From: Candidatus Dormiibacterota bacterium | GTDB taxonomy: Bacteria > Vulcanimicrobiota > Vulcanimicrobiia > Vulcanimicrobiales > Vulcanimicrobiaceae | Reading direction: 5' to 3' | Length of the DNA: 64,000 bases | NCBI GenBank assembly: GCA_035532835.1 | Contig: DATKQG010000087.1 | Coordinates: 1-64,000 of the forward strand | In this document: in pieces, positions 1-64,000 of the stretch | Layout: every line of letters begins with the position of its first letter | How positions within the stretch are numbered: position 1 is the stretch's first letter | The notes under the pieces: generated by a model | Told to the model about the DNA's origin: nothing | The model's database searches: none | Seen by the model: the letters and a program-made list of their open reading frames with translations, nothing else | Translations under genes and position numbers: made by a program

Positions 1-1
1 C

Positions 2-1591
2 CTGGACATGAACTTCACCTCGGTCGTCGGCGCAGGCTTGAGCACGCAAGGGCTGAGCGAGCGCGACCTCTTGGGCCAAAACTTCGAATTGATGCTCGCC
101 GATGCCGAATCCAAGGAGCGCGCGCTCGCGGTTATTCGCCGCGCGTTCGGCGGCGATTCGGAGCGCTTTGAAACGCGCCTGGCCGGGCGCTGGCTGCAGC
201 ATCACGTCGAGCCGCTGCGCGGCATGAGCGGCAGCATCATCGGCGCCATCGGCGTCGCGCTGGATATCACCGAAATGAAAGAGACGGCCGACCACTTCGC
301 GCACCTCGCCCGCGTCGATGCGCTCACGCAGCTTCCGAACCGGCTCGCGCTGGAAGAACAACTGGGAGGAGCGCTGGACCGCGCGCGCAGCGATCGCTGC
401 GCGTTGGGCGTGCTCTTCGTCGACGTCGATCGGTTCAAGAACATCAACGATACGCTCGGCCACCGCGCGGGCGACGACCTGCTGCGCGCGTTTGCCGCGC
501 GGTTGCGATCCTCGCTGGACGCGCGCGGATCGGTGTTTCGCAGCGGAGGCGATGAGTTCATCATCGTGATGCCGCTGGGCGAAACGCTGAGCCTGGCGAT
601 GGTGGCCGCCGACGTACAGGCCGCGCTGGGCGGAGCCTTCCACGTATCCGGCCGCGAACTCTACGTGACCGCCAGCATCGGGACCAGCACGTTTCCGAAC
701 GACGGGACGAGCGCCGAGGAGCTGGTCATGCACGCGGATTCCGCCATGTACCGCGCCAAGCAGACCGGACGCAATCGCATCAAATCCTACGATGCGACCA
801 CCGATTCGGCCGCGCTGGTGAAGCTGCGCCTGGAGCAAGATCTGCATCACGCCGTCGATCGCGGCGAATTGGAACTGCGCTTTCAGCCGATCGTGAACGT
901 GGGCGACGGACGCATCATCGGGGCCGAGGCGCTGCTGCGATGGATGCACGGCAAGCAGGGCGAGATTCTGCCCGAACGCTTTATCGGGATCGCCGAAGAG
1001 ACCGGCTTGATCGTGGATATCTCGCGCTGGGTGTTGCGGCAGGCTTGCGCGCAGGCGGCCGCAATTCGCGCGGGCGGCAATCCCGGTTTTCGCATCGCGG
1101 TCAACCTCTCGGCGCGCGATTTTGCAGAAGCGGACCTGGCCCAATATATCGAGGCGACGTTGCTGGATTGCGGCCTCCCGCCCGATGCATTGGATATCGA
1201 AATTACCGAGAGCGTGATGATCGACGATCTCGCACTCCAGACGCTCGAGCATTTGCGCGGCCTGGGCGTGCGGATCGTCGTTGACGATTTCGGCATCGCG
1301 TACAGTTCGCTCGGATATCTCAAGCGGCTGCCGGTCGGTGCGGTGAAAATCGATCGCGCCTTCATCGCCGATATCGCCCACGATTCGTACGATCAGGCGA
1401 TCGTACGCGCCATCGTTACGCTGGCAAAAACACTGGGCTTCGGATTGATCGCCGAGGGCGTCGAAACGGCCGAGCAACTCGCATTCGTTTCCAAGCTCGC
1501 GTGCGAACACGCACAGGGATATCATTTCAGCGTGCCGCTCGTCGCCACGGATTTGTGCCGGCTCTTGCGCGAGGGCGTACCCACGGCGTAG
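2..1591 (+). CDS. PAS-GGDEF-EAL cyclic-di-GMP signalling protein (5' end outside window)
   Basis: The reading frame is open to the left edge, so the true start lies upstream; the internal ATG at 8 is only the first visible one. Numbered from that ATG, residues 1-95 look like the end of a PAS domain (ending in a typical DITEMKE linker). A GGDEF domain follows with an intact GGDEF motif at 180-184, then an EAL domain with EAL at 307-309, the metal-site stretch ITESV and the VDDFG motif. Both the diguanylate cyclase and phosphodiesterase signatures are intact, so the protein could make or degrade cyclic di-GMP; which activity dominates cannot be read from sequence. The RxxD inhibitory site normally found just before GGDEF is absent (DARG stands there). 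A tandem PilZ protein at 49798-50658 is a possible c-di-GMP receptor in the same genome. Confidence 0.93.
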   Translation: MDMNFTSVVGAGLSTQGLSERDLLGQNFELMLADAESKERALAVIRRAFGGDSERFETRLAGRWLQHHVEPLRGMSGSIIGAIGVALDITEMKETADHFAHLARVDALTQLPNRLALEEQLGGALDRARSDRCALGVLFVDVDRFKNINDTLGHRAGDDLLRAFAARLRSSLDARGSVFRSGGDEFIIVMPLGETLSLAMVAADVQAALGGAFHVSGRELYVTASIGTSTFPNDGTSAEELVMHADSAMYRAKQTGRNRIKSYDATTDSAALVKLRLEQDLHHAVDRGELELRFQPIVNVGDGRIIGAEALLRWMHGKQGEILPERFIGIAEETGLIVDISRWVLRQACAQAAAIRAGGNPGFRIAVNLSARDFAEADLAQYIEATLLDCGLPPDALDIEITESVMIDDLALQTLEHLRGLGVRIVVDDFGIAYSSLGYLKRLPVGAVKIDRAFIADIAHDSYDQAIVRAIVTLAKTLGFGLIAEGVETAEQLAFVSKLACEHAQGYHFSVPLVATDLCRLLREGVPTA

Positions 1592-1830
1592 GGGCCGGCC
1601 CCGGACAATCGCCGTTCATCTTGCCAGGAACCACGAACGCCGTACACGGCCCGACCGGCGTCCGCCATGAGATAAAGTCCGGCCCGCTGCGCACGAAACA
1701 GCGCCCGGTACACGTGGGTAGTCTCTTGCATGGCCTCGACCGTGCTCTCCATGATGGCGCAGATTTGCTGGTCGCTCGCAATCTCCGGATGCGAATTGGT
1801 GATGGTCCCGTTCGCCATCATCTTTAGCAT
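1522..1830 (-). CDS. small hypothetical protein, 102 aa
   Basis: I do not recognise this protein. The first 79 residues occupy the space between the neighbouring genes and have a balanced composition, unlike the Arg/His-rich readings in the other frames. The start MLKMMANGT has two further in-frame ATGs at codons 4 and 5, and a GAGAG stretch lies about 12 nt upstream of the first ATG. The last 23 codons overlap the 3' end of the convergent GGDEF-EAL gene by 70 bp and look like a read-out into antisense. It has no signal peptide or membrane segment. It may be a small soluble protein or a chance frame; conservation in relatives would decide. Confidence 0.4.
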   Translation of the reverse strand: MLKMMANGTITNSHPEIASDQQICAIMESTVEAMQETTHVYRALFRAQRAGLYLMADAGRAVYGVRGSWQDERRLSGAGPYAVGTPSRKSRHKSVATSGTLK

Positions 1831-1855
1831 CGCGTCGTCGCGTTACTCTCGTCTC

Positions 1856-1885
1856 TGGTGGATTCGCCCGCAGGCGAATCCACCA
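1856..1885. repeat. Hairpin repeat copy 1 (13-bp arms, CGCA loop)
   Basis: The arms TGGTGGATTCGCC and GGCGAATCCACCA are perfectly complementary around a CGCA loop. The inner 22 bases plus the following ACCACCTA recur at 1971-2000. It lies between convergent genes and may act as a terminator or be a REP-like unit. Confidence 0.75.
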
Positions 1886-1904
1886 CCTAGTCTCTGAGGG
1901 CTAG

Positions 1905-1940
1905 AAGAGAGGCACCCGCTGTCGCGAGTGCCTCTCTTTC
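1905..1940. terminator. Intrinsic terminator candidate
   Basis: An 11-bp perfect stem (AAGAGAGGCAC with GTGCCTCTCTT) closes a 12-nt loop and is followed on the plus strand by TTC, with the run of Ts partly inside the stem. It lies between the plus-strand GGDEF-EAL gene and the minus-strand GDSL lipoprotein gene, so it could serve either. The U-tract is short, so efficiency is uncertain. Confidence 0.55.
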
Positions 1941-1970
1941 CTGCGGCTCGGCCGTGAGGCCGAACGCGAA

Positions 1971-1992
1971 GGATTCGCCCGCAGGCGAATCC
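1971..1992. repeat. Hairpin repeat copy 2 (9-bp arms, CGCA loop)
   Basis: It shares the 22-base palindrome (GGATTCGCC, CGCA, GGCGAATCC) and the trailing ACCACCTA with the copy at 1856-1885. It ends 6 nt before the stop codon of the minus-strand GDSL lipoprotein gene, so it would form in that mRNA just after the coding region. Confidence 0.75.
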
Positions 1993-1997
1993 ACCAC

Positions 1998-3659
1998 CTA
2001 ATGTGGTGCGTAGGGGTCGGTTGCGTAGATCGCTTGGATCTGCGCCGCGCTTAGGGGCGGAATGTTCGCGTTCGTATACTTGGTGTCGATGGCTTGAATG
2101 AACGCGTTGGCGATCAAGGCGTAGCCAGTATTCGAGGGATGCAATCCGTCGAAGCTGAGCAGGCCTTGCGTGAAGACGAGCGAGCAGCACGTGAACGGTG
2201 CGCCCGTTACCGGGTTCGGCGTCGGGTTGATGCTGGCGGCCTGCGCGAAGTACGGGCCCGTGCCGTTATAGAGGCCGTTGAATACCGCATTGATGTCGAC
2301 GAGCGCCACCCCGGTGGTCGAGGCCGCTGCAGCGATGCCGGTATTGAATGCGGCGTTCATCGCGTTGATCTGGGATGCGAACGTATCGCTGATGTAGGCT
2401 CCGCCTAGGCCGGTTCCCGCGCCGCTGGGATCGAGTTGCGGCGTCGTGCTGCCCTGGCCGAACTGCTGCAGTACGGCCAAGAAACCGCTCTCGGTGAGGT
2501 AACCGTTCGAGCTAATGCCGTACTTGGTCTGGAGGTAGGCTACGATCGCTCCCGCTGCGGCCGCGGCGTTCGCCGGACCGATCGTGGGGGCGACTTGCGA
2601 TACGAAATCGCAGTAGAACCAGTTCTGGGTAACGCAGACGGCTTGGCTTGCGGGCAATCCGCCACGGAAGAACTGCGGCGTTTGCAGGACCGTCGGAAGG
2701 TTTGCGACGGCCACGCCTTGCGCGCCGGCCTTTTGGAGCGTCTGGACCGCTAGCGTGATGTCGTTCTGCATGTCGCTCTGACTCATGTTCACCATCGGTG
2801 CTCTGCCGCCGGAGAACGCAAACTTCAGGATGTCGTTCGCGCCGAGCCAAACCGTTGCAAAGGTTGGTTTGAGCATCGCGGCGGCGTTGACCATCGTTGC
2901 CGGCTGACCGTTGATCAGCTTCTGCGGCGCAGTCTGGCTCAGGTATTGGCCGAGGATGGGAATATAGAGCGACGATTCGCCCGAGACGAGGCTTTGGAGA
3001 CCACCGGCCGTTGCATCCGTCGTGCTGGAAGGATACGGAGCGCAGCTATACGCCGGATAGGTTCCGACCGCGGCCGGAGGCGGCCCGGTCAGCGGGTTGA
3101 CCATGTTCACTGCTTCGTGGGCGGTGATGCCGGGGACGGCCACGTCGAGGATCGTGCCCTGCGGGTTGGCGCGAACCGTCGCAAAGCTCGACGGCGAGTA
3201 GGCTGAGAGGTTAAACGCATCGCAGCCCGGGTGCGATACGAAGAACGGCGAGCCTTGGAAGTTGGCGGGGTTGACGGGAATCAATTGGCTGCCGATGCCG
3301 GGAGCGTTGATGAGCGGCAGCACCGAGGTCGCGGGGCTGGCCATCTGAGCCGCGCTCATGCCCGTGGCTTGTTCGAACATCAGGGCCCAGTAGCCGTTCT
3401 CCTGAGTCGCCGGAACGAGGTTGCCCGGAAGAATCGAGAACGGGTTGGTCGAGTTCACGCCGAGGATACCCTCGGACTGGTAGCCGGCCGTGAGGCTGTC
3501 GCCGACGCCGACGAACGTTGCGAAGAGTGGGTTGGTCGCGCCCGCTTTGGGGGCGATCGGGGTGAGGCTGCTGGTTGAACCGCCGCCTCCGCCGCCGCAA
3601 GCCGCGAGCGACGCGACCGCGAGTACGGCGAGGGTCTTCGTAAGATATGTCATCTTCAT
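1998..3659 (-). CDS. SGNH/GDSL-family hydrolase lipoprotein
   Basis: A 553-residue lipoprotein: a basic start and hydrophobic stretch lead to the lipobox LAAC with Cys21, followed by a glycine and serine linker. The hydrolase begins near residue 50 with VGVGDSLTAGY (Ser55 as nucleophile). A block-III-like WLGANDIL lies mid-protein, and the C-terminal DGLHPSNTGY supplies the Asp504/His507 pair. SGNH enzymes hydrolyse esters of lipids, carbohydrates or acylated polymers; the substrate is not evident. At 553 aa it is larger than a minimal SGNH domain, with insertions rich in Ala, Gly and Pro. Start chosen at the first of two close ATGs (MKM); AAGGA lies about 9 nt upstream. It is the second gene after the outer-membrane-like protein ending at 3676, with a 16-nt gap, so the two probably act together at the outer membrane. 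Confidence 0.88.
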   Translation of the reverse strand: MKMTYLTKTLAVLAVASLAACGGGGGGSTSSLTPIAPKAGATNPLFATFVGVGDSLTAGYQSEGILGVNSTNPFSILPGNLVPATQENGYWALMFEQATGMSAAQMASPATSVLPLINAPGIGSQLIPVNPANFQGSPFFVSHPGCDAFNLSAYSPSSFATVRANPQGTILDVAVPGITAHEAVNMVNPLTGPPPAAVGTYPAYSCAPYPSSTTDATAGGLQSLVSGESSLYIPILGQYLSQTAPQKLINGQPATMVNAAAMLKPTFATVWLGANDILKFAFSGGRAPMVNMSQSDMQNDITLAVQTLQKAGAQGVAVANLPTVLQTPQFFRGGLPASQAVCVTQNWFYCDFVSQVAPTIGPANAAAAAGAIVAYLQTKYGISSNGYLTESGFLAVLQQFGQGSTTPQLDPSGAGTGLGGAYISDTFASQINAMNAAFNTGIAAAASTTGVALVDINAVFNGLYNGTGPYFAQAASINPTPNPVTGAPFTCCSLVFTQGLLSFDGLHPSNTGYALIANAFIQAIDTKYTNANIPPLSAAQIQAIYATDPYAPH

Positions 3660-3675
3660 GTTGCTCGTCCTTGCT

Positions 3676-4938
3676 CTAGATCGGAATCACGCTCGGCGAA
3701 CCGATGCCGAACTGGAGTTGGATCTGGGTGGCTTTGAGGCCGCCGATCGTCGGTACGATCGGGTTGGAGCCGCACGGCAACGCTTGGCACGTCAGCTTTT
3801 GAATGCCGTACGAACCTTCGTTGGTCGGGCCGCCGCTGTTGAGTACCAACTGCACGAATCCGGCTTTGCCGACGCGCTCCGAGACGCCCAAGAAATAGGC
3901 GATCAGGTGCTGCGCGTACGGGTCGGCGGGCAGATAGTCGCGCGAACTCTGGGGCTCGAAGAAGAACTTCGTGCGGTCGTTCGGCGTGTACTCGAGATAC
4001 GCGATCTGGTAGAGCTGGGGTTTGTTGACCTGGTTGATGCCCGCGGTATGCGTGAGCCAGCCCGGTGCTACCGTAAACGTACCGAACATTTTCGAGGTTT
4101 TGAGGAACGGCACGGTGACGGCCAGCGAGAACACCTGCGCGGTGCGCGTGTGGACGCCGGTGACCGGGAAACCGAACGGCGCGTTCGGCTCGAATGCGAC
4201 GACATCGTTGCCCGCGTTCGACGCCGCGACCGTGGACCAGCGCGACACGTAGGTCGGCGAGATGACGATCGGGAGGGCGCGGCCGCCGGGCATCTTGATC
4301 GCGAAAAGTTTCTCCGCGTTCAAGATGAGGAACCGGTCCTTGGTCGTCAAATCCGCTTGCGACGTTGCGGGGGCGCAACCGTTCGCGTTGCCGCCGCCGA
4401 GATCGACGCAGCCGATCGGATTTTGGAAGCCTTGCAGATAGAGCGGTGCGGTGCCGCTATTGAAGCCGACCGGATAGTGCTGGATCTCGTAATACGACGC
4501 CAGCACGCGCGTGGTCGGATTGAATCCGTATCCCGCGTCGGCATCGGCGCCGCCGGGCAGCCACTTCTTGCCGAAGGTGCCGATGTTTCCGTACGGATAT
4601 GCAATCGACAGATCCGCCATATAGGTGAAGCCAGTCGGTAAACCTTGGGCGGCCGCTCCGCCGACGGGAGCCTGTCGTACCGGCGGGACCTGGGCGATCG
4701 AGCCGTCGGGAAGCGCCATCGTTTGGTCCGCTTGTCCGGCTTGCGTTCGCGTGATTACCACTGGTGTTTTTTTCTGCGATGCATTCATCGCATTCTTGAT
4801 TCCGGCACTGGCATCTTGGACGACGGATGTCGCCAAGGCTTCGCCCGTGCCGCCGTCGGCCGATGCCGGGATGGCGACCAAGCCGAACGACGCGGCCAAT
4901 AAAGCGGCCGCGCTCGAGCGGATGAGGGTTTTCAGCAT
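3676..4938 (-). CDS. Exported, probable outer-membrane beta-barrel protein, 420 aa
   Basis: A clear signal peptide (MLKTLIRSSAAALLAA, cleavage near ASA-DGG at about residue 27) is followed by a low-complexity linker up to about residue 95. A region with alternating aromatic and polar residues follows (for example FTYMADLSIAYPYG, RVLASYYEIQHYPVG, QLYQIAYLEYTP), ending in short strand-like stretches near the C-terminus. This pattern, with many Tyr, Gly and Asn, suggests a beta barrel resembling small porin or phenol-pathway MetA-type channels, but I cannot assign a family. The gene is the first of a two-gene minus-strand operon with the GDSL lipoprotein 16 nt downstream. It could be a channel or surface scaffold for that hydrolase; this is inference. 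Confidence 0.7.
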   Translation of the reverse strand: MLKTLIRSSAAALLAASFGLVAIPASADGGTGEALATSVVQDASAGIKNAMNASQKKTPVVITRTQAGQADQTMALPDGSIAQVPPVRQAPVGGAAAQGLPTGFTYMADLSIAYPYGNIGTFGKKWLPGGADADAGYGFNPTTRVLASYYEIQHYPVGFNSGTAPLYLQGFQNPIGCVDLGGGNANGCAPATSQADLTTKDRFLILNAEKLFAIKMPGGRALPIVISPTYVSRWSTVAASNAGNDVVAFEPNAPFGFPVTGVHTRTAQVFSLAVTVPFLKTSKMFGTFTVAPGWLTHTAGINQVNKPQLYQIAYLEYTPNDRTKFFFEPQSSRDYLPADPYAQHLIAYFLGVSERVGKAGFVQLVLNSGGPTNEGSYGIQKLTCQALPCGSNPIVPTIGGLKATQIQLQFGIGSPSVIPI

Positions 4939-5049
4939 AGAGTCTCTCCAACGCAGTGGGTCCGGTGTATTAAAAGTATCAGTTTCCGGTTGCCGCTTTT
5001 TGTTGGAGTTCGGGCGATTAAAACCCTCGTGCCTTTGACGGAAAAGTCG

Positions 5050-8000
5050 CTAGTCCACGGCTCCGGAGGCCCGAAGTTTCCTGGCCCGGCGGCGATCCTT
5101 GGCTCCGTGTTCGATCGATTTGACGATGACGTAGAGCACCGGGGTGATCACGAGGTTGAGTACGGTCGAGATGAGCATGCCGCCGAAGACGACCGTGCCC
5201 AGCGAGTGGCGCGCCGCCGAGCCCGCGCCGGTAGCGAACACGAGCGGCACCACCGCTACCACGAAGGCGATCGAGGTCATCAAGATCGGCCGGAGCCGGG
5301 TCTGCGCGCCGCGCATCGCCGCCGTGACGATATCCGCCCCGGCCGCGAGTTGCTGATTGGCGAACTCCACGATCAGAATCGCGCTCTTACTGGCCAGGCC
5401 GATGAGCATGACGTAGCCGACCTGCGCGTAGGCATCCTGCGAGAGCGTCGGATCGCCTGCGAGGAGGATGAATGGAAAGCCGAGGTGGCCCATGAGCAGA
5501 CGATAATTCATAAAGAGCAGTGCGCCGAGCAGCGCGGCCGGGACCGCGAGAATGACGATCAGCGGATCGACGAAGCTTTCGTACTGCGCCGAGAGGACCA
5601 GGAACACGAAGACGAGGCCGAGCGCGAAGATGAGGGCGCTCTGGGATCCGGATGCGATCTCATCCAAGGTCAGCCCCGACCATTCGTAGCTAACGCCCGG
5701 CGGATCGACCTTTTTGGCGATCTGCTCCATCGCTGCGATCGCCTCGCCGCTACCGTGCCCGGTCTTCACATTGCCGTTGATTTCGAGCGAACGGAAGAGA
5801 TTGTAGTGGCTGATGATCGGCGAGGTGTAGGTTTGCTTGGCGCTTATCAGGGCGCTGACCGGAGTCATTCCGCCGCCCTTGCTCGAGCGCACGTACAACC
5901 CTTGGAGCGAACTGATGCGGTCGCGATACGGGGTATCGGCCTGGACGTACACGCGGTACGACCGGTTGAGATAATCGAAGTTATTGACGTACACGGAGCC
6001 GAGATCCGTCTGCATGGTATCGAAGACGTCGGCCAGCGAAACGCCGATCGATTGCGCTTTATTGCGGTCCACGTTCACCTGCAACTGCGGCGAATTCGTA
6101 CGGAACTGCGTGAAGACTTGCGTGAGCGGCGAATCCGGCGCATTGCCCAGCCCCATGTACCCGTACGCAGTCTGCATCAACTTATCGAGGCCCACGTTGC
6201 CGCGGTCTTCGAGCTCGAATTGGAATCCGCCGAAACTTCCGACGCCGTTAATCGCCGGCGGATTGAACGCGAGTATTTGCGCTTCGGGAATCTCCTTGGC
6301 GAAGCGCGCCATCAGCGAATTGGGCCCGACGTATAGTATCCCCGTGATCGATTCCATGAAGCTGGTGCGCTGCGACCATGGCTCCAACTGGACGAACATC
6401 ATGCCGCGGTTGGGCCCGGCGCCGGCGAAGCTAAATCCGCCGACATCGAAAACGTCTCGGACGCCCTTGGTGCTGCGAATGATCTGCTCTGCTTTGACCG
6501 CGATGTCGTGCTCGTTGGCCAGCGACGTGCCTTCGGGAGCCTGGACCAGGACGATGAAGTACCCTTGATCCTCGCTTGGAATAAAGCCGGTAGGCGTGGT
6601 CTTGAAGAGGATCCCGGTGAGCACCAGCGCGAGAACGAAGATACCGAATACCGGCCATCGGTGACGAAAGAGAATCGGAAGTTTGGCGTGATAGAACTCG
6701 CGCAGGCGGTGTAAGCCGCGATTAAACCATCCGAAAAAGCCCGTTTCGGATTCCGTTTCGCCGCGTAAGAGTCTGGCCGAGAGTACCGGAGCGAGGGTCA
6801 GGGCGGCGAAGAGCGAGATCGTAATCGAGGCGGCGATCGTCAGCGCGAATTGTTTGTACAACTGGCCGGTCGTGCCTGGGAAGAATGCGACCGGCACGAA
6901 TACCGCCAAGAGCACGAGCGACGATGCTACGACCGCGCTCTGAATCTCGCGCATCGCCGCCGCCGCACCCTCGATGCCGCGCATGTTGTTCTGTTGGATG
7001 TAGCGCGCGATATTTTCGATGACGACGATCGCATCGTCCACCACGAGCCCCGTCGCCAGCGTGAGGCCGAAGAGCGTGATGGTGTTGATCGTAAAACCGA
7101 AGATCTTCATCACGAAGAACGTGCCGATCAACGACACCGGAATCGTGGCGGCCGGGATCAGCGTGGAGCGCGGATCTTGCAAGAAGAGGAAGATCACCAA
7201 CACCACGAGCAGGATCGAGAGCAGGAGGGTGACGACGACTTCTTTGATCGATTCTTGCACGAACGTGGTCGAGTTGAACGCGACTTTATAGTGGACGCCG
7301 GGCGGGAAAGTTTTGGAGAGCCGATCGAGCGTTGCAATGACGCCCTGTGAAACTGAAAGCGCGTTCGCCGTCGGTAATTGTTGCACGCCCAGCCCGATGA
7401 CGTTCTGATTGCCGTCGAACCTTAGAAAACTCGAGTAATCTTCGGCACCGAGTTGGATGCGGGCGACGTCCCCAAGCTTCGTAAACCCACCGTTAGCGTC
7501 GGTGCGCAGCACGATGTCGGCGAATTGCTTCGGCGTGGAGAGGCGGCCTATCGCGTTGATCGTGTAGGTGTACGGTTGGCTACCGGATTCAGGCGACGAG
7601 CCGATACTACCGGCGGCAACCTCGACGTTCTGCTGCTGGAGGGCGCTGATAACGTCGCTGGTCGCAAGACCCTGCGCCGCCAGCGCTCGCGGGTTGAGCC
7701 AAATGCGCATTGCATAGCGACGCTGCCCGAAGATCCGAACGCCGCTGACGCCCTGGACGCGCTTGAGATCGTTGACGATATTGAGCTCGGCGTAGTTGCT
7801 CAAAAACAGCGAATCGTACTTCGAATTATCCGACGTGACCGCGACGGCCATGACGAATGCGCCCGCGTTTTTCGAGACCGTGACGCCGGTTTGCGTTACT
7901 TCCGCCGGTAGCTCGCCGCTCGCCGACTGGACGGCATTTTGCACGTCGGTCGCCGCGATATCGAGATTGACCCCGAGGTTAAAGGTACAGGTGATCGTCG

Positions 8001-8259
8001 ATACGCCCTGCGCGCTCGTCGAACTGATGTAGCGTAGGCCTTCGACGCCGTTGATCGCGTTCTCGAGCGGCGTGGTCACAGCGCTTTCAACCGCTTGCGG
8101 GCTGGCGCCGATATAGGTAGCGGTAACCGTCACCACCGGGGGAGCGATCTGCGGATACTGCGCGATCGGCAGCGTCGGCATAACCACGAGCCCCGCGATC
8201 AGGATTACGAGCGAACAGACCGCGGCAAAGATCGGCCGCCGGAGGAAGAACTCAGTCAT
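5050..8259 (-). CDS. RND multidrug efflux permease (AcrB/MexB type, HAE1)
   Basis: A 1069-residue inner-membrane proton-drug antiporter of the usual length. It opens with MTEFFLRRPIFAAVCS, typical for HAE1 pumps, has two large periplasmic loops and about 12 membrane helices. The proton-relay pair is visible in TM4 as GLVVDDAIVVIEN (about residues 407-408), and the TM10 lysine is present in ASKSAILIVEFANQ. Such pumps normally work with a periplasmic adaptor and a TolC channel. Neither is adjacent here; a TolC and an adaptor exist at 36849-39565 but belong to a MacB-type operon. The protein may borrow those partners or use genes elsewhere. The ATG start fits the family N-terminus exactly. Confidence 0.95.
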   Translation of the reverse strand: MTEFFLRRPIFAAVCSLVILIAGLVVMPTLPIAQYPQIAPPVVTVTATYIGASPQAVESAVTTPLENAINGVEGLRYISSTSAQGVSTITCTFNLGVNLDIAATDVQNAVQSASGELPAEVTQTGVTVSKNAGAFVMAVAVTSDNSKYDSLFLSNYAELNIVNDLKRVQGVSGVRIFGQRRYAMRIWLNPRALAAQGLATSDVISALQQQNVEVAAGSIGSSPESGSQPYTYTINAIGRLSTPKQFADIVLRTDANGGFTKLGDVARIQLGAEDYSSFLRFDGNQNVIGLGVQQLPTANALSVSQGVIATLDRLSKTFPPGVHYKVAFNSTTFVQESIKEVVVTLLLSILLVVLVIFLFLQDPRSTLIPAATIPVSLIGTFFVMKIFGFTINTITLFGLTLATGLVVDDAIVVIENIARYIQQNNMRGIEGAAAAMREIQSAVVASSLVLLAVFVPVAFFPGTTGQLYKQFALTIAASITISLFAALTLAPVLSARLLRGETESETGFFGWFNRGLHRLREFYHAKLPILFRHRWPVFGIFVLALVLTGILFKTTPTGFIPSEDQGYFIVLVQAPEGTSLANEHDIAVKAEQIIRSTKGVRDVFDVGGFSFAGAGPNRGMMFVQLEPWSQRTSFMESITGILYVGPNSLMARFAKEIPEAQILAFNPPAINGVGSFGGFQFELEDRGNVGLDKLMQTAYGYMGLGNAPDSPLTQVFTQFRTNSPQLQVNVDRNKAQSIGVSLADVFDTMQTDLGSVYVNNFDYLNRSYRVYVQADTPYRDRISSLQGLYVRSSKGGGMTPVSALISAKQTYTSPIISHYNLFRSLEINGNVKTGHGSGEAIAAMEQIAKKVDPPGVSYEWSGLTLDEIASGSQSALIFALGLVFVFLVLSAQYESFVDPLIVILAVPAALLGALLFMNYRLLMGHLGFPFILLAGDPTLSQDAYAQVGYVMLIGLASKSAILIVEFANQQLAAGADIVTAAMRGAQTRLRPILMTSIAFVVAVVPLVFATGAGSAARHSLGTVVFGGMLISTVLNLVITPVLYVIVKSIEHGAKDRRRARKLRASGAVD

Positions 8260-8322
8260 CGTGATGCTAAACCTTCGCCCTCGGAAAGCCGTTGCATTCC
8301 AGGCGAAACTCAGATCGCGGCG

Positions 8323-9225
8323 CTATCCCGCTTGCGTAAAAGCCTGCTCGGCATGGTAGGAGCTACGCGAGAGCGGGCTCGACACGACTTGATGGAAGCC
8401 TTTAGAACGTGCCAGCGCACCGAGTTGCGCAAAGCGCTCGGGCGTAACGAAGGCAACCACGGGAAGATGCTTCTTGGTGGGTTGCAGATACTGCCCCATT
8501 GTAAAGATATCGACGCCGGCCGCTCGTGCGTCGTCCATCGTCTGCTCGATCTCCGCGTCCGTTTCGCCTAGCCCCAGCATGAGCGAGGTCTTCGTATAGC
8601 GTTCGGGTGCCCGAGATTTGGCATGGGCGAGAATGCGTAGCGAGGTATCGTACGTCGCGCGCTTGTCGCGCACGGTGGGTGTGAGGCGTCGCACGCTTTC
8701 GAGATTGTGCGCGAATACATCCGGCTTGGCATCCATCACGATATCGAGCGCCACCAGATCGCCGTGATAATCCCCGCTGAGGATCTCAACCCGCGCTCCC
8801 GCAACGCGCTCGTGAATCTCCCGAATCGTATTCGCAAAGATCAGCGCTCCGCCATCCGCCAGATCGTCGCGATCGACGGCCGTAAGCACCAAATACTTCC
8901 AGCCCAAATCGCGCACCGCTTCGGCGACCCGTACGGGCTCCATCCAATCGACCACGCCCTTCGGGTTTCCAGTCTTCACGTTGCAGAAGCGGCAGCCGCG
9001 CGTGCACGTGTCGCCCAAGATCATGATCGTCGCCGTGCCGGCGCCCCAGCATTCCGCAAGATTCGGGCACGCGGCCTCTTTGCACACGGTATTGAGCGCG
9101 AGCGTATTCACCTTGGCTTTGACGCGTTCGTAATCCTCACCGATCGGCAACGAGACGCGTAGCCAATCCGGCTTGCGCGCGTGCTGCGGTTTTGCGGGGG
9201 AGATCAAGTCGATTTCAATAGCCAC
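8323..9225 (-). CDS. lipA: Lipoyl synthase
   Basis: Radical-SAM enzyme inserting two sulfurs into the octanoyl chain on lipoyl domains. The auxiliary cluster motif is present as CKEAACPNLAEC (Cys48, 53, 59) and the radical-SAM motif as CTRGCRFC (Cys74, 78, 81). The C-terminal RSSYH, whose serine ligates the auxiliary cluster, is near residues 286-290. At 300 aa it is family length. The gene starts 5 nt after lipB stops, so the two are translated from one message. With lpdA upstream on the same strand this forms a lipoate/2-oxoacid dehydrogenase support cluster; no E1 or E2 genes are in the window. Confidence 0.97.
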   Translation of the reverse strand: MAIEIDLISPAKPQHARKPDWLRVSLPIGEDYERVKAKVNTLALNTVCKEAACPNLAECWGAGTATIMILGDTCTRGCRFCNVKTGNPKGVVDWMEPVRVAEAVRDLGWKYLVLTAVDRDDLADGGALIFANTIREIHERVAGARVEILSGDYHGDLVALDIVMDAKPDVFAHNLESVRRLTPTVRDKRATYDTSLRILAHAKSRAPERYTKTSLMLGLGETDAEIEQTMDDARAAGVDIFTMGQYLQPTKKHLPVVAFVTPERFAQLGALARSKGFHQVVSSPLSRSSYHAEQAFTQAG

Positions 9226-9230
9226 GTTCG

Positions 9231-9884
9231 TTAAAATTCCACGTTGAGCGAGCGAGCGAGTTCTTCGAGCAGCACGACTTTCGCTTCATCGAGCGTTACC
9301 GGCCGTCCGAGTTGTTGCGAGAGCGACGTGATGCCGCGATCGGTTAAACCGCACGGATTAATTAGCCGATCGTAATCGAGTTCGGTCGAGACGTTGAGCG
9401 CGATTCCATGCAACGAAACCATCTTCTGAACCGCCAACCCGATCGCGCAAATCTGATCGCGTCCAACCCACACGCCCGCATGTTCGCTCCACCGTTCGGC
9501 GACGACGCCGAAGCGCGCGCACGTTTCGATGACCGCTCCTTCGAGGGATCGCACGAGCGGGACGACTTCGCGAAAGCGTTCTAATTTACGAATCGGATAC
9601 ACGACCAACTGCCCGGGCCCGTGATAAGTCACGTCGCCGCCACGCTCGATTTCAACGACCTCGATGCCGCGCCGTGCTAAAAGATCCGGCGCAATCAAGA
9701 CGTTATCGCGTTTTGCCTGGCGTCCCAGCGTAATAACCGGCGGATGTTCGACGACGATAAACGTATCGGGCTCGCGCCCTTCACGCACCGCGGCATGCAG
9801 CGTATGCTGCAAGTCCCACACTTCGCGGTAAGGCTTGAATCCGAGATCGAGTACGCGCGCGCGCGTCAGAGTTGCCACGCTCAT
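9231..9884 (-). CDS. lipB: Octanoyl-[acyl-carrier-protein]:protein N-octanoyltransferase
   Basis: Transfers octanoate from ACP to lipoyl domains, the step before LipA. The family motifs RGGDVTYHGPGQLVVYP (81-97), LHGIALNV (158-165) and NPCGL with acyl-enzyme Cys178 are all present, and the 217-aa length is normal. One key residue deviates. The strongly conserved lysine preceding I-(A/C)-x-(I/L)-G, which forms the Cys/Lys dyad in the characterised E. coli and M. tuberculosis enzymes (Lys135 and Lys142), is glutamine here (Gln144 in GRDQICAIG, codon CAG). It is co-transcribed with lipA 5 nt downstream. The structured palindrome at 9933-10129 lies 48 nt upstream of its ATG. Confidence 0.94.
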   Translation of the reverse strand: MSVATLTRARVLDLGFKPYREVWDLQHTLHAAVREGREPDTFIVVEHPPVITLGRQAKRDNVLIAPDLLARRGIEVVEIERGGDVTYHGPGQLVVYPIRKLERFREVVPLVRSLEGAVIETCARFGVVAERWSEHAGVWVGRDQICAIGLAVQKMVSLHGIALNVSTELDYDRLINPCGLTDRGITSLSQQLGRPVTLDEAKVVLLEELARSLNVEF

Positions 9885-9932
9885 ACGACCGCCACCGATG
9901 CGAATTTGGATGCACGGCGAGCCAGAGCGCGC

Positions 9933-10129
9933 GACGCTGTGGCCCCGGGAGCCGGGTGTCGCGAGGCCCGGTCGGGGAACCGCTGTTGGATTTTACATCC
10001 TGTAAAATCCAACGCTGCTACGTTTTTTGGGCAAAACAAAGTTTTGAAGTTCACATCCTGTGAAGGCCCAAAAAATCGCAGCTTCCCCGACCGGACCTCG
10101 CGCCACCCGGCTCCCGGGGCCATAGCGTC
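9933..10129 (-). repeat. Structured palindromic element, copy 1 (possible ncRNA or MITE-like unit)
   Basis: A 47-bp inverted repeat (9933-9979 with 10083-10129, 44 of 47 positions complementary) closes a 103-nt core. Read on the minus strand, the core folds as follows. A 6-bp stem with a bulged A continues into a 10-bp T/A-and-G/C stem. That stem carries two small hairpins (TTCACA-GGA-TGTGAA and AAAAC-TTT-GTTTT). A 13-bp hairpin with a GGA triloop follows. The core is 91/103 identical to the minus-to-plus equivalent at 26194-26296, with five compensatory pair changes. The element begins 17 nt after the lpdA stop codon and ends 48 nt before lipB. It contains no ORF of note. Strand is given as the orientation matching copy 2; whether it is transcribed is unknown. 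Confidence 0.85.
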
Positions 10130-10146
10130 AACGACGTCGCGCGTAG

Positions 10147-11592
10147 CTACTTTGCCCCGACCGGCGTTTTCGGCTTCGGATTGACGATGTGAATCGCCTT
10201 ACCGTGCGCCGCTTCCGCCGCGTCCATGATGCTTTCGGTCAGGGTCGGATGGGGATGGATCGAGAGCCCGATATCCTCGAGCGTCGCGCCCATCTCGAGC
10301 GCGATGACGCCTTCGCCGATTAGCGATTCGGCTTGCGGTGCGACGATGTGCATGCCCAGCAGCATATCGGTCTTGGCGTCGCCGACGAGTTTGATCAGGC
10401 CGTCGCTTTCATTCATCGTGCGCGCGCGGCCGCTCGCCGCGAGCGGGAACTTGCCGATGCGTACCTCGTAGCCTTTGGCCTTTGCTTCCTCTTCGGAGAG
10501 GCCGATGGTCGCGACTTCCGGATCGGTGTACACGCAGTTCGGAATCGCAATCGGATCGAATGCGGCCGACGTGTCGCCCGCGATCACTTCGGCGGCGATG
10601 ACGCCCTGCTTCATCGCGCGGTGCGCGAGGAGCGGCTGGCCCGTGACGTCGCCGATCGCAAAGATGCTCGGCACTTTCGTGCGGCACTGCTGATCGACCG
10701 CGATGAAGCCCTTATCGTCGACGGCTAGGCCCGCGGCTTGCAGATTGAGCGTATCGGTGACGGGGCGGCGCCCGACGGCGACGAGCACCATGTCGAATTC
10801 GCGCGTCTCGTCTTTGCCGTTGGTGCCTTCGCCGTTGAACGTGGCTTTAACGATCTTGCCGCTCTTTTCGAGTTTGCCGACCTTCGTGTCGAGCATGATT
10901 TCGACGCCTTGTTTCTTGAGGATGCGGCCCAGCGTCTTCGAAATTTCCAGGTCGGTGCCGGTGAGCAACTGCGAGAGCGCTTCGATAACGAGCACCTTCG
11001 CGCCGAGGCGCGTGTAGACGGTGGCGAATTCCAGACCGATCACGCCGCCGCCGATTACCAGCATGTTCTTCGGGATGCGCTTCATTTGGACGGCGTCGTC
11101 CGAATTGATGATGTACTCGCCGTCGCGCGGCCAAGCCTTGACGTCGACCGGTGCCGAGCCGGTGGCGATCACGACGGTTTTCGCGGTGATGCTATCCTCG
11201 CCGCCCTCTTTTTTCTTAAGGACGATTTGCGTCGGGCTCTTGAACGAGGCGTCACCGTACATGAACTGGACGTTGTTGGCCTTGAAGAGCGTCCTGACGC
11301 CGCCGACGTTGGAAGTCACCACATCGGTTTTGAATTTTGCAACGCCCTCGCGATCGACTTCGGCCTTGGGGACCTTTAGGCCGATGTCGGCGGCGTGATC
11401 GATGTGGCGGATGACCTCGCCGACGTGAAGCAACGCCTTCGTTGGAATGCAGCCCCAATTAAGGCACACGCCGCCGATTTCGTCGCGATCGACACAGATG
11501 ACGGTCTTTCCTAGCTGTCCTAACCGGATCGCGGCGTGATAGCCTCCCGGCCCGGCTCCAATGATGACCGCGTCAACCTGATGTTCTGCCAC
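10147..11592 (-). CDS. lpdA: Dihydrolipoyl dehydrogenase (E3)
   Basis: FAD flavoprotein that reoxidises dihydrolipoamide of 2-oxoacid dehydrogenase complexes or the glycine cleavage system using NAD+. The N-terminal FAD motif GAGPGG begins at residue 12, the redox disulfide is CLNWGC (Cys43/Cys48), and a central NAD-binding GGGVIGLE and a second ATG-type FAD contact (AIGDVTGQP) follow. The C-terminal HPHPTLTE carries the catalytic His-Glu pair. Length 481 aa is normal. It lies upstream of lipB and lipA on the same strand, separated by the structured element at 9933-10129. This suggests a shared lipoate theme, although one transcript through the palindrome is not certain. Confidence 0.97.
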   Translation of the reverse strand: MAEHQVDAVIIGAGPGGYHAAIRLGQLGKTVICVDRDEIGGVCLNWGCIPTKALLHVGEVIRHIDHAADIGLKVPKAEVDREGVAKFKTDVVTSNVGGVRTLFKANNVQFMYGDASFKSPTQIVLKKKEGGEDSITAKTVVIATGSAPVDVKAWPRDGEYIINSDDAVQMKRIPKNMLVIGGGVIGLEFATVYTRLGAKVLVIEALSQLLTGTDLEISKTLGRILKKQGVEIMLDTKVGKLEKSGKIVKATFNGEGTNGKDETREFDMVLVAVGRRPVTDTLNLQAAGLAVDDKGFIAVDQQCRTKVPSIFAIGDVTGQPLLAHRAMKQGVIAAEVIAGDTSAAFDPIAIPNCVYTDPEVATIGLSEEEAKAKGYEVRIGKFPLAASGRARTMNESDGLIKLVGDAKTDMLLGMHIVAPQAESLIGEGVIALEMGATLEDIGLSIHPHPTLTESIMDAAEAAHGKAIHIVNPKPKTPVGAK

Positions 11593-11688
11593 CGAAGTTC
11601 GCTCCTAAATAGTTCGAGTATGTGCGTGGGTGAGCGTGCACCCTCCCACATCCTACCAGGCGAAGCCTGCCGTGGCTTCGACCAGAGT

Positions 11689-11730
11689 GGCTAGCATGCT
11701 AGCCGGTCTAGCCGGTCTAGCAGGCTAGCC
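11689..11730. repeat. Palindromic CTAG-rich repeat cluster
   Basis: The 16-base perfect palindrome GGCTAGCATGCTAGCC (11689-11704) is followed by two tandem copies of GGTCTAGCC-like units and a further GGCTAGCC. The cluster runs into the stop codon of the minus-strand ATPase gene. It could fold into alternative hairpins that act as a terminator upstream of lpdA. CTAG is usually rare in bacterial DNA, which makes the run unusual. The rest of 11593-11724 shows no gene. Confidence 0.55.
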
Positions 11731-13854
11731 GAGCTCCGAGGCGGCGAGGCGCCCGAGCTGCCCGAGGTCCAGAGCTTGGGCTTGCGCGGCGGCCGCGTGC
11801 ATCGCATCGGGGCCGAGGGCAGCCGCTAGGCGCTCTTCATCGGCGCGGATCTCCGTGCGCGTGAGGCCGATCGCCGGGATCCGCCTGTCGCGGCGCAGAC
11901 GCCGCGCGGCGAACGAGAGGGGCGCGGCCCGCTCGAACTCTCGCTGGAGCAGCAGCAGGCGAACGGCACTTTCGAGGGTCTGGGCGAGATAGATCGGCTG
12001 GGGAGCCCCGTCGAGCAAGGTAATGGCCGTTCGAAGCGACCGGGCCGCCCCCTGAAGGTCGCCCTTGATGAGGTTGGATCGGCCGATGACTTCGTGTTGC
12101 CAGGCCATCAACGAGGGGCTCTGGGAGCGTTCGAAATATCGGATGGCGCTCTGGGCGCTATTCACTGCCTCCGCCGGGTCGTGCAGAAAGTACGTCGCCT
12201 CGGCGAGGTTGCCATAAGCTATGCCGATCTGGGTATCGGGGCCGCTCTCCAGCAAAATCTCCAACGCTTCCAGGTATCGGCTACGCGCTCCGATCGGGTC
12301 GCTGTGCCCTTCTAGGGCGATATTGCCTTGATTCAGGAGCGCCGATCCGATGCCGGTCGGATGTTCGATCGCGCGATAGAGGGCGACGGCCGTTTCGACG
12401 TAGAGGCTGGCTTCGTCGGTTTTACCGACGTAGAGTGAGGCTACGGCAAGGGCGTTGTAGGCCCGGGCAAGGCCCAGTCGGTCGCCCAAAATCGTGAATG
12501 CGCTGATTGCCGTTGGGCCCAGCGCGAGCATGCGCTGGTAATCGGCGCTCGCGTAGGCCACGCGCATGGCGGCATTCGAGAGCCGGGCGTAGAGGGCTTG
12601 CGGGAGCTGGCCGGCCTGCTCCATCAGTCGCTCCATCCACATCGAGCCCTCGCGCAAGCGGCCGCCGCCGGCCCAGATCGAAACGAGCGAGGTAGCGATG
12701 TCGAGCACGCTCGGAAGCCGATCGTGCGGGCGTTTCAGGGCCCAGGCCAGGGCCGCGCAAGCATCGTCGTACCTTTCGAGCAGTTCGTGCATCGCTTCGC
12801 CGGGCGAGGGCGTGAGCAATTGGCCGTGGATGCGAAGGATCCGGGTGTTGATATGGAGCGCGAAGCGTTCTTCGATCGCCTGTCGATCGGAGCGCCCCCC
12901 CAGCATGCGGGCTGCGATCGCGTGCATCGGCGTCAGCATCGAGTAGCGTGTCGAGTCGGCCCGCACAAGAAGCGAGCGATCGGCGAGCGTCGTAAGCGCT
13001 TGCGCGGTTGAGGGCACGTCGCCCTCGTCGAGCGCGACGATATCGTCCGCGTCGAAGACGCCTGCGAAGGCGCTGGCGAGGGCGAAGACCGCCTGTGCGC
13101 GTTCATCGAGTGGAGCGAGGCTCCAATCGATCATCTTTCCGAGCGAATGGTGTCGCGGATCGCTTCCGGCGCTCGAGCGAAAATGGTATGGGCGCAGGGT
13201 CTCCAATTCGCGCGCGAGTTCGCGGACGCTCAGCGAAGCGAGGCGCGCAGCCGCAAGGTCGATCGCAACGGCCAACCCGTCGAGTCGCTCGACGATCGAG
13301 GCCGCGACCGGCAAATCTTCGGCTGAGAGTTGTACGTTGGCGGCCTTGGCTCGCTGGCGAAAGAACTCGATGCCCGTGGCCGCGTCAAACGGCCCGACCT
13401 CGAGCACGCGCTCGTCCGGATAGTCCAGGCGTCGTTGGCTGGTAGCCACGATCGCTACGTTGTGAATGCGCTGCAGCGCCTCGATCAGCGCGCCGGCCTC
13501 ATCGGGCACGTGCTCGCAGTTATCGAGAACCAGAATCGAGCGCCGAGCTGCCATCTCGTGGTTGATGATGTCCAGCGGATCGCGTCCAACCTGCTCGCGC
13601 GCGCCGACCGCGGCGACGATGGTTCCGAAGACGGCCTCCGGGCCGACGCCGCTAAGCGGCACGAAGATCACGTCGCGGGCTCGGTCCCGCTCGAAGCGCG
13701 CGATCGCTTCGAACGCCAGACGCGATTTTCCGACGCCGCCCGGCCCGACCAACGTTAAAGCCCCGCCGTACTCAAAGAGTGCGAAGAGGCGCTTGAGCTC
13801 GGCGCCGCGTCCAACGAATGGCACGCGCGTATCGACCGAAGTGAAATCGGGCAC
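11725..13854 (-). CDS. STAND/AfsR-like predicted ATPase with TPR region
   Basis: A 709-residue protein opening with a nucleotide-binding module: Walker A GPGGVGKS at 37-44 and Walker B SILVLDNCEH at about 107-116, then ATSQRR (sensor-like) and a winged-helix-like ARC segment to about residue 320. The remainder is helical with tetratricopeptide-like repeats (for example LGLARAYNALAVASLYVGKTDEA). This matches the predicted ATPases usually fused to LuxR or SARP transcriptional domains. No DNA-binding domain is present at either end, so it lacks a recognisable output. It is divergent from the MocR-type regulator gene, 67 nt between starts, and may share control with it. No target can be named. 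Confidence 0.8.
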   Translation of the reverse strand: MPDFTSVDTRVPFVGRGAELKRLFALFEYGGALTLVGPGGVGKSRLAFEAIARFERDRARDVIFVPLSGVGPEAVFGTIVAAVGAREQVGRDPLDIINHEMAARRSILVLDNCEHVPDEAGALIEALQRIHNVAIVATSQRRLDYPDERVLEVGPFDAATGIEFFRQRAKAANVQLSAEDLPVAASIVERLDGLAVAIDLAAARLASLSVRELARELETLRPYHFRSSAGSDPRHHSLGKMIDWSLAPLDERAQAVFALASAFAGVFDADDIVALDEGDVPSTAQALTTLADRSLLVRADSTRYSMLTPMHAIAARMLGGRSDRQAIEERFALHINTRILRIHGQLLTPSPGEAMHELLERYDDACAALAWALKRPHDRLPSVLDIATSLVSIWAGGGRLREGSMWMERLMEQAGQLPQALYARLSNAAMRVAYASADYQRMLALGPTAISAFTILGDRLGLARAYNALAVASLYVGKTDEASLYVETAVALYRAIEHPTGIGSALLNQGNIALEGHSDPIGARSRYLEALEILLESGPDTQIGIAYGNLAEATYFLHDPAEAVNSAQSAIRYFERSQSPSLMAWQHEVIGRSNLIKGDLQGAARSLRTAITLLDGAPQPIYLAQTLESAVRLLLLQREFERAAPLSFAARRLRRDRRIPAIGLTRTEIRADEERLAAALGPDAMHAAAAQAQALDLGQLGRLAASELG

Positions 13855-13921
13855 TATGCGGTAAGATTCGCTGCCATACGGGAAGCGTTCCCGGTAGCGA
13901 CACCGAAAATGGATCGCCTCA

Positions 13922-15388
13922 ATGGCGAAAATTGGATGGAGCGGCCTGCAGCCGGACCTCGATCGAGAGTCGATCGTGCCGTTATACCGCCAGCTCTACG
14001 AACATTTGCGCGAGGCAATTCTGGCGGGAACCCTGCCGGAATCTACACGATTGCCCCCCGAACGTTCGATGGCCGAGCAGTTGGGCGTCAATCGGAGCAC
14101 GGTCGTCCACGCCTACCGCGAACTCGTTGCGGACGGATTGATCGAGCAACGGGTCGGATCCGGATCGCGCGTGGTGCCTCAGCTTCGCGGCGGCCAGCCC
14201 GAGCGGGCGGCCGGTGTGCCGTGGTGGGTGACCCTGCCGCCCTGGAGGGTGGGCGAATTTCCAAACATCTTGGGCGAGCTAGCCGCTAAGCAAGAGCCCG
14301 GGCGCATATCGTTCGTTCAAGGCGTCGCTCCCGACCAGCCGTCGCCGTTGGGGGAACTCGCGCAGTCGTTCGAGCGGGTCGCGCGCGATCCGCGCTTCAT
14401 TCTTTCGTACGGCGATTCGGAAGGCTACGAACCGCTGCGCGCGGCGATCGCTTCTCGGATGAACGCGCAGGGCGCTTCCTCGATCGAGCCCAGAAGCATT
14501 ATCGTGCTGACGGGCTCGACCCAAGGCATCATGATCGTCGCGCAGAGCTTGGCCGAACCCGGCGACGAAATCATCGTCGAATCTCCCTCGTATCCCGGCG
14601 CGCTGCAAATCTTTCAGATCTGCGGCTTGCGCGCGATTCCGGTCCCGGTGGACGATGAGGGCATGCGCGTCGATCACGTCGAGGCGATCTTGCGCACGCG
14701 GCGCCCGCGCTTCATCTACACGATGCCCTCGCTGCATAATCCCACCAATGCGACGATGAACGCCGACCGTCGAGAGCGGTTGGTGACGATCGCCAAACGC
14801 TCGGGCGTGCCGATCATCGAAGACGATCCCTACGGTCCCCTTTTGCGCGAGCCGGTCACCCCGTTGGTGGCTCTGGCTCCCGACCACGTCGTCTATCTAT
14901 CGACGTTCTCGAAGACGATCGCGCCGAGCTTGCGCGTGGGGTGGCTGGCGGCGCCGCGCACGATTCTGGAACGGTTGCTGCTGCGCAAACAGGCATACGA
15001 TATGGCGACGAGTCTCTACGTCCAAGCCGCAATCGTGGATTATCTCGAACGCGGATACGACGCGCACGTGGCGCAGCTTCGCGACGAATTGTTACTGCGA
15101 AGAGGTCTGGCCGATCGGGCGATCGCCGCGGAGTGGCCTTCGACGTTTCGCGTTAGCCCGGCTTCGGGCGGTTTTTACGTGTGGGTAACCACGCCGCGCG
15201 ACATTCGCGCGCGCGCGCTGCTGGATGCATCCGAACGCCTCGGAGCGTCGTTTTTGTTCGGCGAAGCGTTTTTCGCGAACTCGGGGGGCGATCACAATTT
15301 TCGCCTAGCGCTGACGGCCGTCACGCGCGACGAGATCGGCGAAGGCATCGGGCGCATAGGCCGTGCAGTCGCCTCCTTGAAACCGTGA
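13922..15388 (+). CDS. MocR/PdxR-type GntR regulator with aminotransferase domain
   Basis: A GntR winged helix-turn-helix occupies residues 19-85 (VPLYRQLYEHLREAILAG, PPERSMAEQLGVNRSTV). A fold-type-I aminotransferase domain follows, with the PLP lysine at Lys331 in STFSKTIAPS and the substrate-arginine region near the C-terminus. Members of this family use PLP or its adduct as an effector and often control vitamin B6, GABA or taurine genes; some act as real aminotransferases. Length 488 aa is typical. Its stop codon overlaps the GTG of mutY (GTGA), so mutY is translationally coupled. The divergent neighbour is the STAND-like ATPase. The regulated target is not evident. Confidence 0.9.
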   Translation: MAKIGWSGLQPDLDRESIVPLYRQLYEHLREAILAGTLPESTRLPPERSMAEQLGVNRSTVVHAYRELVADGLIEQRVGSGSRVVPQLRGGQPERAAGVPWWVTLPPWRVGEFPNILGELAAKQEPGRISFVQGVAPDQPSPLGELAQSFERVARDPRFILSYGDSEGYEPLRAAIASRMNAQGASSIEPRSIIVLTGSTQGIMIVAQSLAEPGDEIIVESPSYPGALQIFQICGLRAIPVPVDDEGMRVDHVEAILRTRRPRFIYTMPSLHNPTNATMNADRRERLVTIAKRSGVPIIEDDPYGPLLREPVTPLVALAPDHVVYLSTFSKTIAPSLRVGWLAAPRTILERLLLRKQAYDMATSLYVQAAIVDYLERGYDAHVAQLRDELLLRRGLADRAIAAEWPSTFRVSPASGGFYVWVTTPRDIRARALLDASERLGASFLFGEAFFANSGGDHNFRLALTAVTRDEIGEGIGRIGRAVASLKP

Positions 15389-16293
15389 CCCGACTGCAAC
15401 GCCGTTTGCTGCGGTGGTATCGCAACTCCGGTCGTGCGGAACTCCCTTGGCGCACGACGCGCGATCCTTACTTCACGCTGGTGAGTGAATGCATGTTGCA
15501 GCAAACGCAAGTCGATCGCGTGGTGCCTGCATTCGTTGCGTTCATCGAGCGTTTTCCCACCTTAGCCGCGTTAGCGTCGGCGAGTACGGCCGACGTGCTG
15601 CGAATGTGGCGAGGCCTCGGATACAACTCGCGCGCGGTTCGTCTCCACGCCGTCGCGCAGGCGGTCGCCCGCGACTACCTGGGCGAGATGCCCTCAGACC
15701 CGAACGCGCTTCGCGCATTGCCGGGTATCGGGCCCTACACGGCCGCGGCGATCCGCGCGTTCGCATTCGATATCGACGACGCTCCGGTGGATACCAACAT
15801 CAAGCGGATCGTGCATCGCCTGTTCTACGGCATCGAATACCCGATCCGTGCGCGCGAGCCGCAACTCGCGGCTCACGCGCAAGCGCTGGTTCCACCCGGC
15901 CAAGCCCACGACTGGAACTCGGCCATGATGGATTTGGGTGCGACGCTGTGCGGCGCCCGCGCGCCCAAGTGCGAAGCGTGCCCGATCGCCGCGGATTGCG
16001 CGGCGGCGCCGATCGACGCAGCGGCGTTGGAGAGCGCGCGGCGCGCGCATGCCAAACCTCGCGCCGGGAGCACGGAAAGATTCGAAGAGAGCGCCCGGTT
16101 TGCGCGCGGGCGCATCGTCGATCGCCTTCGCGATCTCCCGCCCGGGAAGAAGATTTCGATGCTCGATCTTGCGCGGGATGTGGCCGGCTTGCTGCCCCGG
16201 CGATCCGACGACGAGATCGCCGCATTGGTTTCGGCGTTGCATCGCGAGGGATTGGTGAGCTTAGATCAGGCCGGCGTCGGCTTGCGCGAGTGA
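15385..16293 (+). CDS. mutY: Adenine DNA glycosylase
   Basis: Removes adenine mispaired with 8-oxoguanine. I place the start at GTG 15385, which overlaps the preceding stop and gives the family N-terminus (VTRLQRRLLRWYRN); the longer open frame upstream is antisense-like. Visible are the catalytic Glu in VSECMLQQTQV, the helix-hairpin-helix LPGIGPYTAAAI, the catalytic Asp in APVDTNIKRI, and the [4Fe-4S] ligands C-x6-C-x2-C-x5-C (CGARAPKCEACPIAADC). At 302 aa it is shorter than E. coli MutY. The C-terminal part after the cluster is only about 90 residues and does not look like the full NUDIX-like 8-oxoG-recognition domain. Its 3' end overlaps the convergent dioxygenase gene by 33 bp. Confidence 0.92.
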   Translation: MTRLQRRLLRWYRNSGRAELPWRTTRDPYFTLVSECMLQQTQVDRVVPAFVAFIERFPTLAALASASTADVLRMWRGLGYNSRAVRLHAVAQAVARDYLGEMPSDPNALRALPGIGPYTAAAIRAFAFDIDDAPVDTNIKRIVHRLFYGIEYPIRAREPQLAAHAQALVPPGQAHDWNSAMMDLGATLCGARAPKCEACPIAADCAAAPIDAAALESARRAHAKPRAGSTERFEESARFARGRIVDRLRDLPPGKKISMLDLARDVAGLLPRRSDDEIAALVSALHREGLVSLDQAGVGLRE

Positions 16294-16776
16294 GAGGCTG
16301 GTGAGGCCCCGATCGTCGACGACCGTATAGGCGCCCAGCGGCGCGGCGTAGAGTTGTAGCGAGTACGCCGCGCGCTCGAACGAATTGCTGACGCGATGGA
16401 GTTCCTTGGGGCCGGATCTGCGATCGATTGCTCCCGACGTGAGCCGCGAGGGCGCGAAGCTGCGCAGGTCTGCCACCGCATCGGTGCCGTCATTCAGCCG
16501 TTCGAAGTTCTCGACGTCGAGGTTGCCGTCCAACACGACCACCCAGCAGCGCGAGTCTCCGTGGTCGTGGATGGGGCTGCGGGAACCGGGTGCCCATAGC
16601 ATTGCAACGATTTCGAATTCGGCATTACGTTGCAAGCGCGTTCGCGTGTACGCGCCTGCCGCAAACGGCATCGTATCGCGGTATTCGCCGAAACGCCCGA
16701 TACTATGGAGCATCGCTTCGACGAAGTCGTAATTGGCCATGGCCTCGTACAGAGCGCCGCGAAGATCGGCGATCAC
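16261..16776 (-). CDS. Cysteine dioxygenase-type thiol dioxygenase
   Basis: A 171-residue cupin that oxidises a thiol to a sulfinate using non-haem iron. The iron ligands are His70 and His72 in PIHDHG and His127 in KELHRVSN. Cys77 and Tyr143 sit where the Cys-Tyr crosslink forms in mammalian-type enzymes. The start is GTG 16776, overlapping the stop of the upstream flavoprotein gene (GTGA), so the genes are translationally coupled; an extended frame upstream is antisense to that gene. Substrate could be cysteine, 3-mercaptopropionate or a peptide thiol. The partners are an FAD/NAD(P) protein and a TPR/ATP-grasp protein, which do not belong to ordinary taurine or cysteine catabolism. Confidence 0.88.
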   Translation of the reverse strand: MIADLRGALYEAMANYDFVEAMLHSIGRFGEYRDTMPFAAGAYTRTRLQRNAEFEIVAMLWAPGSRSPIHDHGDSRCWVVVLDGNLDVENFERLNDGTDAVADLRSFAPSRLTSGAIDRRSGPKELHRVSNSFERAAYSLQLYAAPLGAYTVVDDRGLTSLSLAQADAGLI

Positions 16777-18137
16777 GATACGGCTTCCAACGCGCCGATT
16801 CCATGCTCGGTGATGAGGCATTTCGCGATACGCCGGGCCTGCTCGCGAATCTCGGGAACGGCCGTCGTCTCGTACCATCGGCCGCGGGTCGGCGGCCCCA
16901 ACGCGTACATCGACGGCTGAGCGTGGCCGGAGCGGTCGAGCACGCGAAGATCTTGCGATACCTCGATACCCAAATGGAGTTCGTCGGCTAACAGCAGGCC
17001 TCGGCGCATGAGGTTGACCACGAGCTGATTACGGGAGCGTTCGTAGTCACCGTTTGGGCCGGTGCAGTTGACGATGTCGGTGACACCGATCGCGCTCGTG
17101 CCCTCGGCGTTAACGATGCGAAGGACGAGACGTTCGCGCTCGCGATGAGCGGCCGAGATACGCCCGCGATGGCGTACGATCGCGTTACGTGCGCGGAGGC
17201 GTTCGAATGCCTGCGCGGTTTGAGGCGGCACGCGATATCGATGCGCGGTCCAGAATGAGTGGAGATGCTCGAGAAATTGCCGCTGCTGGCGGCTGCTCCA
17301 TCCTTCCCATATCGCCGGGGATATCTTGCGGATCGATTCGGCGACTTCGCGCCAATCGCCGCCACGCGCTTCTCGCGCTGCCGCCGCGGCGCGCATCGTG
17401 TGTAATAGCGAGAGCGGGGTGCCCGTATCGAGCGCGAGCGTAGCCGGATCGAGCCCGCGCGCGCGGACGTTCTCGACGGCGGGGAGCAACCCGCGTCGCG
17501 AGATGATGTGGATTGTGCCGTCGTAGCCACGCTCTTCCAAGAGCGCGACGATATCCATTGCGGTGAGACCGCTTCCAACCAGCGCGATGGCGCTCCCGCG
17601 CAGTACCGATGCGTCGAAATGCCACGGGTCGCGCACGTAGCCGGCATCCGCTCGAACCGCGCGCGGCAGGAAGGCATCGTTCGGCTCGTGGTTGCCTAGC
17701 GCGAGGACTACCGAACCGGCCGAGAATTCTTGCCCGGCGTCGTCACGCGCGACATAGCCTCCCCCGCGGCGCTCGATATCGACGATGCGATTGCGCGAGA
17801 GCGCGATGCCGGGATGCGCTGCGAGCGCGCGATCGAACTGCTCCGCCAAATAGCGCCCGAAGAGCTTGCGCGGTATCAAGCGATCGTCCGATTCAGGGCC
17901 GAGCCAGCGGACCAGATCCGCCGGGTCTTCCGGTACGGCGCTCATCGCCCTGGCCGGGCCGTTCATAAGCAAACGGTCGGAGCCGGGAGCGTATGCCGTT
18001 CCCGGGCCGGGGGAAGCCGCATCGAAGATCATCGCGCGAAACGACGGCGGCGCTGTCTTGGCAAGCGACGCGGCAACGACGGTGCCGGCGAGGCCGGCTC
18101 CGACGATGACGGAATCCAGGGCCTCCGTTCGTTTCAT
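16773..18137 (-). CDS. FAD/NAD(P)-binding oxidoreductase (NAD_binding_9 type)
   Basis: A 454-residue flavoprotein with an N-terminal Rossmann motif VIVGAGLAGTVVA (residues 10-22). The stretch AYAPGSDRLLMNGPA is typical of the pfam13454-like group, a second dinucleotide-type motif is ALVGSGLTAMDIVA, and the C-terminal YALGPPTRGRWYETT closes over the flavin. Family members are poorly characterised; some pair with oxygenases or siderophore enzymes. It is the middle gene of a coupled operon: 8 nt after the TPR/ATP-grasp gene, and its stop overlaps the start of the thiol dioxygenase gene. It probably oxidises or hydroxylates the same metabolite; the substrate is unknown. Confidence 0.82.
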   Translation of the reverse strand: MKRTEALDSVIVGAGLAGTVVAASLAKTAPPSFRAMIFDAASPGPGTAYAPGSDRLLMNGPARAMSAVPEDPADLVRWLGPESDDRLIPRKLFGRYLAEQFDRALAAHPGIALSRNRIVDIERRGGGYVARDDAGQEFSAGSVVLALGNHEPNDAFLPRAVRADAGYVRDPWHFDASVLRGSAIALVGSGLTAMDIVALLEERGYDGTIHIISRRGLLPAVENVRARGLDPATLALDTGTPLSLLHTMRAAAAAREARGGDWREVAESIRKISPAIWEGWSSRQQRQFLEHLHSFWTAHRYRVPPQTAQAFERLRARNAIVRHRGRISAAHRERERLVLRIVNAEGTSAIGVTDIVNCTGPNGDYERSRNQLVVNLMRRGLLLADELHLGIEVSQDLRVLDRSGHAQPSMYALGPPTRGRWYETTAVPEIREQARRIAKCLITEHGIGALEAVS

Positions 18138-18145
18138 GGCTATTT

Positions 18146-19408
18146 CTAGGTATCGGCAGCTTTACGCCGGTCGATCATACGCTCGACCGCGCGATAGATG
18201 TTCGGGATGAAGCGATGTTTGTAAGGATAGAGTTCGATCGGGTCGCTGCTGTGCACTAACATCGCCGGGTCCGCCTCGAATACGAGCACGCGCCCGTCCG
18301 GACCGATGGCGCAATCGATGCCGAAGTACTCCAAGCCGATCGCCCGGGCGATGCCTTGCAATGCCTCGTATTTGTCCCCATCGAACGCCCGCCGAAGGTC
18401 CTCCAAAAACGACCCCTCTTCATCGCGCATCCAAGCGTTTTCCGCCATCGCGGCATTGTAGTAGTGGATCATCCAACGCGGCGAGATTGCCAGATGGACC
18501 GGGTAGGGTTCGCCGTCAACGAACACGACGCGATATTTGCGAAAAAGCCCGTCGGGCGATCGATAGTCGATGAACGGGCTGATAAAAAACGCTTCGCCCG
18601 CCGTTCGTTCGAGGTACGCGGCGATATCGCCGGCGGCCTCGACCCGTTCGAGCCCGAGCCCCGCGTGCGAACCTACCGGACGAACGATAATCGGATATGG
18701 GAACGCATCTTGCCCGCGCGCCAGCGCCGCGCGCGTCACCTCGGAGATCGGTGCGACGGTGCAATCGACGCGTTCTAAGGTGCGCCCCAGTTGCATGCGC
18801 GCGGTCGCGATCACGCGCGCGGGGGCGTTCAGCGCCGGATGTGCCGAGCGCTGCATAAAGGCCTCGGCGAGTTGCAGATAGGGCATTGCGGCGGGCGATT
18901 CGGCGATCGTGTTCCAAAGCACGTCGTACTTGGGGAGCGTACTCGGCGGCGATTCGCCTTGCACGAGATACAGTTTGTGCGCGGTCGTCGTCGATCGATC
19001 GAAGAGAAAATCGACCGGAATATTGGTTTGCCAATCACCCGGAGCGCAGAGAAGCAAGATGCTGCGCGCTTGATGCGGGGCGACCGCCGAGAAGAGGCGT
19101 TGCGATGCTAGCGCCGCTCGCTGATGGGCCAGCGCCGCAGTCATCGTGCCTTTGATCTGCAATAATTCCCACAAGCTCATGTGTGCGGCAACGTTAGCCG
19201 GGTCGATCGCGAGCGCTCGTTCGAACGCCGCGATCGCGCGATCGTTATCGCCCGCATCGTACTGCGTCTGCGCCAGATTGAGCGCGAGTTCCGGGACGTC
19301 GGGATAGCGTTCTAAGGCCTGCGCAAATACGGCTATGGCCGCATGGAGATTTCCGGCCGCGCGCAGTTGGATGCCGCGTGCGTTCTGCACGGCTGCATCG
19401 CCGATCAT
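18146..19408 (-). CDS. TPR-ATP-grasp fusion protein
   Basis: Residues 1-105 form about three TPRs (ARGIQLRAAGNLHAAIAVFA, LALNLAQTQYDAGDNDRA). A 300-residue C-terminal region then resembles an ATP-grasp ligase of the RimK/glutathione-synthetase class. It has FPYPIIVRPVGSHAGLG as the ATP-binding lysine/arginine and glycine-loop region, KYRVVFVDGEPYPVHLAI, and FGIDCAIGPDGRVLVFEAD as the acidic metal-binding stretch. Such enzymes join a carboxylate to an amine. The typical lysine at the start of the grasp motif is replaced by Arg (VRPVGS). It is the first gene of a three-gene operon with a flavoprotein and a thiol dioxygenase, and divergent from nth. I infer a ligation followed by oxidation, product unknown. 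Confidence 0.78.
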   Translation of the reverse strand: MIGDAAVQNARGIQLRAAGNLHAAIAVFAQALERYPDVPELALNLAQTQYDAGDNDRAIAAFERALAIDPANVAAHMSLWELLQIKGTMTAALAHQRAALASQRLFSAVAPHQARSILLLCAPGDWQTNIPVDFLFDRSTTTAHKLYLVQGESPPSTLPKYDVLWNTIAESPAAMPYLQLAEAFMQRSAHPALNAPARVIATARMQLGRTLERVDCTVAPISEVTRAALARGQDAFPYPIIVRPVGSHAGLGLERVEAAGDIAAYLERTAGEAFFISPFIDYRSPDGLFRKYRVVFVDGEPYPVHLAISPRWMIHYYNAAMAENAWMRDEEGSFLEDLRRAFDGDKYEALQGIARAIGLEYFGIDCAIGPDGRVLVFEADPAMLVHSSDPIELYPYKHRFIPNIYRAVERMIDRRKAADT

Positions 19409-19473
19409 TTGTGCGTTTTGCCGATCGATTGCGGGGACATGGCCGGTGGCTTCTGGAACGTCGTCACCCTGCC

Positions 19474-20223
19474 ATGCCGAAAATTCCGTTTCCCACCAAG
19501 AACGTCCCGAAGGCGGTCGCTAAGCAAGAGCTGGCGATCCTCGAACGCACGTATCCGGCGGCCGTCACGGCGCTTGAGTACCACAATCCGTTCGAATTGC
19601 TCGTAGCGGTGATTCTCTCGGCACAGTGCACGGATGCGCGCGTGAATCTCACGACCCCGGCGTTGTTCGCGGCATATCCAACGCCGAACGAGCTGGCAGA
19701 AGCCCACCTCACCGACGTCGAACGGATCATCAAATCGTGCGGGTTCTATCGCATGAAGGCCAAGCATATCGTTAGCGCGGCGAGCGATCTGGTCGAGCGT
19801 TTCGGCGGGGAGGTGCCGCGCGAGCGCGACGATCTGGAATCGCTCGACGGCGTCGGGCGGAAGACGGCAAACGTCGTGATGTCGGTTGCATTCGAGGAAG
19901 CCGCGTTCGCGGTCGATACGCACGTTTTTCGCGTGGCGCATCGTTTGGGGTTGACGCAGGGGACGACGCCCCGACAAGTCGAGGCGGACGTTACCGCGAT
20001 CGTGCCGCGGCAGAAGTGGCGGTACGCGCATCATTGGCTGATTCTGCACGGGCGCGCGATTTGCAAGGCGCCCGTGCCGCGGTGCGGCGAATGCCCCGTC
20101 GCGGCGATCTGCCCGACCCCGCCGATTATCGCTAAAATGACAACGGTCCGGGCCCGGAAAGGTGCGGCGGCGGTGGAAGCTCCGCGTCGTGCGCGAGCAC
20201 TTTCAACACGCCGGACGCGGTGA
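19474..20223 (+). CDS. nth: Endonuclease III
   Basis: DNA glycosylase/AP lyase for oxidised pyrimidines. Start chosen at ATG 19474, giving MPKIPFPTKNVPK; the frame further upstream overlaps the divergent gene and has an Arg-rich shadow composition. The helix-hairpin-helix LDGVGRKTANVV carries the catalytic Lys130, Asp148 lies in AVDTHVFRV, and the [4Fe-4S] ligands are Cys197, 204, 207 and 213. The core is family length (about 225 aa) with an extra basic tail. The last 92 bp overlap the convergent hypothetical gene at 20132-20650. The paralogue mutY lies 3 kb upstream on the same strand. Confidence 0.94.
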   Translation: MPKIPFPTKNVPKAVAKQELAILERTYPAAVTALEYHNPFELLVAVILSAQCTDARVNLTTPALFAAYPTPNELAEAHLTDVERIIKSCGFYRMKAKHIVSAASDLVERFGGEVPRERDDLESLDGVGRKTANVVMSVAFEEAAFAVDTHVFRVAHRLGLTQGTTPRQVEADVTAIVPRQKWRYAHHWLILHGRAICKAPVPRCGECPVAAICPTPPIIAKMTTVRARKGAAAVEAPRRARALSTRRTR

Positions 20224-20650
20224 GGCGTTCGCCGTAGCCGGCTTCGGTCGAAATCTTCGAGAGGTTGACGAGCGACGGCACCGGAGCCTCCAGATCGAAC
20301 TGATACTCGCCCTCCAGCCCCATGCCGGTCATCTGCACGAGTTGCCGTACCGGATCGAGATCGATCGTCACGCGATGCTCGCCAAAGCGCAAGCGCAGGC
20401 GAAGCGGACGTTCCAATCGCACGAATTTGACGCCGCGCGGCCCGAGAATCGCGTTGAGGCGTTTACACGCGATCGCCAATTGCTCGGCGAAGAGTGCGAG
20501 CGACTCGTCCGCATCTTCCGGACGCCGCTCCTGCCGCCCGCCGCCGGCCGCGTCGATCAGCTTGCCGATTTCGCGGCGATCGCGAATGCGCGACGCGGCC
20601 GCGACGATGGGGTTCTGGGCGGTAAAATCCGGTTCGAATGGGTCTGCCAT
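20132..20650 (-). CDS. Hypothetical protein, 172 aa
   Basis: I do not recognise this family. The start is placed at the ATG giving MADPFEPDFTAQNP; the upstream extension of 30 codons is Arg-rich and overlaps the divergent peptidase leader. The protein is soluble, with a helical middle part (DADESLALFAEQLAIACKRL) and a C-terminal half containing LRLRFGEHRVTIDLDP. It overlaps the 3' end of nth in antisense by 92 bp. The divergent peptidase gene starts 29 nt away, so the two probably share a promoter region. Confidence 0.65.
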   Translation of the reverse strand: MADPFEPDFTAQNPIVAAASRIRDRREIGKLIDAAGGGRQERRPEDADESLALFAEQLAIACKRLNAILGPRGVKFVRLERPLRLRLRFGEHRVTIDLDPVRQLVQMTGMGLEGEYQFDLEAPVPSLVNLSKISTEAGYGERLTASGVLKVLAHDAELPPPPHLSGPGPLSF

Positions 20651-20679
20651 GATGATGGCTCCAAGTATTCTCGCTCGGG

Positions 20680-22827
20680 ATGCTGAAGCCCGGCAGTATG
20701 ATCGGACGTCTCTGGCTCTTGCTCGGGCTCGTTGTCGCATGCTCGGGCGCCGCGCCCGCTCCGGCAGCGACCGTGCTCACCGCCGCCGCGGCCTTCGGCC
20801 GCGAGCCCCTCTGGGGGCGCCTCCCATCGCGCATCGCATGGGCGCCGGACGGCCACGCCTTTACCTACGTGTTGCCCGGGGCCGATCCAAGCGAGCCGCT
20901 CGGCGTGCACGTCTACGACGTCGCCTCGGGGCGCTCGCGCGAATTGCTCCCGGCGGTCGCTTTCGGGCAACGCGGGCGCACGCCGGGAAACGTCATCTGG
21001 GCGCCTCGCGGCAACGCGCTGCTCTACGTACAGCACGGCGCCCTGTTCGTCGATAGCCTGACGCATCGCAAGATCCGGCGCATCGCACGGGGTGCGGTCG
21101 ACCCGCAATGGTCGCCGGACGGTACGTCGATCGCCTACGTTCACGCCGGCGATCTCTACCGTGCATCGCTCGTTCCCGCCGTACGCATCGAACGCCTGAC
21201 GCGCGGTGCCGTTGGGAATCGCGTCATCAATGGCGATCTCGATTGGGTATATCCGGAAGAGCTTGGGACCGCGCACGGATTCGCGTGGTCGGGCGACGGC
21301 AAGCGCATCGCCTACTTACACTTCGACGAGCGTGCGGTAACGGCGTTTCCGATCGACGATTTCTTGCCGTACGATAATCGCATTCACACCGAACGCTATC
21401 CGCTCGCGGGTGAAAAGAATCCCCGCGTTTCGCTACGCGTCATCGATCTCGCGACGCATCGCGACACGCTCGTCTACGACGCATCCAAGCGCGATGAGTA
21501 TCTGCCGTGGTTCGCCTGGGTTCCGCATACGTCCGATCTCACCGCCGAGGTGATGGACCGTGCCCAGCAGCACGTTCGGGTGCTACGCTGGAGCGGCAGC
21601 GCGCGGGAGCCGCGCGTGGTGCTTCAACAGCGCGACGCCGACTGGGTGGACGTGATCGAACGTCCGCATTGGCTTGCGGACGGGACTTCGTTCTGGGTAC
21701 TCGACCGAGATGGAACTGCAGGGCTGTATCTCCGCGACCGGACGGGGCATCTGACGCGCTTGACCGGAACCTACCACGTCGACTCGATCCTGGGCGTCGA
21801 CCCGCGAACGAAGCGAGCGTTTGTGGTCGCGAATTATCCGACCCGGCGCGATACCTCGCTGTTGGCGGTGCAACCGGATGGACGGGTGCTGAATCTTACG
21901 CCCGGCGGCGGGACCCACAACGTGTCGCTTTCGCCCGACGCTTCGCGCTTCGTCGATACGTACTCGACGATCAACGACCCACCGCAGGTCGATCTGGTTG
22001 ACGTGCGCGGCGATCGCGTTCGCGCCACGCTCGCGCATCGGAGCACGGCGCTTGCCTCGATGCTGCAGCCGGTCCAGATGCTCAGCGTACCGTCGAAATA
22101 CGGGCCGCTGGACGCATGGATGCTCAAACCGCCGAATTTCGATCCGGCCAAACGCTACCCCGCGATCGTGTACGTTTACGGTGGGCCGGCTGCGCCGACG
22201 ACGATGAACGGGTTCGGTTACCGCACCGCTCTCTACCATCAGCTTCTCGCAAAGCAAGGATTCATCGTATTCAGCATCGACGGCCCCGCATCGCAGATCG
22301 ATAGCGACGCGCACGTACGCTTGCTCCGCGAGAACTTTGGGCCCGGCTCGCTGTTGGGGCAAGAGATCGGCGCTCGTTATCTTTCGTCTCTTCCGTACGT
22401 AGACGCGCAAAAAATCGGCATCTGGGGTTGGAGTTTCGGCGGATACGAAACGACCTTCGCTCTCACGCATTCGCATCTGTTCGCCGCGGGGGTAGCCGTC
22501 GCGCCCGTCACCGACTGGCACCTCTACGATACGATCTACACCGAACGCTACATGGGCCTGCCGCAGCAACACGCAAAAGCGTACGATCGCAGTTCGGTCT
22601 TGAACGCGGCCGGCAATTTAAGCGCGCCGTTGCTGATCAATCACGGCACGAGCGACGACAACGTCCACATGGCCAATACGATCTCGTTCCTACAACGAGC
22701 GATCGAAGCCGGCCGCACAAACGTCGACCTGATGTTATACCCTCGCCAGTTGCACGGATTGGCCGCGCTTCCGGATACACGCTACGTATTCGAGAGAATG
22801 CTCGCGTGGTGGGAGAGCCATCTCTAG
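20680..22827 (+). CDS. Exported prolyl oligopeptidase, S9B dipeptidyl-peptidase IV type
   Basis: A 715-residue serine exopeptidase. A signal sequence (MIGRLWLLLGLVVACSG, following the first or second ATG) targets it to the periplasm or outer membrane. Residues about 40-470 form the N-terminal beta-propeller and contain DWVYPEELG, which corresponds to the double-glutamate motif that binds the substrate amino terminus. The C-terminal alpha/beta-hydrolase has nucleophile Ser585 (GWSFGGYE), Asp659 (HGTSDDNVH) and His692 (RQLHGLA), all intact. It likely cleaves Xaa-Pro dipeptides in peptide scavenging. The start at 20680 has an alternative at 20698; the latter gives the more usual signal peptide. 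Confidence 0.93.
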   Translation: MLKPGSMIGRLWLLLGLVVACSGAAPAPAATVLTAAAAFGREPLWGRLPSRIAWAPDGHAFTYVLPGADPSEPLGVHVYDVASGRSRELLPAVAFGQRGRTPGNVIWAPRGNALLYVQHGALFVDSLTHRKIRRIARGAVDPQWSPDGTSIAYVHAGDLYRASLVPAVRIERLTRGAVGNRVINGDLDWVYPEELGTAHGFAWSGDGKRIAYLHFDERAVTAFPIDDFLPYDNRIHTERYPLAGEKNPRVSLRVIDLATHRDTLVYDASKRDEYLPWFAWVPHTSDLTAEVMDRAQQHVRVLRWSGSAREPRVVLQQRDADWVDVIERPHWLADGTSFWVLDRDGTAGLYLRDRTGHLTRLTGTYHVDSILGVDPRTKRAFVVANYPTRRDTSLLAVQPDGRVLNLTPGGGTHNVSLSPDASRFVDTYSTINDPPQVDLVDVRGDRVRATLAHRSTALASMLQPVQMLSVPSKYGPLDAWMLKPPNFDPAKRYPAIVYVYGGPAAPTTMNGFGYRTALYHQLLAKQGFIVFSIDGPASQIDSDAHVRLLRENFGPGSLLGQEIGARYLSSLPYVDAQKIGIWGWSFGGYETTFALTHSHLFAAGVAVAPVTDWHLYDTIYTERYMGLPQQHAKAYDRSSVLNAAGNLSAPLLINHGTSDDNVHMANTISFLQRAIEAGRTNVDLMLYPRQLHGLAALPDTRYVFERMLAWWESHL

Positions 22828-22841
22828 GAGCCGGCTGCGAT

Positions 22842-22875
22842 AAAAAAAACGGCGCAGTCCGTGAGGACCGCACCG
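22842..22875 (-). terminator. Rho-independent terminator of the lysine-rich protein gene
   Basis: On the minus strand an 11-bp stem (with two G-U pairs) around a TCAC loop is followed by eight Ts. It lies 35 nt past the stop codon of the gene at 22910-23335. On the plus strand the same stem has two A-C mismatches and no T-tract, so it is specific to the minus strand. Confidence 0.85.
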
Positions 22876-22909
22876 TGATTGGATGGATATAATAAGGACG
22901 AGGTTTGTG

Positions 22910-23335
22910 CTACGGGGCCTTGGTGGCCTTCGGAGCCGGCTTGGTCGCCTTCATCGAGGACGCCTTTTTGGTCGTCTTCGCTGCGGCTTTCTTGGCGGAG
23001 GTAGCCTTCTTGGCGGTCTTCTTAGCGGCCGGCTTGGCAGCCGACTTCTTCGAGGACGCCTTCTTGGCAACAGCCTTCTTGTCGGCCATCTTCTGAAGCG
23101 GAGCCTTGGTGGCCTTAGCAGCCGGCTTGGCAGCCTTCTTCATCGGAGCGGCTTTCTTGGCGGAAGTAGCCTTCTTGGCGGTCTTCTTAGCGGCCGGCTT
23201 GGCAGCCGACTTCATCGAGGACGCCTTCTTGGTCGTCGCGGTCTTGGTGGTGGCAGTCTTCGTCGCCGAAGCAGCCATCGCCGGGCCGGTCATCAAAAAC
23301 GCGGCAGCAACGAGCGATGCGATCATCTTATTCAT
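22910..23335 (-). CDS. Exported histone-H1-like Lys/Ala-rich repeat protein
   Basis: The 141-residue protein starts with a good Sec signal peptide (MNKMIASLVAAAFLMTGPAMA). The mature part is then almost only Lys, Ala, Thr, Ser and Pro, with AAKPAAKKTAKKATSAKKAA-like blocks repeated twice. The composition resembles eukaryotic H1 tails and bacterial HctB/AlgP-like proteins, but those act in the cytoplasm and lack a signal peptide. A strong Shine-Dalgarno (AGGAGG at 23345-23350) sits 9 nt before the chosen ATG; the GTG three codons earlier overlaps that site and is rejected. The gene stands alone with its own terminator. The mature protein could bind acidic envelope polymers or extracellular DNA; this is inference. 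Confidence 0.85.
   Translation of the reverse strand: MNKMIASLVAAAFLMTGPAMAASATKTATTKTATTKKASSMKSAAKPAAKKTAKKATSAKKAAPMKKAAKPAAKATKAPLQKMADKKAVAKKASSKKSAAKPAAKKTAKKATSAKKAAAKTTKKASSMKATKPAPKATKAP
22985..23213. repeat. 64-bp direct repeat pair inside the lysine-rich gene
   Basis: Bases 22985-23048 and 23150-23213 differ at a single position and are spaced by 165 bp (55 codons), keeping frame. This points to recent internal duplication and possible length variation by slippage or recombination. Confidence 0.85.
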
Positions 23336-23452
23336 GTAGTACACCTCCTTTTCGTAGCAAAATCTCCCGCTTCGTGAGAACCACGAAAGGGACGTTACCT
23401 TTCAGCAACGTTACGCTCAGCCCGAAAGTTCGCCCCGGGGAAATCTGCCCCT
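23336..23452 (-). promoter_or_regulatory. Leader and promoter region of the lysine-rich protein gene
   Basis: This 117-nt gap holds the strong Shine-Dalgarno at 23345-23350 and, upstream of it on the minus strand, a small hairpin TCGTG-GTTCT-CACGA. A G/C-rich segment and two TAACG-containing stretches lie further up. The layout could be a structured leader, but I cannot match it to a known riboswitch class and see no convincing -35/-10 pair. Confidence 0.3.
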
Positions 23453-24619
23453 TTACTTGCCTTTGCCCACGAGGGCGCGCGAGATGACCAGGCGCTGGAT
23501 CTGCTGGGTGCCTTCGTAAATCTGCGTGATCTTGGCATCGCGCATCATGCGCTCCACCGGATACTCCGACGAATAGCCGAAGCCGCCAAGGACCTGTACC
23601 GCATCGGTCGAGACCGACATCGCGACGTCGCCGCACTTAAGCTTCGCCATCGAGGCCCAGAGCGAGACGTCGGCCGCACCTTGGTCGCATTTGCGCGCTG
23701 CTTCATACAGGAGCATACGGGCGGCTTCGACTTCGGTTTTCATATCCGCGAGCATGAATCCGACGCCCTGGTGCTGGCCGATCGGTTTGCCGAAAGCGAT
23801 GCGTTCTTTAGCATAGTTGATCGCGTAGTCGAGCGCTCCGGCCGCGATGCCCAGAGCCTGGGCGGCGATGCCCGGTCGCGACTTATCGAGCACTTTCATC
23901 GCGATCTTGAAACCTTCGCCTTCTTCGCCGATCCGATTGGCCGCGGGAATCTCGCATCCGTCAAAAACCAACTCGACGGTCGGCGACCCGCGGATGCCCA
24001 TTTTTTTCTCTTTCTTGCCCACGGTGAAGCCCTTCGTCCCTTTTTCGACGACGAAGGCACTGACGCCGCGCGAACCCGCCGTGGGATCGGTGGTGGCGAA
24101 GACGCAGACGATGTCGGCGACGCTGCCGTTGGTGATCCAAATCTTCTGGCCGTCGAGCACGTAGTTATCGCCGCGTTTGGTCGCCCGAGTATGCATCGAA
24201 CCAAGTGCGTCCGACCCGCTCGAAGCTTCGGTGAGCGCGTAAGCCGCAATCTTCTTACCGGATGCGATATCGGGAAGGAAGCGCTTCTTTTGCTCTTCGC
24301 TTCCGCCGATGAGAATCGGCAGCATGCCGAGTTCTTGCACCGCCACGATCAGCGAACTGGAGGCACACGCCTTGGCGATCTCTTCGACGACCTTCACGTA
24401 GGTCAAGAACGTTCCGCCCAACCCCCCGTACTCGGTCGGGATCGGAATGCCCATGAGGTCGTTTTGGGCGAAGAGCTCTTTGATATCGGTTGGAAACTCC
24501 GCGGTCTCGTCGATCTCTGCGGCGCGCGGTGCGACTTTTTCGGCAACCAATTCGCGCACCATTTGGAGGATCATCGCCTCCTCTTCGGCATCGTGCGCTT
24601 GCGGTGGTGCTACGGCCAT
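23453..24619 (-). CDS. Acyl-CoA dehydrogenase
   Basis: A 388-residue FAD enzyme of beta-oxidation or branched-chain amino acid breakdown. Seen are the flavin- and substrate-contacting YALTEASSGSD, WITNG, and the C-terminal IYEGTQQIQR, where Glu369 is the catalytic base of the short-chain/butyryl type. Length and domain order (helical N domain, beta middle, helical C domain) are normal. It is divergent from the CoA-transferase genes 99 nt away, which fits a short-chain acyl-CoA or ketone-body module. Start ATG 24619 gives MAVAPPQAHDAEEEAM, an N-terminal tail slightly longer than usual. Confidence 0.94.
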   Translation of the reverse strand: MAVAPPQAHDAEEEAMILQMVRELVAEKVAPRAAEIDETAEFPTDIKELFAQNDLMGIPIPTEYGGLGGTFLTYVKVVEEIAKACASSSLIVAVQELGMLPILIGGSEEQKKRFLPDIASGKKIAAYALTEASSGSDALGSMHTRATKRGDNYVLDGQKIWITNGSVADIVCVFATTDPTAGSRGVSAFVVEKGTKGFTVGKKEKKMGIRGSPTVELVFDGCEIPAANRIGEEGEGFKIAMKVLDKSRPGIAAQALGIAAGALDYAINYAKERIAFGKPIGQHQGVGFMLADMKTEVEAARMLLYEAARKCDQGAADVSLWASMAKLKCGDVAMSVSTDAVQVLGGFGYSSEYPVERMMRDAKITQIYEGTQQIQRLVISRALVGKGK

Positions 24620-24718
24620 GATCCGGTCTCTCCTAATTGTGGGGTGGGATTGCCTTTCGAACGTTTCAACGGTCGCTCAAGAGGGACCCGTTAAGGGGCG
24701 GGGCGCAATACTCGCCTT

Positions 24719-25474
24719 ATGGAGAAAGTCTTTGCGACGTGCGCCCAGGCCGTTGCCGACATCCCAAGCGGCGCGTCGCTTGCGGTCGGCGGCTTCGGGC
24801 TCAACGGCATTCCACACAACCTCATCGAGGCATTACTCGAGCAGGGCGCTACCGGTTTGGTGACCGTTTCGAATAACTGCGGCGTCGACGGTTGGGGCCT
24901 TGGCGTGCTGCTCGATCACAAGCGCGTTCGGCGCACGACGGGTTCGTACGTCGGCGAAAACAAAGAGTTCGAACGCCAGTACCTCAGCGGCGAACTGGAG
25001 GTCGAGCTGGTGCCGCAGGGCACGCTCGCCGAACGCCTGCGCGCCGGCGGCTGCGGCATTCCCGCGTTCTACACCCCGGCCGGGAACGGTACGATGATTG
25101 CCGACGGCGGCCTCCCGTGGAAGTACGCACCCGACGGTTCGATTGCCCTCGGTTCGCCCAAGAAAGAGACGCGTGCGTTCAACGGACACGATTACGTGTT
25201 GGAAGAGGGCATCGTCTGCGATTTCGCGTTAGTACGTGCGTCGGTCGCCGACACGTCCGGCAATCTCATCTTTCACAAGGCGACGCGAAACTTCAACCCG
25301 CTATGCGCAATGGCCGGGCGCATCACGATCGCCGAGGTGGAGGAGTTGGTCGAGCCCGGGCAGATCGATCCGGAGGACGTCCATCTCCCCGGCATCTTCG
25401 TGCAGCGGATCGTGAAAGTCGGCGCACAGGGCAAACGCATCGAGCGCACGACGACGCGCAAGCGGGAGGCATAA
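24719..25474 (+). CDS. 3-oxoacid CoA-transferase subunit A
   Basis: The 251-residue subunit of a class I CoA-transferase (ScoA/AtoD type) moving CoA between succinyl-CoA or acetyl-CoA and a 3-oxoacid. Recognisable are the N-terminal [18 protein letters not shown], the segment [13 protein letters not shown] and [18 protein letters not shown]. The partner subunit starts 4 nt after its stop, so an A-B heteromer is formed. The exact substrate (acetoacetate or another 3-oxoacid) cannot be read. The divergent neighbour is an acyl-CoA dehydrogenase, which suggests fatty acid, ketone or polyhydroxyalkanoate catabolism. Confidence 0.95.
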
Positions 25475-25478
25475 CACC

Positions 25479-26147
25479 ATGGCATTAACGCGAACCCAGC
25501 TTGCAGCGCGCGTCGCGCAAGAACTGCGCGACGGCCAGTACGTCAATCTCGGCATCGGCCTGCCGACGCTGATTCCCAACTACGTTCCCAGCGGCGTCTC
25601 CGTCACGCTGCAGAGCGAGAACGGCATCCTCGGAATGGGCCCGTACCCGTACGAAGGCGAAGAAGATGCCGACCTCATCAACGCCGGCAAAGAGACCGTG
25701 ACGGTATTGCCCGGCGCGTCGTTCTTCGACTCCGCACTCTCCTTCGGCATGATTCGCGGCGGCCACATCGATGTAGCGGTCCTCGGCGCCATGCAAGTGA
25801 GCGAACGCGGCGATCTTGCGAACTGGATGATTCCCGGCAAGATGGTCAAAGGCATGGGCGGCGCGATGGATCTGGTACACGGCGCCAAACGCGTGATCGT
25901 GATGATGGAGCACGTCGCCAAAGGCAACGCGCATAAAATCGTGCGCGAATGCTCGCTGCCGCTCACCGGCCGCCGCGTCGTGCATCAGATCATTACCGAC
26001 ATGGCCGTAATCGACGTCACGCCCGACGGCCTGGTGCTGCGAGAGGTGGCCCCGGGCGTGAGCGTCGACGACGTGCGCGCAGCCACCGAACCGACGCTAC
26101 TACTCCCCGACGCGCCCAAAGAAATGCGAATCCCCGCAAACGTCTAG
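25479..26147 (+). CDS. 3-oxoacid CoA-transferase subunit B
   Basis: The 222-residue catalytic subunit paired with the gene just upstream. The active-site Glu47 that forms the CoA thioester lies in [11 protein letters not shown], and the family stretches [25 protein letters not shown] and [10 protein letters not shown] are present. Length is normal. The gene ends 7 nt before the structured palindromic element at 26155-26335, beyond which the convergent ABC exporter gene ends. Confidence 0.95.
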
Positions 26148-26154
26148 ATTCGCT

Positions 26155-26335
26155 ACGAGGTCGTTCCGCCGCCCGGGAACGGTGGTTGGGGAAGCTGCGA
26201 TTTTTTTGGCCCAAACAGGATGTTTGCTTCAAAGCTTCGCTTTGCCAAAAAAACGTAGCAGCGTTGGATTTTACAGGACGTAAAATCCAACAGCGGTTCC
26301 CCAACCACCGTTCCCGGGCGGCGGAACGACCTCGT
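26155..26335 (+). repeat. Structured palindromic element, copy 2 (possible ncRNA or MITE-like unit)
   Basis: A perfect 39-bp inverted repeat (26155-26193 with 26297-26335) closes a core of exactly 103 nt (26194-26296). The core aligns without gaps to the reverse complement of 9980-10082. Relative to copy 1 the stems change in paired fashion: one G-C to T-A in the bulged stem, three consecutive pairs in the first small hairpin (CAAACA-GGA-TGTTTG here), and one A-T to G-C in the second. Only two differences are not compensatory: one in a loop and one at a loop-closing pair. The outer arms share only the inner GGGGAA/TTCCCC and a few bases with copy 1. It sits 7 nt past the stop of the CoA-transferase subunit B gene and 12 nt before the convergent ABC exporter stop. 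Confidence 0.88.
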
Positions 26336-26347
26336 TCCCGAACCGCG

Positions 26348-28171
26348 TCAGGCCGTGGCCGCGTCGCGGAATTGGGTGCGGTAGAGCGCGGAATACGCGC
26401 CCCCGCGGGCTAAGAGTTCGGCGTGCGTGCCCTGTTCCACGACGGCGCCGTCCTCGATGACGAAGATGACGTCGGCTGCGACGATCGTCGAGAGCCGGTG
26501 CGCGATCACCATGCTGGTGCGCCCGCGCATCACCACGTCGAGCGCTGCCTGGATCGCGGCTTCGTTATGCGAATCGAGCGAGCTGGTCGCCTCGTCGAGG
26601 ATCAGGATGCCCGGATTCTTGAGCAACACGCGCGCGATCGCGAGACGCTGACGCTCGCCGCCGGAGAGTTTGTGACCGCGCTCGCCGACGATCGTTTTGT
26701 AGCCGTCGGGGAGCGAGGTGATGAACTCGTGGATGTTCGCGGAGGTCGCGGCTTCGACGAGTTCCGCATCGGTGGCATCCGGTTTTGCGTAGCGTAGATT
26801 GTGTTCGATCGTATCGTGAAAGAGATACGTCTCCTGCGAGACGATGCCGATGTCGCGGCGAAGCGATTCCAGGGTGAGGGTGCGCACGTCGTAACCGTCG
26901 ATGAGGACGTGCCCGGATTGCGGATCGTAGAAGCGCGGGACGAGCTGCGTGATCGTGGATTTGCCGGCACCCGAGGGGCCCACGAACGCGGCAACTTGGC
27001 CGGGTTGGATATGCAGCGAAATATGTTTGAGGATCTCGCGGTCGCTCGAATACGCGAAGGTTACGTCGTCGAAGCGTACGTCGCCGCGTAGCTGCGGCAA
27101 GACGACCGCGCTCGGCGGTTCGTACTGCTCGGTGGTCATGTCGAGATATTCGAAGATGCGCTCGAAGACGGCGAGCGCGCTGATGATCTGCACTTGGATG
27201 CCGACCAGCGCCGACGCGGGGCCGTAGAGGCGGCCCTGGATCCAGCCGATGAAGGCTACGATAACGCCGATCTGAGGCGTCCCGTATTGGAGCGAGAGCC
27301 AACCGCCGCCGAGCCAGACGAGCGCCGGGCCGACCACCACCATCGCGGCGATCGATGCGATGAACCATCGGCCGACCATGGCCAGATTGATCTCCAGTCG
27401 CATGAGTCGCGTACCGACATCGTAGAAGCGGGAGCGCTCGAACGCCTCGCGCGCGAACGATTTGATGAGGGTGATGCCCGAGATCGAGAGCGTTTCCTGG
27501 GTGATCGATTCGATCTCGTCGCGTGATTCGCGCGTTTTCTTGCGAATCTCGTACATCTTGCGGCCCACCGGGCCGAGCGGAATGATCATGAACGGTACGA
27601 CGATGATCGCGATCAGCGTAAGGCGCCAATCCCAGATCGCCATCCACACCAGCGTCGTGGCGATCATCGTGATATTGGTGACGATGGTCGTCAGCGTACC
27701 GGTGACGACGCCGTCCACGTTGTCGACGTCGTTCGAGACGCGATTCATGATCTCGCCGGTTTTGGTACTGGTAAAGAACGAGAGCGGCATCTTGTGCAGA
27801 TGCGCGACCAGGCTGGTGCGCAGATCGCGCATGATGCCTTCGCCCACGAGCGAGTTCAAATAGCCCTGCACGACGTTGATGCCCATCGCAACGAACGCGG
27901 CTCCAAGCATGATGGAAATGAACTGGAGCAGCTCGCTGAAGCTGCGATGGGGGAGGGCCGTGTCGATGATGCGCGAGGTCATGTAGCCCGGAATCAATCC
28001 AAGCAGCGACGTCGCGAGAATGCAGGCTAGGACGAACGAAAGCTCTTTGATATAGGGCGCGAAAAGCGCGCCGATGCGCCGCCATTCGACGCGTCGTGGA
28101 CCGGTCGGCTTTTCGTCGCGATAGGCCGCGTTGAAAAGCATCCCGTGCATGCCGGGGCCGCCACCGAGCAT
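26348..28171 (-). CDS. ABC exporter half-transporter (permease-ATPase fusion)
   Basis: A 607-residue MsbA/LmrA-type exporter. Six membrane helices lie in residues about 30-330 (for example LSFVLACILATSLLGLIPGY), followed by the nucleotide-binding domain: Walker A GPSGAGKST at 398-406, signature LSGGERQRLAIARVLL, Walker B GILILDEATSS and the switch His in IAHRLST. It works as a dimer; no second half-transporter is adjacent, so a homodimer is likely. The substrate could be lipid, peptide or drug. A glyoxalase-fold gene lies 3 nt upstream, and the dnaK operon precedes that on the same strand, so read-through is possible. Confidence 0.94.
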   Translation of the reverse strand: MLGGGPGMHGMLFNAAYRDEKPTGPRRVEWRRIGALFAPYIKELSFVLACILATSLLGLIPGYMTSRIIDTALPHRSFSELLQFISIMLGAAFVAMGINVVQGYLNSLVGEGIMRDLRTSLVAHLHKMPLSFFTSTKTGEIMNRVSNDVDNVDGVVTGTLTTIVTNITMIATTLVWMAIWDWRLTLIAIIVVPFMIIPLGPVGRKMYEIRKKTRESRDEIESITQETLSISGITLIKSFAREAFERSRFYDVGTRLMRLEINLAMVGRWFIASIAAMVVVGPALVWLGGGWLSLQYGTPQIGVIVAFIGWIQGRLYGPASALVGIQVQIISALAVFERIFEYLDMTTEQYEPPSAVVLPQLRGDVRFDDVTFAYSSDREILKHISLHIQPGQVAAFVGPSGAGKSTITQLVPRFYDPQSGHVLIDGYDVRTLTLESLRRDIGIVSQETYLFHDTIEHNLRYAKPDATDAELVEAATSANIHEFITSLPDGYKTIVGERGHKLSGGERQRLAIARVLLKNPGILILDEATSSLDSHNEAAIQAALDVVMRGRTSMVIAHRLSTIVAADVIFVIEDGAVVEQGTHAELLARGGAYSALYRTQFRDAATA

Positions 28172-28174
28172 CGG

Positions 28175-28543
28175 TTAGTGCGGCACCGTGATTTGATGGA
28201 GCATGACGCTATTGCCCTCGGGGTCGTTAGCCGTAGTGATTCTGCAAACCGGCGTGTCGTAGGGATCTTCGATCGTCATGCCTTGCGAGCGAAGCTCGGC
28301 GAGCGTTGCGTTGAGATCGTCAACTTCAAACGCGATGCCGGATGCGCTTCCGGGTTCGCGATGCATCCACTCGTGGTTCATCAGCGAGAAGTATCCGTCA
28401 CCGATCTTGGACTCGGCAAATTGGACGACGCCGCCCTCTTCCATCGACTGATGAAAGACGATGCCGAGGTGCTCGTGGTACCAATCGCGGAGTGCGGCGA
28501 CATCTTTAGCGGGATAGGCTACGAATGCGATTTCTTTGATCAT
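28175..28543 (-). CDS. VOC/glyoxalase-fold protein
   Basis: A 122-residue single-domain vicinal oxygen chelate protein: [28 protein letters not shown] is the typical first beta-alpha-beta unit, and the C-terminal half ends in [13 protein letters not shown]. It could be a small metalloenzyme or a binding protein; no substrate can be assigned. Its start overlaps the dnaJ stop (ATGA), so it is translated as part of the dnaK-grpE-dnaJ message, an unusual partner for chaperones. Confidence 0.85.
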
Positions 28544-29574
28544 GATGCCGGCTTCTTTCCATTGCGCAAGGCGGAGAGCTCCTTGAAGAGTTTCTTCTCC
28601 TTGTCGCTGAGTTGCTGCGGTAACTGGCCGACCAGGCGGACGTATTGGTCGCCTGCGGTGCCGCCCTTGACCTTGGGCATACCCTTACCGGATAGGCGCA
28701 AGAGGCGATTGTTCTGCGTGCCTTCGGGGATCGTCATCGCGACCTGCCCCGTCATGGTCGGAACCTTGACTTCGCCGCCTAGAATCAAGTCGTAAACGCT
28801 GACCGGAAGATCGACGTAGAGATCGTCGCCTTTACGTTTGTAGGTCGGATCGTCGACGAGTTTTACGACCAGAAACAGATCGCCGTTGGGGCCGCCGGAG
28901 AGCCCGATGCCGCCCTGCCCGGCAAGCCGAATGCGTTGCCCATCGCCGATGCCTTTGGGAATCGAGACTTCAAACTTTTTCGTGAGCAACAACCGGCCGG
29001 TGCCGCTGCACTGCGTGCAGAGGCGTCCGTTCTCGGTTCCCGTTCCACGACAGCGCGGGCAGATATCTTCGACTTGCAGCGAGACGGCTTTCTTGCCGCC
29101 GTCGTAAACGTCGCGTAAGCCCAGCTCGATCGTCGTTTCGAGATCTTGACCGCGCTGCGCGAATCCCGCTTGTTGGGCGCCCGCACCGCGGCGGCCGATA
29201 CCCGAAAAGAACATGTCGAAAAAATCCGAAAATCCGGTCGGGCCGGCCCCTGCGCCGCCGCCCGCTCCGCCGAAGTTCGAGAAATCGAAATCCTGTTCGT
29301 TATAGCGCGTGCGGTATTGGCGTTGTTGTTCGGCCTGTTGCGCGGCTTGCTGCCAATTCGAACCGAGCACGTCGTATTTACGGCGCTTCTCGGGATCGCC
29401 TAAAACCTCGTAGGCCTCGGAGAGCTCTTTGAACTTCTCCTCGGCTTCCTTGGGTTTATCGGGGTTCGCGTCGGGATGCCATTTGCGGGCGAGCTTACGG
29501 TATGCGGACTTGATGTCTTTTTCAGCCGCACCCTTTGGGACGCCTAAGACGGCATAGTAGTCTTTGTAATTCAT
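28540..29574 (-). CDS. dnaJ: Chaperone DnaJ with reduced zinc finger
   Basis: Hsp40 co-chaperone that stimulates DnaK. The J domain occupies 1-70 with HPD at 33-35, then a Gly/Phe-rich region to about 150 ([19 protein letters not shown]). Only two of the usual four CxxCxGxG repeats are present (Cys172, 175, 186, 189), giving one zinc site instead of two. The C-terminal peptide-binding domains follow, and the 344-aa length is short for canonical DnaJ (about 375). The gene overlaps grpE upstream and the VOC gene downstream by 4 bases each. Start [12 protein letters not shown] is the family start. Confidence 0.94.
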
Positions 29575-30092
29575 CCGGCCGACGTAGCGACGATCACTTT
29601 TGCGGGGCGCAGCAACTCCTCGCCGATCGTGTAGCCCTTCTCCGCAACTTCGACGACCGTGTCGTCAGGGATACCGTCGGCCTGCGTCGTGCCGATCGCT
29701 TCGGCGACGCGCGGGTCGAAGGGCTTGCCCTTGACGTCGATCATCTTGACGCCTTCGGCGGCGAGAATCGATTCGAATCCCCTAAGCGTTTGCTCGATGC
29801 CGCCGCGGAGCTTGTCGCCGCCGCTGTTGTCGAATTGCAGCGCTCGTTCGAGATTGTCGAGAACCGGAAGAAAACGCTCGAGCAACGAGCGGCGATGCGA
29901 CGTGACGATCGATTCGATGTCGCGCTGCATGCGTTTTTTATAGTTCTCGAAGTCGGCCATCGCCATGAGGAACTTATTGTAGTTATCTTCGGCCTTCGCG
30001 GTAGCAACCTGCAGTTGCTCGCGAACATCGCCGGCGTCGTCGAGAACGGCCTCGCCGGCTTCGGTGCTTAGCACCGATTCGTTATCAAACAT
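29571..30092 (-). CDS. grpE: Nucleotide exchange factor GrpE
   Basis: A 173-residue DnaK exchange factor. An N-terminal long coiled coil ([33 protein letters not shown]) leads to a C-terminal beta domain ending in [21 protein letters not shown], the classical GrpE signature. The start is placed at the ATG giving [14 protein letters not shown]; the preceding codons are non-family and cover an intergenic hairpin. It overlaps dnaJ by 4 bases. Confidence 0.93.
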
Positions 30093-30128
30093 GTAGTACT
30101 CGCTAGAGAAGAGTGAAGGCACCTGCGA

Positions 30129-30159
30129 GTTGGGTCGGCCTTGGGAAGGCCGGCCCAAC
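30129..30159. repeat. Hairpin between dnaK and grpE
   Basis: Arms of 13 bp (GTTGGGTCGGCCT and AGGCCGGCCCAAC, one G-T pair) enclose a 5-nt loop in the 80-nt dnaK-grpE gap. There is no T-tract, so it is more likely an mRNA-processing or stabilising hairpin that sets dnaK above grpE than a terminator. Confidence 0.55.
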
Positions 30160-30172
30160 ACGATCGAGGCTG

Positions 30173-32185
<2,013 letters not shown>

Positions 32186-32218
32186 TTACGGTGATGGCCG
32201 CACGAGTGTTACCGACCC

Positions 32219-32248
32219 ATCATACAAGATTGGGCCGAAAAATGTTCC
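32219..32248 (-). promoter_or_regulatory. Candidate promoter for the dnaK operon
   Basis: On the minus strand a good -10 hexamer TATGAT (32219-32224) is preceded after 18 nt by GGAACA (32243-32248). The upstream box is a poor sigma-70 -35 but looks like the GGAAC of ECF/sigma-E-type promoters. The 5' leader would be about 190 nt. This is a pattern match only. Confidence 0.3.
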
Positions 32249-32255
32249 ATGTAAA

Positions 32256-32272
32256 TCCGACAGTTTGTCGGA
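32256..32272. promoter_or_regulatory. Palindromic operator candidate upstream of dnaK
   Basis: The perfect palindrome TCCGACA-GTT-TGTCGGA lies 8 nt upstream of the candidate -35 box for dnaK. A further TCCGACA half-site follows at about 32294-32301. It may bind a repressor or activator. The remainder of 32030-32425 has no gene that I can support. Confidence 0.4.
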
Positions 32273-32365
32273 GATGCAGCCAGCCGGACCTCGGTCCGAC
32301 ATGGTTTACAACACCTATGACCCGGTCATGCCGCCCGGGGTTGCAGGGCTAACCTTTTTTGTGAG

Positions 32366-32402
32366 GCAAAAAAAGAAGCACCCGGGCCGGAGCCGCGGGT
32401 GC
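32366..32402 (-). terminator. Rho-independent terminator of htrA
   Basis: On the minus strand a G/C-rich hairpin with GCACCCG/CGGGTGC arms is followed by TTCTTTTTTT. It begins 24 nt after the stop codon of the HtrA gene. Confidence 0.82.
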
Positions 32403-32425
32403 CTTGGGTGACGGAGCGGGGGTGC

Positions 32426-33673
32426 TTATGGTTGCCCGGGCGGCCCCTGCTGCTGCTGTCCGGGAACCTGGCCGACGGGGATAGCCGCCGGGCGCTCCTC
32501 GAGCTTAACCGCGACGAATTTATCGAGCCCTTGCGACCATACGTCCAAGCGGATGATCTGCCCGGGTTTCTTGGTGCCGATGTAGTCGTGCAGCGCCTTG
32601 AAGTCGTTGAAGTTTTTGCCGTCGGCCTTGAGGATGACATCGCCCGGCTGGAGCCCGGCCTTGCCGGCCGGAGAGTTCGGTACGACCTGGTAGACGGCGA
32701 CACCGCCGGAACCGTTATAACCGATCTGATTGCGTAGGCCGGGGGTGAGGTTGGTCATGACGATACCCATGAACCCGATGTCGGTGCCCTGATGGACGCC
32801 GGGGTCCTTGATGAGTTCGGCGACGACCTTCTTCACGGTGTTCGAGGGGATCGCGAAGCCGATGCCCTGCGCGTAGGCTGATTTCACCGTCGACTGGTTG
32901 ATGCCGATCACCTGGCCGTTGATATCGATCAGCGGGCCGCCGGAATTGCCCGGATTGATCGGGGCCGAGGTCTGCAGCATGCCTTTGAAATCGATCACGC
33001 CTCCGCTCTCGGTCGGGATCGGCTCGTCGCGATTGAAGGCCGAGACCACGCCGACAGTGACGGTCTGCTGGAGTTCGAGCGGCTCGCCGATCGCGATCGC
33101 CCACTGGCCCTGTTCGAGCTTATCCGAATCCGCCAGTTGTAGAGGCGGGGGGAGTTTGACGTTGCTGTTCGGGCGGATGATGGCGATGTCGGCGCCGATG
33201 TTGGCCGCGATGACGTGAGCCGGCACCTTCTGCCCGTCGGCGAAGACCACGGTCAGCTTCGAGACCGCTCCGCCGTTGGGCGGTTCGACGACGTGGGCGT
33301 TGGTGACGATGTCGCCGTTGGTGTCGTACACGAAGCCCGAGCCTGAGGCGCGACCCTTATAGGGCTGCACCATGCCCGGCCCTTGCGATCCGCCGAAGAA
33401 TTGCTGGAAGAACGGATCGACGGGGACGACCGTCTGCCCGTTCACCTCTTCCTGGATCGCCACGACCGATGCTTTGGTGCGCTTGACGGCGCTGACGATG
33501 CGGTCTTGATCGCTCACGCCGTTCAGCGGAGCGGCAGCCATAGCGGGCGGCGTGTGCATGGGGCCGGCCGCATTTGAAAAGTGTGTGCTCGCGTAGAGCA
33601 TCATAAGGAAACTGCCGATGACGGCGCCCACCAGGCCGACGATGACCGTGGGCATAACGCGATTCTTCACCAT
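32426..33673 (-). CDS. HtrA/DegQ-type periplasmic serine protease
   Basis: A 415-residue envelope protease with an uncleaved-looking N-terminal membrane segment (VIVGLVGAVIGSFLMMLYAS). The trypsin-like domain has an intact triad: His127 (TNAHVV), Asp162 (ADIAIIR) and Ser244 (NPGNSGGPL). One PDZ domain follows (GVAVYQVVPNSPAGKAGLQP), and the tail is Gln/Pro/Gly-rich. It degrades or refolds damaged envelope proteins. A single PDZ and a membrane anchor fit the DegS-like or cyanobacterial HhoA-like layout more than DegP. It lies between the dnaK operon and the efflux operon, with its own terminator. Confidence 0.94.
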   Translation of the reverse strand: MVKNRVMPTVIVGLVGAVIGSFLMMLYASTHFSNAAGPMHTPPAMAAAPLNGVSDQDRIVSAVKRTKASVVAIQEEVNGQTVVPVDPFFQQFFGGSQGPGMVQPYKGRASGSGFVYDTNGDIVTNAHVVEPPNGGAVSKLTVVFADGQKVPAHVIAANIGADIAIIRPNSNVKLPPPLQLADSDKLEQGQWAIAIGEPLELQQTVTVGVVSAFNRDEPIPTESGGVIDFKGMLQTSAPINPGNSGGPLIDINGQVIGINQSTVKSAYAQGIGFAIPSNTVKKVVAELIKDPGVHQGTDIGFMGIVMTNLTPGLRNQIGYNGSGGVAVYQVVPNSPAGKAGLQPGDVILKADGKNFNDFKALHDYIGTKKPGQIIRLDVWSQGLDKFVAVKLEERPAAIPVGQVPGQQQQGPPGQP

Positions 33674-33771
33674 TCTCCAACTTTTACAAATCGAGTAACT
33701 ATGTCGTTTACTACCCTACGAACGAAAAAAAGTCGCAAAACGTCCCCTCGCTCGGGTAGGAAGGCGGCCCA

Positions 33772-34467
33772 CTAGGCGCCTGGCGGCCCGTCCGAAACGA
33801 TCAGCCCGTCTCGTAGACGGATAATCCGCTTGGCATTACGGGCAACCTCTTCGTCGTGGGTGACCATGATGATCGTACGCCCGTTTTCATAGAGTTTGTT
33901 GAACAAGGCCAGAATATCGTCGCTGGTCTTGGTATCCAAATTCCCGGTCGGCTCGTCGGCCAGGAGCACTGCCGGGTCGTTAATCAGGGCTCGGGCGATC
34001 GCGACGCGCTGCTGCTGGCCACCCGAGAGTTCGTTCGGCTTGTGCTTGGCCCGGTCGGCCAGGCCGACTTGTTCGAGCACCGCCAAGGCGGCGTCGTTGC
34101 GCTTACGCTGGGAGACCCCGGCGTAAAAGAGGGGCAACGCGACGTTTTTGATCGCGTCGGTCCGCGCAAGTAAATTGAAGCCTTGGAAGACGAATCCGAG
34201 TTTTTTGAGCCGGATCTCGGCCAGCTCGTTATCGTTGAGGCTCGAGACGTCGACGCCGTCGAGAATGTAGGTACCGCTGGTCGCCCGATCGAGGCAACCG
34301 ATCAGGTTCATCAGCGTCGACTTTCCGGAGCCGGACGGCCCCATGATCGCGACGTACTCGCCGTGCGCGATCGTCGCGTTGATGCCGTGCAGTACCGGGA
34401 CTTCCAGCGCGCCGTTTTTATAGGTTTTTTTGATGTCGCGCAACTCGATCGCGCTCTGATTATTCAT
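33772..34467 (-). CDS. MacB-type ABC transporter ATPase
   Basis: A 231-residue ATPase of the LolD/MacB group: Walker A GPSGSGKS at 43-50, [18 protein letters not shown], signature [15 protein letters not shown], and Walker [13 protein letters not shown]. The start is the ATG giving [16 protein letters not shown]; it overlaps the upstream permease stop by 8 bases. It drives the two FtsX-fold permeases encoded just upstream. It is the last gene of the minus-strand efflux operon. Mechanotransmission-type systems export lipoproteins, peptides or antibiotics; the cargo is unknown. Confidence 0.93.
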
Positions 34468-35656
34468 AGCGAAGTGCCTCAATCGGGTCTAAGCTTGCCG
34501 CGCGGTAGGCGGGATAGGTTCCGAACGCCAGCGTGACGACGACGGCGAAGCTTACCGCAATGCCGGTGGCTTGGAGCCACGGTATGGGCACGACCGTTCC
34601 CGTGAGCTTGATGATGAACACATCGTTGATAAAGGCCCCGAGGCCGAGACCAATCGCGAGCCCGATCGCACAGCCGGCACTGCAGAGTAGCAGCGCTTCA
34701 ATAAAAAACTGCCATAAGATCTGGCCGCCCCGCGCTCCGATGGCCTTACGTACGCCGATCTCGCGCGTTCGTTCGGCAACTGAGACCAGCATGATGTTCA
34801 TGATCCCTATTCCGGCGACCAGCAGCGAGACCGCGCCGATCAACCCGACGATGAGCGTGAGGGCGTTGAAGACTCCGCCGACGCCCTGCGTGAATTTCGC
34901 CTTGTCGGCGGTTTGGTATTGGAGGTCTTTACCGCCGTGGAGGGCGCGGAGCTTGTCTTGGACGGCGATCTCGATCTGCGGGATCCGGGATGCATCGGTC
35001 ACCAAAAATCCCGCTCCGAAAATATTTTGCCCGGTGACGTAATCGTGCACGAAGGTGGTCCACGGAATCGTGATGTCACCGCTAAACTGCAGATTGAGGA
35101 AGCCTCGTTTCGGCGCCGCCAGCACCCCGATCACGACGTAGCGGTGGCTTCCGGCGTAGAGGCTCTGCCCGGTTGGGTCGCCCCCGTCCGGAAAGAGCTT
35201 GAGATAGGCGGCGTTCGAGAGCACGCACACGTTGGTCGCGCCCGCAATGTCGTCGGAATTCAGATTGCGACCGTAAACGATCGGGAGATTGCTGAACGGC
35301 GGGGCGCCTTCGGGAGAGATACTGAAACGGGCGAGGACGTGCCCCACGCGCGCGAGTTGGCTCGAGATGCCGAGGGGTCTGGCGGAGAGGATCCCGGGAA
35401 CGCTCTGCTGGATCGCGGCGAGATCGCTGAGCCGAATGCTTGCCTTCGACGCGTCGCGCTGCCGGGAGTTCGGAAAGATGACGAACGAGTTGTCGGCTAA
35501 CGCTCCGAGCGCGCCGTTCACCGCGCCGGCCATGCTCGCTCCCAGCACTTGAATGGCGATCACCGCGCCGACGCCGATGATGAGGCCGGTGATCGTCAGG
35601 AGCGAACGCAGCTTGTTGGCGAGCAGCACCCGCAGTGCTTCGTCGAAGTACATCAT
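34460..35656 (-). CDS. MacB-like FtsX permease, second copy
   Basis: A 398-residue permease with one N-terminal helix (LLTITGLIIGVGAVIAIQVLG), a periplasmic MacB_PCD-type domain to about residue 260, and three C-terminal helices including NIMLVSVAERTREIGVRKAIGA, the conserved coupling-helix region. It lacks a fused ATPase, unlike E. coli MacB. Its start shares one base with the stop of the preceding permease gene (TAATG) and its stop overlaps the ATPase start. With its paralogue it likely forms a heterodimer. Confidence 0.92.
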   Translation of the reverse strand: MMYFDEALRVLLANKLRSLLTITGLIIGVGAVIAIQVLGASMAGAVNGALGALADNSFVIFPNSRQRDASKASIRLSDLAAIQQSVPGILSARPLGISSQLARVGHVLARFSISPEGAPPFSNLPIVYGRNLNSDDIAGATNVCVLSNAAYLKLFPDGGDPTGQSLYAGSHRYVVIGVLAAPKRGFLNLQFSGDITIPWTTFVHDYVTGQNIFGAGFLVTDASRIPQIEIAVQDKLRALHGGKDLQYQTADKAKFTQGVGGVFNALTLIVGLIGAVSLLVAGIGIMNIMLVSVAERTREIGVRKAIGARGGQILWQFFIEALLLCSAGCAIGLAIGLGLGAFINDVFIIKLTGTVVPIPWLQATGIAVSFAVVVTLAFGTYPAYRAASLDPIEALRYE

Positions 35657-36852
35657 TACGAACGCAGCGCCTCGATCGGGTCCATGGCGGCCGCTCGAAG
35701 GGCCGGATAGGTGCCGAAGACGGTTCCGACGAGCAACGAGAAGATCAGGGCGATGCTTACGATCAGCAGGTACGGGATTAACAGCGTGCCGAGTTGCTTG
35801 CTCAGAAGGGAGGCGGCGCCGATGGTTGTGAGCAAGCCCAGCGCCATACCGATCCCGCCCCCGCAGATCGAGAGGAGCACGGCCTCCATCAGAAATTGAA
35901 GCGCGATGTCGTTACGGTTGGCTCCGATCGCCTTGCGAATACCGATCTCTCGCGTGCGCTCGGTGACCGAGACCAGCATGATGTTCATGATCCCGATACC
36001 CGCGACGACCAGGGCTACGCCGCCGATCACGGAGAGCCCCAGGCCGACGATGCTCAACACGTTGGTGAAAATCTTCAGTTGGTCTGCGGTGTTCTGCATG
36101 GTGTACTTGGCGCGTCGTCCGTGAATGTGCTGAAGCGCGGCGATCGCAACTTTCCCGACCGCATCGGCCCGTAGCGGATCGGTCGGGTAGATCGCCAGAA
36201 AGTCCATCGGAGCGTCGGTAAGGTTCGAGTGGTAGGTGGTGTAGGGCACGAGCAGGTTCGAGGTGCCGCCGATACTGTTCAAAAACGAACCTTTGATGTC
36301 GGCGAAAACGCCGATCACGCGATACTGCCCGCCGTTCACGCGCAAGAAATTTCCGACGGCGGGCTGGTTTCCGAAAAACTTCGTCGCAATGTCTTGAGTG
36401 ATATTGCAGACGCGGGCGGCCGAGTTCACATCTTGTGCGTCGATGCGTCTCCCCTCCGCCATCTTGAGCCCGTCGCTGTGGTACGCGCTATCGGGATTGA
36501 CCGGCACGTAATCGCGCTTGCTGCCGAAGCTTACCGGAAACGTTTTCTGCCAAATCGGCAACACCGAAGCCGCCGAGTTTCCCAGCGCCGCTTCCACCGG
36601 CGCGAGATCGCGATAGTGAATCTGCGCCTGCTGGGGGTAATTCTGCGAGTTGTCGACGTAGACGATGACCGGCGACTGCCCGAACGAGGCGAACGTGCTG
36701 TTGATTCCGCTGGTGGCCGCACGGCTGATACCGAACACCGCGATGATCGAAGCGCTGCCGATGATCATCCCGAGCATCGTGAGGATCGAGCGAACGCGGT
36801 TGCGCCAGAGCGAAGCTACGGCTTCGTCCAGGTAGGCTAGGAGTCGGTTCAC
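35656..36852 (-). CDS. MacB-like FtsX permease, first copy
   Basis: A 398-residue paralogue of the next gene, with the same layout: helix SILTMLGMIIGSASIIAVFG, a periplasmic domain, and C-terminal helices with NIMLVSVTERTREIGIRKAIGA. GTG start overlaps the adaptor stop (GTGA). The equal length of the two permeases and their tight packing suggest tandem duplication and a heterodimeric channel. Confidence 0.92.
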   Translation of the reverse strand: MNRLLAYLDEAVASLWRNRVRSILTMLGMIIGSASIIAVFGISRAATSGINSTFASFGQSPVIVYVDNSQNYPQQAQIHYRDLAPVEAALGNSAASVLPIWQKTFPVSFGSKRDYVPVNPDSAYHSDGLKMAEGRRIDAQDVNSAARVCNITQDIATKFFGNQPAVGNFLRVNGGQYRVIGVFADIKGSFLNSIGGTSNLLVPYTTYHSNLTDAPMDFLAIYPTDPLRADAVGKVAIAALQHIHGRRAKYTMQNTADQLKIFTNVLSIVGLGLSVIGGVALVVAGIGIMNIMLVSVTERTREIGIRKAIGANRNDIALQFLMEAVLLSICGGGIGMALGLLTTIGAASLLSKQLGTLLIPYLLIVSIALIFSLLVGTVFGTYPALRAAAMDPIEALRS

Positions 36853-38153
36853 GGTGTCGCTGGCGAACTCGAAGGTGAGGGCGAGGGCATCGGCTTAACG
36901 GCCGAGCCGTCTTTGATCAGCGGATTGCTCTGCGCGACGATCAACTCGCCGGGAGAGAGCCCCGAGGTGACGATCGTCGTCGTATCGCCGATGCGGCCGG
37001 TCGTGACGAGTTGCTTTTTAGCGATACCTTTCACATCGAGATAGACGTACGATTTTCCGCCATCCTTCACGATCGCATCGTTGGGGACGGCGATCGCGTT
37101 GGGTATTTCGGTGGTGAGGATATCGACGTCGGCGCTCATGCCGTCCTTGAGGAACGATGGCGATTCGTCGAGGGCGATCGTCGTGAGCACCTGTTTTGCG
37201 GTGCTCGATGCGTCGGTCGATTTTACTGCGACCGGAGCGATCTGAACGACGTGGCCGCGAATCTTCGTTCCGGGGAAGTCCTGGCCGCTGACGATCGCGT
37301 GTTGGCCGACGCGAACGTTGATGATGTCTTGCTCGTCGACCTGTGCCTTGACGATATATCCCGCGCCGCCGGCGATGGTAAAGAGCGATTGCCCGGCGCT
37401 CACGCTGTCGCCCGGTTGCATCGAGCGGAGGGAATCGCCCGATTGCGTCGCGACCGTCTGAATCATGCCGGAGAACGGCGCAACGATGCGGGTGAAGGCG
37501 AGTTGTTGCTCGTTTTGGCTGTTGAGGATTTGCGCCTTGCGTGCGGCTGCCTGTGCGGCCTGCACGCTATTTTGGCCGTAGCCGGATACCGCGCCGAGCC
37601 GGAGCTGTGCTACTGCCTGATCGTACGTCACTTGCGCGACGTCCAGTTTCGCCTTGTCGGCATCGACGACGTTGCGAGCGATGGCCTTGTTTTGCAGCAG
37701 CGCGAGATCGGCGTCGTAAACGCGTTTGGCTTCCTTCAGATTGGCAAGCGCCGTATCGACCGCGGCTTGATACTGCACCTTGGCGTTTTGCTCGTTGACG
37801 CGCGCGCTCGAGACGTTGGCGACCGAAGAGGAGTAATCGGCCTCCGACCCCGCTGCGTTGAATTGAAGCGTCGGGTTTTGAACCGTCGCCAAGAGCTGGC
37901 CCTGCGAGACGTACTCTCCGGAGCGAACGTAGATCTGGCCGATATTGCCTGCGACCAGCGTTGGGATCGTCGCGGTATGCGGATGCATCACCACCCCGTT
38001 CTCCGGGAGTTTCACGGTGAAGTTCGCGAGCGCGATGCGCTGCGTCTTTACGGAGACGGCGGCGTTGCCGCTGTGGCGCGAAATGACGACCGCGAAGACG
38101 ATCAGAACGACGATCGCCGCGAGGACGATGATGAGATTACGAGTGCGATGCAT
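36849..38153 (-). CDS. Periplasmic adaptor (membrane-fusion) protein
   Basis: A 434-residue MacA/HlyD-type adaptor. An N-terminal anchor (LIIVLAAIVVLIVFAVVIS) leads to a barrel-sandwich lipoyl half (PTLVAGNIGQIYVRSGEYV), a long alpha-hairpin with heptads (residues about 105-215), the second lipoyl half (VAPFSGMIQTVATQSGDS) and beta-barrel and membrane-proximal domains. It bridges the inner-membrane permeases to the TolC channel encoded 2 nt upstream. The C-terminus is Pro/Ser-rich. Confidence 0.93.
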   Translation of the reverse strand: MHRTRNLIIVLAAIVVLIVFAVVISRHSGNAAVSVKTQRIALANFTVKLPENGVVMHPHTATIPTLVAGNIGQIYVRSGEYVSQGQLLATVQNPTLQFNAAGSEADYSSSVANVSSARVNEQNAKVQYQAAVDTALANLKEAKRVYDADLALLQNKAIARNVVDADKAKLDVAQVTYDQAVAQLRLGAVSGYGQNSVQAAQAAARKAQILNSQNEQQLAFTRIVAPFSGMIQTVATQSGDSLRSMQPGDSVSAGQSLFTIAGGAGYIVKAQVDEQDIINVRVGQHAIVSGQDFPGTKIRGHVVQIAPVAVKSTDASSTAKQVLTTIALDESPSFLKDGMSADVDILTTEIPNAIAVPNDAIVKDGGKSYVYLDVKGIAKKQLVTTGRIGDTTTIVTSGLSPGELIVAQSNPLIKDGSAVKPMPSPSPSSSPATP

Positions 38154-38155
38154 GC

Positions 38156-39565
38156 TTACCTCAGATCGGCGACGGCGCTGCGCGCATCGTAGATGCCCAG
38201 GCTGACGCGGAGTTTGACGATGGCGTCCACGTAAGCGACCTTGGCGTTGACCAAGTCGGATTGCGCGACGACCGATTGCTGCTGCGTTTGGAGAACGTCG
38301 GAGAGGGCGATAAGGCCGTGCTGGTATTGCAGTTGCGCGATTCGGGCCGATTCCGTGCCGAGCCGCGATTCATCGTTGGCGTAGCCTAATTGGACAAGCG
38401 CCGTCTGCGCGGAACGAAAGCTTTCGCGCACGTCCAAGCGGACTTGGCTCGCGGTTTGATCGACCGTGGCCTGCGCCGCAACGACCTGCGCATCGTCGTT
38501 TTTCATCTCGAAGTGGCGGGCTCCGTAGTCCATCAGCGGGAGCGTGAACGTGCTTACGGCCGAGAGCGACCAAAATCCCGGGCTACCGACCCGCGGGGCT
38601 ATGCCGATCGGCTGGCCGGAGGAGTTGAAGATGTACTGCACGTTGGTCGGCGAGAACTGGTTGCCGAACGCGGCTCCCAATTGAACCGATGGAAAGAGTT
38701 CTCGGCTAAAGCCCTTGCGCGTCTCCCTCGCGGCTGCCAGCGCCTCGCCTGCGGATTTCAGATCGGGGCGGGCGGCCAATGCGATCGACTCGAGCTTGGC
38801 GAGCGGCTGTGACGGCAGCGGCGGGCTCTGAATCTGGGCCGGAAAAATGAAGCGCGTCTCGAGCGGCGCGCCGATGCTTTGGGCGAGCGTTTCGCGTGCG
38901 TTCACCACGTCGGTCTGCGCGCCGACGAGCGTGGAGTTGCTTTTGGCTTGCGCGACACGGGCTTTGAGGACGTCGACTCCGGCGGCAACGCCCGCGCGCT
39001 CTTTGGCCTTTGCATCGGACACGAGGACGTTTTGGTATGCCAGATCCGAACTGTCGACCGCTACGATCGCTTGTTTTTGAACGACCGAGTAGAATGCGTC
39101 GGTGACGGTGGTGGCGACCTGGTCCTCCGCGTTTGCCAAGTCCTGTTGCGCTTGCGCTACCTGAGCGCGGGCCGTCGTGAGCTGAATCATGCCCAGCCCG
39201 CCGGTCTGCAGCGTGTACTGCGTCCCGATTTGCGCGGTGTTTTGGCTGAATTGCTGCTGCTGTTGCGCGCCGATGATCGCATACGCACCGCCGTAGTTCG
39301 AGTTCTTAGCGAGGTAGCTTTGAAGCGAGCCGTTGACCGTCGGTAGCGAAGCGATGCGCTGCTTTCCGAGGGCGTTGTAGGCCTGCGCGACCGCGGCGAC
39401 CTTCTGCGCGACCGTCGAACTGTGATTCAGCGCGTACGCCACCGCGTCGCCGAGCGTCATCGGCGGCGGCGTTTGCGCGGAAGCGAGTGCCGGGAAGGCA
39501 GCCGCAGCGATAAACGCTGCGGCTGCCGACAAACCAGTGCGATGCATGAGGTCCTTAGCCGCCAA
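38156..39565 (-). CDS. TolC-family outer-membrane factor
   Basis: A 469-residue channel-tunnel protein with a signal peptide (AAAFIAAAAFPALASAQ). Two OEP repeats follow with the alternating long helices typical of TolC (for example ARAQVAQAQQDLANAEDQVA, QYQHGLIALSDVLQTQQQ). It trimerises to give the exit duct for the adaptor and permeases downstream. It overlaps the Yip1-type gene upstream by 11 bases. It might also serve the RND pump at 5050-8259, which has no outer-membrane partner nearby. Confidence 0.94.
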   Translation of the reverse strand: MAAKDLMHRTGLSAAAAFIAAAAFPALASAQTPPPMTLGDAVAYALNHSSTVAQKVAAVAQAYNALGKQRIASLPTVNGSLQSYLAKNSNYGGAYAIIGAQQQQQFSQNTAQIGTQYTLQTGGLGMIQLTTARAQVAQAQQDLANAEDQVATTVTDAFYSVVQKQAIVAVDSSDLAYQNVLVSDAKAKERAGVAAGVDVLKARVAQAKSNSTLVGAQTDVVNARETLAQSIGAPLETRFIFPAQIQSPPLPSQPLAKLESIALAARPDLKSAGEALAAARETRKGFSRELFPSVQLGAAFGNQFSPTNVQYIFNSSGQPIGIAPRVGSPGFWSLSAVSTFTLPLMDYGARHFEMKNDDAQVVAAQATVDQTASQVRLDVRESFRSAQTALVQLGYANDESRLGTESARIAQLQYQHGLIALSDVLQTQQQSVVAQSDLVNAKVAYVDAIVKLRVSLGIYDARSAVADLR

Positions 39566-40307
39566 AGGCGTGTGCGAATGCCGCCGAGGAGAGCGCGCCG
39601 ACGACCGTGATGAGGAGCGGAGCGATCCAGGCGATCGGCCCGCTCACGCGCGCGGTAGCGCGCATCATGACGATATTGAGCGCGAGGCCCCATAGGACGA
39701 ACACGTTGATGGTATGTAAAAACGAACCGCCGAAGCCCGCCAAGCCCGGTGCGATCATCCCGAGATTCGGAATGGAGCCCAGCAAGTCGTTGATCGAGTT
39801 GTAATGGTCCGCACCGACGGCCATGGTGATGATTCCGGTTATTAGGGTCATCAGCCCGAAAGTCGGTATGGTGATGTGCACCGATCCGCACCACAGCGAT
39901 TTGAAGGTGCCGGTACCACGCCCTACGGCGTTGCCGACTAAAAGAAACACCGCGTTCAGGAGGGCGGCGATCAGAGAGACGGCCAAGAGCTGAACGGCGC
40001 CCAGTGCCGCGGCGAGCGTCGACGGGTGGGACGCGTTGGCGATCATTTTAGCGCGCTGAGCGTCCGAGAGGTTGGTCATCAAAGGGCTTGTTGCCAGCAT
40101 GTGCTGGATCATCCCGATGCTCGCATGCACCGTCGCCGGGCGCTCGAGAATGTAGCCGGCGATCATGAGGATCGCCGAAATAACGAACGCCCACAACCAC
40201 GTCGGCGAAACGCGTAGTTCTGAAAACGCCTCGTTCGGGGCGACGATCGTATCGAGCGCGGTCTTTAGACCGTTACTCGGTGCTGGTGTCGTGGAATCGA
40301 TAGCCAT
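39555..40307 (-). CDS. Yip1-family membrane protein
   Basis: A 250-residue protein with about five membrane helices (for example WLWAFVISAILMIAGYIL, LLAVSLIAALLNAVFLLVG, SGPIAWIAPLLITVVGA), matching the Yip1 domain layout. The start is ATG 40307 (MAIDSTTPAPSNG), preceded by AAAGGGTGAG; the upstream extension is non-homologous. Bacterial Yip1 proteins have no settled function. Coupled to tolC by an 11-base overlap, it is probably part of the efflux operon. Confidence 0.8.
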   Translation of the reverse strand: MAIDSTTPAPSNGLKTALDTIVAPNEAFSELRVSPTWLWAFVISAILMIAGYILERPATVHASIGMIQHMLATSPLMTNLSDAQRAKMIANASHPSTLAAALGAVQLLAVSLIAALLNAVFLLVGNAVGRGTGTFKSLWCGSVHITIPTFGLMTLITGIITMAVGADHYNSINDLLGSIPNLGMIAPGLAGFGGSFLHTINVFVLWGLALNIVMMRATARVSGPIAWIAPLLITVVGALSSAAFAHAFGG

Positions 40308-40371
40308 ACTCACCCTTTCATAGTGCTCGGTTGCTCCATTTGTTTCGTTCGAGTTAAGAAGCGCCCCGCCG

Positions 40372-40686
40372 CTACGGCGAAGATGTTGGTGAAGGTCTCT
40401 CCTCCCGCAGCAGGCGATCGACCGAGAGATGCCGTTCGATGGCTTGGCGCACGCGTTCGAGGCGCGCTTTGCGCAATTCCAGCAGCCGCAGCTGTAGGAT
40501 AAGTCGCATGCGGCGCAACGCACGCCTCGAATAAAGGGCGTCGGGATCATCCCGATGGCCGGACGCGACACGAATGCGAGCAGGGACTGGTTGGCAGCTT
40601 GCGTGGGGTTTTGGAGCCGCTCCCCATAGGCCCAGAGCAAGCGCGAGCGAGGTCACGGCCACCCCGGCGCGGTATCCGATATACAT
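40372..40686 (-). CDS. Small exported protein, 104 aa
   Basis: A signal-peptide-like start (MYIGYRAGVAVTSLALALGL) is followed by a basic helical region rich in Arg and Leu (RRMRLILQLRLLELRKARL) that may form a coiled coil. A strong Shine-Dalgarno GGAGG lies 6 nt before the ATG, which supports a real gene. No family recognised. It heads the minus-strand efflux operon, 64 nt before the Yip1-type gene, so a role as sensor or periplasmic chaperone is possible. It is divergent from the RNase J gene. Confidence 0.65.
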   Translation of the reverse strand: MYIGYRAGVAVTSLALALGLWGAAPKPHASCQPVPARIRVASGHRDDPDALYSRRALRRMRLILQLRLLELRKARLERVRQAIERHLSVDRLLREERPSPTSSP

Positions 40687-40746
40687 ACAATTCCTCCGAG
40701 AACGCTATCACGCGTTTCTCGCGCTCGCAAAGTAGTACGAACGACG

Positions 40747-42441
40747 TTGAATTCCGATACCTTGGTCGTCCCTGCCCCGCCGAAGGAGCCCTTCGTCCGC
40801 CTCGTCCCGCTGGGCGGGTGTGGCGAAATCGGCCGCAACATGACGGTGGTCGAGACGAATGAAGACTTAGTGGTGGTCGATTGTGGCCTGATGTTCCCCG
40901 ACGATGAGATGTTCGGGGTCGACGTAGTCATCAACGACTTCACGTACGTGCGCGAACGCGCGCACAAGCTGCGTGCCGTGCTGGTCACCCACGGGCACGA
41001 AGATCACATCGGCGGGATTCCGTATTTTCTGCGCGAGTTTCCGGACACCCCGATCGTTGGAACCCCTCTCTCGCTCGCGCTGATCAAAGCGAAATCGCGC
41101 GACCATAAATTGGGCGACGTCGATTTCGTGCAGGTGCAGCCGGGCGACCGCGTGGCCTACGGATCGATCGAAGCGGAGTTCGTGCACATCAATCATTCGG
41201 TCGCGGGAGCCTGTTCGATCGCGATTCGCACGCCCGTCGGCATCTTTTTCCACACCGGCGATTTCAAGTTCGATCAAACGCCCATCGACGGCAAGCCGGC
41301 GGACTTCGCCCGCATCGCGCGAATCGGAGACGAGGGCGTGCTCTGCATGCTTTCGGATTCCACCAACGCGGAGCGCCCGGGCCACACGCTCTCGGAGCGC
41401 ATCGTCGGTGAAGCCTTTACCGCGATCTTTCAGCGGGCCAAGGGGCGCATCGTCGTCGCGTCGTTCGCCTCGAACGTTCCGCGCGTACAGCAAGCCGTCG
41501 ATCACGCGGTGCAGTTCGGGCGCAAGGTTGCATTTTTGGGGCGCTCGATGCAGAACGTCGTACACTTCGCAAGCGAACTTGGACACCTTCGGATTCCGCC
41601 CGGAACCGTCATCAAAATCGAAGAAGTCGATAACTATCCGCCCGAGCAGGTGATGGTGATGACCACCGGCTCGCAGGGCGAGCCGATGAGCGGGCTCGCG
41701 CGGATGTCGGTCCGCGACCACAAGAAATTCAAAATCGTCCCCGGCGATACGGTGGTCATCAGCGCCACGCCGATCCCGGGTAACGAGAAGAGCGTTTACA
41801 AAACGATCAACAACCTGTGCAAGATCGGGGCCATCGTCATTCACGGTTCCGAGGGCAAGTCGCACGTCTCGGGGCATGCCTCGCAAGAGGAATTGCTGCT
41901 GATGCTCAACCTCGTGCGTCCGGAATTCTTCATTCCGATCCACGGTGAGTATCGGATGCTGATGCAGCACGGCCGTCTGGCCGCGCAGACCGGCGTCGAT
42001 TCCGGCAACGTGTTCGTCGTCGAAGACGGCGACGTGCTCGAGTTCACGCTCGAATACGGCGACAAAATCGGTAAGACGTACGGCGGCAACGTGCTCGTAG
42101 ACGGATCGGGCGTCGGCGACATCGGCGAAGCCGTCCTGCGAGATCGCAAAGCGCTCTCCAACGACGGGATCCTGATGGTCGTGGTGACGATCGATGCTGA
42201 AGAAGCGCGTCTGATCGGCACGCCGGACATCGTCTCCAAGGGCGTCTTCTACCTGCCGGACTCCGACGAGCTGCTCGATGAATTGCGTGCTCTGGCTCAA
42301 CGTACGATCGAGGGGGTCTCGGTCGAGGGTTTGCGCGACGTCAATACGGTCAAGGAGCACATTCGCAACGCGCTCTCCAAGGCGATTTACGGCAAAACCA
42401 AACGGCGCCCGATCATCGTCCCGGTGGTGATGGAAGTCTGA
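40747..42441 (+). CDS. rnj: Ribonuclease J
   Basis: A 564-residue metallo-beta-lactamase-fold exo/endoribonuclease for mRNA and rRNA processing. The metal motif THGHEDHIGG is at 81-90, later motifs include HTGDFKFD and SDSTNAERPGHT, the beta-CASP segment contains ATPIPGNEKSVYKTIN, and HVSGHAS is present. The C-terminal domain ends at a typical position. The annotated TTG start has no clear Shine-Dalgarno, so it is uncertain by a few codons. RNase J presence with no RNase E in view is typical of non-proteobacterial lineages. Confidence 0.95.
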   Translation: MNSDTLVVPAPPKEPFVRLVPLGGCGEIGRNMTVVETNEDLVVVDCGLMFPDDEMFGVDVVINDFTYVRERAHKLRAVLVTHGHEDHIGGIPYFLREFPDTPIVGTPLSLALIKAKSRDHKLGDVDFVQVQPGDRVAYGSIEAEFVHINHSVAGACSIAIRTPVGIFFHTGDFKFDQTPIDGKPADFARIARIGDEGVLCMLSDSTNAERPGHTLSERIVGEAFTAIFQRAKGRIVVASFASNVPRVQQAVDHAVQFGRKVAFLGRSMQNVVHFASELGHLRIPPGTVIKIEEVDNYPPEQVMVMTTGSQGEPMSGLARMSVRDHKKFKIVPGDTVVISATPIPGNEKSVYKTINNLCKIGAIVIHGSEGKSHVSGHASQEELLLMLNLVRPEFFIPIHGEYRMLMQHGRLAAQTGVDSGNVFVVEDGDVLEFTLEYGDKIGKTYGGNVLVDGSGVGDIGEAVLRDRKALSNDGILMVVVTIDAEEARLIGTPDIVSKGVFYLPDSDELLDELRALAQRTIEGVSVEGLRDVNTVKEHIRNALSKAIYGKTKRRPIIVPVVMEV

Positions 42442-42474
42442 AAATCTTGCTCCGTTTGATGAGTTAAACGGAGC

Positions 42475-42795
42475 ATGAAGAGCACGCGCAAGGCCTTTCT
42501 TGCTGCGGCTGCCGTCGTGGGGGCGAGCATGACCGTATCGAAAGAGGCCGCGCTAGCACAATCCGCACCATCCCCCACACCCGTTCCAACGCCCAGCGCG
42601 CACCCGCCCTCGGCAGCGGCTCGCGCGCTTGCCGAACGCATGCGGGCGTTCGACCCGCAGCTGGACGACGCGCAGCTCGCGCGAATCGCCGACGGCATCC
42701 AAGAGGGCTTTGGGCTCGGGGGCGCGCTCAACCCTAAAGGCAAGAAGCTTAAAAACGGCGATGTGCCGACGCCGGAATTTGAGGTGGGCGCATGA
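42475..42795 (+). CDS. Small exported protein coupled to amidase, 106 aa
   Basis: The N-terminus MKSTRKAFLAAAAVVGASMTV looks like a signal peptide (Tat-like but without a clear RR pair), followed by a Pro/Ser/Thr linker. An 80-residue domain follows: AERMRAFDPQLDDAQLARIA and GGALNPKGKKLKNGD. Its stop overlaps the amidase start (ATGA). I do not recognise the family. The pair suggests an export or assembly partner for the amidase, or a maturation subunit; the amidase itself has no signal peptide. Confidence 0.75.
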   Translation: MKSTRKAFLAAAAVVGASMTVSKEAALAQSAPSPTPVPTPSAHPPSAAARALAERMRAFDPQLDDAQLARIADGIQEGFGLGGALNPKGKKLKNGDVPTPEFEVGA

Positions 42796-44183
42796 CCGAC
42801 GAAGATATCGCCTACCTCGATGCCACGGCGCTGGGCCGGCGCATCGCGCGCAAGCAGATCAGCTCCGTCGAATTGACGCAACTATACCTCGATCGCCTGG
42901 AACGCTACGGACCGCACCTCAATGCGGTCGTGACGATCATGCACGAGCGGGCCCTGCGTGAGGCCCGTGCGGCCGATGCGGAGCTGGCGCGCGGGCATCG
43001 CCGTAGCGCCCTGCACGGCGTGCCGTACGGGGTCAAGGATCTGCTCGCCGCCGTCGGTGCGCCGACCACGTGGGGAGCCCAGCCGTACCGCGATCAAGTT
43101 TTCCATTTCGATGCGACCGTCGTCGCCCGTCTGCACGCGGCGGGGGCCGTACTTCTCGGAAAGCTCGCGATGGTCGAACTCGCGGGCGGTTTCGGATACA
43201 ACGAGGCGGACGCGTCGTTTACCGGCCCGGGCCGCACGCCCTGGAACCGCGACTACTGGAGCGGCGGCAGTTCGAGCGGGCCGGGCGCCTGCGTCGCGGC
43301 TGGATTGGTGGGTTTCGCGATCGGCTCGGAGACCAACGGCTCGATCCTCACACCATCCGCGATGTGCGGCGTGACGGGATTACGCCCAACCTTCGGCCGC
43401 GTCAGCCGTTACGGCGCGATGGCGCTGATGTGGAGTTCCGATAAGCTCGGCCCGATGGCGCGTTCTGCGCGCGATACGGAGTTGGTCCTGCGAACGATCG
43501 CCGGCGCCGACCCGCACGACGACACCGCGCGCACCGAGCGGTTCGTAAAAGCGAAGAAACGTCCGCGAATCGGGGTCGTCAAGGGCGCTCGCGAGAAGAA
43601 CCAGCATGCCGTAACCAAGAACTTCGAGGCGTCGCTCGCGGTATTGCGGGAGTTCGCAGACGTTGTGGAAGGCGCCGTGCTACCCGACCTGCCGTACGGC
43701 GCGGTGATCGGTGCGCTGATCAACGGTGAATGCGCCGCGGCATTTCGCGATCTGATCGAGAGCGGACGCGCGCGCGAATTGCGTTCCCCCGCCGATCGTA
43801 TCGGCGGCTATATGCAGTACAATACGCTCGCGGTCGATTACGTCGACGCGATGCGCGTACGCAAGCAGATCGTGCGAGCGGTTACGGCTGCCGTGAAGCC
43901 ATACGATGCGCTGGTGTTTCCAACGCTGCCGACCGTCGCATACCCGATCGACGTGCCGTTCGACAAAGTCTATCCCGATGCTCCTGGTGCGATCGACGCC
44001 GTCACGCCCGGCAACCTCACGGGCATTCCCTCGATGAACGTGCCGAACGGCTTCGGCGAACACGGATTGCCGACCGGCCTCGGGCTGCTCGGCAACGCGT
44101 GGGGCGAGGCGCAACTCGTCGCCATCGCGGCTCAAGTACAGCGGCGAACGCCGTTTCATACCAAACGTCCGGTGTTGGCATAA
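42792..44183 (+). CDS. Amidase-signature hydrolase
   Basis: A 463-residue amidase-signature (AS) family enzyme hydrolysing a carboxamide. The Ser-cisSer-Lys triad is visible: Lys82 (GVKDLLA), Ser160 in SGGSSSGPG and nucleophile Ser184 in GSETNGSI. The last motif is usually GGS; here NG replaces GG. Length is normal. The gene is not adjacent to gatB or gatC, so it need not be the GatA subunit; substrate unknown. A bidirectional terminator follows at 44200-44239. Confidence 0.9.
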   Translation: MTDEDIAYLDATALGRRIARKQISSVELTQLYLDRLERYGPHLNAVVTIMHERALREARAADAELARGHRRSALHGVPYGVKDLLAAVGAPTTWGAQPYRDQVFHFDATVVARLHAAGAVLLGKLAMVELAGGFGYNEADASFTGPGRTPWNRDYWSGGSSSGPGACVAAGLVGFAIGSETNGSILTPSAMCGVTGLRPTFGRVSRYGAMALMWSSDKLGPMARSARDTELVLRTIAGADPHDDTARTERFVKAKKRPRIGVVKGAREKNQHAVTKNFEASLAVLREFADVVEGAVLPDLPYGAVIGALINGECAAAFRDLIESGRARELRSPADRIGGYMQYNTLAVDYVDAMRVRKQIVRAVTAAVKPYDALVFPTLPTVAYPIDVPFDKVYPDAPGAIDAVTPGNLTGIPSMNVPNGFGEHGLPTGLGLLGNAWGEAQLVAIAAQVQRRTPFHTKRPVLA

Positions 44184-44199
44184 GGTCGGGAGCCGTAAA

Positions 44200-44239
44200 A
44201 AACAAAAAGGGCGCTGCCGAGGCTGCGCCCTTTTTGTTT
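44200..44239. terminator. Bidirectional rho-independent terminator
   Basis: A 15-bp perfect stem (AAACAAAAAGGGCGC with GCGCCCTTTTTGTTT) closes a 10-nt loop. A and T tracts on the outer sides serve both the amidase gene and the convergent lipoprotein gene. Confidence 0.92.
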
Positions 44240-44272
44240 GTCGATCGCGACGGGTCGCCGCGATCGATATCT

Positions 44273-45448
44273 TTAGTAGGTTCCCGCTACCGGTACGCCG
44301 ATCGAGAGATCGGTTTGACCGGCCGCACCGGTGAGCGTCGGCGTCTGTGAGGTGTTGCCCGGAGGCGCGTCCTCGAACGCCGGGTAGTCGAACGAGATTG
44401 CGGTGACCACGTACGCATCGCCGGTAGCGAACGAGGTTTGCGCCGCCGGTAAGGGTGTGGTGTTCTGGCATCCGTTGCCGTTACAGGCTCCAAGGTTCGG
44501 CGGGACGGTGAAGGTCTGCGCACCCACTCCCGAGATCGGACCGACCGTGTAGAAGTGACCGTTCGTCGTGTCCTCTACGAAGACCAGGGTCTCCGTACCG
44601 GCGTTGATCGTCACCGTCCCGGTGAGGCCACCCGCGGTGTTGGCGACGCCGGAGACAACCGGTGCGGCCAGCGGCGTTACCGTCGCGAGATTATTGCTGG
44701 TTGCGGTAAACGACTGCGATGCTGCGTTCGCCGCCGCAACATTGACGTCGAGGGTGTACGTGCCGACACCGGGCGGCACTTCAAACAGGGTGAAGCCCGG
44801 TGAGTATCCCGCGAAGTTCGCCGGAAACGTTCCGTCGTTAAAAAACGGCACGGCCGGTGGCCCGATGAGATAAACGCCTTGGCTAGCCGCCGCGGCCCCG
44901 AATGGCTGCGCCCACCACTGCGCACCACCGAAGTAGTAGTTCGAGCTGCTGAAGCCATTGCCCGGCGTTGCGTTGGGATTGCCGGGGTAGTAGCCCCCCG
45001 CGCCCTGTTGGTCGGAGTTGAGGGGCGCGAAACCGTAAGAGAAGACTCCGGTAAAGGTTCCGAGCGTCGTTTGAGCGGGGGTGACCGAAAGATTCACTTG
45101 CGGTGACGCGCTGATCGTGTGCGTGCCCGCGTCACTATTGGTTGCATATGCTCCCGGGAAGTTTGCCGGAAGCGTGAAGGTCGCCGGACCGGTAAGGGTC
45201 GGCGTGTCCGCCAGGACGGCCGATCCGCCACCCGGTTGCCGGAACGTTGCGACGACGTTGAGTCCCGTGGTACCGTCTGCCGCATTGTATGCCGTCCCGA
45301 CCGCCACTTGGAGTTTGTTCGTGGTCAGGTTGGTTTGAGTTATCGATGGGACGGCTCCGCCGTTGCTCGAGCCGCCGCCGCACCCTGCGAGGAGTGCGGC
45401 AACCGCGCCGATGGCGAGCGTGAGTGAGAGTCGTTTCACGTACGGCAC
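44273..45448 (-). CDS. Lipoprotein of unknown function, 391 aa
   Basis: A lipobox LLAGC near residue 23 follows a short signal helix (LSLTLAIGAVAALLAG). The mature part is Gly/Thr/Asn/Pro-rich with beta-strand character (VGTYTLDVNVAAANAASQSF, TTNGHFYTVGPISGVGAQTF), likely Ig-like or adhesin-like domains. It begins 2 nt after the TonB-dependent receptor gene stops, so they form one operon. By analogy with SusC/SusD the lipoprotein may capture the receptor ligand, but it has no recognisable SusD fold. Confidence 0.75.
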   Translation of the reverse strand: MPYVKRLSLTLAIGAVAALLAGCGGGSSNGGAVPSITQTNLTTNKLQVAVGTAYNAADGTTGLNVVATFRQPGGGSAVLADTPTLTGPATFTLPANFPGAYATNSDAGTHTISASPQVNLSVTPAQTTLGTFTGVFSYGFAPLNSDQQGAGGYYPGNPNATPGNGFSSSNYYFGGAQWWAQPFGAAAASQGVYLIGPPAVPFFNDGTFPANFAGYSPGFTLFEVPPGVGTYTLDVNVAAANAASQSFTATSNNLATVTPLAAPVVSGVANTAGGLTGTVTINAGTETLVFVEDTTNGHFYTVGPISGVGAQTFTVPPNLGACNGNGCQNTTPLPAAQTSFATGDAYVVTAISFDYPAFEDAPPGNTSQTPTLTGAAGQTDLSIGVPVAGTY

Positions 45449-45450
45449 CT

Positions 45451-48400
45451 CTAGACTTTCGTTGACAGGTAGAAGTAGAACGAACGCCCTTGTTGGTTCG
45501 GGAAATTCGTAAAGACGTTGTTTCCGCCGAATGCGCTGAGATATTGCGGATTCGCGTAGGGCGTCGTGTAGGCCGCGGGTACCACCGAGTATCCGGTCAA
45601 CGGGCCGGAGATGCCGGTGGCCACGGGCTGATAGCGATTGTTAAACGACGGGTTCAGCGGCCCGCCGTAGATGCGATCGAACAGGTTCTCTACGTCGAAG
45701 CCAACCGTGTAATTGGCGTGCGGCGGCGTATAGCTGATCGTGAAGTTGGCGAACAGATCGGGTTTGGTGAGCTTTCCGCCGGCGGATGACGTTTCGGCAT
45801 TTCCGCGGTTCGCAATGATGTTGGGTTTGAGTACCGAGCCCGGGTTGAGCGGGTCGACGTAATACACGGGGCCGATGCCGGATGAATTCGCGGCGCTCCC
45901 GGTAAGGACGTCGGTATTGGGAACGTTGATAGCCACACCGTTGACGAAGTTCGCCGTTAGCGTGCCGTTGCCGATCGGATATCCATCGTCGAATTGCAGG
46001 CGTGGATTGAAGTTCCAGCCGTTCTTCGTCTTGTACGTGAGTCCGAGCGTCGCTTGGAACGGCGAGACGAAGCCGACGCGGTAAACGTCTCCAGCGGCAA
46101 CCGAAGAGTACGGAATGCTCGGGAAGAAGTCCTCGCTCGGAGAGGTTGGGATGACGCTCGAAAACTCATTGATGTACGACATCGCGAGTTGTCCCGAGAG
46201 TCCGTAGCGCGCGTCCTTGGTGATTTGTACGTCCACGCCGTTGGCGTACTCTTTACCAAGATTGGTTTGCGTTGCGGGGCCCGTCTGCACGACGCCGCCA
46301 AAGACGAGCGGCTGGCCGCTCGCGTTGAGCAGCGGCTGCGAAACGCTTGCCGTGGTGTCGTATTGGTGGCGCGTCCACGGCGAGATGCTCACCGCAACGC
46401 CGTTGAGCGCGCCCTTGGTGAACTGATGCTCCAGCGTGATCTCGTAGTTATTCGAGGTCATCGGGAGAATCGGCTGATAGGGTACGCCGTTGAAGTTTTG
46501 GTATGCCCAGTATGTTTGCTGCGCGTAGTTCGCGCACGGCACGAGATAGGGAGCGATGCCGCAAGCGGGGCCGGGGATATTCGAGGCCAGGCCGGCGTAA
46601 GGGCTATATGCGCCTTGGTTTACGACGGCGTCGACGAACGAGAGAATCGGCATGGACGCCGCGCGTTCGTAGGTGGCTCTGAGCGCGGTGTGCGGTGCGA
46701 CCCGGAGCGAAATGCCCAGGCGCGGCTCAAAAACGCTGGGTTTCGTCATACCGCTGGTGATGTTGCTGAAGTTCGGGGTGTACGGGCAGTTGCCGGTCAC
46801 GGCCGGGTTTGCCGGGTTGTAGTTCGGGTTTGCCGGAGCCGACGCGGGATTGTACAAGAACGTACAATTCGAGAGCAACTGCGGCGTTGGGAACCCGATA
46901 TAACGGCTGTTCTCCACGCGGAAGCCGACGTGCGCCGTCAGATTGTTGTTTACGTCGATCTTATCGGTCAGATAGAACGACTGGTCTTGACGGTTCATGT
47001 CGCTCAGCTGCGAGAATAGCGGTAGTTGGAGTTGCGCCGGTGGGTTCGCGCCGAATGCCTGATACGCGTAACCGCACCCGCCCGGCCCGAGCGGGCAGTT
47101 CGGATCGGTCGGGCTGATGAAATCGTACGGAGCCAGCGCGTTCGAGCCAATAATATCTGCGAAGAACGCGTAACCCTGGGAGTTGAATTGATAGACCGGA
47201 TGCAGCCAATTGTATTCATATCCCGCTTCCACGAGATTCTTTTCATTGAGCTGCTTCTGTAGTTTGATCTCGCCGCCTAGACGGTGACCGCCCTGTAGGA
47301 GATTGAGGTCACCTACGCCTAGAATATTTTGGCCACCGGTTGGGAAGTCGAACGTTGAAACCGAGTTGACGCTGTAGGCATCCATCGAGAGATATGTCGA
47401 TGGATTGATGCTGAGCGTATAGGCGAGCTTATACGTCTCGTTCGGCTGGTAGTACGTATTCGGAGCGCGGTTTGCCGCTGAGGCGAGGGTTTGCGCTTCA
47501 TACGCTTGGCCGGGATAGAGCCCAGAGAGGTTCCCCAGTTGCGTATTGGTGAGCCCATACACCGGCCCATAGAAGCCAGTGAAGAACGGATTGCAACTAG
47601 CAAAGCACCATCCGTTGAGGCCACCGTAGGACTGGAAGAAATTATGCTGGGCGATATCGGCGAAGAGCTGAACCGATTGGTTGTTGTCCTTGCCAAAGCG
47701 AAAGATGAGGTTATTGAGAAACTCGCGATCGGTTTCGAGCAGCGTTTGCGTGCCCGTACCGACGAGGTTTGCCGGATATTTCGCGTCGCCGAATTGCGGA
47801 GAGGTTTGCGCTCCGGCGAATGCGGCGTACTCCGAAATATGGCCGTTCGCCGATGCGGTGCTGATCGCGCCGTTAAACGCGTGGCTAAAGCCGGGGCCGC
47901 CCACTCGGAACTCCAAGTTGGAGAATCCCGGATAGGTTCCGCGCTGCGCTACCAGATTGATCACGCCCGTACCGTTGCTCTGCACCGATGCGTCGCCGAC
48001 GCCCGGCGTCAACTGTGCTGACGAAATGCCGGCTCCCGGAAGGGCCAGCGTATTGACGAACTGGTTCGTGAACGCATCGGTGTAGGGAATGCCTTCGAAT
48101 TCGAAGCCCTCTTCGTTCTCGCGGCCGCCGTGAATGACGGGGTAACCGCTCGAATCATAGCCCACGCCGGGCAGCGACGTGAGGAGATTCGACTCGCTCA
48201 GATTGAGCGTGGATCCCTGAAGGTTCGTGATCTGCGCCTGCGTGACCGTATAGGTGTCGGTCGTTTGACGCGGCTTGAAGGCGCTGCCCTCGCTCGTTGC
48301 GACGACCTTCGCGATCGTCGTGAGCGATTTGGTCATCGCGAGGTTGAGTGTTTGCGACTGATCGGCGAAGACCGTCACGCCGGTAACGCTCTGCGGCTGA

Positions 48401-48693
48401 AAGCCGGCCTTAGCGAACGAGACCGTATAGGTGTCCGCGTAAACGCCGGCGATTGAATAGAAGCCCTTGGCATCGGTCACGGCCTTATACGTTCCCGTCG
48501 GAGCGGTGGCCGTGACGGCCACGTCGGCGACAGGCGCGTTCGAGACGCTATTTGTGACGAAACCGTGTAAGAGGCCGGTCGTGCCGGCGTAGGCTGGTGT
48601 AAGCGTGAGGAACAGATTGCCAACAAGGACGGTGGCGACAGCCACGATCCTCATGGAAACCTTCGCGTGCCTCCACGCACGAGATAGTCCCAT
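45451..48693 (-). CDS. TonB-dependent receptor with CarboxypepD_reg-like N-terminal domain
   Basis: A 1080-residue outer-membrane receptor. A signal peptide (VATVLVGNLFLTLTPAYA) leads to a carboxypeptidase-regulatory-like beta-sandwich at about 40-120 (GLLHGFVTNSVSNAPVADVA). A plug domain at about 140-250 (NLLTSLPGVGYDSSGYPVIHGG) and a 22-strand barrel ending in an aromatic C-terminus (GRSFYFYLSTKV) follow. Such receptors import siderophores, cobalamin or glycans using TonB energy. The operon partner is a lipoprotein 2 nt downstream. A GGGAG lies before the ATG; an internal Met13 would give a shorter signal. Confidence 0.93.
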   Translation of the reverse strand: MGLSRAWRHAKVSMRIVAVATVLVGNLFLTLTPAYAGTTGLLHGFVTNSVSNAPVADVAVTATAPTGTYKAVTDAKGFYSIAGVYADTYTVSFAKAGFQPQSVTGVTVFADQSQTLNLAMTKSLTTIAKVVATSEGSAFKPRQTTDTYTVTQAQITNLQGSTLNLSESNLLTSLPGVGYDSSGYPVIHGGRENEEGFEFEGIPYTDAFTNQFVNTLALPGAGISSAQLTPGVGDASVQSNGTGVINLVAQRGTYPGFSNLEFRVGGPGFSHAFNGAISTASANGHISEYAAFAGAQTSPQFGDAKYPANLVGTGTQTLLETDREFLNNLIFRFGKDNNQSVQLFADIAQHNFFQSYGGLNGWCFASCNPFFTGFYGPVYGLTNTQLGNLSGLYPGQAYEAQTLASAANRAPNTYYQPNETYKLAYTLSINPSTYLSMDAYSVNSVSTFDFPTGGQNILGVGDLNLLQGGHRLGGEIKLQKQLNEKNLVEAGYEYNWLHPVYQFNSQGYAFFADIIGSNALAPYDFISPTDPNCPLGPGGCGYAYQAFGANPPAQLQLPLFSQLSDMNRQDQSFYLTDKIDVNNNLTAHVGFRVENSRYIGFPTPQLLSNCTFLYNPASAPANPNYNPANPAVTGNCPYTPNFSNITSGMTKPSVFEPRLGISLRVAPHTALRATYERAASMPILSFVDAVVNQGAYSPYAGLASNIPGPACGIAPYLVPCANYAQQTYWAYQNFNGVPYQPILPMTSNNYEITLEHQFTKGALNGVAVSISPWTRHQYDTTASVSQPLLNASGQPLVFGGVVQTGPATQTNLGKEYANGVDVQITKDARYGLSGQLAMSYINEFSSVIPTSPSEDFFPSIPYSSVAAGDVYRVGFVSPFQATLGLTYKTKNGWNFNPRLQFDDGYPIGNGTLTANFVNGVAINVPNTDVLTGSAANSSGIGPVYYVDPLNPGSVLKPNIIANRGNAETSSAGGKLTKPDLFANFTISYTPPHANYTVGFDVENLFDRIYGGPLNPSFNNRYQPVATGISGPLTGYSVVPAAYTTPYANPQYLSAFGGNNVFTNFPNQQGRSFYFYLSTKV

Positions 48694-48805
48694 CTAAAAA
48701 ACTCCCTAAAACTCAGAAATGTGAGTGAGCAGTTTTTGGCTATTTAGTTGTCGGGGCAGCTTGGGAATAGCAAAAAGAAAGAAGGTGTATCGCTAGTCCT
48801 TCGCA

Positions 48806-48831
48806 GCCTTAATGACCTTAACGTTACCTTA
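48806..48831. promoter_or_regulatory. Triple direct repeat upstream of the TonB receptor
   Basis: Three (G/A)CCTTA units start at 48806, 48815 and 48826 on the plus strand (TAAGG-type on the minus strand), spaced 9 and 11 nt. Roughly helical-turn spacing is typical of OmpR/PhoB-family sites. They lie 113-138 nt before the receptor start and about 130 nt before the DMT gene. The rest of 48694-48961 holds only leader sequence. Confidence 0.35.
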
Positions 48832-48961
48832 GAGTCTGAGGATGCAGTCCGCAAGTCTTTTTTATCCGGATTGTAACCTCGGTCATCTTTGGTTTTGGGC
48901 GCCCCCTGGGAAGAGCGGCACAAGGTTTAGTTCGCGCCTCCCGAATCCCGAGAACACCGTA

Positions 48962-49795
48962 ATGGCAGTTGTACTGGGCATCCTCGCGGCGGCGCTCTAC
49001 GGCGGCGCCGATTTCTGCGGCGGCCTGGCGACCCGGCGGACCACGATGCTTTCCGTGACCGTGATTTCGCAGAGTGCGGGGCTCGTGCTGTTGCTTTTCA
49101 TGCTGCCGTTCTTTCCGGCGCGCGTTCATGCGGCCGACCTCGAGTGGGCGGCACTGGCGGGCATCTGCGGCGGGGCGGGAATCGCGCTGCTCTACCACGC
49201 GCTCTCGGTCGGAAAGATGGGGGTGGTCTCGCCGATCACCGCCGTGCTGGCGGCGGCGGTTCCGGTCGCGTTCGGAGCGTTCCGCGGCGACCGCCTGGGC
49301 CTCGGGCAGGCTCTGGGTATCGCGATCGCGCTCGTTGCCGTTGTCATGATCTCGTCGTCCACCGAAGCCGACGGCACCCGCGAGTTCTCCACTCGTGGGG
49401 TTAAGGAAGCCGTCGCCTCCGGCCTGATCTTGGGTGGATTCTATGTCTTTCTAGCGCACGCGCGGCCGGGCATGGGGCTCGATCCGCTGGTCGGCGCGCG
49501 CGTTTCGTCGGTGCTGTTTCTCGTGTTGTTGGCGGCGGTGACGAAGACCGATCTGCGGCCTCGCGGCGGAACGCTGCCGTTGGTCCTTTTTTGCGGTGCG
49601 ATCGATATGACCGCCAATGCGCTCTACCTGCTCGCTACATACAACGGTCAACTCGCCGTCGCCGCCGTCCTCACGTCGCTCTATCCGGCAAGTACGGTAT
49701 TGTTGGCGCGCGTGGTGCTCAAAGAGCGGTTGCGCCTTATCCAGAAACTCGGCGTGGGCTTGGCGCTCGTCGGCGTCGCCCTGATCGCGGCCTAA
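48962..49795 (+). CDS. DMT-superfamily (EamA) transporter
   Basis: A 277-residue inner-membrane protein with about ten helices in two EamA repeats: MAVVLGILAAALYGGADFCG opens the first, and the second begins with VKEAVASGLILGGFYVFLAH. The start is the ATG at 48962; the frame upstream does not read as membrane protein. Family members export metabolites or amino acids. It ends 2 nt before the stop of the convergent PilZ gene. Confidence 0.88.
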   Translation: MAVVLGILAAALYGGADFCGGLATRRTTMLSVTVISQSAGLVLLLFMLPFFPARVHAADLEWAALAGICGGAGIALLYHALSVGKMGVVSPITAVLAAAVPVAFGAFRGDRLGLGQALGIAIALVAVVMISSSTEADGTREFSTRGVKEAVASGLILGGFYVFLAHARPGMGLDPLVGARVSSVLFLVLLAAVTKTDLRPRGGTLPLVLFCGAIDMTANALYLLATYNGQLAVAAVLTSLYPASTVLLARVVLKERLRLIQKLGVGLALVGVALIAA

Positions 49796-49797
49796 GG

Positions 49798-50658
49798 CTA
49801 TTCGTTGCGCAGTTTTTGTAGCTGGACCGCGTGGGTGAAGCGCGCGATCTCTTCGCGATGGTAGCCGTCGATATCGGTGAACTGCACGCCGTAGACTTCG
49901 CGCCCGCGCTGCGGGGCGAATCGCGAAATCACACGGCCTCGTAGCAGCATCTCGGCGAAGGGACGGCGGTTATCCGGCAGACGAATCTTGCGGGGACCGA
50001 ACGGCGTGATTTCGGTCCGCTCCTCAGAGGGCGGGAAGATGTCGAGCACCGCGTTGGGTAGCCTGAATCGAATCTCGACGTCGACTCCCAACGGCACGTC
50101 TTCGCGGCACATCAGCCGCAAACCGCCGGTGCTGATGTCGTTCGCCTCCGCCGGCGAAGACGTCTTGCCGAATCGGTAGCGCACCGGAAATGAGAAGAGG
50201 GTGCGGACGCTGCGCCGGCGCTGGGTGCCCGGTGGGATGGCGGGCTTTACCTCGGCGCTGCGCTGCTGCGCTCGCGCCGCCGCCTCGCGCCGCTGCAATT
50301 CGAGGATCTCTTGCGAGAGCGCGTCGCGCTCGCTCTGCGGCATGCCGTTGAAGCTGATGCCGTACTCGTATCCGCCCCCGCCTGAAGGCGTGGCACGGCT
50401 CATGACCTTTCCGCGCAACAGCAACGGCGCCAGCGCTTGGCGGCGGAGTTGGAATTCCACCGCGCGATGGCGATCGATCAGGATGAGCGAGCGGACGCGG
50501 CAGCCGGTCTCCGAAATGTTCACGAGGGTTGCATAGACGGGCGCGGGCAACCCATCGACGCTCACTGCTATAGGGAGCTCGATCGATTGGCGGTAGGTTT
50601 GCCGCTGGTTCGACCGCGCGGTCGAGGCCACGCGGCGAGAGGACCATAACATCGCCAC
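49798..50658 (-). CDS. Tandem PilZ-domain protein
   Basis: A 286-residue cytoplasmic protein with two PilZ domains for cyclic-di-GMP binding. The first has RxxxR at 19-23 and NxSxxG at 47-52; the second has RxxxR at 148-152 and DxSxxG at 174-179. A helical linker lies between (residues about 108-140). No output domain is seen, so it probably acts by protein contact. It complements the GGDEF-EAL protein at the start of the window. No operon partner. Confidence 0.9.
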   Translation of the reverse strand: MAMLWSSRRVASTARSNQRQTYRQSIELPIAVSVDGLPAPVYATLVNISETGCRVRSLILIDRHRAVEFQLRRQALAPLLLRGKVMSRATPSGGGGYEYGISFNGMPQSERDALSQEILELQRREAAARAQQRSAEVKPAIPPGTQRRRSVRTLFSFPVRYRFGKTSSPAEANDISTGGLRLMCREDVPLGVDVEIRFRLPNAVLDIFPPSEERTEITPFGPRKIRLPDNRRPFAEMLLRGRVISRFAPQRGREVYGVQFTDIDGYHREEIARFTHAVQLQKLRNE

Positions 50659-50698
50659 GTTATGGTTCGACCCGCCGCGCCCGCCTCCTTACTTTCGT

Positions 50699-51775
50699 CT
50701 AAAGCGTCGACCAGACGTCGAGTTTGCGCTTGACGCCCTCGATCACCGCATCGGTGAATTCGGTCGTCGACGCCTGTCCGCCGAGGTCGGCCGTCGCGGT
50801 GCCTCCGTGGACGGCCTCCAGCGCCGCTTCGTAGATCGCCCGCGAGGCGTTGGCGGCACGCTTGTCCTGCACGTACCCGATTAACGCGCCGGCTGCAAGG
50901 ATCATCGCCAGCGGGTTCGCCACGTTTTTCCCAAAAAGCCGCGGCGCCGTTCCGTGCGGAGCTTCGGCCATTACCACCGAGGGCTGGAGCGATTCGTCGA
51001 AAGCCAACAGGATCGATTCGGCGCCCGCGATGGAGCCGAAGAGCTGCATCACCAGATCCGAGAGGCAATCGCCGTCGCGGTTGAGCGACGGGATAACCAA
51101 GGGGTTATCGCCCGCGTTCGAGAGCAGCAGGGCGTAGGTCGCATCGATGAGTTGGGGATCGTAAGGGACGTGCGGGTACCTTGCCGCGGCAGCGTCCATC
51201 TCTTCTTTGAGCATGCCTTCGTACACCGGGCTTACGGTATACTTCGGGCCGCCAAAAACCGTCGCGCCCATTTTCGTAGCGTGTACGAACGCGTACTCGG
51301 AAACGTAACGGCAGACGCTACGCGAGATCGCCTCGGTGCGGTAGGCGACTTCGTCCATACCCTCACCCTCGCGCCACTCTTTGGCGCCGTATGCGTCTCC
51401 CACCGCCATGCGCACGACCGAGATGGGCGCGTGGATGCCGGCGACCGGCCGCACGCGCGGCAACTTGCGGCCGGTGCGCACGATCACTTTGCCCTCGATC
51501 TCTTTGCGAAGGATGGCGTTGGGCGAACCGACGTCGCCCTTCTGCTCGGGCGTGATCGTCGCGGCTTTGAGCCCGAGCCGATGGATCTTCATCGCGGCTG
51601 CGGCGTCGTGAACCACTTGGTTCTGCGTTGCGCGCCGGTTTTCAAGCGAAAGGTCGTAAGTTTCGAAAGCCAAATCGATGTCGATGACCGACTTATCGAG
51701 CACGCGCAGCGATTGCTCAAGCAATTCTTGTCCGGTTTGGTCGCCGTCGAGAACGACGATGGTCGGCGTGGTCAA
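50699..51775 (-). CDS. Isocitrate/isopropylmalate dehydrogenase family enzyme
   Basis: A 358-residue beta-decarboxylating dehydrogenase. Visible are DGDQTGQELLEQ (start of the fold), TPEQKGDVGSPNAILRKEIEG, the metal-site NRDGDCLSDL, and APHGTAPRLFGKNVANPLAMILA. Length and motif spacing suit a short monomer-type NAD(P)-isocitrate or 3-isopropylmalate dehydrogenase. The cofactor-selecting residues do not let me choose with confidence; the APHGTAP motif with SLQPSVVMAE fits isocitrate dehydrogenase. It is divergent from ftsK, 36 nt apart. Confidence 0.87.
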   Translation of the reverse strand: MTTPTIVVLDGDQTGQELLEQSLRVLDKSVIDIDLAFETYDLSLENRRATQNQVVHDAAAAMKIHRLGLKAATITPEQKGDVGSPNAILRKEIEGKVIVRTGRKLPRVRPVAGIHAPISVVRMAVGDAYGAKEWREGEGMDEVAYRTEAISRSVCRYVSEYAFVHATKMGATVFGGPKYTVSPVYEGMLKEEMDAAAARYPHVPYDPQLIDATYALLLSNAGDNPLVIPSLNRDGDCLSDLVMQLFGSIAGAESILLAFDESLQPSVVMAEAPHGTAPRLFGKNVANPLAMILAAGALIGYVQDKRAANASRAIYEAALEAVHGGTATADLGGQASTTEFTDAVIEGVKRKLDVWSTL

Positions 51776-51811
51776 ATGAACTCCTAGTGTAACGACGAAA
51801 CGGTATCTCTC

Positions 51812-54049
51812 ATGGCACGCGTGCGCCGTAAGGGCAATGCGAAGAAGATTAACCTTGAGATCGTCGGCATTACCGCGATCGGACTAGCGGTTCTCCTCGG
51901 TATCGCTCTAGCGGTGCCGCAGCATGCGGGCAACGTCGGCCACGCGACGGCGTGGGCGTTGCGCCACTTGTTTGGAGGGGGAGCTCCGCTTTTCCCGGTG
52001 CTGGCGGCACTCTTTGGGACGATCGTCTTCCTCGAAATCAACGTTCCCAAGATGATCGTGGGGCTCGGTAGCGCCGCGCTCGCCTATTTCCTTATGCTCG
52101 AAGCGGGACTGGCGGCAGCCGGCGCGACGCGCGGCGGCGTGGTGGGCGGGGAGATCTGGTGGGCCCTGGTCTCGCTGGTGGGCCCGAGCGGCGGCTGGGT
52201 CGTGCTCGCGGTGGCGGCGCTCAGCCTCACCCTGTACTTAACGAACGCCAGTTTGAAAAAGGCGATCGGCTGGGTCTTGCTGCTGATCGGTCGCATCAAG
52301 CCGCCCCCGATGCCCAAGCTCCCCAAGTTCACGATCGCGATGCCAGGAGGGCACGAGACCCTCCGCGATGCCTTCGCCCTTCCCAAGCCGGAGCCCAAGA
52401 AAACCAAGCCCCCGGTTTTCGACGTTCAGGATCTATCCGAGGCGGAGTTGGAAGACGATCTCGACGATGAGGACGGCTACGAGGATGAGCCGGTCGTCGC
52501 AACCTCGGTCGTTCGCCCCCCGGCGGCCGTTCCGGCCGTGACGGCGCCGCCCGTGCGGCCGCCGATCGTTAGCGGCGATTACGAGCCCGCGCAGCACGAA
52601 CGGGTCTACCGGCTGCCGGACCTTGCGCTCTTCGACCCGCCCCAGGCGCAGGTCGTAGACGACTCCAATCGCGCGCACGTCCTCGAAGACACGCTGGCGA
52701 GTTTCGGCGTGGGTGCGCGGGTCGCGCACATCGAGCGCGGCCCCTCGATCACGCGTTACGAACTCAAGCCCGAACGCGGCGTCAAAATCTCCAAGATCGC
52801 GTCGTTGGCCGACGATCTGGCGCTGGCGCTCGCCGCCACCAGCGTGCGGATCGAAGCCCCGATTCCCGGGAAGTCGGCGGTCGGGATCGAGGTGCCCAAT
52901 ACCACTGTTTCGGTAGTCGCGATCCGCGAAATTCTCGAGGCGCTGCCCAACCGCGGCGTCGTTCCGCCGCTATGGATGGCGCTGGGCAAGGATATTACGG
53001 GCCGCCCCGTGTTCGGCGATCTCGGCAAGATGCCGCATCTGCTCGTCGCCGGCGCGACCGGCTCCGGCAAATCGGTATGTCTGAACACGATTATCGCCTC
53101 GCTACTCGTGAGCGCAACACCCGACCAAGTGCAGATGCTCATGATCGATCCGAAGCGCGTGGAACTCACGGTCTATAACGGCATCCCGCATCTGATCAAG
53201 GACGTCATTACCGATCCGCGCATGGCGGCCGGCGCGCTCTTCGAGATGACCAAGGAGATGGATTCCCGTTACGAACGATTTGCCAAGGCCGGCGTGCGTA
53301 AGATCGAAGAATACAACGCGAAGTTTCCCAATGAGAAATTGCCTTACGTCGTGATCGTCATCGACGAACTCGCGGACTTGATGTTGGTTGCTCCGGCGAA
53401 GGTCGAGACCACGATCATGCGACTCGCGCAACTCGCGCGCGCGACCGGCATCCATCTGATCGTCGCGACGCAGCGTCCATCGGTCGACGTTATCACCGGT
53501 TTGATCAAAGCGAACATTCCGTCGCGGATCGCATTCGCCGTGAGTTCGCAGGTGGATTCACGCACGATTTTGGACATGGCCGGCGCGGAGCGACTGCTCG
53601 GCCGCGGCGACATGCTCTATCTGCCGATCGATGCTCCCAAACCCGTCCGCTCGCAAGGCGCGCTCATCACCGGAAGCGAGGTCAATCGCCTCGTGGAGTT
53701 CTGGGCGCGTCAGGCCCGGCCCGAGAACCTGCTCGACGTCGACGTCGTGCCGGTGAGCGACGATGACGAAAAGGGTCGTAAAGATGCCGATCCCCTGTGC
53801 TACGAAGCGGCAAAGTTCATCATCGAGAGCAATTACGCATCGACGGCCGCGCTGCAATCGCAATTCTCGATCGGACACCCTCGCGCGGTGCGCGTGATGA
53901 AGCAACTGGAAGACTTCAAGATCGTCGGGCCCCACGAAGGCACCAAGCCGCGCAAGATCATCATCGGGCTCTCCGAGCTCGAGATCATCGCGCCGCGGTT
54001 AGGGAAAGGCGAGGATGAGCAGCAGTCCCTCTTCGACGACGCCTCCTAA
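51812..54049 (+). CDS. ftsK: DNA translocase FtsK
   Basis: A 745-residue septal DNA pump for chromosome segregation. Four or five N-terminal helices occupy residues 15-150. An acidic/Pro linker follows (about 180-270), then the motor with GATGSGKSV as Walker A at 414-422 and YVVIVIDELADLM as Walker B. The C-terminal gamma winged helix has STAALQSQFSIGHPRAVRVM. The linker is short, as in SpoIIIE. It overlaps the PAP2 gene downstream by 35 bases. Confidence 0.96.
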   Translation: MARVRRKGNAKKINLEIVGITAIGLAVLLGIALAVPQHAGNVGHATAWALRHLFGGGAPLFPVLAALFGTIVFLEINVPKMIVGLGSAALAYFLMLEAGLAAAGATRGGVVGGEIWWALVSLVGPSGGWVVLAVAALSLTLYLTNASLKKAIGWVLLLIGRIKPPPMPKLPKFTIAMPGGHETLRDAFALPKPEPKKTKPPVFDVQDLSEAELEDDLDDEDGYEDEPVVATSVVRPPAAVPAVTAPPVRPPIVSGDYEPAQHERVYRLPDLALFDPPQAQVVDDSNRAHVLEDTLASFGVGARVAHIERGPSITRYELKPERGVKISKIASLADDLALALAATSVRIEAPIPGKSAVGIEVPNTTVSVVAIREILEALPNRGVVPPLWMALGKDITGRPVFGDLGKMPHLLVAGATGSGKSVCLNTIIASLLVSATPDQVQMLMIDPKRVELTVYNGIPHLIKDVITDPRMAAGALFEMTKEMDSRYERFAKAGVRKIEEYNAKFPNEKLPYVVIVIDELADLMLVAPAKVETTIMRLAQLARATGIHLIVATQRPSVDVITGLIKANIPSRIAFAVSSQVDSRTILDMAGAERLLGRGDMLYLPIDAPKPVRSQGALITGSEVNRLVEFWARQARPENLLDVDVVPVSDDDEKGRKDADPLCYEAAKFIIESNYASTAALQSQFSIGHPRAVRVMKQLEDFKIVGPHEGTKPRKIIIGLSELEIIAPRLGKGEDEQQSLFDDAS

Positions 54050-54668
54050 CCGGCGGCTCGCTGCGGCAGCGATCGCGCTCGGGTCGTTCTCGCTGGTGCT
54101 TGGCCTGGGTTGGTACGTCACCGCTTACGGCGAACCGCTATGGCTGGTAGCCTTCGAACGGGCGGTCGTCGGGCACGGCGCGCGAGCGGCCTGGGCCGTG
54201 ACGCAACTCTGCTATCCGTACGTGCTGGGTCCGCTCGGCATCGCGCTGCTCGTGGTTGCCTGGCGCTTCCCGGAATGGCGCGCGCGCGTGGCCTTTAGCC
54301 TGATCCTGCTACTGCTCTGTTGGCGCGGCACCGATCTCTTGCAGCATCTCTATGCGCGGCCGCGCCGTTTAGACTGGGTGATCCATCATGAAACCTCGTT
54401 CTCGTTCCCAAGCTCCCACGCGGCCATCTCGCTGGGCTTCTACGGGTTGTGGTCGGCGTTTATCGGCAAAAGCCGCCTGCCGGGCCGGGGCATCCTGAGC
54501 GCGTTGCTCGCGGTCGTCGTGGTGGCCGTCTATTGGTCCCGGCTTGCGTTAGGGGCTCACTATGTGACGGATTTGGTCGCCGGTGGGTTTCTGGCGGTTG
54601 CGCTCGTATCGGCAGGGGTCGCGGCGGTGCCGATAAAGGTCTTTGGCTCCCCTACCGCAGCACCGTAG
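54015..54668 (+). CDS. PAP2-family phosphatase
   Basis: A 217-residue membrane phosphatase with about six helices. The three motifs are present: an ARPRR stretch for motif 1, FSFPSSHAA for motif 2 (Ser replaces the usual Gly in PSGH) and SRLALGAHYVTD for motif 3. It could dephosphorylate undecaprenyl-diphosphate (BcrC-like) or phosphatidyl substrates. It overlaps the end of ftsK, so the pair may link division and wall-lipid recycling. The next gene begins the menaquinone cluster. Confidence 0.88.
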   Translation: MSSSPSSTTPPNRRLAAAAIALGSFSLVLGLGWYVTAYGEPLWLVAFERAVVGHGARAAWAVTQLCYPYVLGPLGIALLVVAWRFPEWRARVAFSLILLLLCWRGTDLLQHLYARPRRLDWVIHHETSFSFPSSHAAISLGFYGLWSAFIGKSRLPGRGILSALLAVVVVAVYWSRLALGAHYVTDLVAGGFLAVALVSAGVAAVPIKVFGSPTAAP

Positions 54669-54734
54669 AGTAGGGGGAACCGCGTACCGCGGTTGTTTTT
54701 TAAGGAAGGCGAAGAGAAAGCTGTGGGATATGCG

Positions 54735-55862
54735 ATGGATCCGGCACTCGTCGAGATCGAGCGCAAAGTCGAGGCGGGCGTTTCGCTCGGCATGGACGAC
54801 GGGCTGGCGCTGTATCGGACGGCCGATTTGCATAATCTCGGGCGCATCGCGCGTGCGCAGAAAGAACGCAAGAGCGGAAAGAACGTCTTTTACGTCCTCA
54901 ACCGATATATCAACTCGACGAACGTGTGCTACGCGAATTGCAAGTTCTGTTCGTTCGCGGCCGATGAGTTCAAAGAAAAAGACCGCGTCTTTCGCATGAC
55001 CGCGGACCAAGTTTTCGAAAAGGCGCTGGAGACGGGGACGAACTTCAACCAGCTCCATATCGTCGGCGGCCACGACCCGCGCCAGCTTTCGCTCGACTAT
55101 TGGCTCCCCCTCATGCGGCGATTCAAAGACGCGCTGCCGCACGTACAGCTTTCGCTATTCACAGCCGCCGAAATCGACTATATGGCCAAGCGCCATCGGA
55201 TGAGTTATCCGGAGATCATCGCCCAACTCAAAGAGGCGGGCCTGGACAACGTGAACGGCGGCGGAGCCGAGATCTTCGCCGAAGAGACGCGCGCTAAAAT
55301 CTGCGCGAACAAAGTCAATAGCGAGAACTGGCTCGAAATTCACGAAGAGCTCCATCGCCAGGGTGTGGCCAGTAACGCGACGATGCTCTACGGACATATC
55401 GAATCGCTCGAGGATCGCGTCGATCACCTGCTGCGTTTGCGCGCCTCGCAGGAGCGCTCGCCCGGTTTCAACGCGTTCATCCCGCTGGCGTTCCATCCCG
55501 ACGGCAACGAGCTCAACGATTGCGGGTGGACCGGCGGCTTGGACGACATTCGCACCTTCGCGGTCGCACGGCTGATGCTCGATAACTTCGATCACATCAA
55601 AGCTTACTGGATGATTCAAGGCATCAAGATCTGCCAGGTGGCGCTGGAGTTCGGCGCCGACGATATGGACGGCACGCACGGATCGACGGATGAAGAGATG
55701 ATCTATCATTCCGCGGGGACGCAGTCCGGCCAATACGTTGACGATCGCGAGTTCCGCCGCCTGATCGAAGCGGTCGGCTATACGCCGGTACGACGCAACT
55801 CCACGTACGACGAGTTTCCCTACGATTGGTCGCCCGTCGAGCAAGAGCTGATCCATGCGTAA
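54735..55862 (+). CDS. mqnE: Aminofutalosine synthase
   Basis: Radical-SAM enzyme of the futalosine menaquinone pathway that joins the MqnA product to S-adenosylmethionine. The CxxxCxxC site is NVCYANCKFCSF (Cys65, 69, 72), followed by THFNQ-like NFNQLHIVGGHDP and the C-terminal DMDGTHGSTDEE. I chose ATG 54735 (MDPALVEIERKV), which matches family starts; a GTG at 54723 is also possible. Length 375 aa is normal. It heads mqnE-mqnA-mqnC, placed after ftsK and PAP2. Confidence 0.94.
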   Translation: MDPALVEIERKVEAGVSLGMDDGLALYRTADLHNLGRIARAQKERKSGKNVFYVLNRYINSTNVCYANCKFCSFAADEFKEKDRVFRMTADQVFEKALETGTNFNQLHIVGGHDPRQLSLDYWLPLMRRFKDALPHVQLSLFTAAEIDYMAKRHRMSYPEIIAQLKEAGLDNVNGGGAEIFAEETRAKICANKVNSENWLEIHEELHRQGVASNATMLYGHIESLEDRVDHLLRLRASQERSPGFNAFIPLAFHPDGNELNDCGWTGGLDDIRTFAVARLMLDNFDHIKAYWMIQGIKICQVALEFGADDMDGTHGSTDEEMIYHSAGTQSGQYVDDREFRRLIEAVGYTPVRRNSTYDEFPYDWSPVEQELIHA

Positions 55863-55883
55863 CGCCGTCCCTCGCGGTGGCGC

Positions 55884-56720
55884 GTGAGCTTGCGGTGCGG
55901 ACGCATCCGCTACACCAACGACCTCCCGGTCTACGCGGCCTTTGACGCCGGGGCGATCGCCTACCCCGGCACGCTGCATGCGGACGTTCCGGCCCGTCTT
56001 AACGCGATGCTTCTAGGTGGCGAGCTCGATCTGAGCCCGATCAGCGCCTTCGCTTGGGCGAAGCACGCGGAGGAACTCGTGCTGTTGCCGGACCTCTGCA
56101 TCGGCGCTCGGGACGAAGTCGTTTCGGTCGTGCTGGTATCGCAGACGCCGCCGGCGTTGCTCGACGGCGTCGAGATCGCGGTCACGCAGGAATCCGAGAG
56201 CGGCCGCAATCTCCTGCGCGTTTTGTTGGAGCGGCGGTACGGCGTGCAGCCGAAATACGTCGACCACGCCGAGCCGATTGCGTGCGCGGAACAAGGCCGT
56301 CCGGCGCTGCTGATCGGCGATACCGCCATCGACGCGCTGTTGCGGTTTCAGCCGGAGCACGTGTACGATCTCGGCACGTTATGGCACGAGTGGACCTCGC
56401 AGCAGACGGTCTTTGCCGTATGGGCCGCGCGGCGCGACGCCTACGAGCTCGATCCCGAAGCGGTGCGCGCCTGCATGCACGCGCTGACGGACGCTTACAC
56501 GTGGTCGCGCGCGAACGTGGAGTATGTCGTCCGAGAAGCGCAGCGGACGTTCGCTCGTCCCGAGGGCTTTTACGAGCGGTACTACGGGAAACTCAATTTC
56601 ACGTTTCATTCGGCCGCGCAGAGCGGTCTAGCGGCGTATTGCCGCGAGCTTTTTGCGATCGGCGCGATTCCGCGCGTCCCGTCAACACTTCCGGAGGTCA
56701 TCGGTGTCGTCTCTCGCTAG
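55884..56720 (+). CDS. mqnA: Chorismate dehydratase
   Basis: Converts chorismate to 3-[(1-carboxyvinyl)oxy]benzoate, the first step of the futalosine pathway. The 278-residue periplasmic-binding-protein-like fold is recognisable by RIRYTNDLPVYAAFD, GELDLSPISAFAWA, ESESGRNLLRVLL and ALLIGDTAI. GTG start at 55884. It overlaps mqnC by 17 bases. The first-half motif SPISAFAWA corresponds to the usual SPVSSIEYA region. Confidence 0.9.
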   Translation: MSLRCGRIRYTNDLPVYAAFDAGAIAYPGTLHADVPARLNAMLLGGELDLSPISAFAWAKHAEELVLLPDLCIGARDEVVSVVLVSQTPPALLDGVEIAVTQESESGRNLLRVLLERRYGVQPKYVDHAEPIACAEQGRPALLIGDTAIDALLRFQPEHVYDLGTLWHEWTSQQTVFAVWAARRDAYELDPEAVRACMHALTDAYTWSRANVEYVVREAQRTFARPEGFYERYYGKLNFTFHSAAQSGLAAYCRELFAIGAIPRVPSTLPEVIGVVSR

Positions 56721-57789
56721 CTTGCTCGACAGAGCCGCCGGGGGCGGACGCCTCTCGTACGATGAAGGCGTTCGTCTGTATAACGAGGCGGATCTCCACG
56801 ATCTTGGGATGGCCGCTCACGCTCGCCGGATGCAGTTGCATCCGACCGACGTCGTTACGTATGTGATCGATACGACGATCAACTACACCAACGTCTGCAA
56901 CGTGCATTGCACGTTTTGCGCGTTCTTTCGGCCGGAAAAACATGCCGAAGGCTACACGATGTCGCACGACGACGTGATCGGCCGGGTCAAGTTTGCAGCC
57001 GACCAGGGCGCGACGCAAATCATGATCCAGGGCGGCGTGAACCCGGAGTTGGGCATCGCGTGGTTCGAACGGCTCTTCAATCGCGTGCGCAGCGAGTATC
57101 CGAACGTCGATATCCACTCGCTCTCCGTTTCGGAAGTGATCGGGCTTTCACGCGTGGAGAATCTGCCGGTTCGCGAGATATTGCTACGCCTCAAAGATGC
57201 CGGGATGAAATCGCTGCCGGGCGCCGGCGCCGAGATTCTGGTCGAACGCGTTCGCAAGCGCATCTCGGCCCGCAAGGTGAAGCCGGACGAATGGCTCGGC
57301 GTCATGCGCGAGGCGCAACTGCTGGGTATGCCGACGACGGCGACGATGATGTTCGGCTCGATCGAAACCAACGAAGAGCGTATCGAGCACATGCAGGTGT
57401 TGCGCGACTTACAGGACGAGACCGGCGGCTTCACCGCATTCATTCCGTGGTATTACGTGCCGTTCAAAACCCCGCTACGCGGCAAGGAATCGACGGGCTT
57501 GGAGTACTTGCGGGTCTTGGCCGTATCGCGACTCTACATGGATAATTTTCCGCATTTGCAGGCTTCGTGGCTGACGCCGGGCTTGAAGATGGGCCAACTC
57601 GCCCTATTCTACGGCTGCGACGATATGGGCGGCACGATTCTCGAGGAGCAGGTCGTTCACGACGCGGGCTCCACCAACGTCGCGACGCGAAGCGATCTGG
57701 AAAATGCGGTTATCGGAGCCGGCTTCCGGCCCGTGATCCGCGATACGTATTGGAACGTGCGGGCCGACATGGCTTTAGCGACGGCCTAG
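56704..57789 (+). CDS. mqnC: Dehypoxanthine futalosine cyclase
   Basis: Radical-SAM enzyme that cyclises dehypoxanthine futalosine. The site is NVCNVHCTFCAF (Cys65, 69, 72), followed by MIQGGVNPELGI and a C-terminal region with GCDDMGGTILEEQVVHDAG. I place the start at GTG 56704, preceded by GGAGG about 7 nt upstream; the longer frame upstream lies inside mqnA. Length 361 aa is normal. mqnB and mqnD are not in the window. Its stop codon lies in the hairpin at 57784-57810. Confidence 0.95.
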   Translation: MSSLASLLDRAAGGGRLSYDEGVRLYNEADLHDLGMAAHARRMQLHPTDVVTYVIDTTINYTNVCNVHCTFCAFFRPEKHAEGYTMSHDDVIGRVKFAADQGATQIMIQGGVNPELGIAWFERLFNRVRSEYPNVDIHSLSVSEVIGLSRVENLPVREILLRLKDAGMKSLPGAGAEILVERVRKRISARKVKPDEWLGVMREAQLLGMPTTATMMFGSIETNEERIEHMQVLRDLQDETGGFTAFIPWYYVPFKTPLRGKESTGLEYLRVLAVSRLYMDNFPHLQASWLTPGLKMGQLALFYGCDDMGGTILEEQVVHDAGSTNVATRSDLENAVIGAGFRPVIRDTYWNVRADMALATA

Positions 57790-57810
57790 GAGCCCGACAG
57801 GCTCCTAGGC
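57784..57810. terminator. Convergent hairpin holding both stop codons
   Basis: An 11-bp perfect stem GCCTAGGAGCC/GGCTCCTAGGC with a 5-nt loop contains the stop codon of mqnC (57787-57789) and, on the other strand, that of the GAF/PAS gene (57805-57807). There is no T-tract, so termination may be weak or need a factor. Confidence 0.65.
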
Positions 57811-59718
57811 TATCAAATTACGCTTTGCGATCGCTTCGAGAAAGAGCCGTAACGCGGTCGTCATGTCGGTCGAGAGCGGGAGGTTCCACGTCACGCGAAT
57901 GCGGATCGTGCCCCTCGGTACGAGCACCCCGCCGGCGCTAAGGAACTCTGCCACTTGAGGCTCCACGCCTATGACGACGTCGGATCCGAACGGCATGAGA
58001 TCGACATATTCGAAAGCGACCTGCGCGCGCCACTCTGCTTCGAGGATCGTTGCAAGCGCGTCCATCCGATCGGCTAGGGCATGATATCCGAGCAGTTCGT
58101 CGGCGAGCGCGATCGCGAAGAGCATGGGATGATTCGTGCCGGCTGCGCGCGTGCGCACCCCGGGCACGTGCTGGATCGCGGTGACCGACGCTAGCGCTCC
58201 GGTATCGTCGAGGGTGGGCCGCACCTCTAAGGATACCCACGCACCCGGTTCCTCGTCGGTCTGCACGAACATCATCCGCTGCACCGAGATGCCCTGTTCC
58301 AGACGATGCCACAGCACGAGCATCTCGTGCGACGGGTCGCCCGCGCCCAGAAGCGTCGTCGACAGATACCTGCCCTGTTCCATCGCCGCGCGATTTTGGT
58401 AGCTGATCTCGAGTTCGTACGGAGGAACGACCTCATAGATCACGACCGGTTCATCAGCCGAATCTAACGCCTGCGCGAATTGGGCGCTCTGCCGATACTC
58501 TTGCTTGCGTGCCGTGATGTCGCGACCGGTGAAGAGCCAGTACGTCGGCTCGCCGCGTTCGTCTCGCAATGCCCTGGCAGTGAAGCTACTCCAGATCCGT
58601 TCGCCGTCGCCTCGCCTGAAGGCCACTTCGTTCGCGATCGGAAGGTAGTGTTCGAGCTTGTGATCCATCGAGCGCAGCGTGCGCAGTTCGGTCAATTCAC
58701 TCACGAGACGGTGCGTCGGCTGCCCGATCAAATCACCGCTGGGTCGCTGTAAAAACGCGCTCATGGACCCGTTGACGTAGCGAATGTATGGGCCGCCCTC
58801 GCTCGGTCGCGTAGCATCGGTAATTAACACGAGATCGGACGTATCGGCGATCACCGATTCGAACAAACGGGTGATTTGGGTGCGGCCTCGCCGTTCTGTA
58901 ATATCTTCGGTCACGAGGATATAGTGCGGCTCTTCACCGGGGCGACTCTCAAGGCGCGAACAGCAGACATTCAACAAGTACGTCGCGCCTTTAGCGCCTT
59001 GATACTCGGTCTCGAACGGCGTTTCGTCGTTATCTCGCATATGTCGGGCGATACGACGGGAGAATTCAAGGTTGGGTTCTCGATCGAATACACCGGGAAA
59101 GCCGCTGAGAAATTGCCCGCGCGAGATGCCGGATCGCCCGACGATTGCGTTGTTGACATAGAGGAAACGGGGCAGAGTACCATCGGAGTTGAGGCTGCAG
59201 ACCGCGATGCCGCTCTGGGCCGCATCGACCGCGCGCTCGAGGATCTCGATCTGCTCGGTTCGTCCTTCCGGAGTGCTGCGCTGCTGAGCGATGACGGCGG
59301 CGATCGCGGCCCCGTCGCGAAGAATCGGCTCGATCTGCGCCCCGTCCTCGCGTGCGATCCGATCGAGCAGAGCGAGCGTTCCGAGCACGGCGCCATCGGG
59401 AGAGCGAATCGGGGCGGTCGCGATAAAGCGAAGCTGTTCCGGGCCATGCACGAGAGACGATGTCGAAAATGTGTCGTCGTGCTCGGGATCGTCCACGATC
59501 GTGAGCGCCGGGACGGCGAGACTTCTGAGATCGAACCCGACAGCGTCGTGCAACCCGATGCTGTGGGCAAGCCACGGATTGCCCGCTTTCCAGAAGATCA
59601 CCGTGGCAGCCGGGACGTCCGCCCTAGCGATCAGGAGTGCCAGCAGAGCATCCGCCGCATCGGCGCTGGGAGGCTCGGGCGGCGTTCGTTGAACCGCGTA
59701 AGAGGAAAAAACCGTCAT
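57805..59718 (-). CDS. GAF-PAS sensor protein without recognisable output domain
   Basis: A 637-residue protein: a GAF-like N-terminus (residues 20-150, FWKAGNPWLAHSIGLHD and APIRSPDGAVLGTLALLD), then three PAS units at about 160-285, 290-420 and 425-545. These end in TEDITERRG, FTGRDITARKQ and AIQHVPGVR linkers. The last 90 residues (for example ADELLGYHALADRMDALATI and TALRLFLEAIAKRN) match no kinase, GGDEF or EAL domain I know; they may be a degenerate output or dimerisation module. It would sense redox, light or small ligands and act through an unseen partner. Convergent with mqnC. Confidence 0.8.
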   Translation of the reverse strand: MTVFSSYAVQRTPPEPPSADAADALLALLIARADVPAATVIFWKAGNPWLAHSIGLHDAVGFDLRSLAVPALTIVDDPEHDDTFSTSSLVHGPEQLRFIATAPIRSPDGAVLGTLALLDRIAREDGAQIEPILRDGAAIAAVIAQQRSTPEGRTEQIEILERAVDAAQSGIAVCSLNSDGTLPRFLYVNNAIVGRSGISRGQFLSGFPGVFDREPNLEFSRRIARHMRDNDETPFETEYQGAKGATYLLNVCCSRLESRPGEEPHYILVTEDITERRGRTQITRLFESVIADTSDLVLITDATRPSEGGPYIRYVNGSMSAFLQRPSGDLIGQPTHRLVSELTELRTLRSMDHKLEHYLPIANEVAFRRGDGERIWSSFTARALRDERGEPTYWLFTGRDITARKQEYRQSAQFAQALDSADEPVVIYEVVPPYELEISYQNRAAMEQGRYLSTTLLGAGDPSHEMLVLWHRLEQGISVQRMMFVQTDEEPGAWVSLEVRPTLDDTGALASVTAIQHVPGVRTRAAGTNHPMLFAIALADELLGYHALADRMDALATILEAEWRAQVAFEYVDLMPFGSDVVIGVEPQVAEFLSAGGVLVPRGTIRIRVTWNLPLSTDMTTALRLFLEAIAKRNLIA

Positions 59719-59786
59719 ATCGATAGTGTGTGCTCCCCGTCGAACCCAACCTACCCGCTTCGGCTCGGTTCCAAAAGCGGCAGCCG

Positions 59787-60866
59787 CTAGGTTATATGCG
59801 CGATCGTCGCCGCCCCCAAGACTTCGTCGCCGTCGCGTTCGAAAAGTGCCACCAATTGTCCGGGGGTCACCGCGCGGACCGGCTTGTCGAATCGCACCTG
59901 GAGGTTCCCGGTTCGATCGATGCTGGCGAGCGCCGGAGCCGGCACCGCTCGATAGCGAACCATCACGTCGACCGGCCTCGGTTGCTCGCCCAAGAGATCC
60001 GGGCGTAAGAGATTGACTTCCGTCGCCTCCAACCCATCCGCCAGAAGCTCGTCGTGGGTCCCGATGGTGATGGTGTTCGTCGCGGCGTCGATACGGGTGA
60101 CATATCGCGGCCCGGCGTTGCTCGCAGGGAGTTTGGCACGCTGCCCGACTGTGTACTGCGCGATCCCGGCGTGCGTGCCGCGGACGGTCCCATCGGACGC
60201 GACGATCGTTCCGGGTGCGTTGATACCCGGGCGAACGCGCTCCAGGACCGCGCGATAATCGCCGCCTTCGACAAAACAGATGTCCTGCGACTCGGTCTTA
60301 TCGTGGATCGCGAGCCCGAGCCGCTGCGCGTGCGAACGGGTCGTCGCTTTGTCCCAATCGCAGAGCGGAAGAAGGAGCCGGGAGAGTTGCGCGGGCGTCA
60401 GTTGCGCTAAAGCGTAGGCCTGGTCTTTCGCATGCGGGTTGCGGAACAGATGCGTGCCGTCTTCGCGATGCTCGACCCGTGCGTAGTGTCCGGTTGCGAT
60501 GTACGTCGCACCGAGCTTGTCGGCATACGCTCCCAGCGTCCCCAGTTTGACGAAGTTGTTGCACGAGACGCATGGGTTGGGCGTGCGTCCCTGCGCGTAG
60601 TCGTCGGCGAAACGCTCGATGACGTTCCGGCGGAACGTCTCCTCGAAATTCAGGACGTAGTGCGGGATGTCCAGCGTCGCGGCGGTGCGCCGGGCGTCGT
60701 CGAAGTCATCGATGCCGCAGCAGCTTTTCGCGTGCGGCGCTCGAGTGGGTGAGTACATCTTCATCGTTACGCCGATCACGTCGTAGCCGGCTTCAACCAG
60801 AAGGCCGGCCGCAACCGCTGAATCGACGCCGCCGCTCATTGCGGCGATCACGCGGGGTTTCTGCAT
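59787..60866 (-). CDS. mnmA: tRNA-specific 2-thiouridylase
   Basis: A 359-residue enzyme for 2-thiouridine at tRNA position 34. The start is the ATG giving [16 protein letters not shown]; the PP-loop SGGVDS lies at 11-16. The catalytic Cys pair is Cys99 (PNPCVSCN) and Cys197 (SQDICFV), with Cys102 also present. The C-terminal beta-barrel region is intact. It is divergent from rodZ, 59 nt apart. Confidence 0.95.
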
Positions 60867-60925
60867 GCTCGTTGGATTCCTAAGTGCACAGGATAACAGG
60901 AGAAAGGAACTAACACAAAGCCCCA

Positions 60926-61762
60926 ATGCCAGCGTTGGGCGAGCGGTTTCGCGCCGCACGTGAGGCTCGAGGCCTCTCCCTTTCCGATGTCTCCGAGCAG
61001 ATTCGTATTCGCTCGGTCTATCTTGCTGCCATTGAGGACGAGAACTGGGTGGCGATCGGCGCCCCCGTATACATCCGCGGCTTCCTCAAAACCTACGCGC
61101 GGTTCTTAGGCCTCGACGCCGACGAGATCGTCGCGAGTTTCACCGATCGGCCGATTCCGCCGGCCGTCGAATCGCACGAACCCCCGAGCCGTCCTTCCCG
61201 GCAACCCTTGCCGCCTCCGGCCGAGGCTGAGCCACCGCCGCGAAACCTCACCCCCGTTCTGTGGCTGGCCGCCTTGGTTGCCGTGGCGTTGATCGCCTTC
61301 GTCGTCTACAACGAGTTAACGATCGGGACCAAGAGCCCCGCCCCGGTGACGGCCCAATCGTCGGCAGCCCCGAGCTCCGCCGCTTCCAGCCTGCCGGTTG
61401 CTTTGCCGAGCCCGGTCGCTTCGGAGACTCCGATCGCTTCGCAGGCGGGCGGCACGCCGAGCCCCGGGGCGTCGCCGAGCTCAGCACCCTCGTCGAGCCC
61501 CGTGCCCTCGTCGAGCCCGGGGAGCGGTGGCCCCAATACCGTCCAGGTCGTCCTCTCGGCTCCCTCGTGGGTGCGGGTGACGGTTGACGGAAATGTTAGC
61601 ATGGAGGGTACGTTTCCGGCCGGGACGTCTCGGCTCTTCCACGGTAAGACGGCTCGCCTGCGCATCGGAAATGCGGGCGGCGTCAGCGTCTACGTCGATG
61701 GAAAGGGCCTGGGAAAGCTGGGCGCCGACGGAAGCGTCGTCGAACGTACGTTTTCGTTATAG
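60926..61762 (+). CDS. rodZ: RodZ-like cell-shape protein
   Basis: A 278-residue bitopic protein. An N-terminal helix-turn-helix (residues 5-65, [21 protein letters not shown]) leads through a Pro-rich linker to a single membrane helix ([20 protein letters not shown], about 112-131). A long Ser/Pro/Ala-rich periplasmic stretch and a C-terminal DUF4115-like domain (about 200-278, [16 protein letters not shown]) follow. It anchors MreB to the envelope and sets cell width. The MreB gene is not in view. Confidence 0.92.
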
Positions 61763-61805
61763 CGTCGCAAGACGTCAGCTGACTGCATCATCCGGAGGAG
61801 AAATC

Positions 61806-62297
61806 GTGGCGAGCGAATCATCGTTCGACGTCGTGTCGCGCATCGACCAGCAAGAACTCGATAACGCGCTCAATCAAGCGCGCAAAGAAGTCGAAGGGCG
61901 TTTCGATTTCAAGAACTCCAAAACGAGCATCGAAAGCGACGGCAAAAAAATCACCGTCGTCTCCGACGACGAACTCAAGATGAAGAACGTCATCGACATC
62001 CTGCAGGGCAAAGCAATCAAGCGCGGCATCGATATCAAGGCCTTCGATTTGGGCGCCGTCGAGCCGGCCGCGGGCGGCACCGTTCGCCAGATCATTACGC
62101 TCCGGAGCGGGATCCCGAAAGAGAAGAGCAAGGAGCTCACGGAGAAAATCAAGTCGCTCAAGCTCAAGGTCAATGCCCAATACCAAGACGAGCAATTGCG
62201 CGTCTCCGGCAAGGATCGTGACGCGTTGCAGGCGGTGATCGCCGCACTAAAAGCGATGAACTTCGAACTTCCTCTCCAATTTGTGAATTACAGGTAG
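61806..62297 (+). CDS. yajQ: YajQ/DUF520 nucleotide-binding protein
   Basis: A 163-residue protein with the family start VASESSFDVVSRIDQQELDNA at GTG 61806, preceded by GGAGGAG. The two ferredoxin-like domains show KNSKTSIES and LQGKAIKRGIDIKAFD. In some bacteria YajQ binds cyclic di-GMP. It lies between rodZ and rimO, with 43 and 4 nt gaps, so they are probably one transcript. Confidence 0.94.
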   Translation: MASESSFDVVSRIDQQELDNALNQARKEVEGRFDFKNSKTSIESDGKKITVVSDDELKMKNVIDILQGKAIKRGIDIKAFDLGAVEPAAGGTVRQIITLRSGIPKEKSKELTEKIKSLKLKVNAQYQDEQLRVSGKDRDALQAVIAALKAMNFELPLQFVNYR

Positions 62298-62301
62298 CAC
62301 G

Positions 62302-63678
62302 TTGCCCTCAGTTTCGTTTGTCAGCCTCGGATGCGCCAAAAATTTGGTCGATACCGAAGTCATGATCGCTAAGCTCGGCGCGGCCGGATGGCAGCTGGAA
62401 GCCGACGCCTCGCAGGCCGATACCGTCATCATCAACACCTGCGCGTTTATCGACCCCGCCAAGGCGGAGTCGACCGAAGTCATTCTGGAGCACGCGCAGC
62501 AGAAGCGCGCCGGGCAGCAACTCGTGGTTGCGGGTTGCCTGGCCCAGCGATACGGCGAACAATTGCAAGCGTTGATTCCGGAAATCGACGGCGTGGTCGG
62601 CACCGGCTCGTACGCCGGGATCGTGGAGTTGCTCGACGACGTTCAAGCCGGTAAGCGTCCGGTTCGATTGGATTTCGAGGCCGAACCCGAGCACGATTTT
62701 CTGCCGCGTCTCATTACGACGCCGCGGGCCACCGCATATCTGAAAATTGCCGAGGGATGCGACCATCCGTGCACGTTTTGCATCATCCCCAAATTGCGCG
62801 GCGCGTTCCGCAGCCGGAGCGAGGAATCAATTCTAAAGGAAGCGCGGGCGCTCGCTGCAGGCGGCACGCGCGAACTGGTACTCATCGCGCAGGATACGTC
62901 GATGTGGGGACGCGACCGGGGGATGCGCCGCGGCGGCCTCGCGCAACTGCTCGAAAGTCTGCACGAAGTCGAAGGCATCGACTGGATCCGCTTGCTCTAT
63001 CTCTATCCGGCGACGGTGGACAGCGAACTGATCGAGGCGATCGCTCGCTTGCCGAAGGTCTGTAAATACATGGATATGCCGTTGCAACACGCGCATCCGG
63101 ACGTGCTGCGGGCGATGTTGCGGCCGAGCAACGGCGAACGCTATCTCGAGATCATCGACGAATTCCGCCGCCGCGTTCCGGGCATCACGATGCGCTCGAC
63201 GTTCATCGTGGGTTTCCCAGGAGAGTCGCAGGAACATGTGGCCTATCTTGAAGAGTGGATAGGCCGGGCCGAACTGGATCGCGTTGGCTTTTTTGAGTAC
63301 AGCGCGGAAGAGGGTACTCCGGGCGCGACGCTGCCGGGAACCGTTTCGGCGCGCGAGCGCCGCAAGCGGCTGGTGCGGCTGCGCGAGGCGCAACGTCAGG
63401 CCTCGGAGCGCGCTCGGTCGCGGCGACTGGGCTCGCAGGTGAACGTCCTGGTTGAGGAGCGGCGACCGCTTCGTAAAAGCGATCCGTTTCGGGCGGCGTT
63501 GGGGCAGGCTCAGGTATGGTTCGGTCGTTCGCAGGGTGAAGCCCCGGGTGTCGACGGCGGCATCTATTTTAGTGGTGAGGCCCAGATCGGCGCGTTCGTT
63601 CCCGTCACGCTTGACGGGCTCGGAGCCTTCGATTTCTACGGCCGTGCAACCGTGAGGGAGACCAGTATCGTTGGGTAA
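62302..63678 (+). CDS. rimO: Ribosomal protein uS12 methylthiotransferase RimO
   Basis: A 458-residue radical-SAM methylthiotransferase. An N-terminal cluster domain has Cys11 (SLGCAKN), Cys47 and Cys79; the radical-SAM site is Cys153, 157, 160 (GCDHPCTFC); a C-terminal TRAM domain follows. TTG start at 62302 gives MPSVSFVSLGCAKN, the family start. It could be a paralogue of MiaB, but SLGCAKNLVDTE is typical of RimO. The next gene starts 8 bases before its stop. Confidence 0.95.
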   Translation: MPSVSFVSLGCAKNLVDTEVMIAKLGAAGWQLEADASQADTVIINTCAFIDPAKAESTEVILEHAQQKRAGQQLVVAGCLAQRYGEQLQALIPEIDGVVGTGSYAGIVELLDDVQAGKRPVRLDFEAEPEHDFLPRLITTPRATAYLKIAEGCDHPCTFCIIPKLRGAFRSRSEESILKEARALAAGGTRELVLIAQDTSMWGRDRGMRRGGLAQLLESLHEVEGIDWIRLLYLYPATVDSELIEAIARLPKVCKYMDMPLQHAHPDVLRAMLRPSNGERYLEIIDEFRRRVPGITMRSTFIVGFPGESQEHVAYLEEWIGRAELDRVGFFEYSAEEGTPGATLPGTVSARERRKRLVRLREAQRQASERARSRRLGSQVNVLVEERRPLRKSDPFRAALGQAQVWFGRSQGEAPGVDGGIYFSGEAQIGAFVPVTLDGLGAFDFYGRATVRETSIVG

Positions 63679-64000
63679 GCATCTGTCGCCGGAAGCGCCG
63701 CGTACGCGGCGGTCGAACGCGCCGCTTCTACGGCGCGTCTTGCTGATCGCAGGGCTGCTGTTCATCGGCCTCGCATCGGCTCTGGTCGGGTACGCGGCGT
63801 TCAAGCATAAAACGCCGATGCAACTCATCACCGATGCCTTCGTGCCGTCGCCCGAACAGGTTTTCGGAAAGTCGAATTTGTTGGTCCTGGTCGAAGGTTT
63901 GGATTACGACTACACGGCCAACGACATCGAGTTCTCGACGAACTCGCGAAGCGACGTCATTTGGGCCGTCAATTTCGATTTTCCGACCAAGCGCATCTAC
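63671..64000 (+). CDS. LCP (LytR-CpsA-Psr) family protein, 3' end outside window
   Basis: The frame from TTG 63671 is open to the right edge (110 codons seen) and overlaps the rimO stop by 8 bases. A basic start, a membrane helix (LLIAGLLFIGLASALVGYAA) and a beta-stretch KSNLLVLVEGLDYDYT lead to the RSDVIWAVNFDFPTKRIY segment. That segment matches the start of LCP domains, which attach glycopolymers to the cell wall. Too little is visible for the active site. A further TTG or GTG in the frame cannot be excluded as start. Confidence 0.75.
   Translation, partial: MGKHLSPEAPRTRRSNAPLLRRVLLIAGLLFIGLASALVGYAAFKHKTPMQLITDAFVPSPEQVFGKSNLLVLVEGLDYDYTANDIEFSTNSRSDVIWAVNFDFPTKRIY

Follow-up and report, generated by a model that had tools for sequence, protein, structure and literature searches.

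A family of dispersed gene-end palindromes with a conserved folded core in one order of Eremiobacterota

Two palindromic elements in the window

The window, i.e. the whole 64,000-nucleotide stretch of DNA analysed here (contig DATKQG010000087.1 of assembly GCA_035532835.1), carries two copies of a structured element. Copy 1, on the minus strand, lies directly behind the stop codon of an upstream gene for a dihydrolipoyl-dehydrogenase-type flavoprotein (10147-11592, minus strand; Pfam Pyr_redox_2 and Pyr_redox_dim), with a gene for a lipoyl ligase/transferase downstream (9231-9884, minus strand; Pfam LplA-B_cat). Its conserved 103-nt core of subfamily A (9980-10082) is enclosed by the two locus-specific arms of a closing stem, the 47-nt 5' arm at 10083-10129, found by repeat search, and the 3' arm at 9933-9979, which is 94% complementary to it. 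The core contains hairpin 1 (10050-10064, TTCACAGGATGTGAA, with an A(N)GGAX-type loop), hairpin 2 (10032-10046, CAAAACTTTGTTTTG) and hairpin 3 (9985-10013, with a 13-bp stem and the loop CAGGATG), all on the minus strand. Copy 2, on the plus strand, is situated between a gene for a CoA transferase subunit on its left (25479-26147, plus strand, stop at 26147; Pfam) and a convergent ABC transporter gene on its right (26348-28171, minus strand; Pfam). Repeat search placed its locus-specific arms at 26155-26193 (5', 39 nt) and 26297-26335 (3'), which are 100% complementary to each other. Its 103-nt core, also of subfamily A (26194-26296), bears hairpin 1 at 26212-26226 (CAAACAGGATGTTTG), hairpin 2 at 26230-26244 (CAAAGCTTCGCTTTG) and hairpin 3 at 26263-26291 (loop CAGGACG). 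The U-rich stem of this core has a bulged A at 26200 that is kept in most copies in our alignments A2 and A3; its counterpart in copy 1 is position 10076, a T in plus-strand notation.

A preceding sequence-only reading had held that the two cores align without gaps and differ at 12 positions, ten of them forming compensated pairs, and we recover exactly this alignment. Placing it on the fold confirms five such pairs: one in the bulged stem (G-C/T-A), three in hairpin 1 (T-A/C-G, T-A/A-T and C-G/A-T) and one in hairpin 2 (A-T/G-C). The last two differences are both T/C, one in the hairpin-2 loop and the other at the pair that closes the hairpin-3 loop. Compared with dinucleotide shuffles, the core folds of copies 1 and 2 attain z-scores of -16.5 and -14.8, respectively. 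The arms, which lie outside the cores recognised by that reading, belong to this structure as its closing stem, although copy 1 and copy 2 share no arm sequence. In the ortholog of copy 1 in the genome G001, the 3' arm is kept with 6 changes and the 5' arm with 4.

Distribution and anatomy of the family

DNA searches of the genome from which the window derives (2.89 Mb) recovered 9 subfamily A copies, together with about 24 that form a second subfamily (B); besides the two in the window, the genome has at least 30 family copies. A covariance model built from these copies of both subfamilies (R1) matched 37 of 98 relatives. A second model built solely from other genera (R2) matched 63 of 149 Eremiobacterota genomes, all belonging to the families f1 and f2 of a single order of these soil bacteria, with at least ~390 matches in total; no match was seen in any listed genome of genus g24. 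R2 also recovered both copies in the window (9969-10093, E 2.2e-26; 26183-26307, E 1.1e-23). In a pattern scan of named genomes, all 14 matching stretches from 'Candidatus Eremiobacterota' MAGs were also model matches, and neither of the two further pattern matches, in one Bradyrhizobium and one Proteobacteria genome, was. As had been claimed from the sequence, no Rfam family fits: none is detected at the gathering score across the whole window, and a relaxed scan returned only generic long-hairpin matches (miRNA-type and SRP), all below gathering, which we dismiss as long-hairpin artefacts. This is a real, previously undescribed and order-specific family of structured elements.

The whole element is a palindrome of ~190 bases, in which a locus-unique stem of 20-50 bp closes a conserved core of ~100 nt; this core has the layout first described from the two copies, namely a bulged stem, two small hairpins and a long hairpin. 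Read on the strand with the GGA loops (the GGA strand), the consensus order is a locus-specific arm, a short conserved stem (GGGGAA/TTCCCC in the window's genus), the bulged stem, hairpin 1, a CTTC stretch, hairpin 2 (in subfamily A), hairpin 3 and the other arm. The bulged stem has a conserved unpaired A and a 5' side that is usually T-rich, and the arms, with a median length of 38 bp, are almost entirely Watson-Crick paired. Hairpin 1 displays GGA in 80 of 83 copies from other genera and in every one of the 49 scored copies from g1, and its loop takes the form C-A(N)GGAX-G in 71 of those 83. Hairpin 3 shows GGA in 57 and CGA in 25 of the same 83 copies. An additional, more diverged group stands beside subfamilies A and B (L142, L143, L144 and L061 in G000; L138 and L139 in G001), some copies of which have longer cores or merely short arms. 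In L041, L043 and L044 (G001:C238, G001:C239 and G000:C36) hairpin 1 is interrupted at ..CATCCT by an identical sequence, CATATGATGTGAAGTGGGGAGCGTAGAACGCCCCCC..., which resembles the end of an insertion sequence with a hairpin; a transposase was not found.

Covariation and strand bias

The sequence-only reading had suggested building a covariance model and looking for covariation in further copies, and the outcome is strongly positive. Standard pairs fill 97.4% of the pair cells in alignment A2, against 38-52% in slid controls. For A3, which comprises 83 copies from other genera and, having been aligned with R1, leans towards the R1 structure, the corresponding values are 91.6% and 38-46%; A3 has 998 double-change cells, against 300 upon shuffling. 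On the GGA strand, the outer arms contain 122 G.T and 42 A.C oppositions (~3:1), with an excess at all distances and in 67 copies versus 17. This excess is similar in ++, +- and -- gene contexts. The preference for G.U over A.C among non-Watson-Crick pairs irrespective of gene orientation implies that one strand, as RNA or single-stranded DNA, is the one that counts. Among 12 ortholog pairs from two sister species, the core has diverged by 1.1%, as against 8.1% for the mostly coding flanks. Taken together, the strand bias and a core sevenfold less diverged than its surroundings make selection on a folded single strand likely, and there is good support for a role of the GGA strand in its folded form.

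Genomic placement and turnover

Among copies whose context could be called by an ORF heuristic, 55 lie between convergent genes, 47 between tandem genes and only 4 between divergent ones; 34 of the tandem copies are antisense and 13 sense to transcription. Stop codons typically occur within 20 nt of the element. In the broad sense the element is thus REP-like, a dispersed extragenic palindrome of gene ends that avoids divergent promoters. Certain sites within operons are common to different genera: the element occupies the nuoD/nuoE junction in G037, G025 and G013, the nuoF/nuoG junction in G037 and G030, and the nuoK/nuoL junction in G042 and G059.

Its orientation can flip at a site without loss of the site, and in roughly half of the ortholog pairs the core, as read from the assembled sequences, points the other way round with respect to its flanks. 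In the 12 pairs, 29 arm pairs have changed on both sides and are still Watson-Crick, and the one-sided arm changes comprise 11 that involve G.U and 18 that involve mismatches; from the rate per side we calculate that only ~5 double changes of any kind would be expected. In L053/L126 the double changes are clustered. Template switching of DNA between the arms of inverted repeats is known to homogenise arms and to invert spacers without selection (PMC8604942, PMC8794818). The excess of double changes over G.U intermediates, together with the core inversions, matches what template switching produces, and compensation alone is hence no proof of selection. Accordingly, of the earlier proposal that the structure itself is under selection, the conclusion draws support from the G.U strand bias and the constrained core, whereas the argument offered for it, that drift would not preserve pairing, is unsafe given template switching. 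Selection alone is too simple a cause for the pairing.

At sites shared across genera the cores are mostly 0.61-0.74 identical (the exception being g37/g30, at 0.92), whereas identity to cores at other loci of the same genus is 0.76-1.0, with most values at 0.88-1.0. This indicates that cores are homogenised or replaced while the sites persist. G059 harbours four near-identical duplicates (L205, L206, L207 and L209); two of them, L205 and L206, have core and arms in common in otherwise unrelated surroundings, which shows that a core can take its arms along. We set aside an origin of the arms from the target, through an insertion inverting it, because the recent duplicates L205/L206 share arms and the inner arms of L032/L034 are near-identical. 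L126 and L139 (G001:C118 and G001:C12) have arms of more than 100 bp near contig starts, which may represent assembly fold-backs or real arm extension, and were handled as possible fold-backs.

Discussion

As our best, if tentative, account, we posit that the element acts as a single strand in folded form, most probably as RNA from the GGA-loop strand, and that a protein reads its core. Such RNA might be made at gene ends by read-through or antisense transcription. The protein would recognise the core through the exposed loops of hairpin 1 (C-A(N)GGAX-G) and hairpin 3 (GGA or CGA) along with the bulged stem; of the long closing stem, nothing but pairing would be required. In the DNA palindrome, template switching would transfer changes from arm to arm and flip the core, cores would be homogenised within a genus, and the loci would stay fixed. 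This proposal is consistent with the covariation, strand bias, core constraint, kept arm pairing, CsrA-like loop, prevalence of csrA and sites shared across genera. Against it weigh the antisense excess, the lack of a promoter signal, a genus without csrA, csrA-positive genomes without the element, the CGA in hairpin 3 and the stability of the stems. A sigma-70 promoter of its own is rejected, as sigma-70-like promoters are not enriched over shuffles on either strand; given also the antisense excess in operons and the lack of T-run enrichment, the source of the GGA-strand RNA is not evident.

Our best guess is RNA to which a GGA-loop protein binds, and for the reader itself CsrA is the leading candidate, a testable one rather than a conclusion, and a doubtful one. 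Known sites of this type are the CsrB repeat, CAGGA(U/A/C)G, and the high-affinity RsmE consensus, A(N)GGAX carried by a stem (PMC7652899, PMC4005645); hairpin 1 likewise has GGA in its loop, with A(N)GGAX atop a stem. Nearly all members of the bacterial family have csrA. In genus g9 (G009 and G042) fliW is present and no csrA match was obtained; in G009 flagellin directly follows fliW, and csrA was apparently lost in place, judging from this neighbourhood. The elements of G042 retain GGA in hairpin 1. In L260 (G009:C1:552954-555311) the fliW-flagellin gap lacks csrA, which occupies it in the window's genome. Many csrA-positive genomes are without the element, and no clear association emerged from co-distribution. 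Very stable stems have been suggested to disfavour CsrA binding (PMC7652899). Were CsrA the reader, the element would serve it as a decoy or docking site in dispersed form; if it is not, the reader would be some other GGA-loop-binding protein. Like the CsrA-sequestering sRNAs CsrB, CsrC and RsmZ, the element presents CAGGA(N)G or A(N)GGAX loops on stems, with more than one site per RNA. However, those are single sRNA genes with many sites, whereas here ~35 dispersed 190-nt palindromes have locus-specific stems, no promoter is seen, and the element is retained in a genus lacking csrA.

A less likely account casts the element as a semi-selfish palindrome of extragenic DNA, non-autonomous, with the hairpin of its GGA strand processed as single-stranded DNA by some enzyme. 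Gene ends would then be where insertions are tolerated, and cores would be re-copied among fixed sites. Its multiple copies and patchy occurrence (as in g24, without a match in the listed genomes), its placement at gene ends with almost no divergent sites, the antisense excess in operons, the greater likeness of cores to same-genus loci than to the same locus elsewhere, and a strand bias independent of transcription all accord with this. REP, REPIN and BIME sequences and ERIC are similarly dispersed, extragenic, imperfect palindromic hairpins at gene 3' ends and in operon interiors, but have conserved ends, in contrast to the conserved centre, locus-specific arms and in-place compensated evolution seen here. 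Among the element-bearing family members checked, G000 and G001 included, only G020 has the Y1 (RAYT/TnpA) transposase PF01797. Reverse transcriptase (PF00078) is absent from G000, G001, G013, G025, G030, G037 and most others checked, occurring in 3 family members among them, and no integron integrase (TIGR02249) exceeds the cut-off in any of 62 genomes. Identities as a REPIN, a retroelement or attC are rejected because the partner enzyme is missing. Integron attC sites, too, keep structure above sequence, have an extrahelical base, are strand-specific and stand behind stop codons; here, however, the conserved part is central rather than terminal, and the copies are dispersed without cassette arrays. 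The want of such enzymes speaks against the semi-selfish origin, as do sites common to several genera, the low core divergence in place and the lack of decayed relics, the matches listed for the window's genome bottoming out at ~70 bits.

An intercistronic or 3'-end mRNA hairpin functioning in either orientation is unlikely. In this case the 20-50 bp stem would block exonucleases or serve as an RNase III substrate and so adjust transcript ends and the stoichiometry of operons, and some general factor would bind the core as a loop. The observed placement (gene ends, gaps between convergent genes, the interior of the nuo operon) and the tolerance of flips with the site kept would be expected of it; yet it leaves the strong core conservation unexplained, and the G.U bias stays on the GGA strand even where the mRNA carries the other one.

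That the inverted repeats are perfect solely through template switching and spacer inversion, without structural selection, is quite improbable and already disfavoured. The process is known (PMC8604942, PMC8794818) and would yield the surplus of double over one-sided G.U changes, the clustered doubles of L053/L126 and the core inversions; arm homogenisation and spacer inversion are indeed features shared with template-switching inverted repeats. Nevertheless, a double-strand process should not favour G.U over A.C on one strand, and here a family has a constrained core, conserved bulge and loops, strand-biased mismatches and covariation even in hairpins of 4-7 bp. An intrinsic bidirectional terminator, suggested by convergent genes being the commonest context, is rejected as very improbable, since the element sits inside nuo operons and a T-run of four or more directly follows the stem in just 1 of 129 cases on the GGA strand and 5 of 130 on the other.

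A bolder reading would see here a bacterial element of a new kind. Fixed sites at gene ends would exchange a folded core that is conserved and strand-specific, each site retaining its own perfectly paired arms, and no transposase, reverse transcriptase or integron integrase of the tested types would take part; the result would be a self-maintaining palindrome turned genome-wide docking RNA or single-stranded DNA for one protein. We consider this reading distinctly doubtful. Irrespective of its function, the element represents a large structured family missing from Rfam, confined to a single order of a little-studied phylum and with exceptionally clean covariation. Its hundreds of copies hold both of the usually confounded causes of compensatory change, with strand-biased G.U as the signature of folded-strand selection, and double changes and spacer inversion as those of template switching. 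Should the GGA loops bind CsrA, these bacteria would possess the Csr decoy system in a dispersed form; failing that, another reader of GGA loops is left to find.

Elsewhere in the window, a different small palindrome, GGATTCGCCCGCAGGCGAATCCACCACCTA, occurs at 1856-1890 and 1971-2002 as a direct repeat ~115 bp apart, with a terminator-like hairpin in between.
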